Assembly (NCBI RefSeq): GCF_030845195.1
Contig: NZ_CP132543.1
Location: forward strand, 1,691,501-1,755,500
Reading direction: 5' to 3'
Length of the DNA stretch: 64,000 nt
Source: Sanyastnella coralliicola
Lineage (GTDB): Bacteria; Bacteroidota; Bacteroidia; Flavobacteriales_D; Sanyastnellaceae
How positions within the stretch are numbered: the stretch's first letter is position 1; the number at the start of each line of letters is the position of its first letter. The notes under the pieces were generated by a model. It had not been told where the DNA came from. It was given only the letters and a program-made list of their open reading frames with translations, and did no database searches. A program made the translations under genes and the position numbers. Of the stretch, positions 1-64,000 are shown in pieces.

Positions 1-80
1 AGCTTTGCCTGTGTGGGCACCCACCCGAAGGACGTTCGGTGGTACAGGTGTTTAATCTGTTGTTCAACATTAGGCTTCAT
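1..80 (-). CDS. Start of an unidentified protein, cut by the window edge
   Basis: An open minus-strand frame begins with ATG at 80 and runs off the left edge after 26 codons (MKPNVEQQIKHLYHRTSFGW and onward). Its start lies 52 bp downstream of the stop of the DUF2797 gene on the same strand, so the two could be co-transcribed. The frame stays open upstream of the ATG as far as about 125 but has no other usual start codon there. The fragment is too short to place in a family. In 130 bp an open frame can be chance, so confidence is low. Confidence 0.35.
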   Translation of the reverse strand, partial: MKPNVEQQIKHLYHRTSFGWVPTQAK

Positions 81-132
81 ATCAGTCGTTTTGTATACGA
101 CTTCAATGAACGTGCCAAGGATTAATTAGCGC

Positions 133-951
133 TTAATATTCGAGTGTTACTTCATAGCCGGCTTGACTGCGAATATTGATGACCCTTCCATTGTCAAATA
201 TCAAGTACTGCCCTTTGATTCCCATGAGCTTACCTTCAATGATAGGCAGTTTTTCAAACTTCATACTAACCACCTTTATCGGGTATTCAATCACCGGATA
301 TTCAATGTGCGTCACCTCGTCGTCGTCGCTAATGAAATCATGATACTCTTCATCCATCCAATCGATCACTTGATCTTTTAAATCTTCGAGATCGACCGAA
401 TCATCGTGTGCGTTTTTGAGCATGTTTCGCCAATTGGTCTTATCGGCCATGTAGTCTTTCAGAGATACTTCGATTAATCCAGCCAGTTGGCGGTAAGGCG
501 TGTAGGCCAGCTTGATTGCCCGCACAGCTCCTTGATCAATCCACCGACTAGGAATATTCGTCTCGCGAGTTACTCCAACTTTCACATCGGATGTGAGCGA
601 GAGATAGACATAGTGAGGCTTGTTATGGTGTTCTTCTTCCCACTCTTTATCACGAAGGGCAATGCCTTCATGAATTCGACTCAATTCAGGACGAACGATG
701 CTTTCCACCGACATTGGAGAAGTTCTCCAAGCGTCAAAGCTCATTCCTTCTCCATAAGTCTTCTTAATTGACTTCCCGGTAACAACACAATGGATCTTGT
801 TGTCCCAGCTTAGTTTGATTTCTTGACCAACTAAATCGTTCATGTACACTTCTTCAGATGGCTCGAGCACATGGAAGAATCGCATGTGGTATTTTGCTTG
901 TCCATCTTCAAGCGCCACGCGCATCTTACGAAGGTTCCCTTTCACTTGCAT
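133..951 (-). CDS. DUF2797 family protein
   Basis: This 272-residue protein matches the Bacteroidota DUF2797 family as I remember it. The conserved block around residues 119-145 (SDVKVGVTRE then RWIDQGA), the KTNWRNML stretch near 171-178 and the C-terminal GIKGQYLIFDNG segment are all in place, and the length is usual. Its biochemical role is not established. In relatives the region corresponding to residues 50-75 carries a cysteine cluster resembling a zinc knuckle; here only Cys55 remains, so that site looks lost. No signal peptide is visible, so it should be cytoplasmic. It is divergent from the thioredoxin-like gene, with about 73 bp between the two start codons. Family assignment is firm, function unknown. 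Confidence 0.85.
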   Translation of the reverse strand: MQVKGNLRKMRVALEDGQAKYHMRFFHVLEPSEEVYMNDLVGQEIKLSWDNKIHCVVTGKSIKKTYGEGMSFDAWRTSPMSVESIVRPELSRIHEGIALRDKEWEEEHHNKPHYVYLSLTSDVKVGVTRETNIPSRWIDQGAVRAIKLAYTPYRQLAGLIEVSLKDYMADKTNWRNMLKNAHDDSVDLEDLKDQVIDWMDEEYHDFISDDDEVTHIEYPVIEYPIKVVSMKFEKLPIIEGKLMGIKGQYLIFDNGRVINIRSQAGYEVTLEY

Positions 952-1024
952 GTTCCAAAGCTAAATGGATTTTGGACAACTGTGTGACCTTCTTGTGACA
1001 TCAAGTATCGATCTTTGTACTGTT

Positions 1025-1651
1025 ATGAAAAACACCATCAAATACATCAATCAAGGCATGCCAGGATCTATGAGCTACGACGAGTTCATGGCTCTTGTAG
1101 AACAGTTGGTTGCTGAAGGAAAAACTTCCGGAGAGAATCAGTCGGAATTCTTGGTGAACATCACCAAGGTCAATGCTCACCGCATGAAGCGACTGAATAA
1201 GACTACTCGGCTTACACCAGAGCTCGAGGAGCTTGTAAAATCACTTGGCAAACAAACGTGGCTAGTGATTGACGAAGCATGGTGTGGTGATGGAGCACAG
1301 AATATGCCCCTCATGAATACCATGGCGCAATTGAACCCAAACATTGATTTACGAATCATACTTCGTGATCAACATCTCGACATAATGGACGAGCACCTAA
1401 CCAATGGCGGACGCAGCGTTCCAAAGTTGGTAGCGTTGTCTGAAGAAAATGAACTCGTTTTCGACTGGGGACCTCGTCCTGTGCCTGTACAAGCAATGGT
1501 GATGGATTACAAGGCCAAACCAGAACCGAAACAGGCGTATCCAGAATTCCAGATTGAAATTCAGAAATGGTACAATGCGGACAAAACGGAGACATTTCAG
1601 AACGAAATGACGGAAGTATTGAAGAAAGCTTTACATAAGCAACAAGCTTAG
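1025..1651 (+). CDS. Thioredoxin family protein with a single active-site cysteine
   Basis: A 208-residue cytoplasmic protein of the thioredoxin-fold group often seen in Bacteroidota (Thioredoxin_9-like). The core strand and active-site region read WLVIDEAWCGDGAQN at about residues 79-93. The usual CxxC is replaced by CGDG, so only the first cysteine is kept and a classical dithiol oxidoreductase mechanism is not possible. A cis-proline-type segment (RSVPKLV) follows further on. I chose the ATG at 1025 rather than an in-frame ATG at 965, because the family begins with the MKNTIKYINQ-like helix and a promoter-like GATCTTTG sits at 1010-1017. A strong terminator follows. Substrate unknown. Confidence 0.8.
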   Translation: MKNTIKYINQGMPGSMSYDEFMALVEQLVAEGKTSGENQSEFLVNITKVNAHRMKRLNKTTRLTPELEELVKSLGKQTWLVIDEAWCGDGAQNMPLMNTMAQLNPNIDLRIILRDQHLDIMDEHLTNGGRSVPKLVALSEENELVFDWGPRPVPVQAMVMDYKAKPEPKQAYPEFQIEIQKWYNADKTETFQNEMTEVLKKALHKQQA

Positions 1652-1683
1652 GGTTAATACATTATCTATATCCTTCATTTATT

Positions 1684-1710
1684 AAGAGCGCCATTGTGCG
1701 CTCTTTTTTA
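1684..1710 (+). terminator. Rho-independent terminator after the thioredoxin-like gene
   Basis: An 8-bp perfect stem, AAGAGCGC with GCGCTCTT, encloses a 6-base loop and runs into a T tract. It lies 33 bp after the stop codon of the thioredoxin-like gene and upstream of the next gene's start, so it separates the two transcription units. Confidence 0.85.
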
Positions 1711-1755
1711 TTGGAATTGGTATCTTGGAGCGTTTCGAACCCTAAACCTTACATT

Positions 1756-2694
1756 ATGAGAAAAGCTCTACTATTGGCAGGGGCATGTGCCTTTGCATTA
1801 TCTATTAACGCGCAAACCGTCATCTATTCAGATGATTTCGAAAGCTACACAGCTGGAAGTGGTATTGCAGAACAAGCTGACAACTGGTACGTATGGAACG
1901 AAGGCCTCGATGTAGATGGCGAAGTTTCAACTGACTATGCAGCAAGCGGAAGTAACTCTGTTCTTCTTGATCAAGCGAACGATGATGATATCGTATACGA
2001 TCTCGGTGGCTACACTAGCGGGAAATACGATGTTGAATTTAAAATGTTGATTCCTACTGGTTCAGAAGGTTACTTCAACCTAATGCACAGCTGGGAGTAC
2101 ACATCTACCAATGCCTACGAATGGGCGGTTGACGTATACTTCAGCACCGGAGGTGACATGACATGGACAACTGGTAGCTTCGACGGAGGTGCACTTTCAT
2201 TCGCTCACGATGAGTGGAACGACGTGAAAGTTGCAGTTGACCTCGATAACGACATGGGTTACCTCTACCTAAACGGTGAGCTAGCAACTAGCTTCCAATG
2301 GTCATTGAACAACGCTGATGGTTCAGCTGGTCTCAATCAGCTACAAGTAGTAAACTTCTTTGCATTCGGCCCTGACCAGTCAAACGGACTTTACTACCTC
2401 GATGATTTCACAGTAACAGAGACTACTGGTCTTTCAGTAAATGAGTCTGATAACCCTACTGTGGCTATCTACCCGAACCCAGCAACTGACATCGCTAAGA
2501 TTGATATCACTGGAATGAGCAATGCTCAAGTTCGTGTGATTGCTCTTGACGGACGAATCGCTAAGTCAACTTCTTACAGCGCTTCAACAGGAATCGTTGA
2601 TGTGAACGTAAGTGACCTTAACGACGGTATCTACTTCATTGAAGTGAATAACGGCTTAACTACCCTAACACAACGTTTGGTAGTACGTCACTAA
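1756..2694 (+). CDS. Secreted T9SS cargo protein with lectin-like domain
   Basis: The 312-residue product starts with a clear signal peptide (MRKALLLAGACAFALS, cleavage after the NAQ segment). The middle part, with DDFESYTAGS near the N-terminus and YYLDDFTV before residue 235, has the pattern of a concanavalin-like/LamG beta-sandwich often found in carbohydrate-binding surface proteins. The last ~75 residues form a type A T9SS sorting domain: the YPNPATD entry motif, a DGR turn, a GIYFIEV strand and a basic RLVVRH end. It should be exported through Sec and then across the outer membrane. The ATG at 1756 was taken because an upstream in-frame start would put unrelated residues before the signal peptide. 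The ligand cannot be read. Confidence 0.85.
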   Translation: MRKALLLAGACAFALSINAQTVIYSDDFESYTAGSGIAEQADNWYVWNEGLDVDGEVSTDYAASGSNSVLLDQANDDDIVYDLGGYTSGKYDVEFKMLIPTGSEGYFNLMHSWEYTSTNAYEWAVDVYFSTGGDMTWTTGSFDGGALSFAHDEWNDVKVAVDLDNDMGYLYLNGELATSFQWSLNNADGSAGLNQLQVVNFFAFGPDQSNGLYYLDDFTVTETTGLSVNESDNPTVAIYPNPATDIAKIDITGMSNAQVRVIALDGRIAKSTSYSASTGIVDVNVSDLNDGIYFIEVNNGLTTLTQRLVVRH

Positions 2695-2719
2695 ACTTCG
2701 CCTAGAAATAATTCAGATT

Positions 2720-2757
2720 CCGGCCCTTTCACTCAGGTGAAAGGGTCGGTTTTTTTG
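2720..2757 (+). terminator. Rho-independent terminator
   Basis: A long G/C-rich stem (CCGGCCCTTTCAC pairing with GTGAAAGGGTCGG, one mismatch) is followed by a run of seven T. It ends the transcript of the preceding T9SS cargo gene. Confidence 0.9.
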
Positions 2758-2827
2758 TGCCCCAATAATTCGCATGTGACTTTTTGTTTTCGTTGACGTC
2801 TGAATATCAGAACACAAAACATTCGAT

Positions 2828-3571
2828 ATGAAAACCCCTATCCTACTATGTGCCTTGTTGCTCTCTCTCATGGCTGGAGCTCAAACACAACCTGCGTCAA
2901 CGCAATCACTCTCTGCAACAGAACGAGAAATGTTTGAAGAACGTGTTTCTGACATCCATAAGGAGATAGACAAAATTGACCGCGCAATCATGCGCGAAGA
3001 GCGCACGATGAAATCGAAAGATCACACTTCAAAAGAAGCGGATCGTGAAATCTCATACATAGAAAAGCAAGAAGAAGAGAATGTGCAGCAAACAGCGAGA
3101 TTAAAAGCTGAGATCGCCGGACATGACCTAGAAGCCCTTGAAGATAAGATCAAGCGTGTAGAGAAAGAACAACATCAACTGGAGCGCCGCAACAAGCGAG
3201 ATGCAAACGCTATCATCAAGAAGAAGGCACAGATTGAAAAGCTCCTTGGCGAGATTGACATGTTGGAACAGCGAATCATCGATGGAGAGCAAGGCATCGA
3301 ACACAAAGAAGTTGAAATTGAAGCGACACAGGAGGAAATCACTGCATTCGCTTTGGTAACGAAGAATGAGCAACTAGAGGAACTAGAAGATGATCGCGCG
3401 TCTTTAAAGGCACAGAAGAATAGACACATGCGCCGCAGAGACAAAGCGAACGATGATATTGATGAAAGTAAGCGTACAGTTCGTGCTCTAGAGGTACAAC
3501 GTCAGAACTTGATGGATGAGCTGATCCAGAAAGAAACTGCGTTGAGAACCGGCACGGCGAACGTCTACTAA
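2828..3571 (+). CDS. Exported coiled-coil protein of unknown function
   Basis: A signal peptide (MKTPILLCALLLSLMAGAQ) is followed by about 220 residues made almost entirely of charged heptad-like sequence rich in E, K, R, Q and D. This predicts a long continuous coiled coil with short breaks around residues 60, 120 and 190. No enzymatic motif, lipobox or sorting domain is visible, so the mature protein is probably a periplasmic rod. Similar exported coiled-coil proteins are common in Bacteroidota without a fixed role. It is a single-gene unit with a terminator on either side. Confidence 0.75.
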   Translation: MKTPILLCALLLSLMAGAQTQPASTQSLSATEREMFEERVSDIHKEIDKIDRAIMREERTMKSKDHTSKEADREISYIEKQEEENVQQTARLKAEIAGHDLEALEDKIKRVEKEQHQLERRNKRDANAIIKKKAQIEKLLGEIDMLEQRIIDGEQGIEHKEVEIEATQEEITAFALVTKNEQLEELEDDRASLKAQKNRHMRRRDKANDDIDESKRTVRALEVQRQNLMDELIQKETALRTGTANVY

Positions 3572-3593
3572 TATTTTGCTATGCTGATTAACT

Positions 3594-3620
3594 AAGGAGG
3601 GTTATCAACTCTCCTTTTTT
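3594..3620 (+). terminator. Rho-independent terminator overlapping the end of the convergent gene
   Basis: An AAGGAGGGTT/AACTCTCCTT hairpin (one G-T pair) followed by a T run ends the coiled-coil gene. Its T run touches the stop codon of the convergent yqaE-like gene at 3620. On the minus strand there is no T run, so it serves the plus strand only. Confidence 0.85.
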
Positions 3621-3775
3621 TATTCCTTCATATTAAGAATGACGATGGCTGCAATCACACCGGGTGCCCATGCACATAGGGTCAAAAGAAATACAATAAT
3701 GATAGATCCGCAACCTCGATCAAATACGGCTAACGGAGGGAAAATGATAGATAGAATTACTCGTAGAATACTCAT
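3620..3775 (-). CDS. YqaE/Pmp3 family membrane peptide
   Basis: This 51-residue frame encodes a textbook Pmp3/YqaE protein: MSILRVILSIIFPPLAVFDR, a GCGS turn, then a second hydrophobic helix ending in APGVIAAIVIL. These are small two-helix inner-membrane proteins linked to membrane potential and salt or stress tolerance in other organisms. Length and both helices are complete. Its ATG overlaps the TGA of the alpha/beta hydrolase gene by an ATGA junction, so it is probably translated by coupling from that mRNA. Assignment to the family is secure; its role here is inferred from family knowledge only. Confidence 0.93.
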   Translation of the reverse strand: MSILRVILSIIFPPLAVFDRGCGSIIIVFLLTLCAWAPGVIAAIVILNMKE

Positions 3776-4662
3776 AGCGATAGAAAGCTAATGCTTCTAG
3801 CCACAACGTCATTCATAACAATTGGTAAATTTTCTTTGTCCCACGGGTGAGACATCCCGAAGGTATGACCTCCATCATCCTTGAGAATGATCTGTGAAGT
3901 TTTAATCCATTTGTGAATACGCATCGCGGCACTCCCGTGAACAGCAAGATCATCCAAGGCATGCACAATCAATGATGGCTTCGTGTATTCTCGAGCATGA
4001 CGTCGAATGTAAAGACGCTCTTCGTTCTCTTTAAAGTCTTTATACCACTGGTACTTGTGAGGCATTTGCTGACCTGTTCTTCCATTCAGAACATGGTATA
4101 CGCCATCCCACTTCCACTGATGCAGATCTTCATAGATCGGGAAACGATCTCCAAAGTCAGAAACAGCAGCCCACGTGATCAGTTTATCAATCCGTTCATC
4201 TTCTGACGCACCGAGAATGGCCAGTCCGCCACCTCTACTGTGCCCGATTAAAGCGGTTTGCTTTGAACTAGGGACCTCGTTACTAGACAATGCCCAATCT
4301 GTGACAATATGGATTTCATCCAGCTCAATGGAGTAGTTGTTATCACTGAATGCTTCTAGATCGACAAAGTCTGTAGGATGATCTGGTGTGGTACCGTTGT
4401 GTGAGAAGTTAAACTTCAAGAAGGTGTAACCAGCCCGAGCGAATTTCTCAGAAACTAGATTCCAGGCACCCCAATCTTTGAACCCTTTGTAACCGTGCAC
4501 GAAGATTACCAGACCCTTCTGAGTCTGTTCCTTGTCCCACTTTATGTCCAATAGAATGGGGCGATCATTACGCCCAGTAAGTACGTGAGTCAATGTGGAG
4601 AGCATAGACTGTGACTTTACAGTCGCTAAGTTAACCGGACCTATCGATTGCCGATAGATCAT
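3772..4662 (-). CDS. Alpha/beta hydrolase
   Basis: A 296-residue serine hydrolase. The oxyanion-hole region reads HGYKGFKDWG at residues 56-65 and the nucleophile elbow GHSRGG has Ser142. An aspartate pair in HALDDLAVH near 237 and His266 in GGHTFGM complete a plausible catalytic triad. No signal peptide is evident, so it is likely cytoplasmic. The HGYKGFKDW form resembles a Bacteroidota subgroup of dienelactone-hydrolase-like or acyl esterase-like proteins; the substrate cannot be inferred. An internal ATG at residue 20 (start at 4605) is a possible alternative start. It is translationally coupled to the YqaE-like peptide. Confidence 0.85.
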   Translation of the reverse strand: MIYRQSIGPVNLATVKSQSMLSTLTHVLTGRNDRPILLDIKWDKEQTQKGLVIFVHGYKGFKDWGAWNLVSEKFARAGYTFLKFNFSHNGTTPDHPTDFVDLEAFSDNNYSIELDEIHIVTDWALSSNEVPSSKQTALIGHSRGGGLAILGASEDERIDKLITWAAVSDFGDRFPIYEDLHQWKWDGVYHVLNGRTGQQMPHKYQWYKDFKENEERLYIRRHAREYTKPSLIVHALDDLAVHGSAAMRIHKWIKTSQIILKDDGGHTFGMSHPWDKENLPIVMNDVVARSISFLSL

Positions 4663-4726
4663 TAGACATATTTTTCCACAAATGGGAATCGCGTTGAATT
4701 CCTAAAACGGGAAAAACAGTGTCTCC

Positions 4727-5524
4727 CTAAGATACGAACTGATATCCAAATGACATAATTCGGTCACTCCGAACTCGCTTCCATTCAGCAAGTTGATTAT
4801 CGAATTTTAGCGAGGAAATAAGGGGTTCAGAGTTGTACCTGCGAACAAATTCTTCCTTTGTCAATAACTCTGGATCAACCAAATTATACACCCCTGACAT
4901 CTGTCCTACATCACACAGGAATCCTATCACTCCCAGAATATCTCGTAACCAAGTGACATTCACAGGACTTTTACTGTTGGTGATCATGCCATTTCTATGA
5001 TACATACGGTTCGGTTCACGACCCGGGCCAGCCAAACCTCCCATTCTGAAAATGCATATAGGTAGCCCATTATATGCTTCCTCTAATGCAAGAATTGAAA
5101 CGCCCGAATGCCTTGAAACAATAGTAGCAGCATCATCCTCAAAAACGTCTCTATTGAGATTAGGGTAAGCTCCAGTAGAACTAAGGAGCACAGCTTGCTT
5201 GACACCGTGCAATCTCAGTTGACGTGCAATGGCCTCATGACCTCGTTGAGCTGCGTTTTCTACGCGATCACTTTTCGGTGGTGTGATGGTGACAATGACC
5301 AAATCAGCTTCAAAGACCTCCGAATGCACCATTGTAATGGCCTGTAGAAATTCATCGCTTAATACATCGAGCACTTCTAAGCGTATTCCTTCCTGTGCCA
5401 AGGCTTCTTTCCTAGCAGATGACCTCGAAGTCACCACCACCTCTCTGCCTTCCTTTCTCAGCTTCCGCGCTAGCGCCAACCCGCTCCAGCCACTTCCTAT
5501 GATAGATACCTTTGAAAAGTTCAT
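4727..5524 (-). CDS. NAD(P)-binding Rossmann-fold epimerase/dehydratase-like protein
   Basis: A 265-residue protein with an N-terminal dinucleotide-binding loop, GSGWSGLALA, at about residues 9-18 and an SSTGAY segment where extended SDR enzymes carry their catalytic serine. It resembles the YeeZ-type NAD-dependent epimerase/dehydratase group, whose substrates are mostly unknown. The canonical YxxxK pair is not clear, so catalysis as a typical SDR is uncertain. The start at 5524 (MNFSKVSIIG) puts the first beta strand at the N-terminus; an in-frame ATG 12 bases upstream is possible. It is divergent from the following thiol-disulfide oxidoreductase gene. Confidence 0.78.
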   Translation of the reverse strand: MNFSKVSIIGSGWSGLALARKLRKEGREVVVTSRSSARKEALAQEGIRLEVLDVLSDEFLQAITMVHSEVFEADLVIVTITPPKSDRVENAAQRGHEAIARQLRLHGVKQAVLLSSTGAYPNLNRDVFEDDAATIVSRHSGVSILALEEAYNGLPICIFRMGGLAGPGREPNRMYHRNGMITNSKSPVNVTWLRDILGVIGFLCDVGQMSGVYNLVDPELLTKEEFVRRYNSEPLISSLKFDNQLAEWKRVRSDRIMSFGYQFVS

Positions 5525-5570
5525 TGTCGAAATCAATTTGGCAACACTAGTGGTGAATATTTGTTAATCC

Positions 5571-5578
5571 TACCTTTG
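5571..5578 (+). promoter_or_regulatory. Bacteroidota -7 promoter element (TACCTTTG)
   Basis: TACCTTTG matches the Bacteroidota housekeeping consensus TAnnTTTG exactly and lies 54 bp upstream of the ATG at 5632. A convincing -33 element at standard spacing is not obvious. Confidence 0.55.
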
Positions 5579-5631
5579 AGGAACAACTTTTGCACTCAAA
5601 AGGTAGTCATCGAAACAAACCAACAACGATT

Positions 5632-7158
5632 ATGATCAATTCTATCCTGAAATTTAGCTTGATCCTTGCCTTAGGTATGTTTACCATCCATGCCGACGCA
5701 CAAGACAATAAGATCCGCTTGAAGATCAAAGGGGTCGAGAATCAGGAAGTCTACCTGGCCAATTATTACGGCGAAAAACTCTACTACAACGATACTACCA
5801 TGGCTGATGCCAATGGATACTTCGAGTTCCAAGGAAAGCCGTTCGAGGAATGTGGGAAGTACGCCGTTGTTGCACCAGGACCGAAATTCTTTGACATCAT
5901 CGTCAGTCAAGAAGATATCTACCTCGAAACAGATACGAGCGACCTAATCAACAACCTTACAGTTCACAAGTCAGACGAGAACGAGCAGTTCTTCAATTAC
6001 TTGCATTTCATCCAACGCAAACGAAATGCGCGTGCGCCTTTTGATGCTGTGTTGGCTGATTCATTGAAGTCTGATAAACAAAAAGAGCAAGCACGTGCTG
6101 AGATCAAACAACTGAACGATGATGTTCAGCAATACCAGAAAGATCTCATCGCCAAGCACCCAGAATTACTCTTCACCAAGCTGATGCAGATGACCTTGGA
6201 CGTTGAAGTGCCTGAAGCCCCAGAAGGTGTGGAAGACGCTCAGACATGGAAGTACTACTACTACCGCAATCATTATTGGGATCGCGTAGATTTCTCTGAC
6301 CCACGTCTTGTGCGTGACCAGATGTTCCACCGGGTGCTTGATAAGTACTGGACGAAAGTGCTACCTCAAATCCCTGACTCGTTGTTGAAAGAGGCATTTG
6401 CGTTGGTTGAACGTGCTGACAACTACGACATGTTTAAGTACTTCACTCATCACATTACCTACGCTGCTGAGTCATCCAATATTATGTGTATGGATAAGGT
6501 ATTCGTAGGAATGGTTGATCGCTACTACCGCACAGGCAAAGCTGATTGGCTTGATGAAGAAGCAACAACAAAGATTCTTGACCGAGCTAAGGACTTGAGA
6601 TACACGGTTTGCGGAGAACCTGTTCCCAACATTATCTTGCCAGATACAACCCTCACAAACTGGGTAAACCTCTACGAGATAGACTCGAAGTACACTGTAA
6701 TTGCCATCTGGGAATCAACCTGTGGACACTGTAAGAAGGAGATGCCAAAGCTTCAGGAACTCTCAGAAGAGTGGAGCGATAAAGGTCTAAAGGTGTTTGC
6801 CATTGGAAACGACTTTGAAACTGAACCTTGGGTAGAGTTCATTCGCGATAAGGAACTTGATGGTTGGTACCACGTATCTGACAACCCTGCGATCAATGCC
6901 ACTGACTCCGCTACCAAGCTTATCAGTTCGGGTATTACTACGCTTCTCAGCTTGAATTTCCGTTCAACTTTTGATGTATTCTCAACTCCTAAGGTCTTCT
7001 TGCTTGATGAGGATAAGAGAGTGATTGCAAAGCAATTGAGCGCAGAGCAAATCGGAGAATTGTTGAAGCGATTAGAGGCCGAAGACAATCCCACAGGTGA
7101 CGTCCCTCCTGCTGAAACACCAAAGGAAGAAAAGGCCGTGCGCGAAGAACGAGGATAG
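5632..7158 (+). CDS. Periplasmic thiol-disulfide oxidoreductase (DUF4369 plus TlpA-like)
   Basis: The 508-residue product begins with a signal peptide (MINSILKFSLILALGMF, cleavage near HADAQ). It continues with a DUF4369-type beta-sandwich (about residues 25-115) and a helical DUF5106-like middle. A C-terminal thioredoxin domain carries an intact CGHC at residues 364-367 within WESTCGHCKKEMP. This architecture is common in Bacteroidota and is taken to be a periplasmic reductant or cytochrome-maturation-type thioredoxin. The last ~25 residues are a charged, proline-containing tail. I preferred the ATG at 5632 over an in-frame TTG at 5590, because it gives a clean signal peptide. The next gene starts on its stop codon, so both are one operon. 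Confidence 0.87.
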   Translation: MINSILKFSLILALGMFTIHADAQDNKIRLKIKGVENQEVYLANYYGEKLYYNDTTMADANGYFEFQGKPFEECGKYAVVAPGPKFFDIIVSQEDIYLETDTSDLINNLTVHKSDENEQFFNYLHFIQRKRNARAPFDAVLADSLKSDKQKEQARAEIKQLNDDVQQYQKDLIAKHPELLFTKLMQMTLDVEVPEAPEGVEDAQTWKYYYYRNHYWDRVDFSDPRLVRDQMFHRVLDKYWTKVLPQIPDSLLKEAFALVERADNYDMFKYFTHHITYAAESSNIMCMDKVFVGMVDRYYRTGKADWLDEEATTKILDRAKDLRYTVCGEPVPNIILPDTTLTNWVNLYEIDSKYTVIAIWESTCGHCKKEMPKLQELSEEWSDKGLKVFAIGNDFETEPWVEFIRDKELDGWYHVSDNPAINATDSATKLISSGITTLLSLNFRSTFDVFSTPKVFLLDEDKRVIAKQLSAEQIGELLKRLEAEDNPTGDVPPAETPKEEKAVREERG

Positions 7159-7682
7159 TGCGAGACACACTGACCACAGGGTTTGCCAAACAGAAAGCTC
7201 GCGAGCTAAGCCAACGTATTCGAGATGGTCAAGAAGACTTGAATGAGCTTCTTGAGATCATTGCGGAAAATGAGTACCCGGCGTCTGCTAAGGCTGCCTA
7301 CGTCCTTCGAACTATGGCCGATGACGATCACAAATCTGTGGTCAATCATATTGGCTTTTTAACTGCACAATTGCGAGAGGTTACGATTACTGGTGCCAGA
7401 AGAGATCTGCTAAAATGCCTCTATGATGTAGACAAAGAACAAGGCATTCCTGAAGATCATCAAGGTGAAGTCATGGATGTATGTTTTGAGCGCCTAATGG
7501 ATCCAAAAAGTGCTACCGCGGAACGGTACTACTCTATGTTCATCCTCTCCAACTTAAGTAAGATCTACCCGGAGATTTCGAATGAATTAGTCGCGGCAAT
7601 AGAAGTGAACCTTCCCAATGAAACCGCCAACTTCGTTCGAAATGCCCATAAGATTATAGCCTCTATTGAGGCTCGTGGCTAA
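7158..7682 (+). CDS. Helical repeat-like protein of unknown function
   Basis: A 174-residue, leucine- and alanine-rich protein predicted to be all helical, with spacing that suggests HEAT/ARM-like helix pairs (for example AKAAYVLRTMADDD and ERYYSMFILSNLSK). It has no signal peptide and no catalytic motif. The GTG start overlaps the preceding stop by one base (TAGTG), indicating translational coupling to the thiol-disulfide oxidoreductase gene. Similar small helical proteins occur in many Bacteroidota without a known role. Confidence 0.7.
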   Translation: MRDTLTTGFAKQKARELSQRIRDGQEDLNELLEIIAENEYPASAKAAYVLRTMADDDHKSVVNHIGFLTAQLREVTITGARRDLLKCLYDVDKEQGIPEDHQGEVMDVCFERLMDPKSATAERYYSMFILSNLSKIYPEISNELVAAIEVNLPNETANFVRNAHKIIASIEARG

Positions 7683-7699
7683 TCGCTATCTTTTCGATT

Positions 7700-8017
7700 A
7701 TGTTTTGTGTTGTATATGAATTCCATGTCATCCCCGGAAAAGAAGATTTATTCTGCCAGGCTTGGCGCGAAATGACTGAGCTTATCTACGAATTCGAAGG
7801 TAGCCTCGGCTCAAGACTCCATCAACAAAGCGATACCCATTTCGTAGCCTATGCACAGTGGCCGTCGAAAGAACGATGGGAAAACTCAGGGGATCGACTT
7901 CCCGTGATAGCGGAAAAAATCAGTCAGGACATGAAGGATTCTACCCTTGAGATTAAAACAGTATACCAACTAGAGAGCACAGATGATCTCCTGGCCTCTG
8001 CCCCCTTCCAATCGTGA
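7700..8017 (+). CDS. ABM-superfamily (antibiotic biosynthesis monooxygenase-like) protein
   Basis: A 105-residue protein with the ferredoxin-like dimeric alpha/beta barrel pattern of the ABM family: an initial strand CVVYEFHVIPGKE, a helix with FCQAWREM, and the EGSLGSRLHQQSDTHF segment followed by a strand with YAQWPSKE. Members include quinol or polyketide monooxygenases and many small proteins of unknown substrate. The gene lies 17 bp after the helical-repeat gene and probably belongs to the same transcript. A second, more typical ABM gene occurs at 20149-20457. Confidence 0.82.
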   Translation: MFCVVYEFHVIPGKEDLFCQAWREMTELIYEFEGSLGSRLHQQSDTHFVAYAQWPSKERWENSGDRLPVIAEKISQDMKDSTLEIKTVYQLESTDDLLASAPFQS

Positions 8018-8183
8018 CTTGCCATTTTCTAATCATAGCTTTGGGATTCACACTCTTATTCTAATTTATTGAGCTTGAGCATCCAAGCAGCCCTATAGGT
8101 CGAGATAGCAAGCTTCTTCTCAACCTACCTTGTGAGTGCGTCGAAACTATTCTAGCTTCAGCTTCACAACAAACACCTAAACT

Positions 8184-9161
8184 ATGAGAACACTCTACCT
8201 TGTTGGGCTTTTCGTTTTGACAAGCCTTTATTCTATCGCACAAGAATGGGAGGAATATCAAGATGACACACTATTCACCTTTGAAACTCCATTCGAGCAT
8301 GTGCTAATACCCTCTGACTCCTCGAATCTATGGGTGATTGCTCAACCAAATAAAATCAAACTTGATACTGCCTTTACGCCACAACTGGCTTTGATTACTG
8401 ACAGCATCAACAATTACCCGATCAATAACCACTCTTCTTTTGACCTTATACTTTCAAGTGAACTGAATACCACCAGCGTTTACTTCGATTATGGCTTTTT
8501 CGTTGAGTTTCAACATAAAATGTACTCAGATACATTGACAGATGGAGGCTACATAGAAGCCTCGTATGATGGCGGAGAAACTTTTGAAAACATTATCGAT
8601 CAACCAAGTGCCGATGTATACTGGGATGTAAGTCCATGGAACGACTTCGAGTACACCAATTTCAACCTGTACACTGATGACGATACACTATATAATGGTG
8701 AACGAGGTTATTCTGGTTGTTTCGATTGGACTCAAACTAACTTTGGATGGGGTTATATTCCTGTGGCACCATCCGGGTTGCTTTCTACTCAAGTCGACAC
8801 TATCATCTTGCGTTTTAACTTCATATCCGACAGCCTAGACACCCAGAAAGAAGGCTGGATGATCGATAACTTCCGCTTTTATGCTGTTGACTTCGGAGGT
8901 TTCATAGGCGGACCAGCTGACGCCAACTTCACAGTTGGCCCCATCCCAGCTCAGCAACAAGTGACAGTGAACTTCCCAGTGCCATACGGGCAGCTGCGCT
9001 ATGAGGTCTATGATCTACAAGGAAAAGTGGTCAAGGAAATCGCTGAAAGCGGGACACAGGCTTCTGTCATCGACATTGACGATTTGCCTAATGGACTTTA
9101 CATACTGCGTATTTGGGGAGATGGAATAAACCTAGGCTCTGCCCGATTTATCAAAGACTAG
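8184..9161 (+). CDS. Secreted T9SS cargo protein
   Basis: The 325-residue product has a signal peptide (MRTLYLVGLFVLTSLYSIAQ). A beta-rich central region contains GGYIEASYDGG and a KEGWMIDNFRFY segment, patterns typical of jelly-roll/MAM-like modules beside secreted Bacteroidota peptidases. The last ~80 residues form a T9SS type A sorting domain with a GPIPAQQQV entry, a VYDLQGKVV turn and a LPNGLYILRI strand. The usual YPNP is replaced by GPIP, an accepted variant. No catalytic domain is present, so it is likely a surface adhesin or binding protein. A strong terminator follows 20 bp later. Confidence 0.83.
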   Translation: MRTLYLVGLFVLTSLYSIAQEWEEYQDDTLFTFETPFEHVLIPSDSSNLWVIAQPNKIKLDTAFTPQLALITDSINNYPINNHSSFDLILSSELNTTSVYFDYGFFVEFQHKMYSDTLTDGGYIEASYDGGETFENIIDQPSADVYWDVSPWNDFEYTNFNLYTDDDTLYNGERGYSGCFDWTQTNFGWGYIPVAPSGLLSTQVDTIILRFNFISDSLDTQKEGWMIDNFRFYAVDFGGFIGGPADANFTVGPIPAQQQVTVNFPVPYGQLRYEVYDLQGKVVKEIAESGTQASVIDIDDLPNGLYILRIWGDGINLGSARFIKD

Positions 9162-9180
9162 CGGAATTAGCTAGAAAGAC

Positions 9181-9212
9181 AAAGCCCGTTCAATCGAACG
9201 GGCTTTTTTATT
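9181..9212 (+). terminator. Rho-independent terminator
   Basis: A perfect 11-bp stem, AAAGCCCGTTC with GAACGGGCTTT, and a 4-base loop precede a T-rich run. It ends the T9SS cargo gene and directly abuts the left copy of the tRNA-derived repeat at 9213. Confidence 0.93.
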
Positions 9213-9230
9213 TTGTAGCGAGAGAGAGAC
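9213..9230. repeat. Left copy of tRNA-Met 3'-end direct repeat (candidate att site)
   Basis: The 18 bases TTGTAGCGAGAGAGAGAC are identical, in the same orientation, to 11217-11234, which covers the last 15 bases of the tRNA-Met gene plus three flanking bases. Such a detached tRNA 3' end is the expected scar of an integrative element inserted at the tRNA. A degraded integrase frame begins 19 bp further on. Confidence 0.65.
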
Positions 9231-9248
9231 GTATTTGAGCAATTTTAA

Positions 9249-9663
9249 ATGGGCAAAATAAAGCCCGTCAACGGCAACTCACTCATTTTGCTCCACCTTT
9301 CATATGGATACAAAAGAACCAAAGTGACCCCACAAAGCGAAAAGCAAATGTATGTTCCTGTGCGTGTATCGAGTGGCTTGAAAACATGCGCAACATGGTG
9401 AAAGGAACTGCCGAACACTATGGCACCCAACTCCTCGTGTACCTTAAAAGAAACCGAGAGTTGTTTGACGCATATGACCAAGGCAATGAATCAATCGAGC
9501 CGCAGGATGGCGATGACTACAACTTGGGGATATATTGATGGAGTGGATGTCAAAACAGAACCGAGAAAAAATGACGCAGTACGTGAAACAACATGGAACA
9601 CTGCGGGATAAGCTGCGCCCATCTGCGTCCACTCAATCAAACATCTCACATTCCAAATTCTAA
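9249..9663 (+). pseudogene. Frameshifted N-terminal remnant of a tyrosine-recombinase-type integrase
   Basis: Three successive frames read as one protein broken by small indels. Frame one starts with ATG at 9249 (MGKIKPVNGNSLILLHLSYG, then YVPVRVSSGLKT) and stops at 9401. Frame two takes over near 9395 (MVKGTAEHYGTQLLVYLKRN) and stops at 9538. Frame three continues from about 9515 (LGDILMEWMSKQNREKMTQY) to the stop at 9663. The first part has the look of the N-terminal beta-strand domain of Bacteroidota phage-type integrases, and the second part their helical core-binding entry. No R-H-R-Y catalytic domain follows. Family assignment is from pattern memory; decay and frame switching are seen directly. 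The rest of the gap to 9797 holds nothing recognisable. Confidence 0.55.
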
Positions 9664-9797
9664 TTACTCGACATTAAGCTTTTGAGCCTTGATATGGGCA
9701 GGAACCGAAGTTGTAACAATTTGGATGAAATTAAATAGCTTTAATAGATCGGTTCCTTTTTGTTTACACGATCAATCAGTCAAAGACTAAAACAATT

Positions 9798-10592
9798 CTA
9801 TCTACTTAGCAGTAAGATGCGATATGCCCCTTGAATAACGAGTGCAAAAACAATGGTTCCCACGATCAAATCAGGTTTGTTTGAATTTGACCAATGAACC
9901 AAAATTGCTGCGATGATTACTCCCACATTTATAATGACATCGTTTGAGGTAAATATCATACTCGCCTTAATGTGTGCCTCTTCTTTATTCTTCGACTTTT
10001 GCAAAATGTAAAGGCAAATTGAGTTTGCGGCAAGTGCGAGAAGAGATACGATGATCATTGTGGAAGTGTCGGGAATGGTTTCAGCACTAAAGAACCTCCT
10101 CAAAACTTCTAAGAAACCGATCATCGCAAGGAAAATTTGAAAATATCCAGCAATCCTTGCAATGCGCTTTTTTTTAATAAAGGTCCCGCCAACCGCAATT
10201 AAGCTAATTCCATACACAAAACTATCAGCAAGCATATCGAAACTATCAGCGATAAGACCTATTGATTTCGAAATCAGTCCCGTACAAATCTCAATGACAA
10301 AAAAGACGAAATTTATGGCAAGAACGAATTTAAGAAGCTTCCTTTGGTTGGAATCGTCTTCAAACTCTATTTGATCCGTTCTCTCATATGAGATTCTCTT
10401 TCCACCTAAGTTTAATTCAAAAACACTTTTATCTATTTCGTCAACTTGTCCTTTATGAAAAACGGTCATCAAGCGATTATCAATCTCAAAATCTAAGTGC
10501 GTTACTCCTTCAATCTCCTCTAGTTTCATTCTAAGAAGATTTTCCTCAGACGGGCAGTCCATTTTTGAAATCTTGTAAACCGTTTTATTCAT
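9798..10592 (-). CDS. Cation diffusion facilitator-like transporter with N-terminal HMA domain
   Basis: The 264-residue product fuses a heavy-metal-associated domain (residues 1-70) to a CDF membrane domain of five or six helices (residues about 85-262). The HMA metal loop reads MDCPSEE at 11-17, so one of the two usual cysteines is replaced. The CDF part keeps the DSFDMLAD signature (116-123) in helix 2 and an SND motif near 216-218 in helix 5, where related exporters carry acidic or histidine ligands. The CDF C-terminal cytoplasmic domain is absent. Such HMA-CDF fusions in Bacteroidota are annotated as cation transporters, often in metal-resistance loci. It lies 7 bp downstream of the DUF3703 gene, in one operon. 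The metal is not determinable. Confidence 0.82.
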   Translation of the reverse strand: MNKTVYKISKMDCPSEENLLRMKLEEIEGVTHLDFEIDNRLMTVFHKGQVDEIDKSVFELNLGGKRISYERTDQIEFEDDSNQRKLLKFVLAINFVFFVIEICTGLISKSIGLIADSFDMLADSFVYGISLIAVGGTFIKKKRIARIAGYFQIFLAMIGFLEVLRRFFSAETIPDTSTMIIVSLLALAANSICLYILQKSKNKEEAHIKASMIFTSNDVIINVGVIIAAILVHWSNSNKPDLIVGTIVFALVIQGAYRILLLSR

Positions 10593-10599
10593 TCAATAA

Positions 10600-10980
10600 T
10601 CAAGGCTCATGCGGAACGCCTGCTTTTTCAAAAATAGAAATCAATTCCTCATTTATAGGAAGTGGTTTCAAGGGTGGCACGTTAGCACCCCCCGTGTTAC
10701 CAACTGGGATTTTTCCAACGAAAGATTTGACACCTCCAAATACTAGTCTAGGAATCTGTCCGACTACTTCCTTCCAGTTCTTAATTTTAAAACCGAATTG
10801 TAGCATTTTCCAATGAACGTAGCTGTGAGCGTAAGGATACTTTTGTCCAATTATATGTGCTCGCTCCAAATGGTTCCATGCCTTAGCACGGTTCTCATGA
10901 TCAAACTCTCTTTTGTAATCTATCAGTTCCTTTTGGTAGTAAGGCTTTAAGCCTTTGGGCATAGAAGTGTAAAATCTCAT
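10600..10980 (-). CDS. DUF3703 family protein
   Basis: The 126-residue sequence matches the DUF3703 pattern: a helix with AWNHLERAHIIGQKYPYAHS, an HWKMLQFGFK segment, and the signature VGKIPVGNTGGANV with PLKPLPI behind it. The family has no established function but is repeatedly found beside metal or mercury resistance genes, and here it immediately precedes an HMA-CDF transporter. No signal peptide or membrane helix is evident. Both genes sit inside the tRNA-Met-bounded island. Confidence 0.85.
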   Translation of the reverse strand: MRFYTSMPKGLKPYYQKELIDYKREFDHENRAKAWNHLERAHIIGQKYPYAHSYVHWKMLQFGFKIKNWKEVVGQIPRLVFGGVKSFVGKIPVGNTGGANVPPLKPLPINEELISIFEKAGVPHEP

Positions 10981-11169
10981 GGCTTAGTTATACTTGTGTA
11001 ATTCTCATATTACCCACAACTGTTTGACGAAAAATGGCTTTCTCTGTCTTGATACATTCGATGCGAAGTGTCGTAAAACAGATTGCATATACAAGTCATT
11101 TGCGGCTTGAGTGAAATATACAAAGGGCTTTTAAGGAATCCAATTATACAACTCATTATGCAACTCACA

Positions 11170-11219
11170 AAAAACCCCTTCTACAAACCGCTATTGACGG
11201 GCTATGCAGAAGGGGATTG
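11170..11219 (-). terminator. Terminator of the tRNA-Met transcript
   Basis: On the minus strand, immediately after the tRNA 3' end, CCCCTTCT and AGAAGGGG form an 8-bp stem around a ~24-base loop, followed by a T run. It is placed to end the tRNA transcript. It lies on the island side of the tRNA, so it arrived with the island or was copied by it. Confidence 0.8.
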
Positions 11220-11234
11220 TAGCGAGAGAGAGAC
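11217..11234. repeat. Right copy of tRNA 3'-end direct repeat (candidate att site)
   Basis: Identical to 9213-9230. It includes the 15 terminal bases of tRNA-Met (3' half of the T arm and acceptor strand) plus three bases beyond the discriminator. Confidence 0.65.
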
Positions 11235-11293
11235 TTGAACTCTCGACCTCAGGATTATGAATCCTGCGCTCTAACCAGCTGAGCTACCTCGCC
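11220..11293 (-). tRNA. tRNA-Met (CAT anticodon)
   Basis: The minus strand folds as a complete 74-nt cloverleaf. The 7-bp acceptor stem starts GGCGAGG, the D arm has AGCTGGTTAGA, the anticodon stem CAGGA/TCCTG encloses TTCATAA with anticodon CAT, and the T arm GAGAG/CTCTC encloses TTCAAGT. The discriminator is A and CCA is not encoded. Features fit elongator tRNA-Met of Bacteroidota: the initiator hallmark of three G-C pairs above the anticodon loop is absent. A lysidine-type tRNA-Ile with the same CAT anticodon is not fully excluded by eye. Confidence 0.95.
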
Positions 11294-11305
11294 ATTTCAG
11301 GGGCG

Positions 11306-11313
11306 CAAATATA
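11306..11313 (-). promoter_or_regulatory. -7 promoter element for tRNA-Met (TATATTTG)
   Basis: On the minus strand TATATTTG, an exact TAnnTTTG match, ends 12 bp upstream of the first base of the tRNA, fitting a transcription start a few bases before the mature 5' end. Confidence 0.65.
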
Positions 11314-11414
11314 GATATTTTTTAAAAGTCACACCACATTTTAGACTTATATAAACGGAGTGGTATCGTAAGGGAAAATGTCTATATTACCTGACTTCCT
11401 AACAAGGACTATGT

Positions 11415-11804
11415 ATGGATAAGGAAAAATTCCAACGAGAATACCTCATTAACGCCTCTAAAGGCATTCTATATAATTGTTTAAGTACTCCAAGCGGACT
11501 TTCTGAATGGTTCGCTGATGATGTAAACATCCGCAAAGATGTCTACACATTTCTGTGGGATGGCGCTGGTGAAGACGCCCGCCTTCTTACTAAAAAACGT
11601 GAAGAGTACGTTAAATTCAAGTGGCTCGAAACCGAAGAAGATGACGACGATAAGTCGTTCTTTGAACTTCGTATCAAGATCGATGCACTCACCGGTGAAA
11701 CAGCCTTAATTGTCACTGATTTCGCTGAAGAGGATGAACTAGAAGAAGCGCAGCTACTTTGGGATAGCCAAGTAGACAAACTAAAGCGCATTCTAGGTTC
11801 GTAA
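11415..11804 (+). CDS. START-like (SRPBCC) domain protein
   Basis: A 129-residue single-domain protein with the helix-grip pattern of the START/AHSA1 superfamily: an N-terminal strand (KFQREYLINASKGILYNC), the helix PSGLSEWFADDV, and a long C-terminal helix (LEEAQLLWDSQVDKLKRILG). It matches the small START-like family almost universal in Bacteroidota, of unknown ligand. It is cytoplasmic, very acidic in the EEDDDDK loop, and sits alone between the tRNA and a convergent operon. Confidence 0.85.
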   Translation: MDKEKFQREYLINASKGILYNCLSTPSGLSEWFADDVNIRKDVYTFLWDGAGEDARLLTKKREEYVKFKWLETEEDDDDKSFFELRIKIDALTGETALIVTDFAEEDELEEAQLLWDSQVDKLKRILGS

Positions 11805-11811
11805 CCTCCTT

Positions 11812-12516
11812 CTAGAATATCAAAAGGAAGTCTTTCAAAAGCTCCTTATAATCATCTGAATACTCGCCAAAGGCATCTTCAACCGTGAGTTGGTTCGTCT
11901 CCATCTCTGTTTCTTTATGCCCTAAGGTCACAATGATCCGTTTGGCTTCACGATCCGGCTTGGTGTACAAATGAGTCATCTGTTCAGGATGAAGCGCTAC
12001 ATCATGCGCTGTATCGAAGAACTCTTCCTTTCGGTCGTATGGCCAAATGATGGTCATCTTCCCTCCTGGTTTAAGCAGACGCTTTCCGCCATCCATCAGA
12101 TAGAAGATCGACAAACCATGATCTTGACGCGCCAAAGAACGCTGGTATCGTGGAGACCTCAGGCTCTCTTGAAAGAAAGGTGGATTAGAAACGATATGAT
12201 CAAACTGATGGTCGCTCAAGAAAGACTGAAAGGAGGTGTTGGTGACTTCAATACGATCACTGAAAGGAGATCCTTGCACGTTTTGTGTTGCCTCTGAGGC
12301 AGCGGCTTCATCAATCTCTAACGTCGTGATCTCGATTCCAGGAAATCGCTGAGCAAGCATCAAGCTCACCACTCCTGTCCCCGTCCCTACTTCCAAGACC
12401 TGCAAAGCTCCTTCACAAGGAGCTAGCGCACCGAGTACCAATCCATCGGTCCCGATTTTCATTGCGCTTCGGTCTTGTCTTACTTGGAATTGCTTAAAGC
12501 GAAAAGGTTTACTCAC
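11812..12516 (-). CDS. trmN6: tRNA1(Val) adenine-37 N6-methyltransferase
   Basis: A 234-residue class I methyltransferase of the YfiC/TrmN6 family, which methylates A37 of tRNA-Val. It shows the SAM-binding loop EVGTGTGVVS at about 42-51 and the amino-methyltransferase motif NPPFF at 111-115, followed by the family-typical SLARQDHGLS stretch near 130. Start is GTG and overlaps the PaaY-like gene by 8 bp, so it is the last gene of an overlapping four-gene minus-strand operon. Length and motifs are complete. Confidence 0.92.
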   Translation of the reverse strand: MSKPFRFKQFQVRQDRSAMKIGTDGLVLGALAPCEGALQVLEVGTGTGVVSLMLAQRFPGIEITTLEIDEAAASEATQNVQGSPFSDRIEVTNTSFQSFLSDHQFDHIVSNPPFFQESLRSPRYQRSLARQDHGLSIFYLMDGGKRLLKPGGKMTIIWPYDRKEEFFDTAHDVALHPEQMTHLYTKPDREAKRIIVTLGHKETEMETNQLTVEDAFGEYSDDYKELLKDFLLIF

Positions 12517-13108
12517 CCTTCTTCAGTTGTTCCCAGGTTTCGTAGAGCTTTTCTTGTGACGGACGATCATCTGGAATTTCACTCAGAGGCTCAACTTCAC
12601 GCATATGCTCCTGAATATCTCCTGGGAGCTGCTGGTATAGCGCGGTGCCTTTTGTCTTCCAGTTAAGCATGTCGTCACTGACCTCCTTGATGATCTTAGC
12701 TGGGTTGCCAACGACCAAACTTCTAGGAGGAACCACTGTCTTTGCTTTCACGAAACTCAAGGCGCCAATGATCGATCCGTCGCCGATCTCTGCCTCATCC
12801 ATAATCACGGCATTCATGCCCACGAGTACATTCTTACCAATATTGGCTCCATGTACGATGGCTCCATGCCCTATGTGCGCACCTTCATCAAGGGTTAAAG
12901 TCACGCCTGGGAACATGTGCACTGTGCAATTCTCTTGCACATTACAACCATCTTTGATCACAATACCACCCCAATCACCACGAATCGCAGCTCCTGGTCC
13001 GATATAGCAGTCTTTTCCGATGATGACATTTCCCGTCACAGCGGCGAGCGGATGAACGTATGAAGATGGGTGGACAACTGGGATGAACCCTTTGAATTCG
13101 TAAAACAT
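12509..13108 (-). CDS. paaY: Gamma-carbonic-anhydrase-like hexapeptide protein, PaaY type
   Basis: The 199-residue protein has a left-handed beta-helix of hexapeptide repeats across residues ~12-115 and a long C-terminal helix with REVEPLSEIP. Metal-ligand histidines of the gamma-carbonic-anhydrase type are at His64, His81 and His86 (CTVHMFPG, IGHGAIVHGA). The EVEPL C-terminal extension fits PaaY of phenylacetate degradation, a thioesterase that removes dead-end CoA intermediates in studied species. The thiolase two genes upstream supports this, but other paa genes are not in the window. Coupled to both neighbours by overlaps. Confidence 0.8.
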   Translation of the reverse strand: MFYEFKGFIPVVHPSSYVHPLAAVTGNVIIGKDCYIGPGAAIRGDWGGIVIKDGCNVQENCTVHMFPGVTLTLDEGAHIGHGAIVHGANIGKNVLVGMNAVIMDEAEIGDGSIIGALSFVKAKTVVPPRSLVVGNPAKIIKEVSDDMLNWKTKGTALYQQLPGDIQEHMREVEPLSEIPDDRPSQEKLYETWEQLKKGE

Positions 13109-13716
13109 TACTTGTACTTATCGTTAAGTCCGCTTCCTTTTGCCAACAGGTCAATCACCTTTTTCATTCGGCGTTCCTTCGTCTCCTCACGTTTCGCTTC
13201 AGTAAAGAACTCTACATATTCTTTCTTATTCGAATAGCTCATACCATCGAAAGTATTCCAGACCTCGTTGCTTTGCAGCACTTTTTTGAAAGCTTCTGGT
13301 ATAACCAATGGTTTGCGCGTCTTCGTGAGGTCGACCTTTTTTCCTGCTGCATTGTTCGCCGCAGCTTCACGGACGTACGCTTTAAAGGTATCAAGGTCAA
13401 GGGGATCGTCTTTAGTGAATTTCCATGTGCGCATTGCTGCATTACCGCTTGGTCCAACACTCAAGACCTCCGCAGTATCGTTAATCAAAGCACCCTGGAA
13501 AAAATGAACCACCATATGATGCTTGTGAGCGCCGTAGCTGCACACCAAGCCGTGATGATTGAGGCAAGGCCATTGCCATTTATAATCGTCTTGAATCTCA
13601 GCAACAGCATCGTGTGCTGCCTCACGAATTGAAGTAATTATCGCACGCTCAGCATCATCACGTTTGTCCAAGTAGGCTTGGATCTTTTGCGCTGCATCTG
13701 GATTCACCTTACTCAT
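13108..13716 (-). CDS. YdeI/OmpD-associated family protein with DUF1801-like domain
   Basis: The 202-residue protein combines a DUF1801-type N-terminal domain (KIQAYLDKRDDAERAIITSI, DYKWQWPCLNHHGLVCSYGA, HMVVHFFQGA) with a C-terminal YdeI-like segment. That segment includes KPLVIPEAFKKVL and the YSNKKEYVEFFTEAKREETK tail. Members have no firm biochemical role; the YdeI name comes from weak links to peptide resistance. Its ATG overlaps the thiolase stop (ATGA) and its stop overlaps the next start, so it is in the same operon as thiolase, paaY-like and trmN6, probably without pathway meaning. Confidence 0.83.
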   Translation of the reverse strand: MSKVNPDAAQKIQAYLDKRDDAERAIITSIREAAHDAVAEIQDDYKWQWPCLNHHGLVCSYGAHKHHMVVHFFQGALINDTAEVLSVGPSGNAAMRTWKFTKDDPLDLDTFKAYVREAAANNAAGKKVDLTKTRKPLVIPEAFKKVLQSNEVWNTFDGMSYSNKKEYVEFFTEAKREETKERRMKKVIDLLAKGSGLNDKYK

Positions 13717-14921
13717 ACTCGCTCAATAATGGCCGCGTATCCTTGTCCTACCCCAACACACATCGTTACTAAAGCATAACGCTTGCCAGTTTTCTGAAGC
13801 TCAATAGCCGCTGAATTCAACATCCGCGCTCCGGTCATTCCCAGTGGATGTCCGATCGCAATCGCACCACCATTCGGATTGACACGCGGATCATCATCAT
13901 CAAGACCAAGCTCACGCATACATGCTAAACTCTGAGCTGCGAAGGCTTCGTTCAATTCTATGATGTCTAGATCATTCAAGCTCAATCCAGCACGTTTCAA
14001 TGCTTTGTTCGTTGCCTCTACAGGACCAATTCCCATAATTCGTGGTTCAACACCAGCTACGGCAGAGCTTACAATGCGTGCCTTCGGAGTCAGTCCGTGT
14101 TGCTTCACTCCTTCTTCAGACGCCATCAACAAAGCAGCTGCACCATCATTCAATCCACTAGCATTTCCAGCTGTAACCGTTCCGCCTTCTTTGCGGAATA
14201 CAGCTCTCAACTTCCCAAGCACCTCCATCGAGCTGTTTGGCTTGATAAATTCATCTTGGTCAAACACCAACGGGTCTTGCTTTCTTCTTGGAATCTCCAC
14301 GGCAACAATCTCCTCAGCCAAACGTCCATTGCGCTGTGCTTCCGCTGCTTTCATTTGAGATCTGTAAGCGAAGGTATCTTGGTCTTCTCGACTGATCTTG
14401 TAGATATCAACCAGGTTCTCTGCGGTTTGTCCCATTGAATCGGTACCGTAGAGTTCCTTCATCTTCTTATTGACGAAGCGCCATCCGAAACTTGAATCGT
14501 GCATCTCTGCATCGCGCCCGAATGGCTTGCTCACCTTTGAGATCACCCATGGACCTCGCGTCATGTGCTCTACACCACCGGCAATAAATACATCTCCTTC
14601 GTTCAACTGAATAGCACGTGAGGCATTGATGGCTGAAGCCAATCCTGAGCTACATAGTCGGTTCACTGTTTCACCAGGAACACTCCAAGGAAGGCCTGCT
14701 AGCAAACCAGCCATGCGCGCGACATTACGATTATCTTCTCCCGCTTGATTGGCACAACCTAAGATGACATCTTCAATGGCTGCCAGATCAAGATTTGGGT
14801 GTCTTTCGATTAATGCTTTGATCGCGTGTGCCGCCAAATCATCTGTTCTTACTGGTGCTAAGGTTCCTCCGAAATTTCCAATTGGAGTGCGGATTCCGTC
14901 TATAAGAAATGCGTCTTTCAT
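13713..14921 (-). CDS. paaJ: Acetyl-CoA acyltransferase, 3-oxoadipyl-CoA thiolase-like
   Basis: A 402-residue thiolase with all catalytic elements: Cys90 in [10 protein letters not shown], the EHMTRGPWV stretch of the 3-oxoadipyl-CoA subgroup, [11 protein letters not shown] (His near 358) and the second cysteine in TMCVGVGQG near 388. The DTTIGWRF-like [11 protein letters not shown] and [10 protein letters not shown] segments resemble PcaF/PaaJ more than fatty-acid FadA. It would cleave 3-oxoadipyl-CoA to succinyl-CoA and acetyl-CoA, the last step of phenylacetate or protocatechuate catabolism. A general beta-ketothiolase role remains possible. First gene of the overlapping four-gene operon. 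Confidence 0.83.
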
Positions 14922-15024
14922 ATTCGATATTCTGAAACAAAGATAGTGTTCCTTTTGGGGCTTTTTGTTTCCTCTTTTCGCTAGCGAGGAATAGGAAATC
15001 CTTGGAATTTCCGACCTTCGGAAT

Positions 15025-16119
15025 GTGAAGATCGTGATCGTTTCTGTCTTCCCTCCGTTCCGTGGAGGTATTGCTCAATTTAACGAGCACATGATGAGTG
15101 CATTAGTGGACCAAGGACATGAGGTACACGCCATCAATTTCAAGCGTCAGTATCCTCAACTCATCTTTCCTGGGAAAACACAATACCTCGATGACCATCG
15201 CGAAATCGCCAATACCCCTGCACTTTTAGACTCCATCAACCCGCTTAGCTGGAAACGTACTGCGAGCCATGTAAACTCATTGAATGCCGACTTAGTCATC
15301 ATTCCTTACTGGACCGGCTACCTGGCTCCTGCCCTTGCTTCGGTTGCACATCGTTGCACTGCTCCGGTTCTAGGATTGCTCCACAATGCGATTCCACATG
15401 ACGCCGGAAGCTTTCAACAGAAACTTGGGAGACGTTTTATCGACGCCTGTGATCGCTACATCACGCTTTCTGAAAGTGTATCGAATGACCTTCTTCGATT
15501 GCGTCCCAATGCTTCGGTAACACAAGCTTTTCATCCAATTTACACTCATCTTGGTGAATCGCTAGCGCGGAACGCTGCTTCCCAGCTTCTTGGTGTAGAC
15601 GATGACAAGAAAACACTGCTCTTCTTTGGATTGATTAGGCCTTACAAAGGACTTGACGTCTTGTTGAAAGCCTTCAATAAACTCCCTTCAGAATACCAAC
15701 TATTAGTTGCAGGAGAAGCCTACGAAGATCAAGACAAATATGAGGCAATGATTGATCAAGCGGCCAAGAACAGAGTTGTCTTCTCCAATGGGTTCATTCC
15801 AGACGATGAAGTCAACCGTTGGTTTTCAGCATGTGACCTAGTGGTGTTACCCTATAAGTCTGCAACTCAAAGTGGTGTGACGGCTACAGCACTTCACTTC
15901 AATAAAGCGATCGTAGCATCGAACGTAGGTGGTCTCTCAGAATACATTGACCACGAATCCACAGGGATGTTGGTTCCACCTTTGGATGAGACCGCACTGA
16001 GCGAGGCCATTCTTCGCTGGTTTCACGGAAGCGATTCCGCGCTAGCGAGAGAAGAAAGCATACAAAAGAAAAAGGATCAATTCAGCTGGAAGCGATTCGC
16101 CCAGTTGATTACTTCGTGA
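15025..16119 (+). CDS. Glycosyltransferase family 4 (group 1)
   Basis: The 364-residue protein has the GT-B layout. The N-terminal domain starts MKIVIVSVFPPFRGGIAQFN with the glycine-rich acceptor loop, and the C-terminal domain carries LLFFGLIRPYKGLDVLLKAF, a VVLPY segment with Ser/Thr behind, and AIVASNVGGLSEYI. The canonical EX7E region is weakly preserved (ATQSGVTATALHFNKAIVA). It probably transfers a sugar from a nucleotide donor to a surface glycan or lipid. Start is GTG at 15025, preceded by stops. Two copies of the dispersed TCGCTAGCGCGGAA motif lie inside it (15559, 16035). It converges with and overlaps the DoxX gene by 11 bp. Confidence 0.86.
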   Translation: MKIVIVSVFPPFRGGIAQFNEHMMSALVDQGHEVHAINFKRQYPQLIFPGKTQYLDDHREIANTPALLDSINPLSWKRTASHVNSLNADLVIIPYWTGYLAPALASVAHRCTAPVLGLLHNAIPHDAGSFQQKLGRRFIDACDRYITLSESVSNDLLRLRPNASVTQAFHPIYTHLGESLARNAASQLLGVDDDKKTLLFFGLIRPYKGLDVLLKAFNKLPSEYQLLVAGEAYEDQDKYEAMIDQAAKNRVVFSNGFIPDDEVNRWFSACDLVVLPYKSATQSGVTATALHFNKAIVASNVGGLSEYIDHESTGMLVPPLDETALSEAILRWFHGSDSALAREESIQKKKDQFSWKRFAQLITS

Positions 16120-16486
16120 TCGAATACTTTCCACCGCCCATCAAGAACGACGCTAGGTATCCGATAAGATAGAGCGCTGCCAACTCCTTCTTTGCCCATG
16201 GATCTCCCCCGTGAACAATGAACATGGCTACAATCATGGTCACCCCTAACAACGCGGCTGCGATACGCGTGTAGTAACCTAGAACCAATGCGATGGCGCA
16301 AATGAGCTCAGTGAAGATGGCAAGAACCAAGGTGGCAGGTTCACCAATACCAATAGGGTCAGCGAATTTGATCTTATCAAAGCCTCCAAGCAGTTTCTCT
16401 GCCTTTTGCACACCGTGAACAAGCATGGCTGCACCGAACCCAAGTCGAAGGATCAATGCTACGATATCTGGATAGCTCTTTTTCAT
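16109..16486 (-). CDS. DoxX family membrane protein
   Basis: 125 residues with four hydrophobic helices (ALILRLGFGAAMLVHG, PATLVLAIFTELICAIALVL, RIAAALLGVTMIVAMFIV, ELAALYLIGYLASFL) and the DoxX hallmarks RLGFGAAMLVHGVQKA and the HGGDPW loop. DoxX-type proteins are linked to quinone or thiosulfate redox chemistry and, in other lineages, to oxidative-stress complexes. It follows the DUF4340 gene with a 4-bp overlap, so it is the tail of the gld-linked transcript. Confidence 0.88.
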   Translation of the reverse strand: MKKSYPDIVALILRLGFGAAMLVHGVQKAEKLLGGFDKIKFADPIGIGEPATLVLAIFTELICAIALVLGYYTRIAAALLGVTMIVAMFIVHGGDPWAKKELAALYLIGYLASFLMGGGKYSITK

Positions 16487-17556
16487 GGTGCAATGGCTTG
16501 GTATCCAGCACCAGAATTAGGACTAGGTGCAAATGCTCCAATCGGACGAAGCAAGGCATTGAATACAAATGTCTGAATCAAAGTCACCTCACTTCCTTTG
16601 ACCACTCCATACATACGAGACTCATCCCACTTCGGAAGGTTTCCATTGGCATCAGGAACTTGAGCAGTCCCAGCAATCGGCTGCTTGTAGTAGATGTCAA
16701 TCTTCTTGCGATTTCCTGAATTCTCTAGCACGCTCAAGGTGAAAGCCGGATTGGTGTTCAACAAGCTATCTTCTTGAGACTCCGTCAGGTGAGACATGTA
16801 GGTCTCAACGTGCACTTTCTTGTAAAGCAAGAGGTAATTCTTAACGGCCAAGGTGTCGAACAGGGGAACATCGCGCTGCAGCAACTCGCTGTGGAGTTTC
16901 AAATCGTTTCCACCGTTATACTTGATGGTGAAAGACAACTCAGGAGATTCATGGTGTTGCACCGTCACCTCACTGATATCTAGTTCAGGGTAATCGAATA
17001 CACCAGTATATCGCCAATCATTCTCATCCGTGAAGAAGCGTGTACTCAAGAATCCAGTGAATCCTTCCATGTGTGTAATGAATGGTTCTGAAGATCGTCC
17101 GTCTTCAGGAGTCTCTAGAAGCATGTAGGTTCCCGTGTGATCTTGAGTAGCATTCCCGACGATGTAGGTTTTAGATAGCTGTCCGTTTTCATAGATCTCT
17201 ACCTTCTTACCTCCAGATGACAATAGGCGGATAACGTTATCACGTGCGGCTTCTGGCACGGTAGATTTTACTCCAATGCGAGTGAACGTCTTCAGAAGCA
17301 GGTCCACAGCATCCTTTCGTGCTTTGTACTTGCCATTTAGATCCCAGTAGCGGCTATCTGCGTCGCGCTCCAGTGTAATGGTGCGTTCGTGCACATCAGC
17401 GATAAAGATCTTATCCACCTGAGAGGTATCCGCGATAGCGAAATCCGTCAGCGCATTCTTTGACATGGAAGACTGCCCGTCATTCATGTACCACATCACT
17501 CCTGCTCCTAGCGTCAAGGCTACGAGTATCAATAAAAGACGAAGGTTCTTACGCAT
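16483..17556 (-). CDS. DUF4340 domain protein, gld-linked
   Basis: 357 residues: an N-terminal membrane anchor (LRLLLILVALTLGAGVMWYM) and then a large periplasmic beta-rich region. That region includes the DUF4340 hallmarks of a repeated TITLERDADSRYWDLNG-like start, a VEIYENGQLSKTYIVG stretch and an RFFTDENDWRYTGVFDYP segment. DUF4340 proteins commonly follow a GldG-like subunit in auxiliary ABC systems. It overlaps gldG by 8 bp, so it is translationally coupled and likely works with the transporter at the inner membrane. Exact role unknown. Confidence 0.82.
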   Translation of the reverse strand: MRKNLRLLLILVALTLGAGVMWYMNDGQSSMSKNALTDFAIADTSQVDKIFIADVHERTITLERDADSRYWDLNGKYKARKDAVDLLLKTFTRIGVKSTVPEAARDNVIRLLSSGGKKVEIYENGQLSKTYIVGNATQDHTGTYMLLETPEDGRSSEPFITHMEGFTGFLSTRFFTDENDWRYTGVFDYPELDISEVTVQHHESPELSFTIKYNGGNDLKLHSELLQRDVPLFDTLAVKNYLLLYKKVHVETYMSHLTESQEDSLLNTNPAFTLSVLENSGNRKKIDIYYKQPIAGTAQVPDANGNLPKWDESRMYGVVKGSEVTLIQTFVFNALLRPIGAFAPSPNSGAGYQAIAP

Positions 17557-19306
17557 ATTTCTCAGTATAACGACGCTTTCTCATCCACATCAGAACCATT
17601 CCCGCGATAGCGATAACTAACAGCGGACCAGCAACATTCAATACTTGAATTAAGCCGCGATTGTCTTTTATGGATTCAGCGTCTAGCTTTCTCAGCTCAA
17701 TCGTACGCGAACGGATGCTGATCATTTCAGGATCATCCAGCAGGTAGTTGATTGCATTGAGAAGGAAATCTTTATTGTCGTACACTACTTTGCGAGCGTA
17801 GCGATCATATCCTAGTGGTAGCGGTGCAAAGCCACCTTCCACTGGCATGAATTTGTTGCGACCGATATCACCATCGGCAACCACAATCATACGCGTTGGC
17901 AAACTTGTTTCACGGAAGGCGAAGTTAGGATCACGCACGAGTGTATCAGCCAATCTCCCTTTGAAGTTACTTGTGAACTCCCCTTCTAGCAAGGCCGCTA
18001 GCGGGAATGATTCATGAGGTCCGTTGCGGAAATAATCAATATCAAAGTCTACAATCGCTGGATTCACCCTTACTGGGGCTTTGCGCTCAAGCGAAAGTTC
18101 ACTGGAAGCCAGCAGTACCGTCTTTTCAACTTGAGGGTTATTCCCAACCAAGCTCAATGAAGAGGTGAAGTCAAAGTGAATCGGATCTAAGTTTGTACAA
18201 ATCGGGTGTGCGTTAGCATCAGGAATCACCACTGGCGCGAAATACCAGTTCTGAAGCTGCATGTTGCGCTGGTTCCCAAGCGGACCTCCATCCAAAAGGA
18301 TTGGAGCACACTGGTAGTCAATGATCAGGTTGCGGTTGATACGAACGCCATAGTCGAAGAGCATGTCGTACAAGCCCATTTCATTGGTATTCGCTAGGGC
18401 TTGCTGATTTACTCGAAGGCTATCAAGGTCAGTTATGATCGGGTCAATCATCCAAAGCACCGCACCTCCGTTCATGATGAACTGATCAAGGATAATCTTA
18501 TCACCTCTTGAGAATGCGCTATCTGGTTTAGCTACGATGAGAAGATCATAACGGTTGGTGCGTTCTGGAGCAGTTTCAACTTTGTCGCTCAAGGCGTTCA
18601 CTCTGCCACCGATCTCAACACGCTCGACGTCGTAATCATCTTTCAAGGTCTCAACAAGATCAGCCGTCTCGATTGGCAATAGCTCGTCATGTCCTTCTAA
18701 AACACCAATAGCCGGACGATCGTCGCGCATCAGCATTCGCAGCTTGGAAGCGAACTCATACTCGATGTTGTTGATCGAAGAATTCACCATTTCATCCGTT
18801 GGCTCAGGCGACTGGCTATTGAACAACTGAACAGTGATCTCCTTCCCTTTATAGGTCATTATTGCACCTGGCCAGATGTTCTGGTAGTTGTTTACACCAT
18901 TCTCTTCGTAGGCGATGCGGGTGAACTGAAGTCCTTGTTCATAGAGTGCTTCTTCGTTCTCACCAATCGTCTGGTCATCTTCAGATGCGTAGATATCAAT
19001 GAATTCGTACTCGATATTGCCGTTAGCGAAATCATCGAATTCGTCAAGGCGTTCACGAATCGCTTTCTGTAGGCGCTTGAAACGCGCTGGGAAATCTCCA
19101 TCAAGGTAACAACGGATGTAGACCGTTTCCTCGAGCGAGCCAAGCATTTGCTCCGTTGATTCCGTGAGTGTGTGACGCTTCTCTTCGGTCAAGTCAATCT
19201 TAGCAAAAGCAAAGCTTGAAGCAAAACCAATCACTACCAGAATGGCAAGGCTCAACAGAAGCTGCACCAAGTCGTTTCGGCGGTATGTCTTCTTGTGTTC
19301 TACCAT
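17549..19306 (-). CDS. gldG: Gliding-motility ABC transporter auxiliary protein GldG
   Basis: 585 residues with one N-terminal membrane helix (LVQLLLSLAILVVIGFASSF), a large periplasmic domain and a C-terminal helix (LNVAGPLLVIAIAGMVLMWM) followed by a basic tail. The order KIDLTEEKRHTLTEST, VYIRCYLDGDFPARFKRLQK, GVLEGHDELLP and MNGGAVLWMIDP is that of GldG. With GldF and the ATPase GldA (not in this window) it forms an ABC complex required for gliding in Flavobacterium johnsoniae. It overlaps both gldF and the DUF4340 gene. Confidence 0.93.
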   Translation of the reverse strand: MVEHKKTYRRNDLVQLLLSLAILVVIGFASSFAFAKIDLTEEKRHTLTESTEQMLGSLEETVYIRCYLDGDFPARFKRLQKAIRERLDEFDDFANGNIEYEFIDIYASEDDQTIGENEEALYEQGLQFTRIAYEENGVNNYQNIWPGAIMTYKGKEITVQLFNSQSPEPTDEMVNSSINNIEYEFASKLRMLMRDDRPAIGVLEGHDELLPIETADLVETLKDDYDVERVEIGGRVNALSDKVETAPERTNRYDLLIVAKPDSAFSRGDKIILDQFIMNGGAVLWMIDPIITDLDSLRVNQQALANTNEMGLYDMLFDYGVRINRNLIIDYQCAPILLDGGPLGNQRNMQLQNWYFAPVVIPDANAHPICTNLDPIHFDFTSSLSLVGNNPQVEKTVLLASSELSLERKAPVRVNPAIVDFDIDYFRNGPHESFPLAALLEGEFTSNFKGRLADTLVRDPNFAFRETSLPTRMIVVADGDIGRNKFMPVEGGFAPLPLGYDRYARKVVYDNKDFLLNAINYLLDDPEMISIRSRTIELRKLDAESIKDNRGLIQVLNVAGPLLVIAIAGMVLMWMRKRRYTEKYA

Positions 19307-20031
19307 CTTCTGCTTTGTAAAACTGTTCGTGAAGCAAATAGAAAGAGTGCGGTCAGAATACCGAAGTAGACCACATCTCGTGAATCCACCAAGCCTCGAG
19401 AAAGGCTTTTATAGTGATCATTCATTCCCAGAGCAATCACTGTATCGTCTAGTGGACCAAATAGATCAAAGCTCCCAAGAGATTCGAAACCGATAAACAT
19501 GAAGAAGCAAATCAGCGCTGAAACCAAGAAGGATACAATCTGATTTGGTGTAATCGCAGAAGTGAAAATCCCAATACTGACATAGGCGCTACCGAGCAGC
19601 AAGAGCCCGATGTAAGAGCCCCACGTCCCCCCGCTATCTACGTTCCCCACAGGATTCCCAATGAAATGAACCGTTAGGAAGTACACCAATGTTGGAAGCA
19701 GGCTGATCAAAACCAGCATCACGCCTCCTAAATATTTCGCAAGTACAATTTGCATATCGCTAAGCGGACGAGTTAAGAGCAACTCAATCGTTCCGGTTCT
19801 TTTCTCTTCTGAGAAACTGCGCATGGTGATGGCAGGAATCAAGAACATAAAGACCCAAGGGGCGATAAAGAAAAGGGTATCGAGGTTAGATAGACCAACG
19901 TCCAAGGTGTTCCATTGTCCAGGGAAAATCCACATGAACAGAGACACCAAGAGTAAGAACACGGCGATTACAACGTAACCGATGAGTGAACTCAGGAAGG
20001 AACGGATCTCTTTCTTTAGTAGTGCAAGCAT
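19300..20031 (-). CDS. gldF: Gliding-motility ABC transporter permease GldF
   Basis: A 243-residue ABC-2 type permease with six hydrophobic segments, starting MLALLKKEIRSFLSSLIGY. The cytoplasmic loop ITMRSFSEEKRTGTIELLLT, conserved in GldF and NosY-like permeases, contacts the ATPase. I prefer the ATG at 20031 over one six codons upstream, because the family starts at this point. Next to gldG with a 7-bp overlap. Upstream lie an ABM gene and a SAM hydrolase-like gene in the same direction, an order I recall as common around gldFG in Flavobacteriia. Confidence 0.93.
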   Translation of the reverse strand: MLALLKKEIRSFLSSLIGYVVIAVFLLLVSLFMWIFPGQWNTLDVGLSNLDTLFFIAPWVFMFLIPAITMRSFSEEKRTGTIELLLTRPLSDMQIVLAKYLGGVMLVLISLLPTLVYFLTVHFIGNPVGNVDSGGTWGSYIGLLLLGSAYVSIGIFTSAITPNQIVSFLVSALICFFMFIGFESLGSFDLFGPLDDTVIALGMNDHYKSLSRGLVDSRDVVYFGILTALFLFASRTVLQSRRW

Positions 20032-20148
20032 TACAGGTGGTTCATGCAAAATTAAGGTAAACTCTGGGCTTACCCGGTTTCAAATTCTTCAGTTTTTCAC
20101 AGTTCAACGGGTATTCTTAGGATTTATTCCCAAGACCCTTTGTTGTGC

Positions 20149-20457
20149 TCAGTTCACTTCATTCTTCCCAGGAACAACCATTTGCTCTGTGGTCCACGCC
20201 TCAGGCTTGGCATCGAAGTGTTTCTTCGTTAAAGGCCAGACAGTTTTGAACGTCTCTGAATCGCGGTATGCGTTGAGCTCTTTCTCAGATTCCCAGTAGC
20301 TGTAAGTGAAGAAGGTGTTACCGTCTTTCTGCTGCAGCAACTCAAGGTGCAGGCATCCTGGTTGATTTCGGATATCGCTCTTGAATTTCTCAAAGGTGGT
20401 TAGGAATTCTTCCACGCCCTCTGGGCGGAAGACCATTTTAACGATTCGAACGATCAT
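20149..20457 (-). CDS. Putative quinol monooxygenase (ABM family)
   Basis: 102 residues (MIVRIVKMVFRPEGVEEFLT start) with the complete ABM fold pattern: first strand and helix, NQPGCLHLELLQQ, FFTYSYWESEKELNAYRDSE, and a C-terminal helix around PLTKKHF. This subgroup is annotated as putative quinol monooxygenase. It overlaps the 3' end of the SAM hydrolase-like gene by about 20 bp, so it is co-transcribed with it, about 100 bp ahead of gldF. Confidence 0.87.
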   Translation of the reverse strand: MIVRIVKMVFRPEGVEEFLTTFEKFKSDIRNQPGCLHLELLQQKDGNTFFTYSYWESEKELNAYRDSETFKTVWPLTKKHFDAKPEAWTTEQMVVPGKNEVN

Positions 20458-21250
20458 GGAATACAACTAAGATTAAGTCTCCTTTTTTCAAGCCGAATAA
20501 CTGCGCAGCACCTCCTCCTGATTCTGGAGCGCCTCCCCCAATTCCAATCTCAAGAACACCTGCGCTATTGAATAAGCCCACCTTCTCCCCGTTTGGCACC
20601 TCGTTGTAATGACTAGAGATCTTTTCAATCTTGTGGCGTTCCGTACGAAGGTGAATAGTGAAATCACGACTCTTCCCTACCTCACGGAACATGCTTGAGG
20701 AGATGTCTGTGACCAGATTATCAAAGCGGTCGACGTAAACCACATGCCCACGAATGCTGTCGCCGTCAATGATTGGACGCAGCCTCGTGGCCTCGGTTAC
20801 TGACTCTGCTTGACGGGCAATGACTTCAGGTGTTCCTCCACGCAACAAGTGACAAGCTACTTTGACCAATCGGTGTAGCACCGGAAAGGTTAGAATATCA
20901 CTGTCGTATGGTACGTTAATATCATAAACGGCATCTGGCTGTTTGTCGAAAATAAGGGAGAAAATCCCTCCATCGGCAGCGATGAAATAGTGCCCGTCAT
21001 ATACCGCAATTCGGTGTGGAGTATCGGCAGAATGATCGGCATTTACTCCGATCAAATGCACGGTTCCTCTAGGAAAAACGGAGTATGACTGGCGTAAGTG
21101 AAATGCGGCTTCTGTAACGTTGAACGGCGATACCTCGTGACTAATGTCAACGATCTTCGCTTCGGGCAACTGTGAATACACGGCTCCCTTGACCATAGCT
21201 ACGTATGGATCAGCAGTTCCAAAATCAGATATAAATGTGAGGATCGCCAT
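20438..21250 (-). CDS. SAM hydroxide adenosyltransferase (SAM hydrolase-like, DUF62)
   Basis: A 270-residue protein with the family start ILTFISDFGTADPYVAMVKG, the nucleoside-binding VDISHEVSPFNV, the GVNADHS segment and FIAADGGIFSLIF. Members hydrolyse S-adenosylmethionine to adenosine and methionine; related fluorinases and chlorinases use halide. The lack of the fluorinase-specific extra loop fits a hydrolase. First gene of the minus-strand run ABM-gldF-gldG-DUF4340-doxX, divergent from phoH. Confidence 0.9.
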   Translation of the reverse strand: MAILTFISDFGTADPYVAMVKGAVYSQLPEAKIVDISHEVSPFNVTEAAFHLRQSYSVFPRGTVHLIGVNADHSADTPHRIAVYDGHYFIAADGGIFSLIFDKQPDAVYDINVPYDSDILTFPVLHRLVKVACHLLRGGTPEVIARQAESVTEATRLRPIIDGDSIRGHVVYVDRFDNLVTDISSSMFREVGKSRDFTIHLRTERHKIEKISSHYNEVPNGEKVGLFNSAGVLEIGIGGGAPESGGGAAQLFGLKKGDLILVVFHDRSNR

Positions 21251-21356
21251 TTCTTTTCCGTCGCTGACAAAGGTGCAAATTCCATGGGCTTTTCCTTACT
21301 TTGCAGCCACCGAAAAACGAACAGTTCAGGGTCAAAAAAATTAATAACGATCTGTA

Positions 21357-22379
21357 TTGGACCAAGAGAAAGAAATTTCAATCCCCTTAGTTGATCCTTT
21401 GGTGTTGTTTGGAGCAAACAATTCCAAGTTCAAACTTATTAAGTCATACTTCCCGAAACTCAAGATTGTAGCGCGAGGAAGCAAAGTCAAGGTGCTCGGC
21501 GCACCCGAAGAAATTGAGCGCTTTGAAAAGAAGCTCGAGCTCGTTTTGTGGCATATCGAAAAGTACCAGCGACTCACCGAAAGAAATATTGAACGCCTGA
21601 TGCAGGCCGATAACGAAGAGGTGAAAAACCGCGCGAAAGACGAAGATGTGCTGGTTTACGGACCTGGAGGTATCAAAGTCACGGCAAGAACTCCCAATCA
21701 ACGACGCCTCGTAAAGGCCGTTGAAGACAATGATATGGTCTTTGCGATCGGTCCGGCCGGTACTGGTAAGACATACACCGCAGTTGCGCTCGCTGTTCGT
21801 GCCTTGAAAGAAAAGGAAGTACGACGAATTATCCTCACACGTCCTGCTGTTGAAGCCGGAGAGAACCTCGGTTTCCTGCCAGGAGATTTGAAAGAAAAGC
21901 TAGACCCGTACATGCAGCCTTTGTATGACGGTCTGACAGATATGCTGCCTTACGAAAAGGTGGCCGATTACATTGAGAAGGGCGTTATTGAGGTGGCTCC
22001 CCTCGCCTTCATGCGTGGACGTACGCTCGACAAGGCCTTCGTCATTCTCGATGAGGCGCAGAATGCCACGGTATCTCAGATGAAAATGTTCTTGACCCGC
22101 ATGGGACAAAGCGCCAAGTTCATTATCACTGGAGACGTATCCCAGGTCGACCTTCCACGTAAACAGCCTTCTGGTTTGTTACGCGCGGTGAAGATTCTCG
22201 ACAACAAAGAAGGCATCTCCATCATCCGTCTTGGAGGTGAAGATATCATTCGCCACAAGCTGGTAACGATGGTTATCAACGCCTTCGAACACGACGAGAA
22301 GGAACGAGAGGCCTACCGTGAAGCAAAGAAGCAAGAGAAGAAAGAAGCGAACGACGAAAAGAAGAACAATGAAGAGTAA
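21357..22379 (+). CDS. phoH: PhoH family ATPase
   Basis: 340 residues: an N-terminal KH-like region (LDQEKEISIPLVDPLVLFGA onward), then the PhoH NTPase core with the Walker A GPAGTGKTYTA at about residues 133-143 and Walker B FVILDEAQN near 230. PTRMG-like LTRMGQSAKFIITGD follows, and a highly charged lysine/glutamate tail. PhoH proteins are ATPases/helicases linked to RNA metabolism and phosphate stress. The only plausible start is TTG at 21357, since a stop lies 10 bp upstream in frame and the next ATG falls inside conserved sequence. The lipoprotein gene starts inside its 3' end. Confidence 0.92.
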   Translation: MDQEKEISIPLVDPLVLFGANNSKFKLIKSYFPKLKIVARGSKVKVLGAPEEIERFEKKLELVLWHIEKYQRLTERNIERLMQADNEEVKNRAKDEDVLVYGPGGIKVTARTPNQRRLVKAVEDNDMVFAIGPAGTGKTYTAVALAVRALKEKEVRRIILTRPAVEAGENLGFLPGDLKEKLDPYMQPLYDGLTDMLPYEKVADYIEKGVIEVAPLAFMRGRTLDKAFVILDEAQNATVSQMKMFLTRMGQSAKFIITGDVSQVDLPRKQPSGLLRAVKILDNKEGISIIRLGGEDIIRHKLVTMVINAFEHDEKEREAYREAKKQEKKEANDEKKNNEE

Positions 22380-22773
22380 ACTATTCGTTATCAGTATTTT
22401 CGTGTTATTGCTTTCCGCCTGTGGCGGGAAAAAAGAGCTGATCATTGGAGAATGGCAGATGCAAAACTTCCAAGTGAATGATCCCAATGCCGGTAGCAAG
22501 GTGCAAGAGATCATGGTAGAGCTCTCAAAAAGCACACGCTATTCCTTCCTTGAAGACCAGACTTACATTATCTACACACCGAATAATCCGGATGGAAAAG
22601 CAGGTAGTTGGACTGTCGCCGAAGACGGTCAAAATGCCTACATCCTTCAAATGGGAAATGAGCCCAAACAAGTGCTCGCTGTTGAGGAAATCGAACCCGG
22701 TTTGCTCCGCTGCAGCACGAAAACAACCCGTATGGGTGACATTCGTTTCGAACTTAAACTTATTGATGAATGA
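22369..22773 (+). CDS. Lipoprotein, lipocalin-like, between phoH and purC
   Basis: 134 residues with a lipoprotein signal peptide ([20 protein letters not shown], lipid-modified Cys at residue 18) and a short beta-rich domain ([34 protein letters not shown]). This resembles small lipocalin-like lipoproteins of Bacteroidota. The ATG at 22369 overlaps the last 11 bases of phoH and its stop overlaps the purC start (ATGA), so all three genes are translationally coupled. Ligand unknown. Confidence 0.8.
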
Positions 22774-23717
22774 ACAGTATCTACACTACTGATTTTCAAT
22801 TCAAAGGACAAACTTCAGTTTATCACGGGAAAGTCCGTGACGTTTATTCAATTGGTGAAGATCTACTCGTAATGGTAGCGTCAGATCGCATCTCCGCATT
22901 CGATGTTATCCTGAAGAGAGGTATCCCATTTAAAGGTCAAGTTTTGAATCAACTTGCCAGCTCATTCCTAGATCAAACTTCTGACATCGTTCCCAACTGG
23001 AAGATTGCCAGTCCAGACCCAAATGTCACCGTAGGACATAAGTGCGATGCCTTCCGTGTGGAAATGGTTATTCGCGGCTACTTGACAGGACATGCTTGGA
23101 GAACTTATAAGTCGGGTAAACGCACTCTTTGTGGTGTGACGATGCCTGAAGGCATGAAAGAGCACGATCGCTTTCCAGAACCCATCATTACCCCTGCTAC
23201 TAAAGCAGAAGAAGGACACGATGAAGACATCAGCCGTGAAGAGATCCTAGCTCAAGGCATTGTGGCTGAAGAGTACTACGTGCAACTAGAAGACTACACT
23301 CGCAAGCTTTTTGCTCGAGGTACAGAGATCGCAGCGAAGAACGGACTGATCCTCGTAGACACGAAGTATGAGTTTGGAGTGAAAGATGGGAAGGTGTACT
23401 TAATTGATGAAATTCACACACCAGATTCATCTCGCTACTTCTACGCAGATGGTTACGAGGAGCGTCAAGCGAATGGCGAAGCGCAAAAGCAATTAAGTAA
23501 AGAGTTTGTACGCGAGTGGCTTATGGCTAATGATTTCATGGGGCAAGACGGACAAACGCAGCCAATCATGGATGATGCCTTCGTGGACTCTGTATCCGAC
23601 AGATACATTGAGCTTTTCGAAAAAGTGACAGGAAGCAGTTTTGAAAAGGCTGATCAGAGCCAATTGCTGACAAGAGTCAAGAATAACGTAGATGCTTGGC
23701 TGGAAGCGAATAGCTAA
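22770..23717 (+). CDS. purC: SAICAR synthase (phosphoribosylaminoimidazolesuccinocarboxamide synthase)
   Basis: 315 residues matching the long form of PurC, which joins CAIR and aspartate in purine synthesis. Visible signatures are [13 protein letters not shown] with the ATP loop, [28 protein letters not shown], and [10 protein letters not shown] with [15 protein letters not shown]. Length fits the ~300-residue variant. It ends the phoH-lipoprotein-purC transcript. Confidence 0.96.
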
Positions 23718-23740
23718 CTTTCAGCTATAAAGACGCCACT

Positions 23741-24073
23741 ATGAATATCGATCGACCAGAAACGTGGGAAAAGCATGAGTTCGAAGCATTCGTCATGCTC
23801 ATCGCAGCCCAAGCAGACCTTGAAGTAGAAGTAGAAGAAAAGCAAGTCGTACGCGAACGCGCAGGCGATTCATGGAACGACTTGATCAACGCCTTCCGCT
23901 CTATGAACGATGCTGAACGCATCAACACGGTTATGCAGCTTCGTGACAAATTCCTCAAAACCCCAGAAGACCACGAAAAGCTGAAGAAAGAAGTCCACGA
24001 CGTCTTCCTAGCTGATGATCATTTCTCGGTTGTCGAGCGCGGGATGGAAATGCTACTTAATAAGATGCTATAG
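23741..24073 (+). CDS. Small helical acidic protein of unknown function
   Basis: 110 residues, helical and acidic (EFEAFVMLIAAQADLEVEVE, then HDVFLADDHFSVVERGMEML). The spacing of helices and the acidic stretch recall TerB-like domains, but the similarity is weak and only suggestive. No signal peptide. It lies 23 bp after purC and may be on the same mRNA. Confidence 0.65.
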   Translation: MNIDRPETWEKHEFEAFVMLIAAQADLEVEVEEKQVVRERAGDSWNDLINAFRSMNDAERINTVMQLRDKFLKTPEDHEKLKKEVHDVFLADDHFSVVERGMEMLLNKML

Positions 24074-24145
24074 GCGTAAGGCTTATGGCCTAAGGCTTAA
24101 GCCATATTAAATACTGTCTACAGCATACCGCTTACTGCCTACAGC
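24073..24145. repeat. Intergenic 7-bp-step arrays
   Basis: Two adjacent arrays with a 7-base step fill the gap between convergent genes. The first, 24073-24103, is made of words such as GGCGTAA, GGCTTAT, GGCCTAA and GGCTTAA. The second, 24111-24145, is five words ATACTGT, CTACAGC, ATACCGC, TTACTGC, CTACAGC. Confidence 0.75.
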
Positions 24146-24151
24146 GAAAGC

Positions 24152-24745
24152 TCACTTTCCGAATCTCACACCCCTCGGCTGGTACTTATCTCCATCTACT
24201 GGTTCGCCGATGGTGATCATCTCCATGCCTGGTTTGATGAGCTCTTGTCTGATTTCGTGCGCTAGGCCGTATTGTACCGCTTGTTCTGGACTTAGGGTTG
24301 TGCGATTCACCATATCAGACTCTAGTGACTCTACTGATCTTCCGGTGGTGTCGCTCATGACGCGGGCGATGTTGTGTTGATCAATCTTTACGCTCTTCAG
24401 GTACTCATCGATTTGTTTTTCATCTACTGACAAACCGCCTTTGAGGTTGAGCTTCACGCTGTGAATGAGAAAACGTGAGTGTGGAACTACATAGCGGTTT
24501 GCGCCAGCGCAATAGATCACTACCCCGATAGAGTCTACAGAACCAAAGTTGTAGGTAGATACCGGGACCGGAATTCCCTTAAGGTAGTTGTGTAGTGATA
24601 GTCCGTGGAATACAGACCCTCCTGGTGTTGAAAGTAGTAGGTGAATGTGTGATGTTCCCTTGGTGATGAGTTCATCTACAGATTTGAATAGGCGATCAGC
24701 AGTTTTGTTATTCACTGGCGCCATAAAACGAATCGCTCGTTCCAT
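24152..24745 (-). CDS. ClpP-like serine protease (SDH/crotonase-fold protease)
   Basis: A 197-residue protein of the ClpP superfamily. The substrate-binding strand LLLSTPGGSVFHGLSLHNYL at 37-56 is followed by Ser72 in SVDSIGVVIYCAG, His95 in SRFLIHS and an aspartate candidate Asp144 before NRTTLSPEQAVQYGLAHE, so the catalytic triad is in place. It lacks the N-terminal axial loop and the full length of housekeeping ClpP, so it is a ClpP paralogue of the membrane/phage-prohead-like group rather than the main ClpP. Four bases downstream of the large membrane protein gene, same strand, likely co-transcribed. Confidence 0.82.
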   Translation of the reverse strand: MERAIRFMAPVNNKTADRLFKSVDELITKGTSHIHLLLSTPGGSVFHGLSLHNYLKGIPVPVSTYNFGSVDSIGVVIYCAGANRYVVPHSRFLIHSVKLNLKGGLSVDEKQIDEYLKSVKIDQHNIARVMSDTTGRSVESLESDMVNRTTLSPEQAVQYGLAHEIRQELIKPGMEMITIGEPVDGDKYQPRGVRFGK

Positions 24746-24748
24746 AAT

Positions 24749-26125
24749 TTAAGTTGCTTCATGAGGTGGCGGAAGGTCTTTCCTCTCCGCTCTAGTCCTC
24801 AACAGCGCTAAGCATCCGATCATTGTCATCATCGGTAATAACCAGATGACCTTTCCTCCTAATCTTGGTATGGCATTCGCGAAAGTACCATTGACCCACG
24901 CGTTGATTAGCACAAATAAGAGCGTGAGTACTACACTTCTTCTTACTGACGGGCTAATCTTCCTCCACTGCAAAACAATCAAGAGGAGCAGTGGAATACT
25001 CAATACCACAACAAGTGCGTACAAGCTGTTGAGTGCTTCCACTACACCAAATTCCTCTCCAACCAAGAGTTCTCTGTCATATTGTCTGGACGACTCCAAG
25101 CTTGGGATTTCTCTCGGGAGGTGATCATTCATAGCATTCCAGACCGTGCTGCCCTTTTCGAAACGACCATTCCCATCAGCAACACCAAAGGAAACCAACT
25201 GACGTCCTGTCGCTTTTAAGCTCGCTTCTACGTGCCAAGCGAGGTACTTTGGCTTCGAAAAGGAAAGATTGATGATCTCATTGAACTCTTCTCTGGTGCC
25301 CGGAAAATCACCCATGGCATAGAACGGACTGGATTCGTCCCAAATGAAACGCCAAGCTTCATCGGGAAGCTCATCTCGGTACTCGCAAATGGCAAATCCT
25401 TGATCACATTCTTCGTCGAGCAGTTTTTCTAAGACCCCATTCTCGAGCATAGCGCCCATGAAGAAGGCGTGCTTACTCTTTGCCAGAGCAGACCCCATGG
25501 TAAGCATAGATAGCCCTGTAAGTACAATCAGCATCCCAAGACGCCCGTACATTACGCGTTTCTTAAACGGATACGATGGAATCCAATTCCGCCATAAGGC
25601 GACCAAAACAAGAGTCAAGAAGGCAAGGAATTGACTAAAATGCCCCATGTGCGTGGCAATAGACACAAAGAACAAGAGGTAGAATAACGCTTGTTTCCAA
25701 CCTTCTTTCAAGCCGAAAAAGAGGTTCAACACCACTAAGAAAGATATCGAAGTGAATATATCGGCAATCAACTGCGAACTATACCAAGAGACAGTACTAA
25801 ACAAGGAAAGTATGATGAGAATAACCATACCATAAATGGGCGCATTCTTAGAGGGAACCAACCAATTCACGAGCCGAATTACCAACCCTGAAACCAGCAA
25901 CGATTGAGCGATCACGGCTCCCCAAATAGTTAGACCGTTCAAGCTGAGCATTCGGAGAAGCACTCCATAGGTAATCGGACGATCGAAGGGTGTTTCTAGT
26001 CCGAAACCACTAGAGATATAAGTTCCTGTGTCTGAATAGAGAATCGGAAAACCATTCCAGAAGGCCGCAGCGCACAAGAAAAGCGTGCTGACAACAATGG
26101 CAATAAGGCTCCGAGTAATTTGCAT
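24749..26125 (-). CDS. Polytopic membrane protein of unknown function
   Basis: 458 residues with about nine to eleven transmembrane helices. A loop with YSDTGTYISSG follows the first helix, and PFDRPITYG and a large periplasmic domain (residues ~210-340) contain two cysteines (EECDQGFAICEY). The early D-x-G/T loop recalls GT-C type glycosyltransferases and O-antigen ligase-like proteins, but no family signature can be confirmed. It ends in a charged cytoplasmic tail. Followed by the ClpP-like protease gene. Confidence 0.72.
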   Translation of the reverse strand: MQITRSLIAIVVSTLFLCAAAFWNGFPILYSDTGTYISSGFGLETPFDRPITYGVLLRMLSLNGLTIWGAVIAQSLLVSGLVIRLVNWLVPSKNAPIYGMVILIILSLFSTVSWYSSQLIADIFTSISFLVVLNLFFGLKEGWKQALFYLLFFVSIATHMGHFSQFLAFLTLVLVALWRNWIPSYPFKKRVMYGRLGMLIVLTGLSMLTMGSALAKSKHAFFMGAMLENGVLEKLLDEECDQGFAICEYRDELPDEAWRFIWDESSPFYAMGDFPGTREEFNEIINLSFSKPKYLAWHVEASLKATGRQLVSFGVADGNGRFEKGSTVWNAMNDHLPREIPSLESSRQYDRELLVGEEFGVVEALNSLYALVVVLSIPLLLLIVLQWRKISPSVRRSVVLTLLFVLINAWVNGTFANAIPRLGGKVIWLLPMMTMIGCLALLRTRAERKDLPPPHEAT

Positions 26126-26152
26126 GAGCGAAAGGAAGTAAAAATCTAGCGG

Positions 26153-28144
26153 CTATCGTAAGATAACCACACTTCCTTTACGAACGATGGCATTTCCTTT
26201 ATGACTGATGGCTTTGGTGATGTAAGAGTACACCCCATCCATCACGTAATGACCGCCACCTTGGAATGATCCATTCCAGCACTGGCCGGTTTCATTCGTA
26301 CGCCATACCTCTTCTCCCCATCGGTTGAATAGAATCAACTCGAATTCTACGATGTTGAGCGTTTCCGGACACCAAACATCATTCAATCCGTCGTTATCAG
26401 GAGTAAAGGCATTTGGAATGTAGAGCGCATAGTCACAGTCTTCAAATACTAAGGTCACCTCTGCGGAATCTGTGCCACATTGGTTCGATACAATTGCTTG
26501 ATAATACCCGCTCTCCGTGATCTCCCGCATGAACTCAGTACTGCCATCATTCCATAGGACCGAATCATTCCATGGACCACTGGCGTCTAAATCGACAATG
26601 TCTCGCATGCACAGTATCTGGTCATCCACCAGCACGACTTCAGGATATTGAAGATTGAAAATGCTCGTCTCATCGTTGACGTAGCATTGTTGGTTGTTGA
26701 GAATGACGCTATAGTCTCCTTCTGCAGAAACGGTGATCGAGTCAGACATCTGTCCGTTGGACCATAAGCCTGGTTGAGAAGCTCCCAGGGTCACCGTCTC
26801 TCCCGGACATAAGAACACCTCTTCAGGTAAGTTAACCTGCGGGTAGGCGATGACATTTAAGAAAACAGAATCTCTTCGTGTGCATCCTTGGTTCTCCACT
26901 TCCATCCAGTACCAACCTTGTTGGTTCACTGTGATTGAAGTGCCAACATCCCCTGTGCTCCAAAGCCCTTCCGCGTTAGCGCTAAAAGTAAAATCACCAT
27001 CAACACATATCGAAGTATCAGGACCAAGGGCAATGGTCGGCAGGAACGGCGTAGTTACCGCGATATCATCGCTAGCCTCACAACCGAGTGAACTAACCGT
27101 CACAGAATAACCTCCAGGTTGATCAACAGTAATTTGATTGGTAGACTCCTGGGTACTCCATTCTACAGACTCCCAGCCTTGCCCGACGTCTAATACCGTG
27201 CTCTCCCCTTCACAAATCACAACATCCTCTCCTAAATCAGGAGTCGGAAGCGGATTCACTGTGACCGTGATTTGATCTGTTTGAACACAACCTAAACCAG
27301 CAGTATCCGCTACCAGGTCGTAAGTGAAAGTCACTGGCGTAGAGCCACCGTTTACCAAAGTCACAGAAGGATTGGCGATTTCATCGTCGTTCAAGCCATC
27401 TCCTGTCCATTCATAGCTAAAATTGTCGATATCCGTCGATCCAAGCTGCACCGTCTCACCACTGCAAATGGTAATATCGTTTCCAGCATCAATGATATTC
27501 TCAACTACGTAAGGCATGCAGGTTGTGAAGGTGATATCGTCGATTCCAAAATCATTGCCCCCTCCATTGGTTTGTTGGTTCACCAAACAGATATCAATCG
27601 ATGTATTGGCCCCACTGTACCAGTCTTCCGCGAATTCTTGCCAACCGCCACTCACCGTTTGAGAAGCCCCGAGAGGAACTCCGTTAATATTGAATTGTAA
27701 CTGGGCGTATATCGTGTTGTTTGGGTTGGTATCTACATTCCTACCCCATGCTGAGAAGCTATACCATGTATCGGGTTCAACGTCAATGGTTTGACACCAA
27801 ACATTGGTATTCGGCAATGAAGAACCATTCACGATCATGTAATTCCCTGTCGGCGGATTCGTATGATCAAACCCTGCGAAGAAATCATGGAAATTGGCCG
27901 CATTCGAACCGATGACATAGTTCCCTTCAAACGATAATAATCCCCAAGGACCATTTACCGTAGCCAAATTGTAATCGGTTGTAAAGCCTGTATTTCCTTG
28001 CTGAAAGTCGCCATTGGTGACCAAATTTCCGCTCAAGAACTCACAGGCCCCACATTGCGCCTGCGCTTGTCCTGCCGCTACGAATAAGACGAGCGCTACT
28101 AGACAGGTTTTCCAGTGATTGATATGTTGAGTGAGAGAACTCAA
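26153..28144 (-). CDS. Large secreted protein with type B T9SS (CHU_C) C-terminal domain
   Basis: The 663-residue product has a signal peptide (KTCLVALVLFVAAGQAQAQ) and an N-terminal jelly-roll module of the carbohydrate-binding kind (residues ~35-215, FGIDDITFTTC). Several Ig/PKD-like modules follow (repeated DAGNDITICSGETVQLG and GEDVVICEGESTVLD type starts). The C-terminal gliding-motility-associated domain has YIPNAFTPDNDGLNDVW and ELILFNRWGEEVW. It should be exported by T9SS and attached to or released from the cell surface. The start is TTG at 28144: no ATG lies before the signal peptide, and a promoter-like TATCTTTG is 35 bp upstream. One dispersed-motif variant sits at 26969. Confidence 0.88.
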   Translation of the reverse strand: MSSLTQHINHWKTCLVALVLFVAAGQAQAQCGACEFLSGNLVTNGDFQQGNTGFTTDYNLATVNGPWGLLSFEGNYVIGSNAANFHDFFAGFDHTNPPTGNYMIVNGSSLPNTNVWCQTIDVEPDTWYSFSAWGRNVDTNPNNTIYAQLQFNINGVPLGASQTVSGGWQEFAEDWYSGANTSIDICLVNQQTNGGGNDFGIDDITFTTCMPYVVENIIDAGNDITICSGETVQLGSTDIDNFSYEWTGDGLNDDEIANPSVTLVNGGSTPVTFTYDLVADTAGLGCVQTDQITVTVNPLPTPDLGEDVVICEGESTVLDVGQGWESVEWSTQESTNQITVDQPGGYSVTVSSLGCEASDDIAVTTPFLPTIALGPDTSICVDGDFTFSANAEGLWSTGDVGTSITVNQQGWYWMEVENQGCTRRDSVFLNVIAYPQVNLPEEVFLCPGETVTLGASQPGLWSNGQMSDSITVSAEGDYSVILNNQQCYVNDETSIFNLQYPEVVLVDDQILCMRDIVDLDASGPWNDSVLWNDGSTEFMREITESGYYQAIVSNQCGTDSAEVTLVFEDCDYALYIPNAFTPDNDGLNDVWCPETLNIVEFELILFNRWGEEVWRTNETGQCWNGSFQGGGHYVMDGVYSYITKAISHKGNAIVRKGSVVILR

Positions 28145-28178
28145 AATTCTGTTTCTTGCAAGAGAACAAAAGTTGAGC

Positions 28179-28186
28179 CAAAGATA
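28179..28186 (-). promoter_or_regulatory. -7 promoter element (TATCTTTG) for the CHU_C gene
   Basis: On the minus strand TATCTTTG matches TAnnTTTG exactly and lies 35 bp upstream of the TTG start of the CHU_C protein, supporting that unusual start. Confidence 0.55.
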
Positions 28187-28191
28187 CGGCT

Positions 28192-28659
28192 ATGAAAAGG
28201 GAAGATTTAGTCAGACACTTGATGAATGATGAAAAGCTAACTGTTGAGATCGACGGCAAACCCGCCATACTAGGATCATCGGAAGCCTTTTCAACCGCTG
28301 AACTGACCTCCGATCAATGTGAGGTATTACTTGCTGACCCAAATGCCCTTGAGCGATACACGATCCCCCTCACAGACGGTATGTGGGATATCGTAGACCT
28401 TACTGACAACGAGATTTCCATTGGTCTTCCGCTTGCTTATAATCTCGCTAGCGCGGAAAAAGGCAGCTCCCTCTGGTTCCGCATTCCCAAAGATGATTCT
28501 CTCCGCTCCATCTGTCGCAAAATCAGAAGGCCACTTGCGCTCCTTCGGAACTCGCAGACTCCAATCGATTCCACCATCGGTTTCAGACAGGGAAAGTTGG
28601 AGCGAATTGCTTTTGATGAAGTAGGACGAATCATTTCTGTTAAAGGGCGGAAGGGCTAA
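28192..28659 (+). CDS. Hypothetical protein with a repeat-embedded stop codon
   Basis: 155 residues, no signal peptide, no family recognised. The sequence is acidic at the N-terminus (MKREDLVRHLMNDEKLTVEI) and basic at the end (VGRIISVKGRKG). Its last codons and TAA stop lie inside the left arm of the 16-bp inverted repeat (28653-28668) that brackets the next gene, so the C-terminus may have been altered when that block arrived. It carries an exact copy of the dispersed TCGCTAGCGCGGAA motif at 28445. Confidence 0.65.
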   Translation: MKREDLVRHLMNDEKLTVEIDGKPAILGSSEAFSTAELTSDQCEVLLADPNALERYTIPLTDGMWDIVDLTDNEISIGLPLAYNLASAEKGSSLWFRIPKDDSLRSICRKIRRPLALLRNSQTPIDSTIGFRQGKLERIAFDEVGRIISVKGRKG

Positions 28660-29161
28660 ATGGCGAAATGTTTCTAGTTATGCTGCTAGAGAACGTTTTA
28701 GGCCGATGATCATTGCTGAGATTCTCCGACACTTGTTTCTTAAAACTTCTACACGTTTGGGTTCTGCAAAGCCTCTGTCTTGGAAAACGATTAGTTGTGT
28801 TCTGACTTCGGCGGAAGAACCGTTCGCATAGTCAAGTAATCTCCCGTATTCCTTCAATGAAGAACGCGAAGCACCTTCTGAGATGTTAGACATGATGCTG
28901 ATAACAGCTCGTTTGATTTGATCTTGCAAACCATAATTTCTAGAATTCGTTGGTAGCTCATCACATAGATCAAACACATCATTCATCAACTCTCTAGAGA
29001 GCTGCCAAACCACTAAATCTTCTACTGTTCTTGCCATTTTTCCATCAAAGGAATATCAAATCCCCTCATCCCCAACAAGAACTTTATATACGTCGACCAA
29101 AACTTCACATGTTAAGACTCCAGAGCACATTTCGCCTTTTAGCCCTTTCGCCATTTAGCCC
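28653..29161. mobile_element. Inverted-repeat-bounded block carrying a four-helix-bundle gene
   Basis: The 16-bp arms GGGCTAAATGGCGAAA (28653-28668) and its exact reverse complement (29146-29161) enclose the four-helix-bundle gene and about 130 bp of flank. Each arm belongs to an 8-bp-step array (right side 29128-29178). No transposase is present. S23-type genes in other Bacteroidota tend to travel with such intergenic repeats, as I recall, so this may be a small repeat-associated insertion; mobility is not proven. Confidence 0.5.
28678..29037 (-). CDS. Four-helix-bundle protein, 23S-rRNA-intervening-sequence (S23) family
   Basis: 119 residues with the S23/bAvd pattern: TVEDLVVWQLSRELMNDVFD, a G-LQDQIKRAVISIMSNISEG core and the KEYGRLLDYANGSSAEVRTQ segment. 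The family was first seen in intervening sequences of 23S rRNA and includes the accessory protein of diversity-generating retroelements; free-standing copies are nucleic-acid-binding proteins of unclear role. No reverse transcriptase is nearby, so no retroelement is implied. The gene is bracketed by inverted repeats. Confidence 0.9.
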   Translation of the reverse strand: MARTVEDLVVWQLSRELMNDVFDLCDELPTNSRNYGLQDQIKRAVISIMSNISEGASRSSLKEYGRLLDYANGSSAEVRTQLIVFQDRGFAEPKRVEVLRNKCRRISAMIIGLKRSLAA

Positions 29162-29197
29162 GTCAACCCTTAAGCCTTTTCTACTAACTTAGCTCCT

Positions 29198-29584
29198 ATG
29201 AACACCGCAACAACCCAAGGCATTCAAGTATCTGTTGACACCCGCTTCGAACCTTCACACTCCAACCCCGAAGCGAAAATGTTCATCTTCTCTTACAGAA
29301 TTCGAATTGAAAACAAGGGAGAAAATACTGTGCAATTGCTTCGACGTCATTGGGTTATCTACGACACAAATGGTGAGGTGCGTGAAGTAGAAGGACCTGG
29401 TGTAGTGGGTGAAACGCCTACACTTAAGCCTGGTGAATCATATGAATACGCCTCTGCCTGTGACCTGAACTCAACCATGGGTAGCATGGAAGGTGAATAC
29501 ATGATGGAAAACAAAGACGACGGACAATTCTTCCAAGTGGTCGTCCCAAATTTTAGAATGGAAGTTCCATGGATCTTAAACTAA
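29198..29584 (+). CDS. apaG: ApaG family protein
   Basis: 128 residues, one ApaG domain of fibronectin-III-like fold: GIQVSVDTRFEP start, FIFSYRIRIENKGENTVQLL, RRHWVIYDTNGE, the GPGVVGETP glycine-rich loop and SGCDLNS-like ASACDLNSTMGSMEGEY. Length is normal. ApaG is linked to cobalt and magnesium tolerance in enteric bacteria; its molecular activity is uncertain. It overlaps the serine hydrolase start by 16 bp. Confidence 0.95.
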   Translation: MNTATTQGIQVSVDTRFEPSHSNPEAKMFIFSYRIRIENKGENTVQLLRRHWVIYDTNGEVREVEGPGVVGETPTLKPGESYEYASACDLNSTMGSMEGEYMMENKDDGQFFQVVVPNFRMEVPWILN

Positions 29585-31074
29585 ACTCTCGACTCCTGGC
29601 GCTTTTTGCGCTTCTCTCTTTCTCAATCACCATTCAAGCTCAAAGTCTAGAAGAAGACCTAGATGCCATTGCTGAAGACTACCAGTTGATGGGAATGTCA
29701 GTATTGGTTGTTTGTGGACAAAACGTTCATGCACACTATCACTACGGCACCAAAGACTATACAAGAGATCTTGCCATTGACGATAGTACCATGTACCGCA
29801 TTGCATCTATTTCGAAGGCCATCACTTCTACTGGCGCTATGAAGTTGGTAGATCAAGGTTTACTCGATTTGGATGCGCCGGTAAGCAACTACCTCGGTTA
29901 TGAATTTGCCAATCCAAATCACCCAAACACCGTCATTACTACCCGAATGGTAATGAGTCACACCTCTTCATTGCAAGATGGTGATGGCTACAGTCCGTTC
30001 CTTTCTGACACGTATAGCTTAGGCGCCAACTTGCCTTCGATGTTTGAACTTGTTCATCCAGACGGAGACTACTACACATCAAACATGTGGCGCACGGAGG
30101 AACCTGGAACCCATTTCGCTTACAGCAACATCAATATGGGAGTGCTGGCGACGGTTATGGAGTCAGTCAGCGGACAACGCTTCGATCTTCTGATGGAAGA
30201 ACTCATCTTCGAACCTCTTGGTTTGGCTTGCACCTACAACACGGCCAACATCGAAAATATTGACAACCTCGCAGTCATCTACCGAAACCAAGGTGGATGG
30301 AACCCACAGGTAGACAACTACCAAGGAGTGGCTCCAGCACAACCAGATCTTGGTGATTACTTGCCAGGAACCAACGGTTCGCGTTTCGCACCTCAAGGAG
30401 GACTTCGAAGCAGTGTATACGATCTATCACAATTGATGATCCTGCACATGAACAATGGCTTCCACCCTGCGAGTGGCCAGCTGATTTCTACCGAATTGAT
30501 GGAGCTCATGCACACTCCTGTATGGACCTACGACGGAAGCAATGGCGACAACTACTATAACCTCTTCAACCAATGGGGACTCGGGATTCAGCAAACGACC
30601 AACACCTCAATGGGAGACATCGTCATTCCTGATATGACGTTCCTTGGCCATCCAGGTGAAGCTTACGGTCTCATCAGCGATTGGTACTTCAATAAAGACG
30701 AAGAGTTCGGACTCATCTTCATGACTAATGGATCATGGAATGGATTCTCGTTTGGGAACACTTCTGCATTCTACACCCTTGAAGAAGAGGTATTCGATGC
30801 GGTAAGTGGTGAACTGGGATGTGCGAATTCAGTGACAGATTTGGACCAACCACAATTCAAGGTCTACCCTAACCTATCGAATGCCGGTGCCACGGTTCAA
30901 ATACATACAGATGTACGCATCGACACGTTGGCGTTAATTGATGCTAAAGGAAGTCGTATTCTCCTCGAATTCAGCAACAATTCATTCGAAATCCCTTTTA
31001 TTCGTAGTGGTATTTACACTCTCGTTGCCACAGCTGATGGACGACAACTGACGCAACGATTGATTATCGAATAA
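29569..31074 (+). CDS. Secreted class C beta-lactamase-fold serine hydrolase with T9SS domain
   Basis: 501 residues: signal peptide (LLALFALLSFSITIQAQS), then a serine beta-lactamase/D-alanyl-D-alanine carboxypeptidase-like domain and a C-terminal T9SS sorting domain (FKVYPNLSNAG to the TLTQRLIIE-like end). The catalytic SxxK is S80-I-S-K83 and the second motif Y-x-N is in HFAYSNINMG. A HxG-like third motif may be the GHPGEAYG stretch. Such proteins are surface esterases or peptidases rather than antibiotic resistance enzymes. The first codons overlap apaG. Confidence 0.88.
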   Translation: MDLKLNSRLLALFALLSFSITIQAQSLEEDLDAIAEDYQLMGMSVLVVCGQNVHAHYHYGTKDYTRDLAIDDSTMYRIASISKAITSTGAMKLVDQGLLDLDAPVSNYLGYEFANPNHPNTVITTRMVMSHTSSLQDGDGYSPFLSDTYSLGANLPSMFELVHPDGDYYTSNMWRTEEPGTHFAYSNINMGVLATVMESVSGQRFDLLMEELIFEPLGLACTYNTANIENIDNLAVIYRNQGGWNPQVDNYQGVAPAQPDLGDYLPGTNGSRFAPQGGLRSSVYDLSQLMILHMNNGFHPASGQLISTELMELMHTPVWTYDGSNGDNYYNLFNQWGLGIQQTTNTSMGDIVIPDMTFLGHPGEAYGLISDWYFNKDEEFGLIFMTNGSWNGFSFGNTSAFYTLEEEVFDAVSGELGCANSVTDLDQPQFKVYPNLSNAGATVQIHTDVRIDTLALIDAKGSRILLEFSNNSFEIPFIRSGIYTLVATADGRQLTQRLIIE

Positions 31075-31076
31075 GC

Positions 31077-32090
31077 GTGCGTTTACTAGGAATTACTCTT
31101 CTCATTTGTTTCACCATTGCGTGTGGAGCACAGCGTAGTTTTGAAAAAGAACCCATGATTAATGGGGTGTCATTTGTGGGAGGACCAAACCCCATCGATG
31201 GATCAAATTTCAATTCCGTCAAGAGCATTCATGCGAATTACATCACCTTGATGCCCTTTGCCTATGGTGATCTCGGTAAACCGAATATTCGTCACTCCAA
31301 TCTCAATTGGCAATGGTGGGGTGAATCCGCTGAAGGCACAGAGAAAAGCATCCTAGTGGCTCACGAACAAGGACTTTCTGTGATGATCAAACCACAACTG
31401 TGGTTAGACTGGGGAAGTTTCACGGGACATCAAGAGTTTGACAGCGAAGAAGATTGGGTTCAATTCGAAAACGATTACCGCGAGTTCATCATGATCTATG
31501 CGGAAATGAGCCAAAAACATAAACTCCCAATGTTCTGTATCGGAACTGAACTCTGTGCATTCGCGGAACAACGTCCTGAATACTGGAAACAACTCATCTC
31601 AGATATCCGCGAGGTTTACGATGGTAAACTGACCTATGCTGCCAATTGGGATAGTTACAAACGAATGCCCTTCTGGGATGACCTTGATTACATCGGCGTA
31701 GACGCCTACTTCCCGCTCGATGATGGTGTTTCTCCAACACAGGAAGAATTGGAAGAAGGTTGGAGTAAGTGGGTAAACAAACTCCAACAATACTCTTCAG
31801 ACTACGGGAAGAAGATCCTGTTCACGGAGTGGGGTTACCGCTCTAACGACTACACTGGAGAGAAACCATGGGAAACTGGAAAAGGACAATCAGTGAATCT
31901 CGAGAGTCAATCCAATGCCTACCGAGCCACGTTCAATCAGTTCTGGGATAAACCCTGGTTCGCTGGCGGTTTTGTTTGGAAATGGTTTCCGAATCACGGT
32001 AAGTCTGGTGGCCCAGGAGATAACAGATTTACCCCTCAAAACAAGCCAGCAGAAGAAGTTCTAAGACAAGAATTCGGTCAGCGAAAGTGA
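31077..32090 (+). CDS. Lipoprotein glycoside hydrolase, GH113-like
   Basis: 337 residues with a lipoprotein signal peptide (MRLLGITLLICFTIACGA, lipid Cys 16) and a TIM-barrel with GH113-type features. These include ITLMPFAYGD, KPQLWLDWGSFTG with the Trp-rich active-site strand, Glu in CIGTELC (acid/base candidate) and Glu in LFTEWGYRS (nucleophile candidate). GH113 enzymes are beta-mannanases. It starts with GTG 2 bp after the preceding stop, so the two surface hydrolases are co-transcribed and may act on the same glycan or cell-wall material. Substrate not proven. Confidence 0.85.
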   Translation: MRLLGITLLICFTIACGAQRSFEKEPMINGVSFVGGPNPIDGSNFNSVKSIHANYITLMPFAYGDLGKPNIRHSNLNWQWWGESAEGTEKSILVAHEQGLSVMIKPQLWLDWGSFTGHQEFDSEEDWVQFENDYREFIMIYAEMSQKHKLPMFCIGTELCAFAEQRPEYWKQLISDIREVYDGKLTYAANWDSYKRMPFWDDLDYIGVDAYFPLDDGVSPTQEELEEGWSKWVNKLQQYSSDYGKKILFTEWGYRSNDYTGEKPWETGKGQSVNLESQSNAYRATFNQFWDKPWFAGGFVWKWFPNHGKSGGPGDNRFTPQNKPAEEVLRQEFGQRK

Positions 32091-32130
32091 GCGTCATTCA
32101 GCGTATTCACTTGAGCAAAAGAATTCATAC

Positions 32131-32163
32131 ATAGGCCATACGTCTAAAGCCATAAGCCTTAAA
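32131..32163. repeat. Intergenic 7-bp-step array
   Basis: Short array of 7-base words (ATAGGCCATACGTCTAAAGC and on) between the GH113-like gene and the SDR gene; the words GCCATAA and GCCTTAA echo those at 24073. Confidence 0.65.
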
Positions 32164-32171
32164 TTCGCATC

Positions 32172-32876
32172 ATGTCGAAACGAATCATCATTACCGGCGC
32201 TAGCAGCGGAATTGGATATGCTGCTGCTTCCCTCCTCGCCAAACAAGGAAATAAAATCTTAGTGAGCGCAAGACGAACAGATCGTCTTGAAGAACTCGCA
32301 GCTAAATTCCCAGGGCAGATAGACACCATCAAATGTGACGTCACGAATGTAGACGAAGTGCGTGCGATGGTTCAGAAGTGTGTCGATGCCTTCGGAGGTG
32401 TTGATGTTCTAATCAACAATGCGGGCATGGGACTATTCGACCCACTCATCGATGCTAAACTAGAGGATTGGCATGCGATGTTTGACGTGAACGTGAAAGG
32501 TCTCTTGACTTGTGTGCATGCTGGCATTCCTGAATTGCGTAAAACACATGGGCATATCATCAACCTTGGTTCGGTAGCCTCTCACAATGTCTTCCCAAAT
32601 TCTGGTGTGTACTGTGCAACGAAGCATGCTGTACTCGCCATTTCTGAATCCATTAGAATTGAGCTTCGCAAAGAGGTGCGCGTAACAACCATTTCACCTG
32701 GAGCTGTGAACACAGAGTTTATCGACCAGACGAAGAATGAAGAGCTTTTGAAGAGCTACAAACCAAACTTCGAAGCTGGTATGACTGCGGAACTGATTGC
32801 TGAGCAAATTGCGCATGCTGTGAACATGCCTCAAAGTTCAAACGTGAGTGAAATCATTATTCGTCCGAACTCATGA
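32172..32876 (+). CDS. Short-chain dehydrogenase/reductase
   Basis: 234 residues, classical SDR: cofactor loop TGASSGIGYAAA at residues ~8-19, NNAGMG at ~85-90, catalytic Ser in NLGSVASH and YCATKHA carrying the Tyr-x-x-x-Lys pair near 153-157. It resembles YdfG-type dehydrogenases (serine/3-hydroxy acid or general reductases), with the ending SNVSEIIIRP typical of that group. Start is the ATG at 32172, right after the repeat array. The lipoprotein gene starts inside its stop. Confidence 0.93.
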   Translation: MSKRIIITGASSGIGYAAASLLAKQGNKILVSARRTDRLEELAAKFPGQIDTIKCDVTNVDEVRAMVQKCVDAFGGVDVLINNAGMGLFDPLIDAKLEDWHAMFDVNVKGLLTCVHAGIPELRKTHGHIINLGSVASHNVFPNSGVYCATKHAVLAISESIRIELRKEVRVTTISPGAVNTEFIDQTKNEELLKSYKPNFEAGMTAELIAEQIAHAVNMPQSSNVSEIIIRPNS

Positions 32877-33502
32877 TGAAACGACTCCCACTCTTCTTCC
32901 TGGCTTCGCTTTTCATGTTTGCTTGTTCAAATTGTGACACAGACCCGAAAGACCCTCAAGGAGAGAATCCTACTGAAGATACTACTGCCACCACTGGATT
33001 CGTGCGCACAGCAGAGAACTTCGATGGCGTGAACGAGTTTTCTCAGGAAGTCTTGGATAGCCTGAAAATGACCTACCAGTTCCCTGCTGAAGACGGACTT
33101 TACTTTGTGCCTAAGCACTCGCGCGTAACCATTGACTTATTGCCATTACAGATTTGGACGCGCATGGTGAATCGGCGCGAGGATTGGCGCAGTGATGAGC
33201 ATCCAGAATACAATTGGGTACAATTCCATCGCTTTGACCATACTGACATTACTTGTGGTGGACGTCCTGCCGAGATCAACGAAATTGATGGCGGATTTGA
33301 TCTTTTCATTCCGTTCGATGGAAATACCTCCAATCGCGTTAAAGACTTACTTGCAAAGTACCCAGAAGGTCTATTCACTTTAATGATTGATGAAAAGGCA
33401 ACCAGCATTCATCCATTAGGCATCGACATTGGCAGTGACGGAATCCATGTAAAACATGGAAATCGTGCTGTACTTGACAGCATTCAGACACGCTTTAAAT
33501 AG
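32873..33502 (+). CDS. Lipoprotein of unknown function
   Basis: 209 residues: lipoprotein signal peptide (MMKRLPLFFLASLFMFACSN), a low-complexity acidic and threonine-rich linker (residues ~22-45), and a folded domain with WTRMVNRREDWRSDEHPEYN and DITCGGRPAEIN. No family identified. It overlaps the SDR gene by 4 bp and the glycosyltransferase gene by 1 bp, so SDR, lipoprotein and glycosyltransferase are one transcript. Confidence 0.78.
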   Translation: MMKRLPLFFLASLFMFACSNCDTDPKDPQGENPTEDTTATTGFVRTAENFDGVNEFSQEVLDSLKMTYQFPAEDGLYFVPKHSRVTIDLLPLQIWTRMVNRREDWRSDEHPEYNWVQFHRFDHTDITCGGRPAEINEIDGGFDLFIPFDGNTSNRVKDLLAKYPEGLFTLMIDEKATSIHPLGIDIGSDGIHVKHGNRAVLDSIQTRFK

Positions 33503-34605
33503 TGGACAATAAGCGAATCGCCTTTTATTGTAGCTCCATTAGCTGGGGCGGACTAGAGATGAATGTCTTGCGATTCGCTTTGCGCATGAAAAAAGCGCAT
33601 CAAATCGTGACCTTGGTCTGTGTGCAAGATTCTCCTCTTGACAAAGCAGCTCAGAAAGAAGAACTCTCGGTTATTCATGTTGAACGGAACAAGAAATACT
33701 TCGATTTCTCCTCGGCCAGGAAGATTGGAAAGATTTTTAATGAGCTGAACGCAGATGTAGTTTGGATCCGCGATACCAGAGACATTGATGTCTGCGGCTG
33801 GGCAAAACGCTTCTCGAAGCGGAAGTTTAAACTTCTGTACCAACAGGCAATGCAGTTTGGCGTTTCGAAGAAAGACCCAGCACATACCTTCCGATTCCGA
33901 CAGATTGATATTTGGGTGGCTCCTCTGCCCTTTCTCGCTGATCAAGTGAAGAACATGACGCGATTCCCGAAGGAAAGAATTCACACCATTCCTCTGGCGG
34001 TGAATATGGATCGCTTCAAACAGAAGTCAGAGAAAAGTGAGGTCCGTAATGAACTAGGTTTGCCCACAGAAGCGCTTCTTCTCGGGAATATCGGCCGAAT
34101 TGACCCATTGAAGGGCCAGCAATTCCTCATTGAGTCGTTCATCATTTTGGCCCAAGAACGAGCTGACTTGCACCTTCTCATCATGGGTGATCCAACGAAG
34201 AATGAAGGTGATGCGTTCATTCAAAAATTGAAGGCGATTGTCGCTAACGCGGAATTGGATAGTCGTGTGCACTTCCTTCCTCATCGAAGTGACGTCGAAA
34301 AGGCATTTGGTGCACTCGACATCTTCGCTATGACCAGTGTGGGGGAAACATTCGGAATGGTCACCATCGAAGCCATGGCCAGTGGGTTGCCGATCATCGG
34401 CACCAACACATCAGGTACTCCAGACTTATTAGGTCACGGAGAAATCGGAATGCTCTACACGCCCGGTAACATCGATGCGTTCAACTCTCATGTACGCGCC
34501 TTATTCGACAAGGAACTTCGAACAACGCTATCGCGGAAATCGGAAGAAGGCAGTAGACGATTTGAAGAAAGTGTGGTTGTGGAATCGTTGCTGGGAATAC
34601 TCTGA
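33502..34605 (+). CDS. Glycosyltransferase family 4
   Basis: 367 residues with GT-B hallmarks: N-terminal WGGLEMNVLRFALR acceptor loop, a linker near 175, and a C-terminal nucleotide-sugar domain with LLGNIGRIDPLKGQQFLIES and the E-x7-E region ETFGMVTIEAMASGLPIIGT. It starts with GTG on the last base of the preceding stop. Probable role in surface polysaccharide or lipid glycosylation. One-mismatch copies of the dispersed motif lie at 34241 and 34526. Confidence 0.88.
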   Translation: MDNKRIAFYCSSISWGGLEMNVLRFALRMKKAHQIVTLVCVQDSPLDKAAQKEELSVIHVERNKKYFDFSSARKIGKIFNELNADVVWIRDTRDIDVCGWAKRFSKRKFKLLYQQAMQFGVSKKDPAHTFRFRQIDIWVAPLPFLADQVKNMTRFPKERIHTIPLAVNMDRFKQKSEKSEVRNELGLPTEALLLGNIGRIDPLKGQQFLIESFIILAQERADLHLLIMGDPTKNEGDAFIQKLKAIVANAELDSRVHFLPHRSDVEKAFGALDIFAMTSVGETFGMVTIEAMASGLPIIGTNTSGTPDLLGHGEIGMLYTPGNIDAFNSHVRALFDKELRTTLSRKSEEGSRRFEESVVVESLLGIL

Positions 34606-34652
34606 ATCGTGGCTTTCTTATGTGCTCGTGAATCATTTGCTATTTTCACGGC

Positions 34653-35675
34653 ATGCATCTGAAGTACCTTTCAATCTTGACCGCGTTCATCGTAGTCTTT
34701 TCATCTTGTGATCCTCATTCCGAATCCAGTGCCTTACTCTACGAAGCTCAGATTGTTATCAAAGAGTATCGGAATAGCAGCAACCAAGAAGCCTTGCTCG
34801 ATTCTGCACATACTATCCTCGATCACGCTATTGAGTTGAACTCAGAGAACATTGGCGCATGGGAACTAAAATCATGGGTTTCCTTTCAACAAAAGAACTC
34901 TGCAGATTTCATTGCTTCCACAAATAAGGTACTGAGCTATTATCATGGTGACCCACAAGCTCATGCGAATGCAGGAAATGCTTTTCTAATGCTAGGAGAT
35001 GACGCTACAGGATTATCACATCTCGACACGGCACTTACTCTATTTTAGCAGAACACCCTTGAATACCCACATGACCAACAACTCAAGGTGGGCTATTTCA
35101 ACACACTGGTGTCTGCAGGTAAATTCGCTGAGGCGGATGAATTTGTTCGAACTGAAAGATGGAAACCTTCTCCTGGCCTTACTAATGCCATTGCCACTGG
35201 AGGTGCTGAACGACTCGTTCAATCTATTGTAAACGGCAAGGCACATTGGCAAGGTGTCGAAGTAGATGATGCAACAACTCCAGTGATCCCACATTTCCCT
35301 GCGATCTTTTTGAAAGAAGAGGCAAGTCCTTTCGAATCAGATGAACTCGTACGCTACCTTCAATTTGGCGCATTGAGTGATCGTGGCCCCTACACGCAGT
35401 ACATCGAAGTCGAACAAGAAATCAACGAAAAGACCCTTCAAACGTTATCCAAAGAAGGTTTCAACTCCATCTATTTCGTTGTCGATTCGTTGACCTTCGC
35501 ATACCCTGAACCAGCGCTGCTTTGCAAAAACAGCAAGATTACTGAAGCACTCCCCTTTCAAATCAGGGTTTCAATTCAAGACATGGCAAAGTTGGAAGAA
35601 GCCATCAGCATGGGCCTGTTGAGTTGGGATGAGCTGGTGTTGATGGTTGGGGATGATGGGGTTATTTCGATTTAG
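34653..35675 (+). pseudogene. TPR-like lipoprotein interrupted by an in-frame TAG
   Basis: One frame runs from ATG 34653 to the stop at 35675 (340 codons) except for a TAG at 35046-35048. The first 131 codons give a lipoprotein signal peptide (LSILTAFIVVFSSCDP) and TPR-like helices ending HLDTALTLF. After TAG the frame continues unbroken as QNTLEYPHDQQLKVGYFNTL and on to the end, with consistent coding character. A C-to-T change (CAG to TAG) would explain it. A GTG at 35088 could in principle start a second peptide. It may be a recent nonsense mutation, a sequencing error, or a readthrough gene; pseudogene is the plain reading. Confidence 0.75.
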
Positions 35676-35676
35676 G

Positions 35677-35841
35677 GTTAAATGGCTAAATGGCTAAATG
35701 GCTAAAGGGCTAAAGGGCTAAAGGTCTTTTATTCGTTCCACATTCCACATTCCACGTTCAACATTCTACGTTCCACGGATACTCTTCTATCAGCAGACGG
35801 TGGACGGTGGACGGTGGACGGTGGACGGTGGACGGTGGACG
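35677..35841. repeat. Intergenic stepped arrays: 8-bp GGCTAAAT, 7-bp TTCCACA and 7-bp GGTGGAC
   Basis: Three arrays in succession: about five copies of the 8-base word TGGCTAAA/GGGCTAAA (35677-35724), a 7-base-step array of ATTCCAC, GTTCAAC, ATTCTAC words (35731-35777), and six copies of GGTGGAC (35798-35841). They fill the gap between convergent genes; no gene is visible. Confidence 0.9.
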
Positions 35842-35845
35842 GAGA

Positions 35846-37378
35846 TTAATCACATATCTGGCCAAATGCTCCTAGGAAAATGAGGAGGTCAGCAGCGTTT
35901 ACGAGTCCATTGTCATCAAGGTCAGCAACGCATTCTTCACCGTTTGGACCAATGCATGTGCCATCATCAATTGTGGCTGATGGGTTGTAATTGTCTGAAT
36001 TAGGGTTAGTACAACCTAGAATACCTGAAACGATTCCCCAGTTGACTGTTGGTGTTGGCGCTGCACATCCATCGGCAAGTTCAACCACGCAGAAGTACGC
36101 TCCTGCTTCAGTAGGCGAAAAGCTTGAACCGTTGGCTCCTGCAATGAGGTTTCCATCTTGGTACCAGTAGTAATTGTCACCGCCTGAAGTAAAGAGAGAC
36201 ACGTCGTTTCCTGAGATTTGAGGATCCAAATCACCACATGGGTCAACGAGTTTATAGATTGTTCCGTTCAGATTGGCAACATAGAGGTCTCCGGCCATGT
36301 TTTCTCCAAACGCTACCCAGCCAAATCCTTGTCCGAGTAGAACTTCGTCTTGATCAAAACCTCCACCGTTTGGTGTCAATGCTAAGAAGTCACCAGCGCA
36401 GTAATCAGTGAAGAAGTACTTGCCGTACATGTTCGGGAATTCGCTTCCTCGGTAAACGTGACCTCCAGTAATTGAACACCAGTTGTACGGACCACCATGA
36501 GACACTTGTGCCACCGGATCAACATACGCCGCAGCACCTGCACACCCCGAAGTGTTATATGGATCTGTTCCTTCGTAACAGCGCCACCCGTAGTTCTCAC
36601 CTCCTACCGAAGATGCTTCTTGGAAATCAACTTCTTCCCAATCGTTCTGTCCAACATCTCCAATCCATAGGTCTCCTGTCAATCGATCAAAAGAGAACTT
36701 CCACGGATTTCTGAAGCCTATAGACCAAATCTCATCCAATACCGTCGCGTCACCCACAAACGGATTCGAAGCTGGAATCGAATAAGGCAAGCCATTATCA
36801 ATATCCAGTCGTAAAATCTTACCCAGAAGGTTCTGAGGGTTCTGTGCGTAGTTGTTCGGATCTCCTTGTCCGCCACCATCTCCTAGAGCAACGTAAAGGA
36901 AACCGTCAGGACCAAATGCAATATGCCCTCCGTTGTGGTTACCCGCAGGTTGATCCACATTGATAATCAGTTCCGCCGAACCGGCATCTGCCACATTAGG
37001 GTTGCCAGAAACAGTATAACGCGCCACTTGAGTATCACCCGAACCATCGGTATAGTTCACGAAGAAGAACCCATTGTTCGAATAATCTGGATGGAAAGCT
37101 AATCCAAGCAGTCCACGTTCTGAGCCATTGCTAATCAAGCCCCCGATGTCAAGGAAGGTTCCAAGATCATTCCCCATCGCATCATAAACCTCAATATGTC
37201 CGAGGTCTTGCTCGATGATAAACAAACGATCATCTCCGCAATGATAAATCCCAACAGGATCATTCATCCCGGTAATGAAAGGTTCCAATTCAATTTCTAA
37301 AGGTGAAGGTGATTGCGCAAAAAGGCTCACACTAAGAAAGCATGCCGCAAGGCAAAGGCAAAAGCGATTAAGGTACAT
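35846..37378 (-). CDS. Secreted PQQ-type sugar dehydrogenase-like protein with dockerin-like tail
   Basis: 510 residues: signal peptide ([17 protein letters not shown]), then a six-bladed beta-propeller of the soluble glucose/sorbosone dehydrogenase family. It shows [40 protein letters not shown] and GDGGGQGDP with the PQQ-site histidine, and [20 protein letters not shown]. After the propeller comes an Ig-like module, a cysteine-rich [19 protein letters not shown] motif, and at the very C-terminus one calcium-loop-like module [16 protein letters not shown] between two cysteines. The last part resembles a single dockerin/EF-hand and replaces a normal T9SS domain. Oxidises sugars or aldehydes if PQQ is bound; not proven. 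Confidence 0.87.
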
Positions 37379-37422
37379 GGCTCTGGTTTGGTGTAGACAA
37401 GATACGAAATTGCGACGTCCCT

Positions 37423-37625
37423 ATTCCGGCGTCCGGCATCCGGCGTCCGTTCTTTCTTCTGGGAAATCACCGCCGCGATCTGCGTTCCGCGTTCCGCAAT
37501 CTCTATTCCGGCGTCCGGCGTCCGGCGTCCGTTTCTTTTCCTATAGCTTCACCACCGCATTCCACATTCCACGTTCAACATTCCACATTCCGCGATCCGC
37601 GATCCGCATTCCGCGTTCCTCTTCC
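37423..37625. repeat. Intergenic 7-bp-step repeat cluster upstream of prfC
   Basis: Four blocks with a 7-base step: GGCGTCC/GGCATCC words at 37423-37450 and 37505-37532, GCGTTCC words at 37472-37498, and mixed ATTCCAC, GTTCAAC, GATCCGC and ATTCCGC words at 37557-37625. The same vocabularies recur at 39941, 56862 and 35731. Confidence 0.9.
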
Positions 37626-37637
37626 ACGAAAACAATC

Positions 37638-37645
37638 TACCTTTG
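37638..37645 (+). promoter_or_regulatory. -7 promoter element of prfC (TACCTTTG)
   Basis: An exact TAnnTTTG match ends 5 bases before the prfC ATG, so transcription should start at or next to the start codon and the mRNA would be leaderless or nearly so. Confidence 0.65.
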
Positions 37646-37650
37646 CCGCC

Positions 37651-39246
37651 ATGTCATTGAACGAAGAGATCAATAAACGGAAAACCTTTGCGATCATCTC
37701 TCACCCAGATGCCGGAAAGACAACGCTGACAGAGAAGTTTCTTCTTTTTGGAGGGGCCATCCAGACAGCGGGTGCAGTGAAGAATAACAAGATCACGAAG
37801 ACAGCCGCGTCTGACTTCATGGATATCGAACGTCAACGTGGAATCTCGGTGGCTACATCGGTGATGGGCTTTGAGTATAAAGGACTCTTAATCAACCTCC
37901 TTGACACCCCAGGTCACAAAGACTTCGCGGAAGACACTTACCGAACACTGACTGCTGTAGACAGCGTCATTCTCGTAGTCGATAGTGTGAAAGGTGTGGA
38001 GGAGCAGACAAAGCGACTCATGGAGGTATGCCGTATGCGCGATACCCCTGTAATCATCTTCGTGAACAAGGTTGACCTTGAAGGACGTGATCCGTTTGAT
38101 CTTTTGGATGAGCTAGAAAGCATGTTGAATATCAATGTGCGTCCGCTGAGTTGGCCTATTAGTAAAGGGTATAGCTTCAAAGGGGTGTACGATCTCTACA
38201 ATAGTTCATTGAAGTTGTTTGAAGCGAACAAGACCAAAGTGGTTCACGAGCAGGTGGAAATTAAAGACCTTGATGACCCACAGCTTGATGAATTGGTAGG
38301 CGAACATGCCGATCAATTGCGCGAAGATGTTGACTTGATCCAAGGAGTGTATGAAGAGTTTGAAGACGAAGAGTACCTGCAAGGGAAACTTGCCCCTGTA
38401 TTCTTTGGTTCAGCCGTAAATAACTTCGGGGTTCAAGAAATGCTCGACACCTTCGTCCGCATCGCTCCTGTTCCACAGCCTCGTCCTACAGACGTGCGTG
38501 ACATTGCTCCAGACGAGAACAAATTCACTGGGTTTGTTTTCAAGATTCACGCGAATATTGATCCAAAGCACCGTGACCGCATTGCCTTTTTGCGCGTTTG
38601 CTCGGGTAAGTTTGAACGCAACAAGTTCTTCAACCACGTACGACTGGAAAAGAAGCTGAAATTCGCCAATCCAGCGACCTTCATGGCGCGCTCGAAGAAT
38701 GTGGTCGACGAAGCCTTCCCAGGTGATGTGGTTGGATTATATGACACCGGCAACTTCAAGATTGGAGACACCTTAACCGAAGGTGAAGCACTTCAATTCC
38801 AAGGGATTCCTAGTTTCTCTCCTGAGATCTTCAAAGAGTTGGTTAACCTTGACCCAATGAAGAGCAAGCAGCTCGATAAAGGAATCAAGCAGCTGACCGA
38901 TGAAGGGGTGGCTCAGTTGTTTATCCGAGAAGCTGGAAGTCGTAAAATCGTGGGAACCGTTGGTGAACTTCAGTTTGAGGTAATTCAATACCGACTGGAA
39001 CACGAATACGGCGCAAAGTGTGAATTCCGTCCGAAGAACTACTTCAAAGCATGCTGGCTGACTACTGAGAACGAAGAGAAATTAGAGGAGTTCAAACGTA
39101 TCAAAGCACTCGAAATCGTTCAAGACAAGGATGGAAACGACGTTTACCTCGCTCCTTCTCAGTTCTTGCTAGATATGGAGCGTCAGAATTTCCCAGAAAT
39201 TGAGTTCCACTTTACAAGCGAATTCAAGACCGCAGGTGTTAATTGA
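37651..39246 (+). CDS. prfC: Peptide chain release factor 3
   Basis: 531 residues, full-length RF3 GTPase that recycles RF1/RF2 after termination. G1 reads [13 protein letters not shown] (residues ~18-30), G2 lies in [11 protein letters not shown]3 is DTPGHKDF (~89-96) and G4 FVNKVDL (~143-149). Domain II and III stretches such as [20 protein letters not shown] follow. Start ATG is fixed by the protein family and by the promoter word five bases upstream. Ends before a moderate terminator. Confidence 0.97.
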
Positions 39247-39259
39247 TTCAAACTGTAAC

Positions 39260-39300
39260 AAAACACACCCAGGCTAACGTCCTAAGGAGGAGTGTTTTTA
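39260..39300 (+). terminator. Probable Rho-independent terminator of prfC
   Basis: AAAACAC pairs with GTGTTTT across a 25-base loop with some inner pairing, followed by two more T. The loop is long, so the call is moderate. Confidence 0.5.
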
Positions 39301-39302
39301 GC

Positions 39303-39310
39303 TATCTTTG
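39303..39310 (+). promoter_or_regulatory. -7 promoter element (TATCTTTG)
   Basis: Exact TAnnTTTG match ending 5 bases before the ATG at 39316; same near-leaderless arrangement as prfC. Confidence 0.6.
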
Positions 39311-39315
39311 ATACA

Positions 39316-39939
39316 ATGCGGAATTTAATCCTTCTTGTCCTTCTCATTACTGCCGTTCAATTGAACGCTCAAGACAGCACCAAAGCCGTGATTCAGTTCA
39401 GTGGTTTGGTTGTGACAGGAGATTCCTTGAATCCAGTTCCTTTCACCACTGTATACCGTGAAAGAGATCAACGAGGAAGCATCACAGACAACGTAGGATT
39501 CTTCAGCATCCCAGCATTCGCGGGAGACACCATCAAATTCTCTGGAATTGGATACATGCCTGAAGAGTACATCATCCCTGATACACTCTCGAATCCTCGT
39601 TACAACATTGTTCAGCTTCTCAGCAGAGACACCATCCAGCTGAACACCACTTACGTCTACCCTTGGCCAACCAAGGAACGTTTCAAGCAAGATTTCCTCG
39701 CCCTCGACATCCCTCGCACAGAAGAAGAGCTCGCCGAGAAAAACCTCGAAGCAGCCATGATGTACGAGCGCATGCGAGAAATCGACCCAAGCGCCGCTGA
39801 AGCATACCGCTACGCCATCACGCAAGAGTCAAATAAAATCAGCTACGCTGGTCAACTCCCTACCATCTCTCTGATGAACCCTATCGCCTGGGCACAGTTT
39901 ATCCAGGCATGGAGAAATGGGGATTTCAAGAGGCAATAA
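39316..39939 (+). CDS. Secreted carboxypeptidase-regulatory-like domain protein
   Basis: 207 residues: signal peptide (MRNLILLVLLITAVQLNAQD), a CarboxypepD_reg-like beta-sandwich (IQFSGLVVTGDSLNPVPFTT, then GSITDNVGFFSIPAFAGDTI) as found at the N-terminus of TonB receptors, and a helical C-terminal part with EEELAEKNLEAAMMYERMRE. No receptor domain follows, so it is a stand-alone periplasmic protein. I took ATG 39316, which begins the signal peptide and follows a promoter word, over an in-frame ATG at 39292. Confidence 0.83.
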   Translation: MRNLILLVLLITAVQLNAQDSTKAVIQFSGLVVTGDSLNPVPFTTVYRERDQRGSITDNVGFFSIPAFAGDTIKFSGIGYMPEEYIIPDTLSNPRYNIVQLLSRDTIQLNTTYVYPWPTKERFKQDFLALDIPRTEEELAEKNLEAAMMYERMREIDPSAAEAYRYAITQESNKISYAGQLPTISLMNPIAWAQFIQAWRNGDFKRQ

Positions 39940-39940
39940 A

Positions 39941-40052
39941 ATCCGGCGTCCGGCATCCGGCGTCCGTTCCACTATTATTCCGCGATCCGCATTCCGCGAT
40001 CCGCGTTCCGCATTCCTCGTTCCGCGATCCGCGATCCGCGATCCGCATTCCA
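39941..40052. repeat. Intergenic 7-bp-step repeat cluster
   Basis: GGCGTCC/GGCATCC words (39941-39968) and GATCCGC/ATTCCGC/GTTCCGC words (39978-40052), the same vocabularies as 37423-37625. Apparent reading frames here are by-products of the repeats. The rest of the gap to 40143 holds no recognised feature. Confidence 0.88.
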
Positions 40053-40143
40053 CCACTCGTAGGAAAAAACTTACACTTCATCGTAACCTTTACGCACATC
40101 ATCGAGTAAATAATCCTACCTGATTTAAAACAAACTCGTGCGG

Positions 40144-42006
40144 ATGAACAGACTAATTACCCTAGTCACTGCCCTCCTTTTCTCTCTCATTTCAATGGCC
40201 CAAGAAGGCCCAGGAGGTGTTCAAGGTGATGCCCAAAACAGATTCTGGTTTTCAGCTGATGTTCTTTATTCTATTGACGAAGAAGAGCTTATCTCGCAAT
40301 GGAAAAACTACGGTGGAAACACGCTAGCCGCTTATGAAGTTGGCGGACGTAGACCAATGGTTGTATACGAGAATGACTATGCCTTAAATGGCTATCCGAC
40401 GATTCAGTTTGATGGTAATAACGATCGACTTAAGATCGATAACAACAGTGATATCAACACCTTTTCTACAGCGAACCCGGTTGCCCAAAGAAGCTATTAT
40501 ATCGTATTCACAACAGGGGAAGAAACAGAAGACCGTATGGTCATCTATGAAGAAGGTGGCGAAGAACGTGGATTCAATATCTGGATTGAGGAAGACGAAC
40601 TGTTTGTCGGAACCTATAATATTTCTGATGATGGTGAAGGTTCGGAATGGGAATACACCTATATCAGCGACGAAGTAGATCAGGAAGAAGCATACATCAT
40701 TAGCGTTCATATCGACGGTGATGAAGATGCTGATGGCACCATGGACGTGTATATGAACGGTGGTTTACTTGACACTGCAGAAGGTGTTGGGTTAAGATAC
40801 CCAAGTGAAGGCAACGTTTGTCTTGGCGCTATGCACGGAGATAGCTACTTCATTGATGAAGAAGAAAACGGTCAACGCTACGAATTTGAAGGACAAATTG
40901 CGGAGTTCATCCTCTACAACCAGATTCACGGATTGGCTCAACGTAACATCATTGAGAATTACTTGAGTGCTAAGTTTGATATTCCGCTTGACGGCAATGA
41001 TTACTACTATGGAGATCACCCTACATGGGGTAACCATGACCACCATGTGATTGGCATTGGAAGTCAAGGAGGTGTTTCCAATACGGTAGCTCAAGGTTCT
41101 GGAATCGTGCGCATGAGCAACCCTTCTGACCTTGGACTGAATGAATATCTCTTCTTGGGCTATAGCGATTTCAAGTTCGGTTGGAGAAATAGTGACCTCC
41201 CGAATAACATTGCAGGACGTTCTTCAGGTAGCTGGATATTCGATGAAGTTGGAGGAAATGTAGGAGCTACAACCCTCACCTTTGACCTGTCAGATTATAT
41301 GCCAAACAATGCGGTTGATTTCCGCTTAATCGCTGATATTGATGGTGATGGATACTACGCTGACGAAACCCCATTGAACATTATCCCTGCCACTTCTGAT
41401 GGCGTGAGATATTCGTTCTCAGGAGTCGACATTCCCGAAGGAATCGACTTCACCTTAGGATTTGCTATGCTTTTCCTTCCTGTTGAATTTGCTGATTTTA
41501 CTGCGTCTCCAGTGAGCGGAGATGTCAAGTTGAATTGGTCAACCTCTAGTGAGACTAACAACCAACTCTTCAAAATAGAACGCTCGACCAATGCAGTAGA
41601 TTGGGAAGTGATAGCCTACGTAGATGGTGCCGGTAATAGCCAATCGCTCATCAACTATGACTATACAGATACGCATGCCCTGCATGGTACTTCCTACTAC
41701 CGCATTCGTCAAATGGACTTCTCAGGGGCGAATAGCCTTTCAATGGTCAGATCTGTCTACATCACGGACGACAGCGGCTTGTGGGGACTATACCCGAACC
41801 CTGGAAATGAAGTGGTCACAGTGTACAACGATGGTTCAACTAAAATGCAGTTGGAGGTATTCGATTTATACGGACATCGCATTGAACGCATTCAAATCCG
41901 TGAAGGTGAGCGTAAGAGCCTAAACGTCAGCGACTGGGCTGCGGGAGTTTATATTGTTACCACAGAGGACAACGATAAGGAGTTCGTTCGTTTTGTTAAA
42001 CGATAA
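40144..42006 (+). CDS. Secreted T9SS cargo protein with concanavalin-like domain
   Basis: 620 residues: signal peptide (MNRLITLVTALLFSLISMAQ) and a long beta-rich region with LamG/concanavalin-type strands (TIQFDGNNDRLKI, CLGAMHGDSYFID, GQIAEFILYNQ). These are typical of Bacteroidota surface proteins beginning with a DVLYS-type module. A fibronectin-like module (VKLNWSTSSETNNQLFKIER) follows, then a C-terminal T9SS type A domain (LYPNPGNEVV to EFVRFVKR). Mildly acidic with several DxDGDG-like turns (ADIDGDGYYAD) that could bind calcium. A GTG two codons upstream is an alternative start. Confidence 0.86.
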   Translation: MNRLITLVTALLFSLISMAQEGPGGVQGDAQNRFWFSADVLYSIDEEELISQWKNYGGNTLAAYEVGGRRPMVVYENDYALNGYPTIQFDGNNDRLKIDNNSDINTFSTANPVAQRSYYIVFTTGEETEDRMVIYEEGGEERGFNIWIEEDELFVGTYNISDDGEGSEWEYTYISDEVDQEEAYIISVHIDGDEDADGTMDVYMNGGLLDTAEGVGLRYPSEGNVCLGAMHGDSYFIDEEENGQRYEFEGQIAEFILYNQIHGLAQRNIIENYLSAKFDIPLDGNDYYYGDHPTWGNHDHHVIGIGSQGGVSNTVAQGSGIVRMSNPSDLGLNEYLFLGYSDFKFGWRNSDLPNNIAGRSSGSWIFDEVGGNVGATTLTFDLSDYMPNNAVDFRLIADIDGDGYYADETPLNIIPATSDGVRYSFSGVDIPEGIDFTLGFAMLFLPVEFADFTASPVSGDVKLNWSTSSETNNQLFKIERSTNAVDWEVIAYVDGAGNSQSLINYDYTDTHALHGTSYYRIRQMDFSGANSLSMVRSVYITDDSGLWGLYPNPGNEVVTVYNDGSTKMQLEVFDLYGHRIERIQIREGERKSLNVSDWAAGVYIVTTEDNDKEFVRFVKR

Positions 42007-42072
42007 TGCACTTTTCCGCCTTTGGCGAAAGAGGAAAAAGAAATATCATTGCTTTGGAATCGTTCAAAGCAT

Positions 42073-42621
42073 ATGCGCCTTCTCCTTCTTCTCAGCTCTT
42101 TAGTATTATTCGCTAGCGCGGAAGCACAAATTATCTCGAGTGATTCTATTCCTACATGGACAAAACCACCTTTCTTCCATAGAGATCACGGATATGGCTC
42201 AGCTTTACTAAATAGCGAACGTTCCTTAGGAATCATGCCTGAAGTCAGCGCCTTTTCACAATACCCCGTAGGTCTTGCCCTAGGCTTAGGTCAATTCATG
42301 AATGGTGAAGGTGGCGGCACTTCATTCGGGATCTACGGAGGTGGAAACTACAGTTGGACCTACGAAACCATCGCTCCCAAAGTGGGTGTATGGGCTCACA
42401 CCTACGCCTTTGTCGCTGGAGTGAACGCAGGTGCAGATATGCATTGGTACCCAACAGACAACGGACGGTCACTTATATTCAGACCGAAAGTGGGCATCGG
42501 ACTGTACAAGTTCTTTATCTATTACGGACGAAACTTTGGAGACCTCTTTGAAGTCGAAGGTGTACACAGAAACAGCATCACCATCACTGGCTACATCACC
42601 ACTTTCCCTTGGAAACGTTAG
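42073..42621 (+). CDS. Predicted outer-membrane beta-barrel protein
   Basis: 182 residues: signal peptide (MRLLLLLSSLVLFASAEAQ) followed by alternating aromatic/aliphatic strands with glycine turns (GLALGLGQFMNGEGGG, FGIYGGGNYSWTYET, GVWAHTYAFVAGVNAGADM), ending in a strand FPWKR. This fits a small 8-stranded beta-barrel. The dispersed 14-bp motif lies within the signal peptide codons (42110). It overlaps the convergent msrB by 4 bp. The ATG at 42073 fits the signal peptide. Confidence 0.75.
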   Translation: MRLLLLLSSLVLFASAEAQIISSDSIPTWTKPPFFHRDHGYGSALLNSERSLGIMPEVSAFSQYPVGLALGLGQFMNGEGGGTSFGIYGGGNYSWTYETIAPKVGVWAHTYAFVAGVNAGADMHWYPTDNGRSLIFRPKVGIGLYKFFIYYGRNFGDLFEVEGVHRNSITITGYITTFPWKR

Positions 42622-43121
42622 TCTTCCATTTTACGAAGGGCAACAGCGTTGATGCAGTAACGAAGTCCACTTGGCGCTGGGCCGTCAGGAAAAACGTGGC
42701 CTAAGTGCGCATCACAGGTATTACATACCGTTTCTACCCTTTTCATCCCGAAAGTAGAATCAATATGGTAAGCGACTGCACTTTCTTTGATAGGCTGCGT
42801 AAATGAAGGCCATCCCGTGCCGCTTTCAAACTTCACACTCGCATCAAATAGCGGTGTTCCACAACACACGCATTTGTACTTGCCTGGGTCGAACAAGCTG
42901 CACATTTCAGAACTAAATGCGCGTTCCGTTCCTTTGAGTCGAGTCACTCTGAACTCTTCAGGAGTCAAGGTCGCTTTCCACTCTTCTTCAGAACGTTCAT
43001 CTCGACGTTCCGGTGTTGGATTACCGTGATTGGCGAAACGTAATACGTCTCCCCAGTCTAACATGCTCGCATCTGTTTTCATACCTGCAAGTTGCTTCTT
43101 TTTTCGCCAACGAAATATCAC
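42618..43121 (-). CDS. msrB: Peptide methionine-(R)-S-oxide reductase
   Basis: 167 residues, MsrB, which repairs methionine-R-sulfoxide in proteins. Zinc-binding pairs are CVCCGTPLF (near 84-87) and CNTCDAHLGHVF (near 133-136), the active-site cysteine is in LRYCINAVAL near 156, and ESGTGWPSF is conserved. The N-terminal ~45 residues are an extension with no clear signal peptide; the ATG at 43121 forms an ATGA overlap with the CIA30 gene, supporting it over an internal ATG at 43082. Cytoplasmic. Confidence 0.94.
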   Translation of the reverse strand: MIFRWRKKKQLAGMKTDASMLDWGDVLRFANHGNPTPERRDERSEEEWKATLTPEEFRVTRLKGTERAFSSEMCSLFDPGKYKCVCCGTPLFDASVKFESGTGWPSFTQPIKESAVAYHIDSTFGMKRVETVCNTCDAHLGHVFPDGPAPSGLRYCINAVALRKMED

Positions 43122-43642
43122 TGAAACATCAATTCGTCAATCTCCAACTCGAAGGGACCAGCTTTACCGTCGTACTTAATTATTCCGATTCGGATGATCT
43201 CTTCAATTCCATCTTTTCCCAACTTCTTCCCGGTCTTTCCTTGAATGGTGTATTCAACCAAATCTTTGAGATCTATGGTGAATTCCTGCCATTCCGAAGT
43301 CGGTTCGAAGGTGTATTTATAGGTAGGCAGCCACCACTCTTGATTCTTCTCTAAGACCAATGAGAATTGCCCACCATTACCACGAGCTTTGATCGTGACC
43401 GACTTCTTTCCTTTCAAGTCGTATTTGTTCCAAGGGCTTCTCAGACTAGCGAATCCGCCGTTGTTTTCGAGGCTAATGGTTCCAGCGAAATGGAGATGGT
43501 CTTTCTCGAGGTCAAAAGAACTGGATGACCTTCCTCCCATGACACCATCGTTGATGATATACCAGTCAGAACCCGCTTTGCCTTCCCCCATGTCTAACAT
43601 CAAGGGTTGAGCAAGTGCAAAAAGAATAAGGAGCGTAAACAT
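43118..43642 (-). CDS. CIA30 family protein
   Basis: 174 residues: short signal peptide (MFTLLILFALAQPLMLDMG) and one CIA30/CBM11-like jelly-roll with DWYIINDGVMGGRSSSSF, LHFAGTISLENNGGFASLRS, and EWQEFTIDLKDLVEYT. In eukaryotes the family was named for complex I assembly; bacterial members are exported jelly-rolls of unknown ligand. Coupled to msrB. Confidence 0.88.
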   Translation of the reverse strand: MFTLLILFALAQPLMLDMGEGKAGSDWYIINDGVMGGRSSSSFDLEKDHLHFAGTISLENNGGFASLRSPWNKYDLKGKKSVTIKARGNGGQFSLVLEKNQEWWLPTYKYTFEPTSEWQEFTIDLKDLVEYTIQGKTGKKLGKDGIEEIIRIGIIKYDGKAGPFELEIDELMFQ

Positions 43643-43709
43643 AATTCGTGCTTTGGCTTAATAACCCAAAGACGAATTCAATGTTTCTAGGAAAGGGGCG
43701 TGAACAAAT

Positions 43710-44039
43710 TCAATATTCGATATCTCCGTCCAAGACTTCAGAGGTGATAACAACACCTCTTCGTGTCCACATTCTCTTCAAGATGAAGTAGAAAGCGACT
43801 ACAACACCCGCTGCGAACACTACGGCAAGAGCAATAGAAGCAACGTGAAGATCATCAGGACCACCACTCGGCATGATTTCGAATTCTTCGAGAAGACCGA
43901 ATAATATTCCACCAACAAATGAACCGGCGTAATAGCTAACTACACCAAGGATTGCCCAAAGCCATTTGTTCTCGTTGAATTTGTCGGCAAGATTGTAGAA
44001 TGCGCGACCAATGAAGTAAATGAGTAATATCCCGATCAT
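43710..44039 (-). CDS. Small membrane protein of unknown function
   Basis: 109 residues with three hydrophobic helices (MIGILLIYFIGRAFYNLA, WLWAILGVVSYYAGSFVGGI, VASIALAVVFAAGVVVAFYF). No family is recognised. Small membrane proteins of this form are common in Bacteroidota genomes. It lies between pdxH and the CIA30 gene on the same strand. Confidence 0.75.
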   Translation of the reverse strand: MIGILLIYFIGRAFYNLADKFNENKWLWAILGVVSYYAGSFVGGILFGLLEEFEIMPSGGPDDLHVASIALAVVFAAGVVVAFYFILKRMWTRRGVVITSEVLDGDIEY

Positions 44040-44062
44040 GGGGACAAGATAGGCTTAATCAA

Positions 44063-44704
44063 TCAAGGCGCCAATCGCTCCTGATACCAAGCGCCATCTG
44101 CATCTACACGATATGAAAGACGGTCATGAAGTCTACCTGGTCTTCCTTGCCAGAATTCAAAGTATACTGGGAATACGCGGTATCCGCCCCAATGTGATGG
44201 ACGATCAACTTCTTTCCCTTCATACTTGTCTTCAATTTCTTTCATGCGACGCTCGAGCTCTTCTCGACTTTTAATCACCGTGCTTTGGTCGCTCACCCAC
44301 GCCCCTAACTGGCTCTCTCTCGGACGAGAAGCGAAATAGGCATCTGATACTTCAGCAGGCAACTTGCGCGCCTCTCCTTTCACTCGGATTTGTCGCTCAA
44401 GTCCTTTCCAGAAAAAGTTGATCGCCACCTTCGGGTCTTGACCAATCTCTTGTCCTTTTACGCTGTTGTAATTCGTGTAGAAAACCAAGCCCTCACGAGA
44501 GAACTCTCTCAACAAGACAATACGTTGATTCGGGAAACCATGATCACCAATAGTCGCCAAGTTCATGGCATTGTAGTCTTCCGGATCATTCGTTCTGGCC
44601 TCTTCCATCCATTTCTCGAATTGATCAAACGGATCTTCATGAGCCTCAGACTCCAACAAGATGTGCGTTGAATAGTCTTTACGTACAGAACCTAGGTCTT
44701 TCAT
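44063..44704 (-). CDS. pdxH: Pyridoxamine 5'-phosphate oxidase
   Basis: 213 residues from ATG 44704 (MKDLGSVRKDYSTH), full-length PdxH, which makes pyridoxal phosphate using FMN. Conserved elements: PFDQFEKWMEEA, AMNLATIGDHGFPNQRIVLL, FYTNYNSVKGQEI, NFFWKGLERQIRVKG, SRPRESQLGAWVSDQS and the C-terminal FWQGRPGRLHDRLSY. An upstream in-frame ATG would add 22 residues, unlike the family. Confidence 0.95.
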   Translation of the reverse strand: MKDLGSVRKDYSTHILLESEAHEDPFDQFEKWMEEARTNDPEDYNAMNLATIGDHGFPNQRIVLLREFSREGLVFYTNYNSVKGQEIGQDPKVAINFFWKGLERQIRVKGEARKLPAEVSDAYFASRPRESQLGAWVSDQSTVIKSREELERRMKEIEDKYEGKEVDRPSHWGGYRVFPVYFEFWQGRPGRLHDRLSYRVDADGAWYQERLAP

Positions 44705-44794
44705 GGGTTGAATTTTAATTGGAACAGCAGAAACATCTGGCTGTTCACTTAAGGGCAAGATAGCAAGCAAATCACGGTCAAAAAATGACCTCTA

Positions 44795-46168
44795 TCATCG
44801 TTTTTGTGCGACAACAAACAGGGCGCCTTCATCATCATTGTCGAGAATTTCCCCCGAGCGATGGACGTAACCAATGTGTTTTAAATCAATGACATCAAAA
44901 CCAATTTCTTCCAAGAAGGCTTTCAGGGAATCCTCTTCGCAGTAGTGCAAGAAGGCAACTTCTTCGCCACCTACTTTCTTGTAGAACACATCCCCTTTTT
45001 CATACCCAAATGAAGCTAGGTTGTGCTCTTCATAAGCCTTCACGGCATGTGGGCCCCATTCGTTTTTATCGTTGAGGTTAAACGCGTCGAAGAACAACAG
45101 TCCACCTGGCTTCAATGAAACCAAAGCCTTCTTCAGCGCCTGACGTCGTTCTTCTTCTGTTGGAATATGTCCATAGGCATATAAGAAGGTGATAGCGCAC
45201 AAAGACCCTTCTGGCAGTTCCATCTCTAACCAGTTTCCTGATTGAGCATTGACGCCTCTGTTTTGGGCTACGGCGCACATTTCCGGACTAAGATCCACTC
45301 CCATCAAGTCGTACGATGCTTCGCTTTCTTCGCGAATCTTCAATGCTCGACGACCTGTTCCACAAGCCAGGTCAAGCACCTTTTGAACTGAAGATTCACT
45401 CAGTTTATCTGCGATCAGGGCGTTAATACGTTCGGTGTACTTTCTGCGCGACTCGTGCTTAAGATCAAAACTGTCATATTCCAAGGCTTGTTCTTTATAG
45501 TAGCCACCAATAAGTTCAGCAATGACTTTGCTCGAAGGCTTTGGAATGATAGGATAAATGCGATGTGATCTTGTCTTCGGATTGTCTGCCAGCGATACAT
45601 ACTTAAAGGCATCTTCTTCGAAAGCATGGTAATTGTCTTTCGGATGCGCAAAACTTGCAGTTGGTGCCTTCTCATTCAAGGTGGCAACAGCGCCCTTATC
45701 TAGATCAAAAATGCGAAGTCTATCCAGTGTGTCTAATGCCGGGTAGTAGAAATGGAGTGTTACCAGGTACTCTTCCTCACTCGGGTTCACGATTTTGTGA
45801 ATGGTGTTGTCTGGTTCATTCAACACACCACCAGCTTGAGCACGAATGGTGCGCGATTCCAGCAGTTGATCTCCGGATTGAATGTATTCGATGTTATCTA
45901 CCGTTCCTTCGAGACAGAGCACATAGCCCCAGAATCCCTTGTGGTGGTGTACCGCACTTTCTACTCCTGGTGGCCAGTATAATAAGACACACTCAAAAGG
46001 CTCTAAGCAAAGAATGTTTCGTGCGTAGTCTTTTTTATCAGTAATCTCAGGGAGATACCCCTTGTAGTTCAACGAATCAACATCAATCGCGCGGACGAAT
46101 TTTCCGAGCCATTCGTAGTCAAAACCTTCCGGGGTGTTCTCCCGGATCGCTTGCAGTATTTTCTCCAT
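44795..46168 (-). CDS. Fusion of cysteine-dioxygenase-like cupin and SAM methyltransferase
   Basis: 457 residues from ATG 46168 (MEKILQAIREN). Residues ~1-165 are a cysteine-dioxygenase-like cupin: LYWPPGVESAVHHHKGFWGY with a histidine cluster near 74-76, the CLEGTVDN strand and NTIHKIVN with a third histidine near 124, a plausible iron site. Residues ~235-457 are a class I methyltransferase: VLDLACGTGRR at 264-274, GVDLSPEMC, and ITFLYAYGHIPTEE. The substrate is unknown; a small thiol or amino-thiol oxidised and methylated by one protein is a reasonable guess. Directly downstream of an AraC gene on the same strand. Confidence 0.82.
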   Translation of the reverse strand: MEKILQAIRENTPEGFDYEWLGKFVRAIDVDSLNYKGYLPEITDKKDYARNILCLEPFECVLLYWPPGVESAVHHHKGFWGYVLCLEGTVDNIEYIQSGDQLLESRTIRAQAGGVLNEPDNTIHKIVNPSEEEYLVTLHFYYPALDTLDRLRIFDLDKGAVATLNEKAPTASFAHPKDNYHAFEEDAFKYVSLADNPKTRSHRIYPIIPKPSSKVIAELIGGYYKEQALEYDSFDLKHESRRKYTERINALIADKLSESSVQKVLDLACGTGRRALKIREESEASYDLMGVDLSPEMCAVAQNRGVNAQSGNWLEMELPEGSLCAITFLYAYGHIPTEEERRQALKKALVSLKPGGLLFFDAFNLNDKNEWGPHAVKAYEEHNLASFGYEKGDVFYKKVGGEEVAFLHYCEEDSLKAFLEEIGFDVIDLKHIGYVHRSGEILDNDDEGALFVVAQKR

Positions 46169-46236
46169 CACAAATTCGGTTGCCGCAAGATAGAAATTCA
46201 CTTGTGGAACCAAGGCCTAGAAGGAAATGATTCGGA

Positions 46237-47118
46237 TCAGTTCTCCTGACGGAATTTCAACGGTGCCATTCCGGTGTGCTTACGGAAGTACTTGCGGAAG
46301 TTGGTAGGCTCATCAAAACCAAGCTCGCGTGAAATTTGTCCAACGCTGATCTGTCCTTCTACTACCAATCGTTTAGCTTCAGCAATGAGCGTTCGATCAA
46401 TGATCTCTTTGCTCGTGCAGCCAGCAAAACGCTTCGTCAAGTCGTTCAGATACTTGTACGAAATGCCCAACTCTTCGGCATAATCACTCGCATTGCGTGT
46501 TTCGCCCAAACGTTGTGGAATACGCGCTCTGAAACGAGTATAGTACGAGAAACCTACCTCTTCTTCATTCTGCGTGATACGCTCGTCGGTAATCAAACGA
46601 TCAGCATGAAGTAGAAGCAAATTCAATGAACTCTTGATGATACTTGCTCTCAGCTGATCATTGGCGTGATTGTATTCGCGAAGTACCATTTCAAAATACA
46701 TCACGATGTCACGGTAACGACGCGCATCTAGCATTGACGTTCTGACCTGATTGTCAAATAAACGACGAATCGCCATGGCTTCTCTTGGGTCTGCGTATTC
46801 CCACAAAAACTCAGGAGTGAAACGCAAAACGTATCCTCCGATCAGACGTGCTGGATCATATTGTTGAACCTGTTCTGGTGAAATAAACAGAACAGCCCCT
46901 GGATGCAGGGTATATTTCTGAAAATCGATGTGATGGCTTCCGGCTCCTTTGTCCACGTACATGACCGTGTAAGCTCCACTGCGGTGGCGTTTGAACACGT
47001 CATTTCCAAACTCATCATTCCCTTTACCAAGTGTATCCTCAATGCTGAAGATACTGAAGCCATCAATCCGGCGGGCATCTTTTCGGATGCCATTCACACC
47101 TTGGGTAAAGAATTGCAT
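46237..47118 (-). CDS. AraC family transcriptional regulator
   Basis: 293 residues: N-terminal cupin-like sensor (HHIDFQKYTLHPGAVLFISP, GYVLRFTPEFLWEY) and a C-terminal double helix-turn-helix (SDYAEELGISYKYLNDLTKR, then QISRELGFDEPTNFRKYFRK, ending MAPLKFRQ). Located immediately upstream of the cupin-methyltransferase fusion and in the same direction (46 bp apart), it may regulate that gene. Ligand unknown. Confidence 0.92.
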   Translation of the reverse strand: MQFFTQGVNGIRKDARRIDGFSIFSIEDTLGKGNDEFGNDVFKRHRSGAYTVMYVDKGAGSHHIDFQKYTLHPGAVLFISPEQVQQYDPARLIGGYVLRFTPEFLWEYADPREAMAIRRLFDNQVRTSMLDARRYRDIVMYFEMVLREYNHANDQLRASIIKSSLNLLLLHADRLITDERITQNEEEVGFSYYTRFRARIPQRLGETRNASDYAEELGISYKYLNDLTKRFAGCTSKEIIDRTLIAEAKRLVVEGQISVGQISRELGFDEPTNFRKYFRKHTGMAPLKFRQEN

Positions 47119-47237
47119 GTTGGTTAAAGGTTAGGGAGGGCAATATAGGATAACGTTCAGGTAAGAACCAAATCTAAAGGGTACATCTCTAAGGAAACTC
47201 GACAGTCGGTCAAATTCACTAGACCATTGGTCAAAAA

Positions 47238-48134
47238 TCAGGATGGCTTGACCACCGAAATTTTCAAGGCCGCACCTAAGCCCGTGATATTCAGTCCGGT
47301 ATTCACCAAAACCTTCGCAAGGCGCCAGTGCCACTGGGTTTCAGTCTTTTCCCTCATCTGCTCATTGGGCGTCTCCTCTCCTCTTAAGGCAGTGGAATTG
47401 AGATCTTTACTACGCGCTATGCGCGTCAAATTAATACCGGTTGTTTCCGTTTTGACAACACGAAAACCAGCATCTTTCATTACGCGCTTTAAGGTCTTTG
47501 GTGTGAAGTAGGCCAAATGTTCAGGAAAGTGAATGACGTCGTATTCAGCTTTGAGTTTGTAACGGTGAAGCGCATTGAAATTCGGAGTAGTACAATAGTG
47601 CATCCCTCCTTTTCGCAGCAGTTCATAAATCACCTTGACATCATGCGTTGGGTGATAAATGTGTTCGATCACCTCAAAGCTGGTGATCACATCGAAATGC
47701 TCCTCCGGGAATATCCTTGCCGATAGATTCCCTTGGAGCATTTGAATGCCCTTCTTTTCACAGATTTCTACAGCTTTCGACGAGAACTCCGTTCCGTATA
47801 CCTCCCATCCTCTTTCCTTGGCTACTGACAAGAATTCACCAATCCCACATCCTACATCTAGCAGACGATTGGTTTTCCGATATTTCTCAAATCGGTCAAG
47901 AAGCTCATGATAACGCTGAATCGTAATCGGTGAAATCCATCGGTCTTCATGGTAGGAGTATCGAGAATAATGGTCATCCAGCTGCTCCTCTGTAGGAATG
48001 CGATGCATGAACACCATCGAACAGTTTCCACACCGTACCATCTGATGCTTTATATAAGCCTTCATCGGTCGAAGCTTATCAGAACCACAAACAATGCAGT
48101 GCTGATGGTAAGCGGGGAAACGTTCAGCTGACAT
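47238..48134 (-). CDS. SAM methyltransferase with N-terminal zinc ribbon
   Basis: 298 residues from ATG 48134. The N-terminus holds a four-cysteine ribbon (CIVCGSDK, VRCGNCSMVF), as in the Methyltransf_12/13 proteins of glycan and natural-product clusters. The SAM domain has RLLDVGCGIGEFLSVAKE and FDVITSFEVIEH, then an HFPEHLAYFTP segment. Such C-methyltransferase-like enzymes often modify sugars, but no sugar-biosynthesis genes adjoin. On the minus strand TATCTTTC, one base from consensus, lies 4 bases before the ATG, making 48134 better than a TTG at 48149. Confidence 0.87.
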   Translation of the reverse strand: MSAERFPAYHQHCIVCGSDKLRPMKAYIKHQMVRCGNCSMVFMHRIPTEEQLDDHYSRYSYHEDRWISPITIQRYHELLDRFEKYRKTNRLLDVGCGIGEFLSVAKERGWEVYGTEFSSKAVEICEKKGIQMLQGNLSARIFPEEHFDVITSFEVIEHIYHPTHDVKVIYELLRKGGMHYCTTPNFNALHRYKLKAEYDVIHFPEHLAYFTPKTLKRVMKDAGFRVVKTETTGINLTRIARSKDLNSTALRGEETPNEQMREKTETQWHWRLAKVLVNTGLNITGLGAALKISVVKPS

Positions 48135-48186
48135 GCCCGAAAGATACAATTACCACTAGCGTATCATGCCCAAAAGTGAATTCCTT

Positions 48187-48194
48187 TACATTTG
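48187..48194 (+). promoter_or_regulatory. -7 promoter element (TACATTTG)
   Basis: Exact TAnnTTTG match ending 6 bases before the ATG at 48201; another near-leaderless start. Confidence 0.6.
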
Positions 48195-48200
48195 GTGTCT

Positions 48201-49103
48201 ATGCTATTCAGTCCTTACCCATTCCGCGCTAGCGATAACCACCAGCTACATGTCTATAAATCAGACGTACCCAACGCAAAGATGAATTTGCTCATCGTGC
48301 ATGGTATGGCTGAACATGGTGCGCGCTATGAACGTTTCGCGAAAGCAGCAGCGGAAAAAGGCATTCAAATCATTGTTCCAGACTTGCGTGGTCATGGACG
48401 TACTAGTGAGCTAAACGGACAACGTGGTGTCTTCGGTGAAGGCGGTTGGAAACGCGTGGGTGAAGATGTCGGTGAATTGGCCACTCAAATCACAAACGAA
48501 ACGAATCTTCCACTTTATGTTCTCGGACATAGCATGGGTTCGATGGTTGCGTTAACGACCATTGAACGCGGGTTGATTCAACCTAAAGGTGCCATATTGA
48601 GTGCTTTGCCCCCACATCCGGGAGCGTTGGTTTATGCCGGTAAGGTGCTATCGAAAATTGTGAGTGTTTTTAAAGACAAGAACAAGCCGAATCACTTCAT
48701 GGATAAGCTGACATTTGGTGAGTTTAATAAAGGTATCGCTAACGCGGAAACGAGCTTCGATTGGCTTTCTAGAGATCAACAAGAAGTGAAGAAATACATC
48801 GATGATCCTGATTGTGGAGAGGTGTTTAGTACAGGCTTCTTCGGCCAGCTAGCTGATTTGACCGACTTTGCACACAAGAATCTGTCGAAGGTTGATAAGA
48901 CCTTACCTATCCTATATATCGCGGGTAATGCTGACCCTGTCGTTGAAAAAGAGAAAGGCACGGAAAAGGTGATTGATGCGTTTCAGAAACATAGCTCTGC
49001 TTTCACTGCGCAGATCTTTCATGAAGCACGCCATGAACTCTTGAATGAAACGAATCGTGATCAGGTGACTGCTTTTGTACTTGATTGGATTGAACAACAT
49101 TAA
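48201..49103 (+). CDS. Alpha/beta hydrolase, monoacylglycerol-lipase-like
   Basis: 300 residues with LIVHGMAEHGARYERFAKAA, PDLRGHGRTSEL, the nucleophile elbow LGHSMGSMVAL (Ser near 112), an Asp in IAGNADPVV and a His in HEARHELLNE. This is the serine aminopeptidase/monoacylglycerol-lipase group (Hydrolase_4). No signal peptide. The dispersed motif occurs twice (48222 exact, 48736 one mismatch). The next gene starts 4 bp later, so both are one operon. Confidence 0.93.
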   Translation: MLFSPYPFRASDNHQLHVYKSDVPNAKMNLLIVHGMAEHGARYERFAKAAAEKGIQIIVPDLRGHGRTSELNGQRGVFGEGGWKRVGEDVGELATQITNETNLPLYVLGHSMGSMVALTTIERGLIQPKGAILSALPPHPGALVYAGKVLSKIVSVFKDKNKPNHFMDKLTFGEFNKGIANAETSFDWLSRDQQEVKKYIDDPDCGEVFSTGFFGQLADLTDFAHKNLSKVDKTLPILYIAGNADPVVEKEKGTEKVIDAFQKHSSAFTAQIFHEARHELLNETNRDQVTAFVLDWIEQH

Positions 49104-49106
49104 TCG

Positions 49107-50144
49107 ATGAAGAAAGTCATTCGCATAGTACTTATCCTGGGGCTCATTTTCGGGCTGTATGTTGCAGGTGTTCTGATTTATGGAACGGTGACTGACTTTC
49201 AGCCAGAGGAACTCATCGATATCAGCATCGAAGGCAATCCGTCTACCTCTCCTGACAGTACCTTCACTTTTGTGACCTGGAATATTGGATTCACTGCCCT
49301 GGGTGAAGAGACTGATTTCTTCTACGATGGCGGCACCACGGTGATTCAAACAGAAGAAATTGTTAAGAAGAACCGTGAGGGCATGGCAGAGATCATCGCT
49401 GAACTCGATGCCGATGTATACCTCTTTCAAGAAGTTGATAGCGTAGCTAAACGAAGCCACCGCGTGAATCACGTCGATTTCTTTGCAGAAGCTATTCCCA
49501 ACCATTCTCATGCATTCGCGGTGAACTATCAGGTAGATTTTGTGCCCGTGCCGCTGTACAAGCCAATGGGAAAAGTCATTTCTGGACTAGCGAATTACTC
49601 GCGTTTCCCATCAACCAATGCGGAACGCCATGCCTACCCTACGCAGTTCAGCTGGCCAACCAGTATCTTCTTCTTAGATCGTTGTTTTCTTTCGCAGCGC
49701 ATTCCCTTAGACAATGGAAAAGAGCTCATTGCCATTAACACCCATTGTTCTGCCTATGATACTTCAGGCACCTTGGTTGCTGAAGAGATTAAGCTTTTAA
49801 TGGATTTCGCTAGCGCGGAATTCGACAAGGGTAATTACGTAGTGATTGGTGGAGACTGGAATCAATGTCCACCCAACTATACTCCCAAGAACCCAGATCC
49901 CGCCTCATACGGCGAGTTTATCTTGGAAGAAGATCAGCTTCCGGAGGGATTTTCATGGGTTGCAGATCCCACGATTCCAACCAATCGTAAGCTAGAGACC
50001 GTATACACCGACAGTAGTTATACGTCAGTAATCGATCATTTTGTGGTTTCTTCTAATGTGCAGGTAGAAAGGGTTCAGGTTGTAGATCACGACTTTGCGT
50101 TCTCAGATCACCAGCCGGTTACTCTCGAATTTCGTTTGAAGTAG
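49107..50144 (+). CDS. Endonuclease/exonuclease/phosphatase family protein
   Basis: 345 residues: an N-terminal membrane anchor (IRIVLILGLIFGLYVAGVLI) and an EEP domain with FVTWNIGF, DVYLFQEVDS, NTHCSAYDT, IGGDWNQCP and the catalytic SDHQPV at the end. These are metal-dependent phosphodiesterases or phosphatases; the anchor puts this one outside the inner membrane. Exact dispersed motif at 49807. Its 3' end overlaps the convergent gene by 26 bp. Confidence 0.9.
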   Translation: MKKVIRIVLILGLIFGLYVAGVLIYGTVTDFQPEELIDISIEGNPSTSPDSTFTFVTWNIGFTALGEETDFFYDGGTTVIQTEEIVKKNREGMAEIIAELDADVYLFQEVDSVAKRSHRVNHVDFFAEAIPNHSHAFAVNYQVDFVPVPLYKPMGKVISGLANYSRFPSTNAERHAYPTQFSWPTSIFFLDRCFLSQRIPLDNGKELIAINTHCSAYDTSGTLVAEEIKLLMDFASAEFDKGNYVVIGGDWNQCPPNYTPKNPDPASYGEFILEEDQLPEGFSWVADPTIPTNRKLETVYTDSSYTSVIDHFVVSSNVQVERVQVVDHDFAFSDHQPVTLEFRLK

Positions 50145-50526
50145 TGCTTGGTGACCAATCACGAATGATTCGAATCTTCAAGTAATCAGGTAGCATCGGT
50201 GAAGCCATCATCTTTGCGCTGATAAAATCGCGCGCTCCTTCAATCACATAGCGTTGGTTAGCTCTGAAGTCTTCCTCTCCACAAACCACGATGTCTGCTT
50301 TCGGGTACTTCGCTACTAACTTCGGCATGGTCAGCCCTCGTGGCTTTAAACTTCCTTCCAATAAGATCAGCTGATCAAGCAACATCAACACATCGTCTTC
50401 TCCACCCTTCAGCTCTTTCGGCCGCATGAGATGGATGACGCTGTTCGGCGATGCCGCCTTCACCTGCTGAGAAAGAAAGCTCTTCAACTGGGCATGCTCA
50501 CTCACTATGTAAACTTCTGAGTACAC
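50119..50526 (-). CDS. Receiver-like small protein of unknown function
   Basis: 135 residues with alternating strand/helix pattern (EVYIVSEHAQLKSFLSQQV, VLMLLDQLILLEGSL, ADIVVCGEEDFRANQRYVIE) resembling a response-regulator receiver fold, but without clear phospho-acceptor residues. GTG start. No family recognised. Confidence 0.6.
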   Translation of the reverse strand: MYSEVYIVSEHAQLKSFLSQQVKAASPNSVIHLMRPKELKGGEDDVLMLLDQLILLEGSLKPRGLTMPKLVAKYPKADIVVCGEEDFRANQRYVIEGARDFISAKMMASPMLPDYLKIRIIRDWSPSTTSNEIRE

Positions 50527-50703
50527 AACGTTTTCGGTTTGTCCAAGATGCGTTCCAAGCTAACTAAATAAATCTAACGCATTGTATTTCAGTTTTCTAC
50601 ACTTAACCACCCTTTATCCACAGTTCCATTTCAGCACAGTCCCTTCCCAAAATTGGAACAATTCTTTTGTAAGACATGACATGTATCAGTTGTAAGTAAA
50701 ATC

Positions 50704-50715
50704 CCACAATTGTGG
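50704..50715. promoter_or_regulatory. 12-bp palindrome upstream of the DUF4856 operon
   Basis: CCACAATTGTGG is a perfect palindrome about 40 bp upstream of a promoter-like GACATTTG (50741-50748). It could be an activator site; nothing else is known. The rest of 50527-50753 has no recognised feature. Confidence 0.35.
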
Positions 50716-50753
50716 TATAGGACGAAGGCAAGTCACGACCGACATTTGCGGTG

Positions 50754-50776
50754 TTATTTAAAATTAGTCTAAATAA
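50754..50776 (+). promoter_or_regulatory. Fur-box-like inverted repeat at the start of the operon
   Basis: Two 11-bp arms, TTATTTAAAAT and AGTCTAAATAA, around one central base match as an inverted repeat at 9 of 11 positions, with perfect TTATTTA/TAAATAA ends. It ends 1 bp before the ATG at 50778 and lies just after a promoter-like GACATTTG, where a bound repressor would block transcription. The A/T-rich, ATTTA-GA-type symmetry resembles Bacteroidota Fur boxes as I recall them. The gene content downstream fits metal control. Confidence 0.55.
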
Positions 50777-50777
50777 A

Positions 50778-51914
50778 ATGAAGCGACTTATTCTACCCGT
50801 GTTGTTGATCCTACTCGCCGTAGGTTGTAAAGAAGATAAGGATGAGTTGGTGATTAACCCACCAGCAGATAATACTGCCCTTTGCGAAGAGGGAGATTAC
50901 TGTTTCGAACGTAACGGAAATGCCACTGTGAACTACAGTGGTCAAATAGCGCGTTTGAACCAGCTAGAGGAAATGACTACTTACATGAAAACAGCAAATA
51001 CCAGCGGAACTGCCGTTGACGCTGCCGTATTGCTCGACATGTTTAATAATGGAGACGGAAACGGATCTACACACTTCTCTGCTGACGCTGCAGTAGCAGG
51101 TAAGCAACTGGAAAACAAGTGTTTCCTAGGTACACTTGCTGATTACCAAGGATGGATGCAAGACCTAGCAACCGCATCTACAAGCACCACTGCTGGTTCA
51201 AATGGAACGGCGGGAGTTGTTGTCAGCACAACGAACCCTTCTAAGCAGTACCTACTCGACGAGAACGGTGTGGAGCACATCCAATTGATTGAAAAAGGTT
51301 TGATGGGCGACGTATTCTACTACCAAGCGATGGAAACATACATCAACGGTGTAGAAGACGGATCTTTCGATAATGCTGGTCCGGTTGACGAAGCAGCTGG
51401 CAAGTACTACACAGAAGCTGAGCACAAGTTTGACGAGGCCTTCGGTTACTTCGGTATCCCAACTGACTTCCCTACAGATTACACTAGCGGACGATTCCAC
51501 GGAAAGTACTGTAACAGTCGCGACGGAGCCCTTGGTACGAACTCCATCTTTGAAGACTTCATCGCAGCACGTACCGCCATCACTGCAGGAACTGACGTGA
51601 TGCCAAGCACTGACGAAATCCGAATCAAATGGCACAAGGTATGCGCCGGAACAGCCATCCACTACTGCATTGGAGCGAAAGAAGACATCGATGATCCAGC
51701 ACTCAAGTGTCACCAGCTTTCGGAAGCCTACGCGTTCATTGGGAACCTCCTTCACAACCGCACTGATCTAGCATTGACACCAACAGAAGTTGATGAAGCT
51801 CGCGCGCTACTTGGAACAAACTGGTACGAGACAACAGCTGATGATATCGACGCCTGCATCGCATACTTGATTGATCGAACGGAGATTGAACTTACAGACC
51901 TTCCGAATCTTTGA
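50778..51914 (+). CDS. DUF4856 lipoprotein
   Basis: 378 residues with a lipoprotein signal peptide (MKRLILPVLLILLAVGCKED) and a mainly helical DUF4856 domain. It shows YSGQIARLNQLEEMTTYMKT, FLGTLADYQGWMQD, the YYTEAEHKFDEAFGYFG block, AFIAARTAITAG-like FIAARTAIT and KCHQLSEAYAFIGNL. The EHKFDEAFGYF element with neighbouring His/Glu/Asp suggests a metal site, as in imelysin-like proteins. Outer-membrane lipoproteins of this family sit beside imelysin genes in Bacteroidota. Start at 50778 fits the signal peptide and places the operator directly upstream. Confidence 0.85.
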   Translation: MKRLILPVLLILLAVGCKEDKDELVINPPADNTALCEEGDYCFERNGNATVNYSGQIARLNQLEEMTTYMKTANTSGTAVDAAVLLDMFNNGDGNGSTHFSADAAVAGKQLENKCFLGTLADYQGWMQDLATASTSTTAGSNGTAGVVVSTTNPSKQYLLDENGVEHIQLIEKGLMGDVFYYQAMETYINGVEDGSFDNAGPVDEAAGKYYTEAEHKFDEAFGYFGIPTDFPTDYTSGRFHGKYCNSRDGALGTNSIFEDFIAARTAITAGTDVMPSTDEIRIKWHKVCAGTAIHYCIGAKEDIDDPALKCHQLSEAYAFIGNLLHNRTDLALTPTEVDEARALLGTNWYETTADDIDACIAYLIDRTEIELTDLPNL

Positions 51915-51987
51915 TAGACAAGAGACGAGGGTCTAGAGACTAGAGACCAAGGACCAAGGACCAAAGACCAAAGACTAAAAACCAAAA
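51912..51987. repeat. 7-bp-step array inside the operon, abutting the imelysin start
   Basis: Words GACCAAG, GACCAAA, GACTAAA and AACCAAA step every 7 bases up to the base before the ATG at 51988, preceded by a GAGACTAGAGACC block. The array occupies the whole spacer between the first two genes of the operon. Confidence 0.85.
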
Positions 51988-53067
51988 ATGAAACACTCCT
52001 ACCTCCTACTCCTCCTCGCGTTCGCTTTGGCTTGTTGTGACAACAACGACCCAGAAGATGATCCGATGGTGGATACGCGTTACTCTGCGCAGCTTCCGCA
52101 GTTGGTGAACAATTACGTCACACCGGAATTGGATGCAACAGTGGATGAAGTAGAAGCGTTGAGGGTTTCGGCTGAAGTCTTTGATCTTAACTTGGACCAA
52201 GCTTCTTTGGATGCTTTCCAGGCACAGTTGAAGGAAGCACGTCTTCAGTGGCAGCGTATTTCGTTCTTGTGGTTTGGACCAGGTGATGAGCAGAATACGG
52301 TGCGTGAAGTGAATACCTTCCCTGCGGATGTCATGGCAGTGAGCGCTCATGCCGATGAAGGTTCAACGGGTGGTGAAGGTCTTGACGAAAAGGGATTCTG
52401 TGCCATTGGATGGATGATTCATCATGCAGATGACCAGAGCATTCTCGATTACTACATCGATGACAGCTTTGGAGCTTCACGAAGAGCTCATCTATTGCAC
52501 CTCGTAAACGAAGTAGAGTCAGCCATTGGGAATCTCAACCAGGCGTGGGACAATGGTTTCGACGACACTTTCAGCACAGCTACCGGTTCTTCTGTTGGTT
52601 CAGGAATGAGTCTCTACCACAACGGCCTGACTCGAGATTACGAGAATCTAAAGCGTGAGAAAATTGCGCTGCCATTGGGCTTGCTTACCCTAGACATTCC
52701 ACTTCCAGATAAAGTAGAGGCCTATTATGCTGGTTACTCAGTTGAACTGGCTTTGGCGCATTTGGCTTCGACCCGAGATGCATTGACGGCCAATGATACC
52801 GGAGGAATCATGGCGCTAATCGATGAATTCGGTGCTTTCCATTCTCCATCGAATCAAGACTTGAGCGATGCGATTCTCGAACAATTAGATGCAGCCAAAG
52901 CAGCGCTTGAGCTAGTGCCAGATCCACTTTCTGGAACGATTGAAAGTGACCCCGCGATGGTGCAGTCTGCCTACGATGAATTGCAAGCAGCAGTAGTGCT
53001 CTTGAAGATCGATTTGACAAGTGCGTTGGACGTAAGTATTACTTACACAGATACGGACGGTGATTGA
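51988..53067 (+). CDS. Imelysin-like lipoprotein
   Basis: 359 residues: lipoprotein signal peptide (LLLLLAFALACCDNND) and a helical peptidase-M75/imelysin domain with QLVNNYVTPELDATVDEVEA, RLQWQRISFLWFGPGDE, and an EKGFCAIGWMIHH segment at the position of the family's GxHxxE signature. The usual H and E of that signature are replaced, so canonical metal binding there is doubtful. Imelysins are iron-regulated outer-membrane lipoproteins (EfeO-like fold). An HLVNEVESAIGNLN helix pair follows. The stop overlaps the GTG of the next gene by 8 bp. Confidence 0.83.
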   Translation: MKHSYLLLLLAFALACCDNNDPEDDPMVDTRYSAQLPQLVNNYVTPELDATVDEVEALRVSAEVFDLNLDQASLDAFQAQLKEARLQWQRISFLWFGPGDEQNTVREVNTFPADVMAVSAHADEGSTGGEGLDEKGFCAIGWMIHHADDQSILDYYIDDSFGASRRAHLLHLVNEVESAIGNLNQAWDNGFDDTFSTATGSSVGSGMSLYHNGLTRDYENLKREKIALPLGLLTLDIPLPDKVEAYYAGYSVELALAHLASTRDALTANDTGGIMALIDEFGAFHSPSNQDLSDAILEQLDAAKAALELVPDPLSGTIESDPAMVQSAYDELQAAVVLLKIDLTSALDVSITYTDTDGD

Positions 53068-54430
53068 TGTAATCAACAAATATCGCCGCCATCTGCTAGA
53101 AGAGATATCGATCTGGCCACTGGTCACGCTGCGCGTGGCCTTTGGTCTTTTAATGACCTTCGCTGCGCTGCGCTTCTGGTATTACGGTTGGATTGATGAA
53201 TTATACATCCAACCAGACTTCCATTTCAGCTACTTTGGAATGGATTGGATCCAGCCTTTACCAGGCATCGGCATGTACCTCGTTTTCGCAGGACTAGCCA
53301 TCTCTGCCTTCTGTATTGCCATTGGATTCAAGTTCCGGTTGATGTCGGTGAGTTACTTCCTGCTTTTCACTTACGTGGAATTGCTTGATAAGGCCACCTA
53401 CCTCAACCATTACTACTTCATCAGCATCGTTGCCTTCCTCCTCTGTTTCTCACCTGCGCACAAAGCGCTGAGTGTAGATGTTTGGAGAAAAGGCAGCTCT
53501 GTATCAAAAGTACCGCGCTTCTTCATCTGGTCGTTCATGCTGCAACTCGGTATCGTTTACTTCTTTGCTGGAGTTGCGAAGTTGCACTCAGAATGGCTTT
53601 TTGCTGCCATGCCAATGCGCACGTGGCTACCAGCACGCGCAGACATGCCTATCATCGGCTGGCTGTTTATGTATGAAGAAACGGCCTACGTATTCTCATG
53701 GGCTGGCGCCTTGTACGATCTATCCATCGCCTTCTTGCTGTGTTGGCGAATTACTAGGCCATTCGCCTACCTGTCGGTGGTGGTCTTCCATATTTTGACC
53801 TGGATGCTCTTCCCGATTGGGATTTTCCCATGGGTCATGATCTTCATGACATTGATCTTCTTCCCTGCACATTACCACGCGTTTATTTGGTCTCCAATTC
53901 AGCGTTTCTTTGAAGCATCTGGTCGTGTTGTTTCTCGCCTAACGGCGGAACGGAACCCTGTTCCTTCAATCATCCTTGGGGTGTTTGTACTTCACTTTAT
54001 CGTGCAACTCGTCACACCACTAAGAAGTCACTGGCAATCCGAAAACATCTTCTGGGATGAGCTAGGCTTCCGATTCTCTTGGCGAGTGATGCTAATTGAA
54101 AAAGCGGGAGCCATTGAGTTCTACGTCGTCGACCCGAGAACGGGAAGAAAAGCCATCGTGGCTCCTTCCGAACACCTCACGAAGCTACAGGAGCGGGAAA
54201 TGGCGACGCAACCTGATATGATTATTGAATACGTCCACTACCTCGCAGATATCTACCGAGAGAAAGGCATCGAATCGCCTGAGATCTACGCAGATTCATG
54301 GGTGGCGGTGAATGGCAGTGGTTCACAACGATTCATTGACCCGAAGGTCAACCTCATGAGCGTTGATCCCAACGATCGCTTGTCGTGGATGTTGAAACAA
54401 GAATACTACGTGCAGTTCGGTGAGAAGTAA
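53060..54430 (+). CDS. HTTM protein, vitamin K-dependent carboxylase-like
   Basis: 456 residues with HTTM (horizontally transferred transmembrane) architecture: helices from VTLRVAFGLLMTFAALRFWY onward. The LLDKATYLNHYYF and FFAGVAKLHSEWL signatures are those of vitamin K-dependent gamma-carboxylase, including Lys174, which corresponds to the catalytic base region. FHILTWMLFPIGIFPWVM and a C-terminal soluble domain (LRSHWQSENIFWDELGFRFSWR) follow. Bacterial HTTM proteins are of unknown substrate. Within this operon it may modify or help the lipoproteins or receptor. GTG start, overlap with both neighbours. Confidence 0.88.
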   Translation: MIDVINKYRRHLLEEISIWPLVTLRVAFGLLMTFAALRFWYYGWIDELYIQPDFHFSYFGMDWIQPLPGIGMYLVFAGLAISAFCIAIGFKFRLMSVSYFLLFTYVELLDKATYLNHYYFISIVAFLLCFSPAHKALSVDVWRKGSSVSKVPRFFIWSFMLQLGIVYFFAGVAKLHSEWLFAAMPMRTWLPARADMPIIGWLFMYEETAYVFSWAGALYDLSIAFLLCWRITRPFAYLSVVVFHILTWMLFPIGIFPWVMIFMTLIFFPAHYHAFIWSPIQRFFEASGRVVSRLTAERNPVPSIILGVFVLHFIVQLVTPLRSHWQSENIFWDELGFRFSWRVMLIEKAGAIEFYVVDPRTGRKAIVAPSEHLTKLQEREMATQPDMIIEYVHYLADIYREKGIESPEIYADSWVAVNGSGSQRFIDPKVNLMSVDPNDRLSWMLKQEYYVQFGEK

Positions 54431-56858
54431 GAAGCTACTCATATTGACCCTTTGCTTCCTCGCCTCATTCGCTGCTCAGGCGAGTGATGATCATTCGTTC
54501 AAAGTGATCGTCACCGACAGCGCTAGCGACCGTCCCCTACCCTTTGCCAACATTATCATTAATGAAACGCAGGGATTCATCACTGACAATCTCGGTCAGG
54601 CCCAAGTCGGCGTCAAGGAAGATAACTTCCTACTTAGCATTCGATACCTCGGCTACGAGAACATCGATAGCCTCATTGATTTGAAAAGAGTCTCACTTCC
54701 TCTGCGCGTTAAGCTTCAGCCCATTACCACCGAGCTAGGAACGGCCATCATTTCAGACGACCAAGGGATCAACAACGGTCCTTCAGCAAGCGTAGAACGA
54801 TTCACGGTCTATGCTGCAAAGAAGGCAGACATTATTCGTCCGAAAGAGATTCCGATCAACAGCGCTACCAATAACGCACGCCAGCTCTTTGCACAAGTAG
54901 CAGGACTTAATATCTGGGAAAGTGGAGATGGTGGCGCACAGCTTTCGATTGGTGGTCGAGGTCTTGACCCTAGTCGTACTTCAAACTTCAATACCCGCCA
55001 GAACGGATACGACATCTCTGCGGATCCTTTGGGTTACCCTGAAGCATACTACACCCCTCCACCACAAGCGATTGAGCGTATTGAATTGATTCGAGGCGCA
55101 GCGAGTTTACAGTTCGGTCCACAGTTCGGCGGGATGCTCAACTTTGATTTGATTGATGCCCCACAGCGCACCATTGGTGTGATCAGCGAACAGAGTTTGG
55201 CTTCGTTCAATACCTTCTCCTCATTCAACGCGTTTGGACATTCTTCTGAAAACATGCAGGTGATGGGCTACTGGCACCACCGCCAAGGCGACGGATGGAG
55301 AGAGCGTAGCGCTTTTGAATCCAACAACTTCCATGGCAAAGTTGTCTTGGGGAAATCAACTGACCGTCGCATCACTTTTGAATACACGCATTACAAGTAC
55401 CTCGGCGAACAGCCTGGCGGACTCACAGACAAAGCCTTCGAGGAAGACCCAAGCCAAGTGCTGCGTGAGCGCAATTGGTTCAACGTTGAATGGAATCTCG
55501 CTGCTGTGATCTGGGAGCAAAAACTCGGACAAAACCTTCAACTTCAGGTTCGTCCGTTCTGGCTACGCGCCCATCGCCTAGCCCTGGGCCACCTCGGCAG
55601 AATCAACCGCGCTGACCCAGGTGGGAATCGCGATCTCATCGAAGGAAACTTCCACAACTGGGGTGTAGAATCACGTCTTCGCTTTGACTGGTCTTTGGGA
55701 GATCTACCTTCTACCCTTGTTACTGGTGTACGCTATTTCAACGGGCAAAACACCAACATTCAAGGTTCCGGAAGTGATGACGACACACCGAACTTCACTC
55801 AAATCTCAGACGAGTTGATCAACAGCTCAGACTATGAATTTGACAACCTGAACCTTGCTTTCTTCGCTGAGCAAGTATTCCGCGTTAGCGAAAAAATGAC
55901 CATTACTCCAGGGATACGCACTGAGTACATTCAAACAGCTTCAGAAGGAAGCTATACACAAGTGTTATTTGACGGCGCAGGAAATCTACTGCCTACCTAC
56001 CCTCGTATATTCAACAGTAATGATCAACGCGACCGTACAATCTTCTTGTTTGGTGTAGGAGTTTCGCGAAAGTTCAGAACGAATCAAGAGTTCTACGCAA
56101 ACTACTCACAGAACTACCGCGCGATTAACTTCAATGACATTCGCATCATTAACCCAAACCAGGTGGTAGACACCAACATGGTTGACGAAAGTGGACACAC
56201 AATTGACCTTGGTTTTAGAGGCAGCATTGGGAATGCGATATACATTGACGCGTCTGCGTTTATTCTCTCGTACAACAACAAGATTGGTAACAAGCTGGAT
56301 ACCATGACCGTGAGTCAAACGCTGGGCCCGCAATTGGTTCGAGTACGCACCAACCTTTCAGAAGCCTACACCAAAGGAATTGAATTCACCACTGAAATTG
56401 ATCCCCTCTGGTGGTGGGAAGGAAACCAAGACCTGAAGCTTCGCATCTTCGGAAACGTAGCCATCACAGACGCCGTTTATCGCTCAGACGAAGATCCCAC
56501 CCTAGACGGCAACTTCGTAGAGTATGCCCCACGTTGGAACGTTAAAACCGGCGTAAGAGTCAACTGGAAAGCCTTCAACACCTACTGGCAATGGACCTAC
56601 GTCTCTGAACAGTTCACCGATGCCTCCAACGCCCCAGAAGGATTCGACATCAACGCCGTCGTAGGTGCCATCCCATCCTACCAAATCCACGACATCGGCA
56701 TCGGCTACAGCTACCGCGACTTCACCCTCTCCGCTGGGGTAGACAATCTCCTAGACACGAGCTACTTCACTCGCAGAGCAAGTGGATACCCCGGGCCTGG
56801 GATCTTGCCGGCTGATCCGAGGAACTTTTACTTGTCGTTGAGGCTTGATTTGTGGTAA
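54420..56858 (+). CDS. TonB-dependent outer-membrane receptor
   Basis: 812 residues: signal peptide (LLILTLCFLASFAAQASD), an N-terminal carboxypeptidase-regulatory-like domain (SDRPLPFANIIINETQGFIT, residues ~28-105), a plug domain (RQLFAQVAGLNIWESGDGGA, RIELIRGAASLQFGPQFGGM) and a 22-stranded barrel ending SLRLDLW. Plug and barrel features resemble FecA/siderophore receptors rather than SusC. Fourth gene of the Fur-box-preceded operon, start GTG overlapping the HTTM gene. Substrate probably a metal complex or a peptide product; inferred. A one-mismatch dispersed motif lies at 55878. Confidence 0.93.
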   Translation: MRSKKLLILTLCFLASFAAQASDDHSFKVIVTDSASDRPLPFANIIINETQGFITDNLGQAQVGVKEDNFLLSIRYLGYENIDSLIDLKRVSLPLRVKLQPITTELGTAIISDDQGINNGPSASVERFTVYAAKKADIIRPKEIPINSATNNARQLFAQVAGLNIWESGDGGAQLSIGGRGLDPSRTSNFNTRQNGYDISADPLGYPEAYYTPPPQAIERIELIRGAASLQFGPQFGGMLNFDLIDAPQRTIGVISEQSLASFNTFSSFNAFGHSSENMQVMGYWHHRQGDGWRERSAFESNNFHGKVVLGKSTDRRITFEYTHYKYLGEQPGGLTDKAFEEDPSQVLRERNWFNVEWNLAAVIWEQKLGQNLQLQVRPFWLRAHRLALGHLGRINRADPGGNRDLIEGNFHNWGVESRLRFDWSLGDLPSTLVTGVRYFNGQNTNIQGSGSDDDTPNFTQISDELINSSDYEFDNLNLAFFAEQVFRVSEKMTITPGIRTEYIQTASEGSYTQVLFDGAGNLLPTYPRIFNSNDQRDRTIFLFGVGVSRKFRTNQEFYANYSQNYRAINFNDIRIINPNQVVDTNMVDESGHTIDLGFRGSIGNAIYIDASAFILSYNNKIGNKLDTMTVSQTLGPQLVRVRTNLSEAYTKGIEFTTEIDPLWWWEGNQDLKLRIFGNVAITDAVYRSDEDPTLDGNFVEYAPRWNVKTGVRVNWKAFNTYWQWTYVSEQFTDASNAPEGFDINAVVGAIPSYQIHDIGIGYSYRDFTLSAGVDNLLDTSYFTRRASGYPGPGILPADPRNFYLSLRLDLW

Positions 56859-56861
56859 CTC

Positions 56862-56995
56862 TTACCCCGGCGTCCGGCATCCGGCGTCCGTTTTGTTCTC
56901 TGTTCTTGGTTCTTGGTTCGAAAAATTCTGAATCATACTCATTTCGAAACATGTCGTAGTTATTTTCGGACGCCGGATGCCGGACGCCGGGGTAA
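56862..56995. repeat. 29-bp perfect inverted repeat after the receptor gene
   Basis: A 29-bp arm built of GGCGTCC/GGCATCC words (56862-56890) is repeated in exact inverse complement at 56967-56995, separated by 76 bp that contains a GTTCTTG-type 7-bp array. It can form a very stable hairpin at the 3' end of the receptor operon; no T tract follows, so it is not a standard terminator. Confidence 0.9.
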
Positions 56996-57020
56996 AAGCC
57001 CCCAACCCAAGTACAATCCC

Positions 57021-57058
57021 AGTTATAGTTTATCGATTATCGATTCTAGATTAGAGAC
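57021..57058. repeat. 7-bp-step array (GTTATAG/TTTATCG/ATTATCG words)
   Basis: Short array sharing vocabulary with 57645-57840 and 63524-63548. Confidence 0.65.
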
Positions 57059-57114
57059 CCTCATCTCTCGACCAATCGTCAGATTTCCGTGATAAAACAC
57101 AATTTCATTGGCAT

Positions 57115-57122
57115 TAAATTTG
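57115..57122 (+). promoter_or_regulatory. -7 promoter element (TAAATTTG)
   Basis: Exact TAnnTTTG match 15 to 24 bp upstream of the possible start codons of the HYR-like gene. Confidence 0.55.
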
Positions 57123-57146
57123 TTCTGTAACTGAAAAATGACTCAA

Positions 57147-57644
57147 ATGAAAAAACTCATCCTAACCTTGGCGGTAGTGCTTGGCGCATTGTGGAGTACG
57201 GCACAGATTACGATTGATCCCTACCAGATCGAGATGCGTGTATCTGTTGATGAAGTAGAGAAGTTGGATGCCATCACAGCAACAAGCGCGTGCGGTGAGA
57301 TCTCAGTATCCGTAAAGCTGCAACAGTTCAGCGGTGGATGTTTAGGAAATACTGTCCGCACATTCACTTTTACTGATGGGTGTGGTAACACAGAGACAGC
57401 ACAGCAGTTCTTGATCCTCACTGATGACGTCCCTCCTGTTTTCGACGCGATTCCAGAAAGCATCACTGCCAGCAAAGACGATGTCCCAGCAGCGGCAGAA
57501 GTCACAGCCACTGACAACAGCGGCAAAGACGTAGAAATCACGATGACAGAAGTCGTAGAACGCAAACGCATCATCCGCACATGGACAGCGGAAGATCAAT
57601 GCGGGAATAAAGCGACGAAGGAACAAGTCATATCTCTTAAGTAA
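57147..57644 (+). CDS. Exported HYR-like domain protein
   Basis: 165 residues: signal peptide (MKKLILTLAVVLGALWSTAQ) and one or two HYR/Ig-like modules: SACGEISVSVKLQQFSGG, FTFTDGCGNTETAQQF, then VPPVFDAIPESITASKDDVP, TATDNSGKDVEITM and WTAEDQCGNKATKEQ. Paired cysteines suggest disulfides. HYR modules are adhesion units, normally repeated in large surface proteins; here only a minimal one is present and no sorting domain follows. An in-frame ATG at 57138 is an alternative start. Confidence 0.8.
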   Translation: MKKLILTLAVVLGALWSTAQITIDPYQIEMRVSVDEVEKLDAITATSACGEISVSVKLQQFSGGCLGNTVRTFTFTDGCGNTETAQQFLILTDDVPPVFDAIPESITASKDDVPAAAEVTATDNSGKDVEITMTEVVERKRIIRTWTAEDQCGNKATKEQVISLK

Positions 57645-57840
57645 ACTATAATCGATAAACTATAAACGATAACTGGGGTGCCCGTAGGATGCATGAATAT
57701 TCCTCAACTCCAAATAGTTATTGTTTATCATTTCTAGATTATCGATAACTGGGGTACCTGTTGGGTTCGTGGTTCGTAAATGACCCTCAACCCCAAATAG
57801 TTATCGTTTATCGTTTCTAGATTATCGATTCGCGTTCCGT
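57645..57840. repeat. Two direct ~80-bp imperfect copies plus 7-bp-step arrays
   Basis: Block 57668-57745 and block 57746-57828 each run CGATAACTGGGGT, a variable middle, CAAATAGTTAT and a TTTATC-TTTCTAGATTAT end. They share both ends and differ in the middle by about five bases of length. The ends step every 7 bases. No gene is visible in this stretch. Confidence 0.85.
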
Positions 57841-57868
57841 GAAACTTTTCTTGTGGTTTTGAGTACAC

Positions 57869-58117
57869 ATGAGCGTAACTATACAACTGACGCTTATGAG
57901 AAACTTAATCGTGAGCCTAGAGAAGCTGCCACAGACAGTTCTCGAAGCTATTCAGAGTGCTTACCCACACGGGTATGACCATTTGACATTCGAGTTCGAA
58001 CACCCGGTAAAGGAGGAGATTTATACGGCTCTTCGTTTCGCTACGGAAGAAGTGAACTACGTGATCAAATTAGATTCCAGAGAAAAGAACATCGACCGCT
58101 TATACGACGGCGGTTGA
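57869..58117 (+). CDS. Small protein of unknown function
   Basis: 82 residues (or 73 if the start is the internal ATG at 57896): RNLIVSLEKLPQTVLEAIQS then HPVKEEIYTALRFATEEVNY. No family recognised; it looks like a compact alpha/beta fold. A strong terminator follows, supporting a real transcript. Confidence 0.65.
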   Translation: MSVTIQLTLMRNLIVSLEKLPQTVLEAIQSAYPHGYDHLTFEFEHPVKEEIYTALRFATEEVNYVIKLDSREKNIDRLYDGG

Positions 58118-58142
58118 ACCACCAACCAATGATTTCCTATTT

Positions 58143-58168
58143 AAGGCCCTGCTTTGCGGGGCTTTTTT
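58143..58168 (+). terminator. Rho-independent terminator
   Basis: AAGGCCCTGC and GCGGGGCTTT pair with a 3-base loop and one mismatch, followed by a T run. Ends the 82-residue protein's transcript. Confidence 0.85.
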
Positions 58169-58310
58169 TGTGGTTGAGATTTAGGATGAACTGGTAATTG
58201 CTACCAAAGGACAATGAGCTTTCGGAGTTGAATTATTTCGATATTTAAAAGCTCCAATCCCATTATAGATTGTAACGAACGTTCAGCTGAGCATTAAACG
58301 CAAAATATTC

Positions 58311-59054
58311 ATGATCCTTCCAGGAGCTAAATACAGAAATGCTAAGGCCTTGAAAGTGTCTGGTTTGATTCATTTTACCTGGGCATTTTCAGAGCGTTTT
58401 GATTTCGTACTACCCAAGGGTGAATCGTTTAAGGTAAGCTACTTCAATGATCCAGATGACGAGGAAATACAGGTTTGGCTTGACGCTCCTTCTAAGTATG
58501 AAGAGATGGTGGTTGGCGAATACTTGAAAGCTGAGAAATATGATTCTTACAGCCTCTTACTGCGAAAAGACCAACTCGAATCGCACTGTGAAGCATTGAT
58601 CCGTGATATGCAAGTCATCTATTTTGACTTAACACCGGAAAGTGATCATTGGCTTTCGAGCTACTCTCGCAATGGATTCACATTCAATGATCTATACTAC
58701 CCAACAGTTGAACACTTCTTTCAGTCCCAGAAATTCACAGATCCCGTTCATGCAGAGAGAATCAGATTAGCATCGTCATCAAAAGTCGCCACTGAATTAG
58801 GGAATGATATGAAGCATAAAACGAAGAATAATTGGGATGAAATGAAAGATGACATCATGTTTCTCGGTGTCAAGTTGAAGTTTAACCAAAACCCTGAGAT
58901 GTTAAATGCCTTAATTCAAACGGGAGAAACCTTAATCATTGCAAATTCACCCCTTGATCATTATTGGGGAATCGGTCTAGATAACACTGGGAGAAATCAT
59001 CTAGGCACTCTTTTGATGAGAGTTAGGCTAATGGCTTTGCATAACAAAGAATGA
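58311..59054 (+). CDS. NADAR-domain protein with an extra N-terminal region
   Basis: 247 residues. The C-terminal ~140 form a NADAR (YbiA-like) domain: TFNDLYYPTVEHFFQSQKF, NNWDEMKDDIMFLGVKLKFN, the TGETLIIANSPLDHYWGIGL stretch and HLGTLLMRVR. NADAR enzymes remove ADP-ribose from guanine bases or cleave riboflavin/NAD-derived ribosyl bonds in characterised members. The first ~105 residues (FTWAFSERFDFVLPKGESFK) are not part of the core and are unidentified. First gene of an A/T-richer plus-strand run. Cytoplasmic. Confidence 0.86.
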   Translation: MILPGAKYRNAKALKVSGLIHFTWAFSERFDFVLPKGESFKVSYFNDPDDEEIQVWLDAPSKYEEMVVGEYLKAEKYDSYSLLLRKDQLESHCEALIRDMQVIYFDLTPESDHWLSSYSRNGFTFNDLYYPTVEHFFQSQKFTDPVHAERIRLASSSKVATELGNDMKHKTKNNWDEMKDDIMFLGVKLKFNQNPEMLNALIQTGETLIIANSPLDHYWGIGLDNTGRNHLGTLLMRVRLMALHNKE

Positions 59055-59067
59055 TATATAGAATTCC

Positions 59068-59583
59068 ATGAAAACCACCTTTCAGAAGACACTCCCAATT
59101 TTATCTATTGTTGTTCTCCTCTTCGTTAGTTGTAGAACCAACGACTCGTTTAATGACAAAACCTTCAATGAACTGACACACAAGTTCAACATCGACTCTT
59201 CACAGGTAGTTTACATGTTTTATCAGAAGTATGGTTTTACAGATGTCTGTGAAGATTTAATCATGCTTACTAATGTTGACCTCAATCCAGAACTGAGTGA
59301 ACGTTTGCCCATGAGTGACCATGATCTGGAAATGGTAGCAATGTTTTCTATTTCTCAAACATCAGCGAAGCCAATTCAAGCCATGCTCTCCCCTGATCAA
59401 GGGAGTGAGTTTAAAGACATCGAACTTGAATACCTTGATTATAATCCAAGTAGTCTAAAATCAATTGATTTCGTGGATGGAAGCTATGAAATCACTCAAA
59501 CGCAGATGATGTTCACCTTGAAGATTTACGATGAGGAGTCTGGATTGCTTTATGTCGCTTCACATGGGTGTGATGGTACCTAG
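59068..59583 (+). CDS. Lipoprotein of unknown function
   Basis: 171 residues with a lipoprotein signal peptide (TLPILSIVVLLFVSCRTN) and an acidic mature part (ELTHKFNIDSSQVVYMFYQK, FKDIELEYLDYNPSSL). No family recognised. It starts 13 bp after the NADAR gene and may share its transcript. Confidence 0.7.
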   Translation: MKTTFQKTLPILSIVVLLFVSCRTNDSFNDKTFNELTHKFNIDSSQVVYMFYQKYGFTDVCEDLIMLTNVDLNPELSERLPMSDHDLEMVAMFSISQTSAKPIQAMLSPDQGSEFKDIELEYLDYNPSSLKSIDFVDGSYEITQTQMMFTLKIYDEESGLLYVASHGCDGT

Positions 59584-59780
59584 AAAGCCATTAAACTGCA
59601 TTTCGAGCGGCCTTGCTTGCGAAGCTTTTTTGTGGTCGCCTGGAAAAGCTTTGAGTAGATCTTTGCATTTTTTTGTGACTCAGCGAAACGCTTTATTATG
59701 ATATTGAGAGTATCAAAGCGTCGGTAACTCATTGGTTCATTGACGTAGGTTTTTGAAACAAGTACTCGCACCAGGCCAGA

Positions 59781-60797
59781 ATGCACTCCAAAATATTCAC
59801 GCTCGCATATATAGTTCAGCTCTGTTTGGGCTGCTCTTCCTCCGTTCAAGTTGATCTGAATGATTCTCAAGAAATGAACGAAACTACTCCTCTCTTCGAA
59901 CGAGGACATGAGGATAAAGTCACCGACAGGTATCCTTTAATGGTATCCTATGATTTCGGCGAGACATGGGAGTCAGCATCTGGAGATTTACCCCCCGCCA
60001 TGCAAGTTTCTTTTCTTGAACCAAAGGGGCTCGAATTGGTCTTGGCTTCTGATAACATGGGGGTTTTCATTAGTTCTCAAAACAAGTCAACATGGAAAGC
60101 AATTGGGAACAACCTACCCAACCAAAAGATCAATGCGCTCACTGTTGTTGGAGATGAGATCTATGTAGGAGTATATCAATCAGGAATCTTCCGAACGACG
60201 GACGATGGACAAACATGGGAGGCTTTGAATTTTGATTTACCAAATCTCAATGTGCTTTCCATTCTTCAAATAGATCAGCAGCTAATTGCTGGCACCGACG
60301 CTGGTATTTATACATTAGATGCTCATACAGAATCATGGAAAAGAACAAATGCTCAGTCTCAAACACTAAGCCTCTATGAATTCGACAACATTCTGATCGC
60401 CGGAACTAGTCAAGGAACGCTAATATCTACGAATGGTGGCATGCATTGGGAGTGGATTAGACAAGAAGGCTCCGTCCATTACACGCATAACATTGGGAAG
60501 AGAATTGTTGAATTGGCTTTAAACGGTGACCTTGTATACTCGGATGATTGGGGAGCAAGCTGGACCAAAACGCAATACGAACCGCGAGCGAGCGCATATG
60601 TTTATGAGATTATTGAATGCGGCGATTTCCAATTACTCAGCAATAATTACGGAATACACCGATCTACTGATTACGGCGCTACATGGGAACTCATCTTCAA
60701 AACAGAATCAATGGTATTTCTTGATTTGATACCTATAGAAAACGAAATCTATGGTGGAACAAGGATTTGGGACGAGTTTCGCAACAGAACGAAATAA
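59781..60797 (+). CDS. Lipoprotein with BNR/Asp-box beta-propeller
   Basis: 338 residues: lipoprotein-type N-terminus (FTLAYIVQLCLGCSSSVQ) and repeated Asp-box motifs of S/T-x-D-x-G-x-x-W form: SYDFGETWE, TTDDGQTWE, STNGGMHWE, SDDWGASWT and STDYGATWE. This pattern predicts a sialidase- or YCF48/sortilin-like propeller, usually protein- or glycan-binding rather than catalytic. No T9SS domain. Role unknown. Confidence 0.84.
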   Translation: MHSKIFTLAYIVQLCLGCSSSVQVDLNDSQEMNETTPLFERGHEDKVTDRYPLMVSYDFGETWESASGDLPPAMQVSFLEPKGLELVLASDNMGVFISSQNKSTWKAIGNNLPNQKINALTVVGDEIYVGVYQSGIFRTTDDGQTWEALNFDLPNLNVLSILQIDQQLIAGTDAGIYTLDAHTESWKRTNAQSQTLSLYEFDNILIAGTSQGTLISTNGGMHWEWIRQEGSVHYTHNIGKRIVELALNGDLVYSDDWGASWTKTQYEPRASAYVYEIIECGDFQLLSNNYGIHRSTDYGATWELIFKTESMVFLDLIPIENEIYGGTRIWDEFRNRTK

Positions 60798-60827
60798 AAC
60801 GCCAGCATTCCTGTTGGTGATACCAAA

Positions 60828-61547
60828 ATGAGTAGTCCATCTACACAAGCATTGAACCTTCTTCCAAAGTCTGTTGAATTACGGCAAAAATGCAAGTCGA
60901 TATCGGCTTTGGAAGCCATTCTATCTCCAGACTGGCAATACCGGTACTTTTCATATCAGAAAGATTGGAGCGTCAGCGAAGAAGTGTGCGAAATACGCCA
61001 TGGCAATGGTGATCAAGTGTTGATTCTATTCACAGATCACGGTACTTGCATCAACGGATTTGCCCAGGAAAGTAAAATGAATGGATGGAGAAACGTTGAG
61101 GTCACCGCGGCGAGATCAATTGTCGACAAACTTTTAGGTAGAAAGCTTCAAGTTAAAACTGAACTAGTACAAGAAATTCCTCTCGGTGTTCTAGAAGGAT
61201 TACCCAAAAAATTCAATGACTTCATTTATAACGACCCAGTTAAAAGTATAGGTACAACCTTTTGTATCTGGCAACATGCGAGAGATGATGATTGGCTAAT
61301 CGGCAATGCCAAACTTCCTAACGACGAATACACAGACGGGTCAAAAGATCTGCTCAGACTACTGGATGGCAACCCTGCGACCTATAAAGAATGGGCCGAA
61401 GAATACTACGAAGTTGAACTTAAGATCGATCAAATAGAAGCAGTTTTCAATGGAAGAGAGATAACCATGAGTTTCGCACTCGAACTCAATCCAGAGCTGT
61501 CGGATTTCGAAAAACTTCAATCTGATCTTGATTCAATTGGGTATTGA
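60828..61547 (+). CDS. Hypothetical protein
   Basis: 239 residues, acidic, no signal peptide. Segments such as VCEIRHGNGDQVLILFTDHG and CIWQHARDDDWLIGNAKLPN read like the immunity or SUKH-type proteins, but no family signature can be confirmed. Start ATG 30 bp after the Asp-box gene. Confidence 0.6.
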   Translation: MSSPSTQALNLLPKSVELRQKCKSISALEAILSPDWQYRYFSYQKDWSVSEEVCEIRHGNGDQVLILFTDHGTCINGFAQESKMNGWRNVEVTAARSIVDKLLGRKLQVKTELVQEIPLGVLEGLPKKFNDFIYNDPVKSIGTTFCIWQHARDDDWLIGNAKLPNDEYTDGSKDLLRLLDGNPATYKEWAEEYYEVELKIDQIEAVFNGREITMSFALELNPELSDFEKLQSDLDSIGY

Positions 61548-61603
61548 ATAGATAAAGGCCAACTTTGGAGCAGTCCTTAGCCGATACTCCCATCTAAAGC
61601 GCA

Positions 61604-62659
61604 ATGAGCCAACCCAATTCTACGACTGAGAAAAAGAAACAAGGCAAAAGAATCTTTCAGATCACACTGTTGCTGGGAACAGCGGTCTCCTTGTACTTTG
61701 TCCCTTGGCTCTTGGTGAAGGCGTGGGTGCTGCCACTTCCAGATACTATTCAAGAACAAGCTGATCAAGCGATCGGACATGGGTTTGACGGTGTCATCGT
61801 TTATGTAGATCAAGCAAATCATGCACCGCAGTATATCGCTTCGGGATGGCACAATCGACAATCGAAAATACCTGCTGACCCACATGCCCTGTTCAAAATC
61901 GCGAGTATCAGCAAGTTGTACGATGCCGTTGCGGTAACGAAGTTGGTTAGTGAAGGACGGTTATCCTTAGACAAGACGATCGCTGACTATTTGCCAGAGT
62001 ATTCTAAGCGGATTGAGAATGCGGATAAGGTCACCTTGCGACTGATGTTGCAGCACAGAAGTGGCATTCCGAACTTCACGGATACCCCTGACTTTTGGGC
62101 CGTTCCTACCCAAACCTTTGAGGAGAGCATTGCATTGATTCTAGATAAGCCTGCCAACTTTGAACCCGATGCAGACTATCAGTATTGCAACACCAACTAC
62201 CTGCTGCTCAATAAGATTATGGATGATGTCCTTGGTTATGAGAACTTTCAGTTCCTCAAAGAGGAGGTGCTTATTCCACTTGATCTCAACAATACCTTCT
62301 CATCACTCAACGAAGTAAATCTCGATGATGTTATGAGCGGTTATCACGTGGGCTACCCCGATGACCTAAAGGAAGATGACCACGGTATGTTGGCCACAGC
62401 CGAAGACGTCGGCACCTTCCTGAGAGCGTTAAACGATGGATCACTATTTGAGCAAGGAGAACAAGAAATATACGCCTCGGTTTACGAATTCGAACACGCC
62501 GGATGGGTTCCTGGATACCAGAGTTTCGCAACTTATGACAAAGACCTCGATGCAGTCGTTGTTACGTTCTATAGCACTACAGACCCTGATCTCTATAATT
62601 GGAATTTGTCTGAGATTATTAATGATCGAATAGTTCGGATCATTGAATCACAACCCTGA
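61604..62659 (+). CDS. Membrane-anchored beta-lactamase-fold serine hydrolase
   Basis: 351 residues: an N-terminal membrane anchor (LLLGTAVSLYFVPWLLVKAW) and a serine beta-lactamase-like domain with KIASISKLYDAVAV (SxxK), YQYCNTNYLLLNKIM (Y-x-N) and a late VPGYQSFATYD. This matches class C/penicillin-binding-protein-like esterases or peptidases, not an antibiotic resistance gene in particular. A near-consensus CAACTTTG promoter word lies 37 bp upstream. Confidence 0.86.
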   Translation: MSQPNSTTEKKKQGKRIFQITLLLGTAVSLYFVPWLLVKAWVLPLPDTIQEQADQAIGHGFDGVIVYVDQANHAPQYIASGWHNRQSKIPADPHALFKIASISKLYDAVAVTKLVSEGRLSLDKTIADYLPEYSKRIENADKVTLRLMLQHRSGIPNFTDTPDFWAVPTQTFEESIALILDKPANFEPDADYQYCNTNYLLLNKIMDDVLGYENFQFLKEEVLIPLDLNNTFSSLNEVNLDDVMSGYHVGYPDDLKEDDHGMLATAEDVGTFLRALNDGSLFEQGEQEIYASVYEFEHAGWVPGYQSFATYDKDLDAVVVTFYSTTDPDLYNWNLSEIINDRIVRIIESQP

Positions 62660-62670
62660 AGAATCTCTAG

Positions 62671-63252
62671 ATGAAAAATAAAGCTTCTGAAATAACGCTC
62701 GATAATGTTGCTCAATTCAGTGTTCCTCTTGAATCCCACCCTCTTAGATGGAAATTTGAAGATGAGTCCGGACATATTTCCGAGGAGTTTAGTGATCAAA
62801 TAATTGCATTAAACTCTGAGGCTGCCAAGTTTATGTGGCAATTCGAAGGCTCCCAGCTACAACTTGGGAATATCCCTAAGATGGCGCATCATTACAAGAA
62901 GATTTCACAGCTCAACTGTGCAAGTGCTAGCAATACGGAAGTAAAAAAATGGTTATTCAATCTTGGGATACCTTTTGACCAGAAAGTATTCTGGATTGAT
63001 CAACCGCAATGTGGGTTTATCTTAACGTGGAAAATGGTCATCAAATTTTCTGATGACATATTCTTTGCGGAAGATGTTGTCATTTGGGATCGGACTCTAA
63101 ACTGGTGCTTGAATTATTTCCACCATGACTTATTCTGCTTTGGCAAAGATCGCATTCACAACTCCGAGGTGAGAGCGCAAGAAATGAAGAAGACCAAAGA
63201 CATGATCAACGATATGATCAGAAAGAATCAGGAAAGTCAAAACAACAAATAA
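62671..63252 (+). CDS. Hypothetical protein
   Basis: 193 residues, no signal peptide, no known family. It has a mixed N-terminal region (ITLDNVAQFSVPLESHPLRW) and a predominantly charged helical C-terminus (EMKKTKDMINDMIRKNQESQ). Only 11 bp after the serine hydrolase, probably on the same transcript. Confidence 0.65.
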   Translation: MKNKASEITLDNVAQFSVPLESHPLRWKFEDESGHISEEFSDQIIALNSEAAKFMWQFEGSQLQLGNIPKMAHHYKKISQLNCASASNTEVKKWLFNLGIPFDQKVFWIDQPQCGFILTWKMVIKFSDDIFFAEDVVIWDRTLNWCLNYFHHDLFCFGKDRIHNSEVRAQEMKKTKDMINDMIRKNQESQNNK

Positions 63253-63296
63253 TAGAGAGTGCCCATTTAAGAATTCATAATAAAAACCGCATTCGT

Positions 63297-63668
63297 CATT
63301 GTGAACTTATAATTCAAGATGACCATTGTGAACACGGAATTCAAAAACACAATTGTGAACACACATTCCGAATGAACCATTGTGAACACGGAATTCAAAA
63401 ACACGATTGTGAACACGGAATCCAAAAATACGATTGTGAACAGAGTAATCTGAAATACGGAAGTGAACGGGAGAAGCGTATTAGTTCGTGGTTCGTGGTT
63501 CGTGGTTCGTGGTTCGTGGTCTTTAGTTATCATTTATAGTTTATCGATTTTCGTCTTCAAACGTCTATATATAAACTGAGTGGTGAACACAGGAGAGATT
63601 GATCTATCTCAACGCGGATATATCCAAGAACTAATGACTAAGAACTAAAGACCAAGACCAAACACCAC
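63297..63668. repeat. 27-bp tandem array and 7-bp-step arrays
   Basis: Six full 27-bp units starting CATTGTGAAC or a close variant (63297-63458) and a partial seventh to 63468, built of three 9-bp sub-units; five copies of GTTCGTG (63484-63518); then TTATC-type words (63524-63548) and AAGAACT/AAAGACC words (63625-63667). No gene is visible from 63253 to 63780; a repeat-driven minus-strand open frame (63267-63533) is not taken as coding. Confidence 0.9.
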
Positions 63669-63780
63669 GCCCCCTACATCCCCCAAACCACCACATTCGT
63701 CGAATTCCGAGTGAACAATTTTATCCCCTCCGTGGCCTCCCCTATCTTGTAGTTAAACATTGAATTTGTCTTTGATCTAA

Positions 63781-64000
63781 ATGACCTGTCCAGCAAAAGA
63801 AATACTGTTTGGTGTTGCCATTAGTGATGCACTTGGCGTGCCTTATGAGTTTCTGTCTCGGGAACAAATGAATCAAGACCCGGCGCGGGACGTGACCGGC
63901 TACGGAACGCATAATCAGCCGCCAGGAACTTGGTCAGACGATACTTCTTTAACCCTGTGCTTAGCTGAATCTCTTTTGGACGACTATTCTTTGATTACTG
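63781..64000 (+). CDS. ADP-ribosylglycohydrolase family protein, cut by the window edge
   Basis: The first 73 codons from ATG 63781 are open to the end of the window: MTCPAKEILFGVAISDALGV opens like DraG/ARH-type hydrolases, and GTWSDDTSLTLCLAESL contains the first acidic metal-binding motif (S/T-D-D-T). These enzymes remove ADP-ribose from proteins or small molecules using two magnesium ions. The promoter region TGTCTTTG (63767-63774) lies 6 bp before the ATG. The rest lies outside. Confidence 0.88.
   Translation, partial: MTCPAKEILFGVAISDALGVPYEFLSREQMNQDPARDVTGYGTHNQPPGTWSDDTSLTLCLAESLLDDYSLIT

What the first reader, a model, noticed from the sequence alone, without database searches (positions are those of the whole stretch)
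5463..55891. A dispersed 14-bp motif, TCGCTAGCGCGGAA, recurs throughout the window
Seen directly: exact copies start at 15559, 28445, 42110 and 49807 on the plus strand and at 16035 and 48222 in reverse complement. One-mismatch copies are at 5463, 34241, 48736, 55878 and close variants at 14978, 17429, 26969 and 34526. A 14-mer should be met far less than once in 64 kb by chance. All exact copies are inside genes of unrelated families and in different reading phases (for example FASAE, ESLARN, DSALAR, PFRASD), so the signal is on DNA, not protein. It resembles the logic of cyanobacterial HIP1 or DNA-uptake sequences. Possible roles: uptake signal, methylation or mismatch-repair mark, nucleoid or recombination site.
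Basis: partly seen in the sequence, partly recalled or inferred. Interest (0 to 1): 0.78.

Follow-up and report, generated by a model that had tools for sequence, protein, structure and literature searches.

The report
Hairpin-shaped DNA uptake tags, probably
Hundreds of tiny near-identical DNA hairpins scattered through the genes of an uncultured marine bacterium look like self-recognition tags for taking up DNA, and a related genus with pilus genes carries differently worded hairpins of the same design.

Summary
The motif is real and genome-wide: 290 exact 14-mers in the 4.1 Mb genome, reversed control 0; 770 copies of CGCTANCGCGGAA. It is a hairpin: a 3- or 4-bp stem closed by C-G, loop TANC, then GAA. 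Stem variants are mainly compensatory double changes (GGC/GCC 14, CAC/GTG 7); one-arm changes number 0-2 each. 63 of 74 sites are intact in a 92%-identical species, against 34% of control windows. Antisense sites are kept like sense ones, so the constraint is on DNA. Of 399 genomes of the order only these two carry it; a third congener has one copy. Both carriers have a type IV pilus operon with a ComP_DUS-family pilin; that congener has no such ATPase. A pilus-ATPase-bearing sister genus has a second dialect, GGC-ATNC-GCC-AAATG: 254 exact copies in one genome, plus its stem-swapped twin; 0 of 150 listed copies (of 510) has an unpaired stem. Best reading: DNA-uptake sequences recognised as a hairpin. 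Uptake itself was not tested. My paper searches showed no such report.

The parts
5463..5476 (-). hairpin motif GCGCTAGCGCGGAA (stem CGC/GCG, loop TAGC), in an NAD-binding-type protein gene (4727-5536)
14978..14991 (+). one-mismatch relative TCGCTAGCGAGGAA; stem broken at one pair
15559..15572 (+). exact motif, frame SLARN, in glycosyltransferase gene 15025-16119
16035..16048 (-). exact motif, antisense, frame SALA, in the same glycosyltransferase gene
17428..17441 (-). two-mismatch relative TCGCTATCGCGGAT (stem intact, GAA altered)
17600..17613 (-). two-mismatch relative TCGCTATCGCGGGA (stem intact, GAA altered)
26969..26982 (-). hairpin motif GCGCTAACGCGGAA in a CHU_C-domain protein gene (26153-28144)
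28445..28458 (+). exact motif, frame ASAE; one loop base differs in G001 (CGCTGGCGCGGAA)
34241..34254 (+). hairpin motif TCGCTAACGCGGAA in glycosyltransferase gene 33502-34605
34525..34538 (+). hairpin motif ACGCTATCGCGGAA in the same gene; broken in G001
42110..42123 (+). exact motif, frame ASAE, ORF 42022-42621
48222..48235 (-). exact motif, antisense, frame FRAS, in an alpha/beta hydrolase gene 48192-49103
48736..48749 (+). hairpin motif TCGCTAACGCGGAA in the same hydrolase gene
49807..49820 (+). exact motif, frame ASAE, in an Exo_endo_phos gene 49107-50144
53368..53380 (+).
53936..53950 (+).
55878..55891 (-). hairpin motif TCGCTAACGCGGAA in a TonB-plug receptor gene 54420-56858

Best explanation
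The motif is a DNA uptake sequence of a new structural sort. Shown: it is a short DNA hairpin (on the complementary strand 5'-TTC, a 3- or 4-bp stem closed by C-G, loop GNTA, then an A-rich stretch), scattered in hundreds of copies, conserved as DNA, and present in lineages that carry a PilB/GspE-type ATPase (in G000 and G001 within a type IV pilus operon). Inferred: these marine Flavobacteriales are naturally competent and their pilus binds free DNA that carries the hairpin; the A/T-rich flank melts or kinks, the G+C-rich inverted repeat folds out as a d(cGNNAg)-type hairpin, and a pilin reads that fold together with the fixed TTC. Such DNA is pulled through the PilQ-like secretin, enters by ComEC as single strands and recombines. 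Because tagged alleles are taken up preferentially, tags accumulate by point substitution where the protein tolerates them. Stem letters can drift if they stay paired, which gives compensatory variants and, in a sister genus, another dialect.
For: Genome-wide excess. Stem compensation in G000 and G001, and one site that has CGC/GCG in G000 and TGC/GCA in G001. Conservation 63 of 74 sites versus 1271 of 3689 control windows, Fisher P 7e-19. Origin by substitution: 15 of 16 alignments to G002 (13 distinct sites, one of them gapped) have no gap at the motif. T-rich flank in the four frame classes examined. Type IV pilus operon in G000 with a ComP_DUS-family pilin, prepilin-peptidase-like protein, PilB and secretin; G001 has the same ORF order and a near-identical pilin; no T2SSE match in motif-free G002. 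ComEC in 6 of 6 genomes looked at. PilB-type ATPase in 51 of 399 genomes of the order but in 4 of 4 dialect carriers. A second hairpin dialect in G008 and G027, which I examined because they have PilB. The main loop, cGCTAg, is described as stabilising DNA and RNA hairpins (PMC6811676, passage).
Against: No uptake or binding experiment exists. 47 of 51 PilB-type carriers have neither dialect; they may have other words or none, and I could not look. The model used for PilB also rings in 13 of 14 control genomes and no match of the 399 passes its strict cut-off, so some hits may be type II secretion ATPases. The link rests on two clades plus one contrast (G002). The pilin's best named matches are general PilA-type pilins, so ComP_DUS is no proof of a receptor. 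T2SSE gave one strong match in each of G000, G001 and G008, so no PilT was seen there; PilC was not identified. Copies are if anything depleted between genes: 1 of 130 uncovered by an ORF versus 62 of 1500 random positions, unlike USS (recalled). The folding energies are modest (13 and 31 of 200 shuffles fold as well). Free linear duplex DNA should not readily extrude a 3-bp hairpin (established knowledge). Three unpaired A/C doubles at the outer pair occur in each species. G027's flanks show no clear T-rich side by eye (8 hairpin sites). With distant homologues 14 of 69 alignments were gapped at the motif.
Confidence: 0.66

Rival explanations
1. The hairpins are sites for a structure-specific DNA-binding enzyme inside the cell (HUH/REP-type transposase relative, recombinase, replication or chromosome-organisation protein), unrelated to uptake.
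For: Small DNA hairpins are classic targets of HUH enzymes and of integron integrases (recalled). One Y1_Tnp match is present in each of G000 (weak, 3e-4) and G001.
Against: Y1_Tnp is also in G002, G003 and G010, which lack the motif. No strong strand bias against replication: 82 leading, 108 lagging of 190, P 0.07. Spacing is Poisson-like (variance/mean 0.95 in 196 bins). Sites look substituted, not inserted. It gives no reason for the coincidence with pilus genes.
Confidence: 0.17
2. A mutational or gene-conversion bias (template switching that perfects short inverted repeats, or repair bias) produces the motif without function.
For: Quasi-palindrome correction makes arms complementary (recalled).
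Against: It would not fix the loop, the C-G closing pair and GAA, would not limit stems to 3-4 bp, and would not keep 63 of 74 sites, with 2.1% core change against 8.2% in flanks.
Confidence: 0.06
3. An RNA hairpin in mRNAs (binding site of an RNA protein or a processing signal).
For: Most copies are in coding sequence: 187 of 190 in ORFs of 80 aa or more, 133 on the coding strand. The loop also stabilises RNA hairpins (PMC6811676).
Against: 54 of 190 are antisense, and antisense copies are conserved alike (17 of 22 shared against 72 of 86); the excess in one sense frame is the protein-tolerant xASAE type. Uptake sequences of Pasteurellaceae and Neisseriae also favour one orientation in reading frames (PMC2346458, abstract).
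Confidence: 0.06
4. A methylation or restriction self-mark in the manner of HIP1.
For: Highly iterated, mostly coding, present on both strands, as HIP1 is (recalled).
Against: Paired stem changes are tolerated and single ones are rare, which a base-reading methylase would not explain; CGCTAGCG has 61 sites in 464 kb of which 53 are followed by CGGA, so the octamer alone is hardly enriched. Methylases were not searched.
Confidence: 0.04

Closest known systems
USS of Haemophilus/Pasteurellaceae
   Same: Over a thousand copies of a short core with A/T-rich flanking tracts, type IV pilus uptake; [quoted passage not shown]
   Different: The USS core is a fixed sequence; here stem letters are interchangeable if paired. 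Different phylum. Close opposed USS pairs can form RNA hairpins at gene ends (PMC7811141, passage); here each single motif is a hairpin, nearly always inside an ORF.
DUS of Neisseriaceae and its ComP receptor
   Same: 12-mer with species dialects (PMC3630211, passages); here too a pilin of the ComP_DUS Pfam family in the pilus operon.
   Different: DUS dialects vary around a conserved CTG core (PMC3630211); these dialects differ in loop, stem and flank while keeping the fold. The pilin here also resembles general PilA.
HIP1 of cyanobacteria
   Same: Iterated genome-wide word; found largely in genes (recalled).
   Different: HIP1 is one fixed octamer tied to methylases (PMC4390886, abstract start and passages); the words hairpin and compensatory do not occur in that paper's text.
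Self-DNA preference of Riemerella columbina (Flavobacteriaceae)
   Same: A flavobacterium that prefers its own DNA in transformation (PMC7965970, section 16).
   Different: Only A/T-rich k-mers of 7-10 bp were listed there as putative signals and none was established.

Membership tests
DNA uptake sequence (DUS/USS) | Strong genome-wide excess, dispersed, both orientations | tested here: met
   144 + 146 exact copies, control 0; 401 + 369 of CGCTANCGCGGAA
DNA uptake sequence (DUS/USS) | Constraint on DNA, not on one protein or strand | tested here: met
DNA uptake sequence (DUS/USS) | Type IV pilus / competence machinery in carriers | tested here: met
   PilB-type ATPase in 4 of 4 carriers; operon families scanned only in G000, ORFs read in G001 and G008, not in G027; ComEC in G000, G001 and G008. 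DprA not tested
DNA uptake sequence (DUS/USS) | Dialects in related lineages | tested here: met
   G027 254 copies of GGCATTCGCCAAATG; G008 63 of GCCATTCGGCAAATG and 7 of GGCATTCGCCAAATG
DNA uptake sequence (DUS/USS) | Frequent copies between genes as inverted pairs/terminators (typical, not universal; recalled) | tested here: not met
   1 of 130 uncovered by an ORF versus 62 of 1500 random positions
DNA uptake sequence (DUS/USS) | DNA carrying the motif is bound and taken up preferentially | not testable with these tools
   No experiment; uncultured as far as the records show
ComP-type receptor | Minor pilin that binds the motif | tested here: inconclusive
   ComP_DUS E 2.2e-6, 28.9 bits against cut-off 27.3, but PilA_Myxo scores better (2.9e-12); binding not tested
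HIP1 | GCGATCGC with orphan methylases | tested here: not met
   Different word and a hairpin constraint; methylases not searched
Chi / KOPS | Strong strand bias along replichores (recalled) | tested here: not met
   82 leading and 108 lagging of 190, strands assigned by GC skew, P 0.07
REP/RAYT (Y1 transposase) system | Y1 transposase tracks the element | tested here: not met
   Y1_Tnp also in G002, G003 and G010, which lack the motif

The most novel reading that the evidence does not exclude
Self-DNA in these bacteria is recognised by shape: a DNA hairpin code in which the fold, closing pair, loop and a short flank are read and the other stem letters are largely free, so that new uptake dialects arise by compensatory drift. 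It would be the first uptake signal read as a non-B DNA structure and, as far as my searches went, the first uptake sequence in Bacteroidota.
Probability: 0.5. Interest if true: 0.94.

Novelty: new variant of a known kind. Interest (0 to 1): 0.87.

Why it matters
Uptake sequences are known from Pasteurellaceae and Neisseriaceae, and how DNA is recognised and bent through the secretin is unresolved. A signal whose own evolution shows that it must fold would make the old strand-melting idea directly testable, could explain self-preference in Flavobacteriales, would give a handle on gene exchange in marine Bacteroidota, and would show how uptake dialects can change without losing function. The compensation test also gives a way to find such signals in other genomes.

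Tried and rejected
Dialects by k-mers in G002 (560 kb): no comparable dispersed word, only REP-like GCGCAAAAGCGC and triplet repeats (that screen merged sites with merely similar flanks, so its counts are low even for G000). First dialect screen of ten family members with 24-40 kb each plus the named loci of 19 kb or more: the G027 word was already in its output (5 copies), but I recognised it only. Of the other candidates checked, L183 and part of L201 looked like gene repeats and that in L219 is a palindrome counted on both strands; L154 stays open. Viral contigs: 60 stretches with one match each, none with two, taken as chance without a formal expectation. RAYT/Y1 idea: no correlation. With TTC before the stem, loops of 3, 5 and 6 gave no loop class comparable to GNTA; the CGNTAG hits among 6-base loops are the 4-bp-stem form. 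G.T wobble counts did not tell which strand folds. Paper searches 38 (0 papers), 45, 55, 60, 61, 77, 86, 87, 88: I saw listings and starts of abstracts; none listed an uptake sequence established in Bacteroidota or a hairpin-type uptake sequence. Nine papers were opened: outline or abstract of PMC12616744 and PMC2346458; passages of PMC3630211, PMC2984261, PMC9969394, PMC6811676, PMC7811141, PMC4390886; passages and sections 14 and 16 of PMC7965970. Structure prediction of the pilin was not tried: its locus came from a tool not on the permitted list.

Rows dropped before counts: sites within 40 bases of a stretch end and loops other than TANC, sites within 3 kb of a stretch end for the ORF-coverage test (130 of 190 kept), alignments under 500 bp or 84% identity, homologues under 50% identity. 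The strand tally 82/108, the stem tally (150 listed of 510) and the 12/10 tally were made by hand from the printed rows.
Full report
OBSERVATION. The 14-mer TCGCTAGCGCGGAA occurs six times exactly and 15 times within two mismatches in the window (0.24 expected from shuffles). The window is G000:C1:1691501-1755500 of a single-contig 4,097,636-bp genome, which holds 144 forward and 146 reverse exact copies and none of the reversed control. With the first base dropped and the seventh freed (CGCTANCGCGGAA) there are 401 + 369 copies. In 464 kb of sampled G000 the other top-ranking 12- and 14-mers are, by inspection, units of 7-bp tandem arrays or variants of the motif itself.

WHOSE GENOME. Window genes include a CHU_C type IX secretion domain, and an ABC_transp_aux protein of the window (GldG-like, recalled) finds Flavobacteriales MAGs. 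By equal contig lengths (237,682 and 3,478,525) congener G001 is JAKVAX01, MAG ALOHA_ZT_13, and congener G002 is JAGYJM01, MAG M30B41. G001 is 92% identical to G000 over 328 kb aligned; G002 is 65-70% identical in its longer matching pieces.

DISTRIBUTION. Of 399 genomes of the order (G000 included), G000 has 770 and G001 has 667 copies of CGCTANCGCGGAA; the other 397 have 0 to 3, among them G002 with 1. The 13-mer with G gave 430, 371 and 0 in the three congeners. In G000 spacing is Poisson-like (190 sites, 196 bins of 4 kb, variance/mean 0.95), and 82 leading- against 108 lagging-strand copies, strands assigned by GC skew, show no strong bias (P 0.07).

IT ACTS AS DNA. Of 190 hairpin copies in the 784-kb G000 sample, 187 lie in ORFs of at least 80 aa: 114 in the frame of xASAE/ANAE/AIAE, 17 in that of SLAR, 2 in the third sense frame, 28 SALA antisense, 26 FRAS antisense; 3 are in no such ORF. 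The proteins are of many kinds. In 54 aligned blocks with G001, 63 of 74 G000 sites keep all 12 fixed bases, against 1271 of 3689 control windows in the same phase nearby; over the 77 sites present in either species core change is 2.1% and flank change 8.2%. A wider count with any complementary stem ending in C and any loop TNNC, which must include some chance matches, gives 90 shared, 13 G000 only and 7 G001 only; coding-strand 72 of 86 shared, antisense 17 of 22, outside ORFs 1 of 2. Against G002, 15 of 16 alignments (13 distinct sites; homologues of at least 50% identity) have no gap at the motif, for example GAT TAC GCT AGC GCG GAA AAC against GAC TAT GCT GAT GCC GAG AAT; several are poorly conserved there, and with more distant homologues 14 of 69 are gapped. 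So the motif arose mainly by substitution, not insertion.

IT IS A HAIRPIN. Searching xyz-TANC-z'y'x'-GAA in 784 kb of G000 gives 202 complementary cases against 46 expected from the margins; without CGC/GCG it is 40 against 7.5: GGC/GCC 14 (0.7 expected), CAC/GTG 7 (0.27), CTC/GAG 3 (0.2). G001 repeats this (GGC/GCC 12, CAC/GTG 7); G002 has 10 against 5.4 and none of these arms. Around the 162 perfect copies of G000, one-arm changes of the stem number 0-2 for each position and letter, while paired double changes number 14, 7 and 3; at the outer pair 0.06 doubles would be expected from the one-arm changes, and 15 paired ones are seen, besides 4 unpaired ones, 3 of them A/C. A 4-bp stem, mostly CxyC, is also used: 21 against 2.25 in G000, 11 against 1.3 in G001, 0 against 1.0 in G002; stems of 5-8 bp are at chance. 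Variant stems such as GGC/GCC and CAC/GTG are shared between the species, and one site has CGC/GCG in G000 but TGC/GCA in G001. The complementary strand reads TTC-stem-GNTA-stem followed by an A-rich stretch; the T-rich upstream side of the motif as written is seen in the four frame classes examined, and a G three bases after the motif in three of the four. d(cGNNAg) and d(cGNABg) are two of four stable DNA tetraloop motifs (title of Nakano et al. 2002, seen in reference lists), and cGCTAg, the main loop here, is cited as stabilising both RNA and DNA hairpins (PMC6811676, passage). DNA folding gives the 3-bp hairpin as the minimum for both strands (-2.7 and -2.4 kcal/mol; 13 and 31 of 200 shuffles fold as well) and -4.5 for a 4-bp form (3 of 200).

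PILUS LINK. ComEC is in 6 of 6 genomes examined. The T2SSE ATPase family gives a strong match in G000, G001 and G008, none in G002, and only weak ones in G003 and G007. In G000 (L299, minus strand) it sits among a pilin (ComP_DUS, PF16732, E 2.2e-6, above its cut-off; N_methyl), a prepilin-peptidase-like protein (A24, E 4e-4, under its cut-off), PilB/GspE (TIGR02538 5.6e-143, under that model's strict cut-off), a PilQ/GspD-type secretin and a weak PilN match. G001 has ORFs of matching sizes and a near-identical pilin; G008 has secretin-, PilB-, A24- and pilin-like ORFs in the same order, read by eye except PilB; the G027 neighbourhood was not read. The pilin is better matched by Myxococcus-type PilA in NCBIfam (2.9e-12) and by a PilA in the PDB (8tj2, 7.7e-9), so it may be a major pilin and not a dedicated receptor. 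The PilB model matches 6 of 60 relatives and 51 of 399 genomes of the order, two of them weakly; none passes the strict cut-off and 13 of 14 control genomes also ring, so it marks PilB/GspE-type ATPases in general.

SECOND DIALECT. Because G008 and G027 (another genus of the family) have PilB, I looked there for their own word. In 31 kb of G027, GGCATTCGCCAAATGG stands out. The 15-mer GGCATTCGCCAAATG occurs 254 times in G027, 7 times in G008 and 0 times in the other 58 of 60 genomes, reversed control 0. It has the same build: 3-bp stem, C-G closing pair, loop ATNC (complement GNAT, the cGNABg type), fixed A-rich 3' flank; 8 of 8 sample hairpins of G027 lie in ORFs, four sense and four antisense. 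With both stems allowed (GSCATTCGSCAAATG) G027 has 440 and G008 70 copies; all 150 listed copies are complementary (63 GCC/GGC and 7 GGC/GCC in G008, all listed; 46 GGC/GCC and 34 GCC/GGC among the 80 of 440 listed for G027), none unpaired. The 22 stray hits in the other genomes of the order are 12 paired and 10 unpaired, Fisher P 1e-10. Thus in both genera the fold is kept and the letters are not.

INTERPRETATION. Copy number, both orientations, protein-tolerant frames, substitution origin, lineage-limited dialects and a PilB-type ATPase in all four carriers but not in the motif-free congener are what uptake sequences lead one to expect. The PilB link is 4 of 4 carriers against 47 of 395 others (P 2e-4 if genomes were independent, which they are not: two clades). 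The hairpin requirement is new for such signals as far as my searches went. In H. [quoted passage not shown] an A/T-rich side next to a fold-out hairpin fits that picture, but this step is inference. A flavobacterium, Riemerella columbina, prefers its own DNA, yet no motif was established there (PMC7965970, section 16).

LIMITS. No binding or uptake data exist; 47 PilB-type carriers lack both dialects and could not be examined for others; copies between genes are fewer than for USS (recalled); PilC and PilT were not identified; DprA and methylases were not searched; the carriers other than G000 are fragmented assemblies of 80, 220 and 300 contigs.

Noticed in passing
window, 14-mers such as TGGACGGTGGACGG (5 copies each); G000 and G001 samples: Many short arrays of 7-bp tandem units (by inspection of top k-mers) besides the hairpin motif; the leading units differ in part between G000 and G001.
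   Followed up: no
G002 sample, e.g. GCGCAAAAGCGC and AAGCGCGGGATG: REP-like palindromic repeats in the congener that lacks the hairpin motif.
   Followed up: no
L154 positions 5102 (+) and, in minus-strand coordinates, 312, 13250, 17654: ATTTCGCTTTG occurs four times in unrelated contexts in 21.7 kb of a flavobacterial MAG; possibly another dispersed word, no hairpin obvious.
   Followed up: partly
L299:17928-19970 (-): A gene with an Rhs-associated core domain (TIGR03696 8.8e-10) lies directly upstream of the pilin in G000.
   Followed up: no
L300:1-10000: Only three ORFs of 100 aa or more in 10 kb next to the pilus operon; content not identified.
   Followed up: no
order-wide search: 51 of 399 genomes of the order have a PilB/GspE-type ATPase match, many of them in one family (f9); such systems are patchy but not rare there.
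   Followed up: partly
G008 sample L211: 6387-6403 (+) and 17705-17721 (minus-strand coordinates): 4-bp-stem hairpins GCCC-ATGC-GGGC-AAATG and GCGC-TAGC-GCGC-AAATG: the longer-stem form may exist in the second dialect too.
   Followed up: partly
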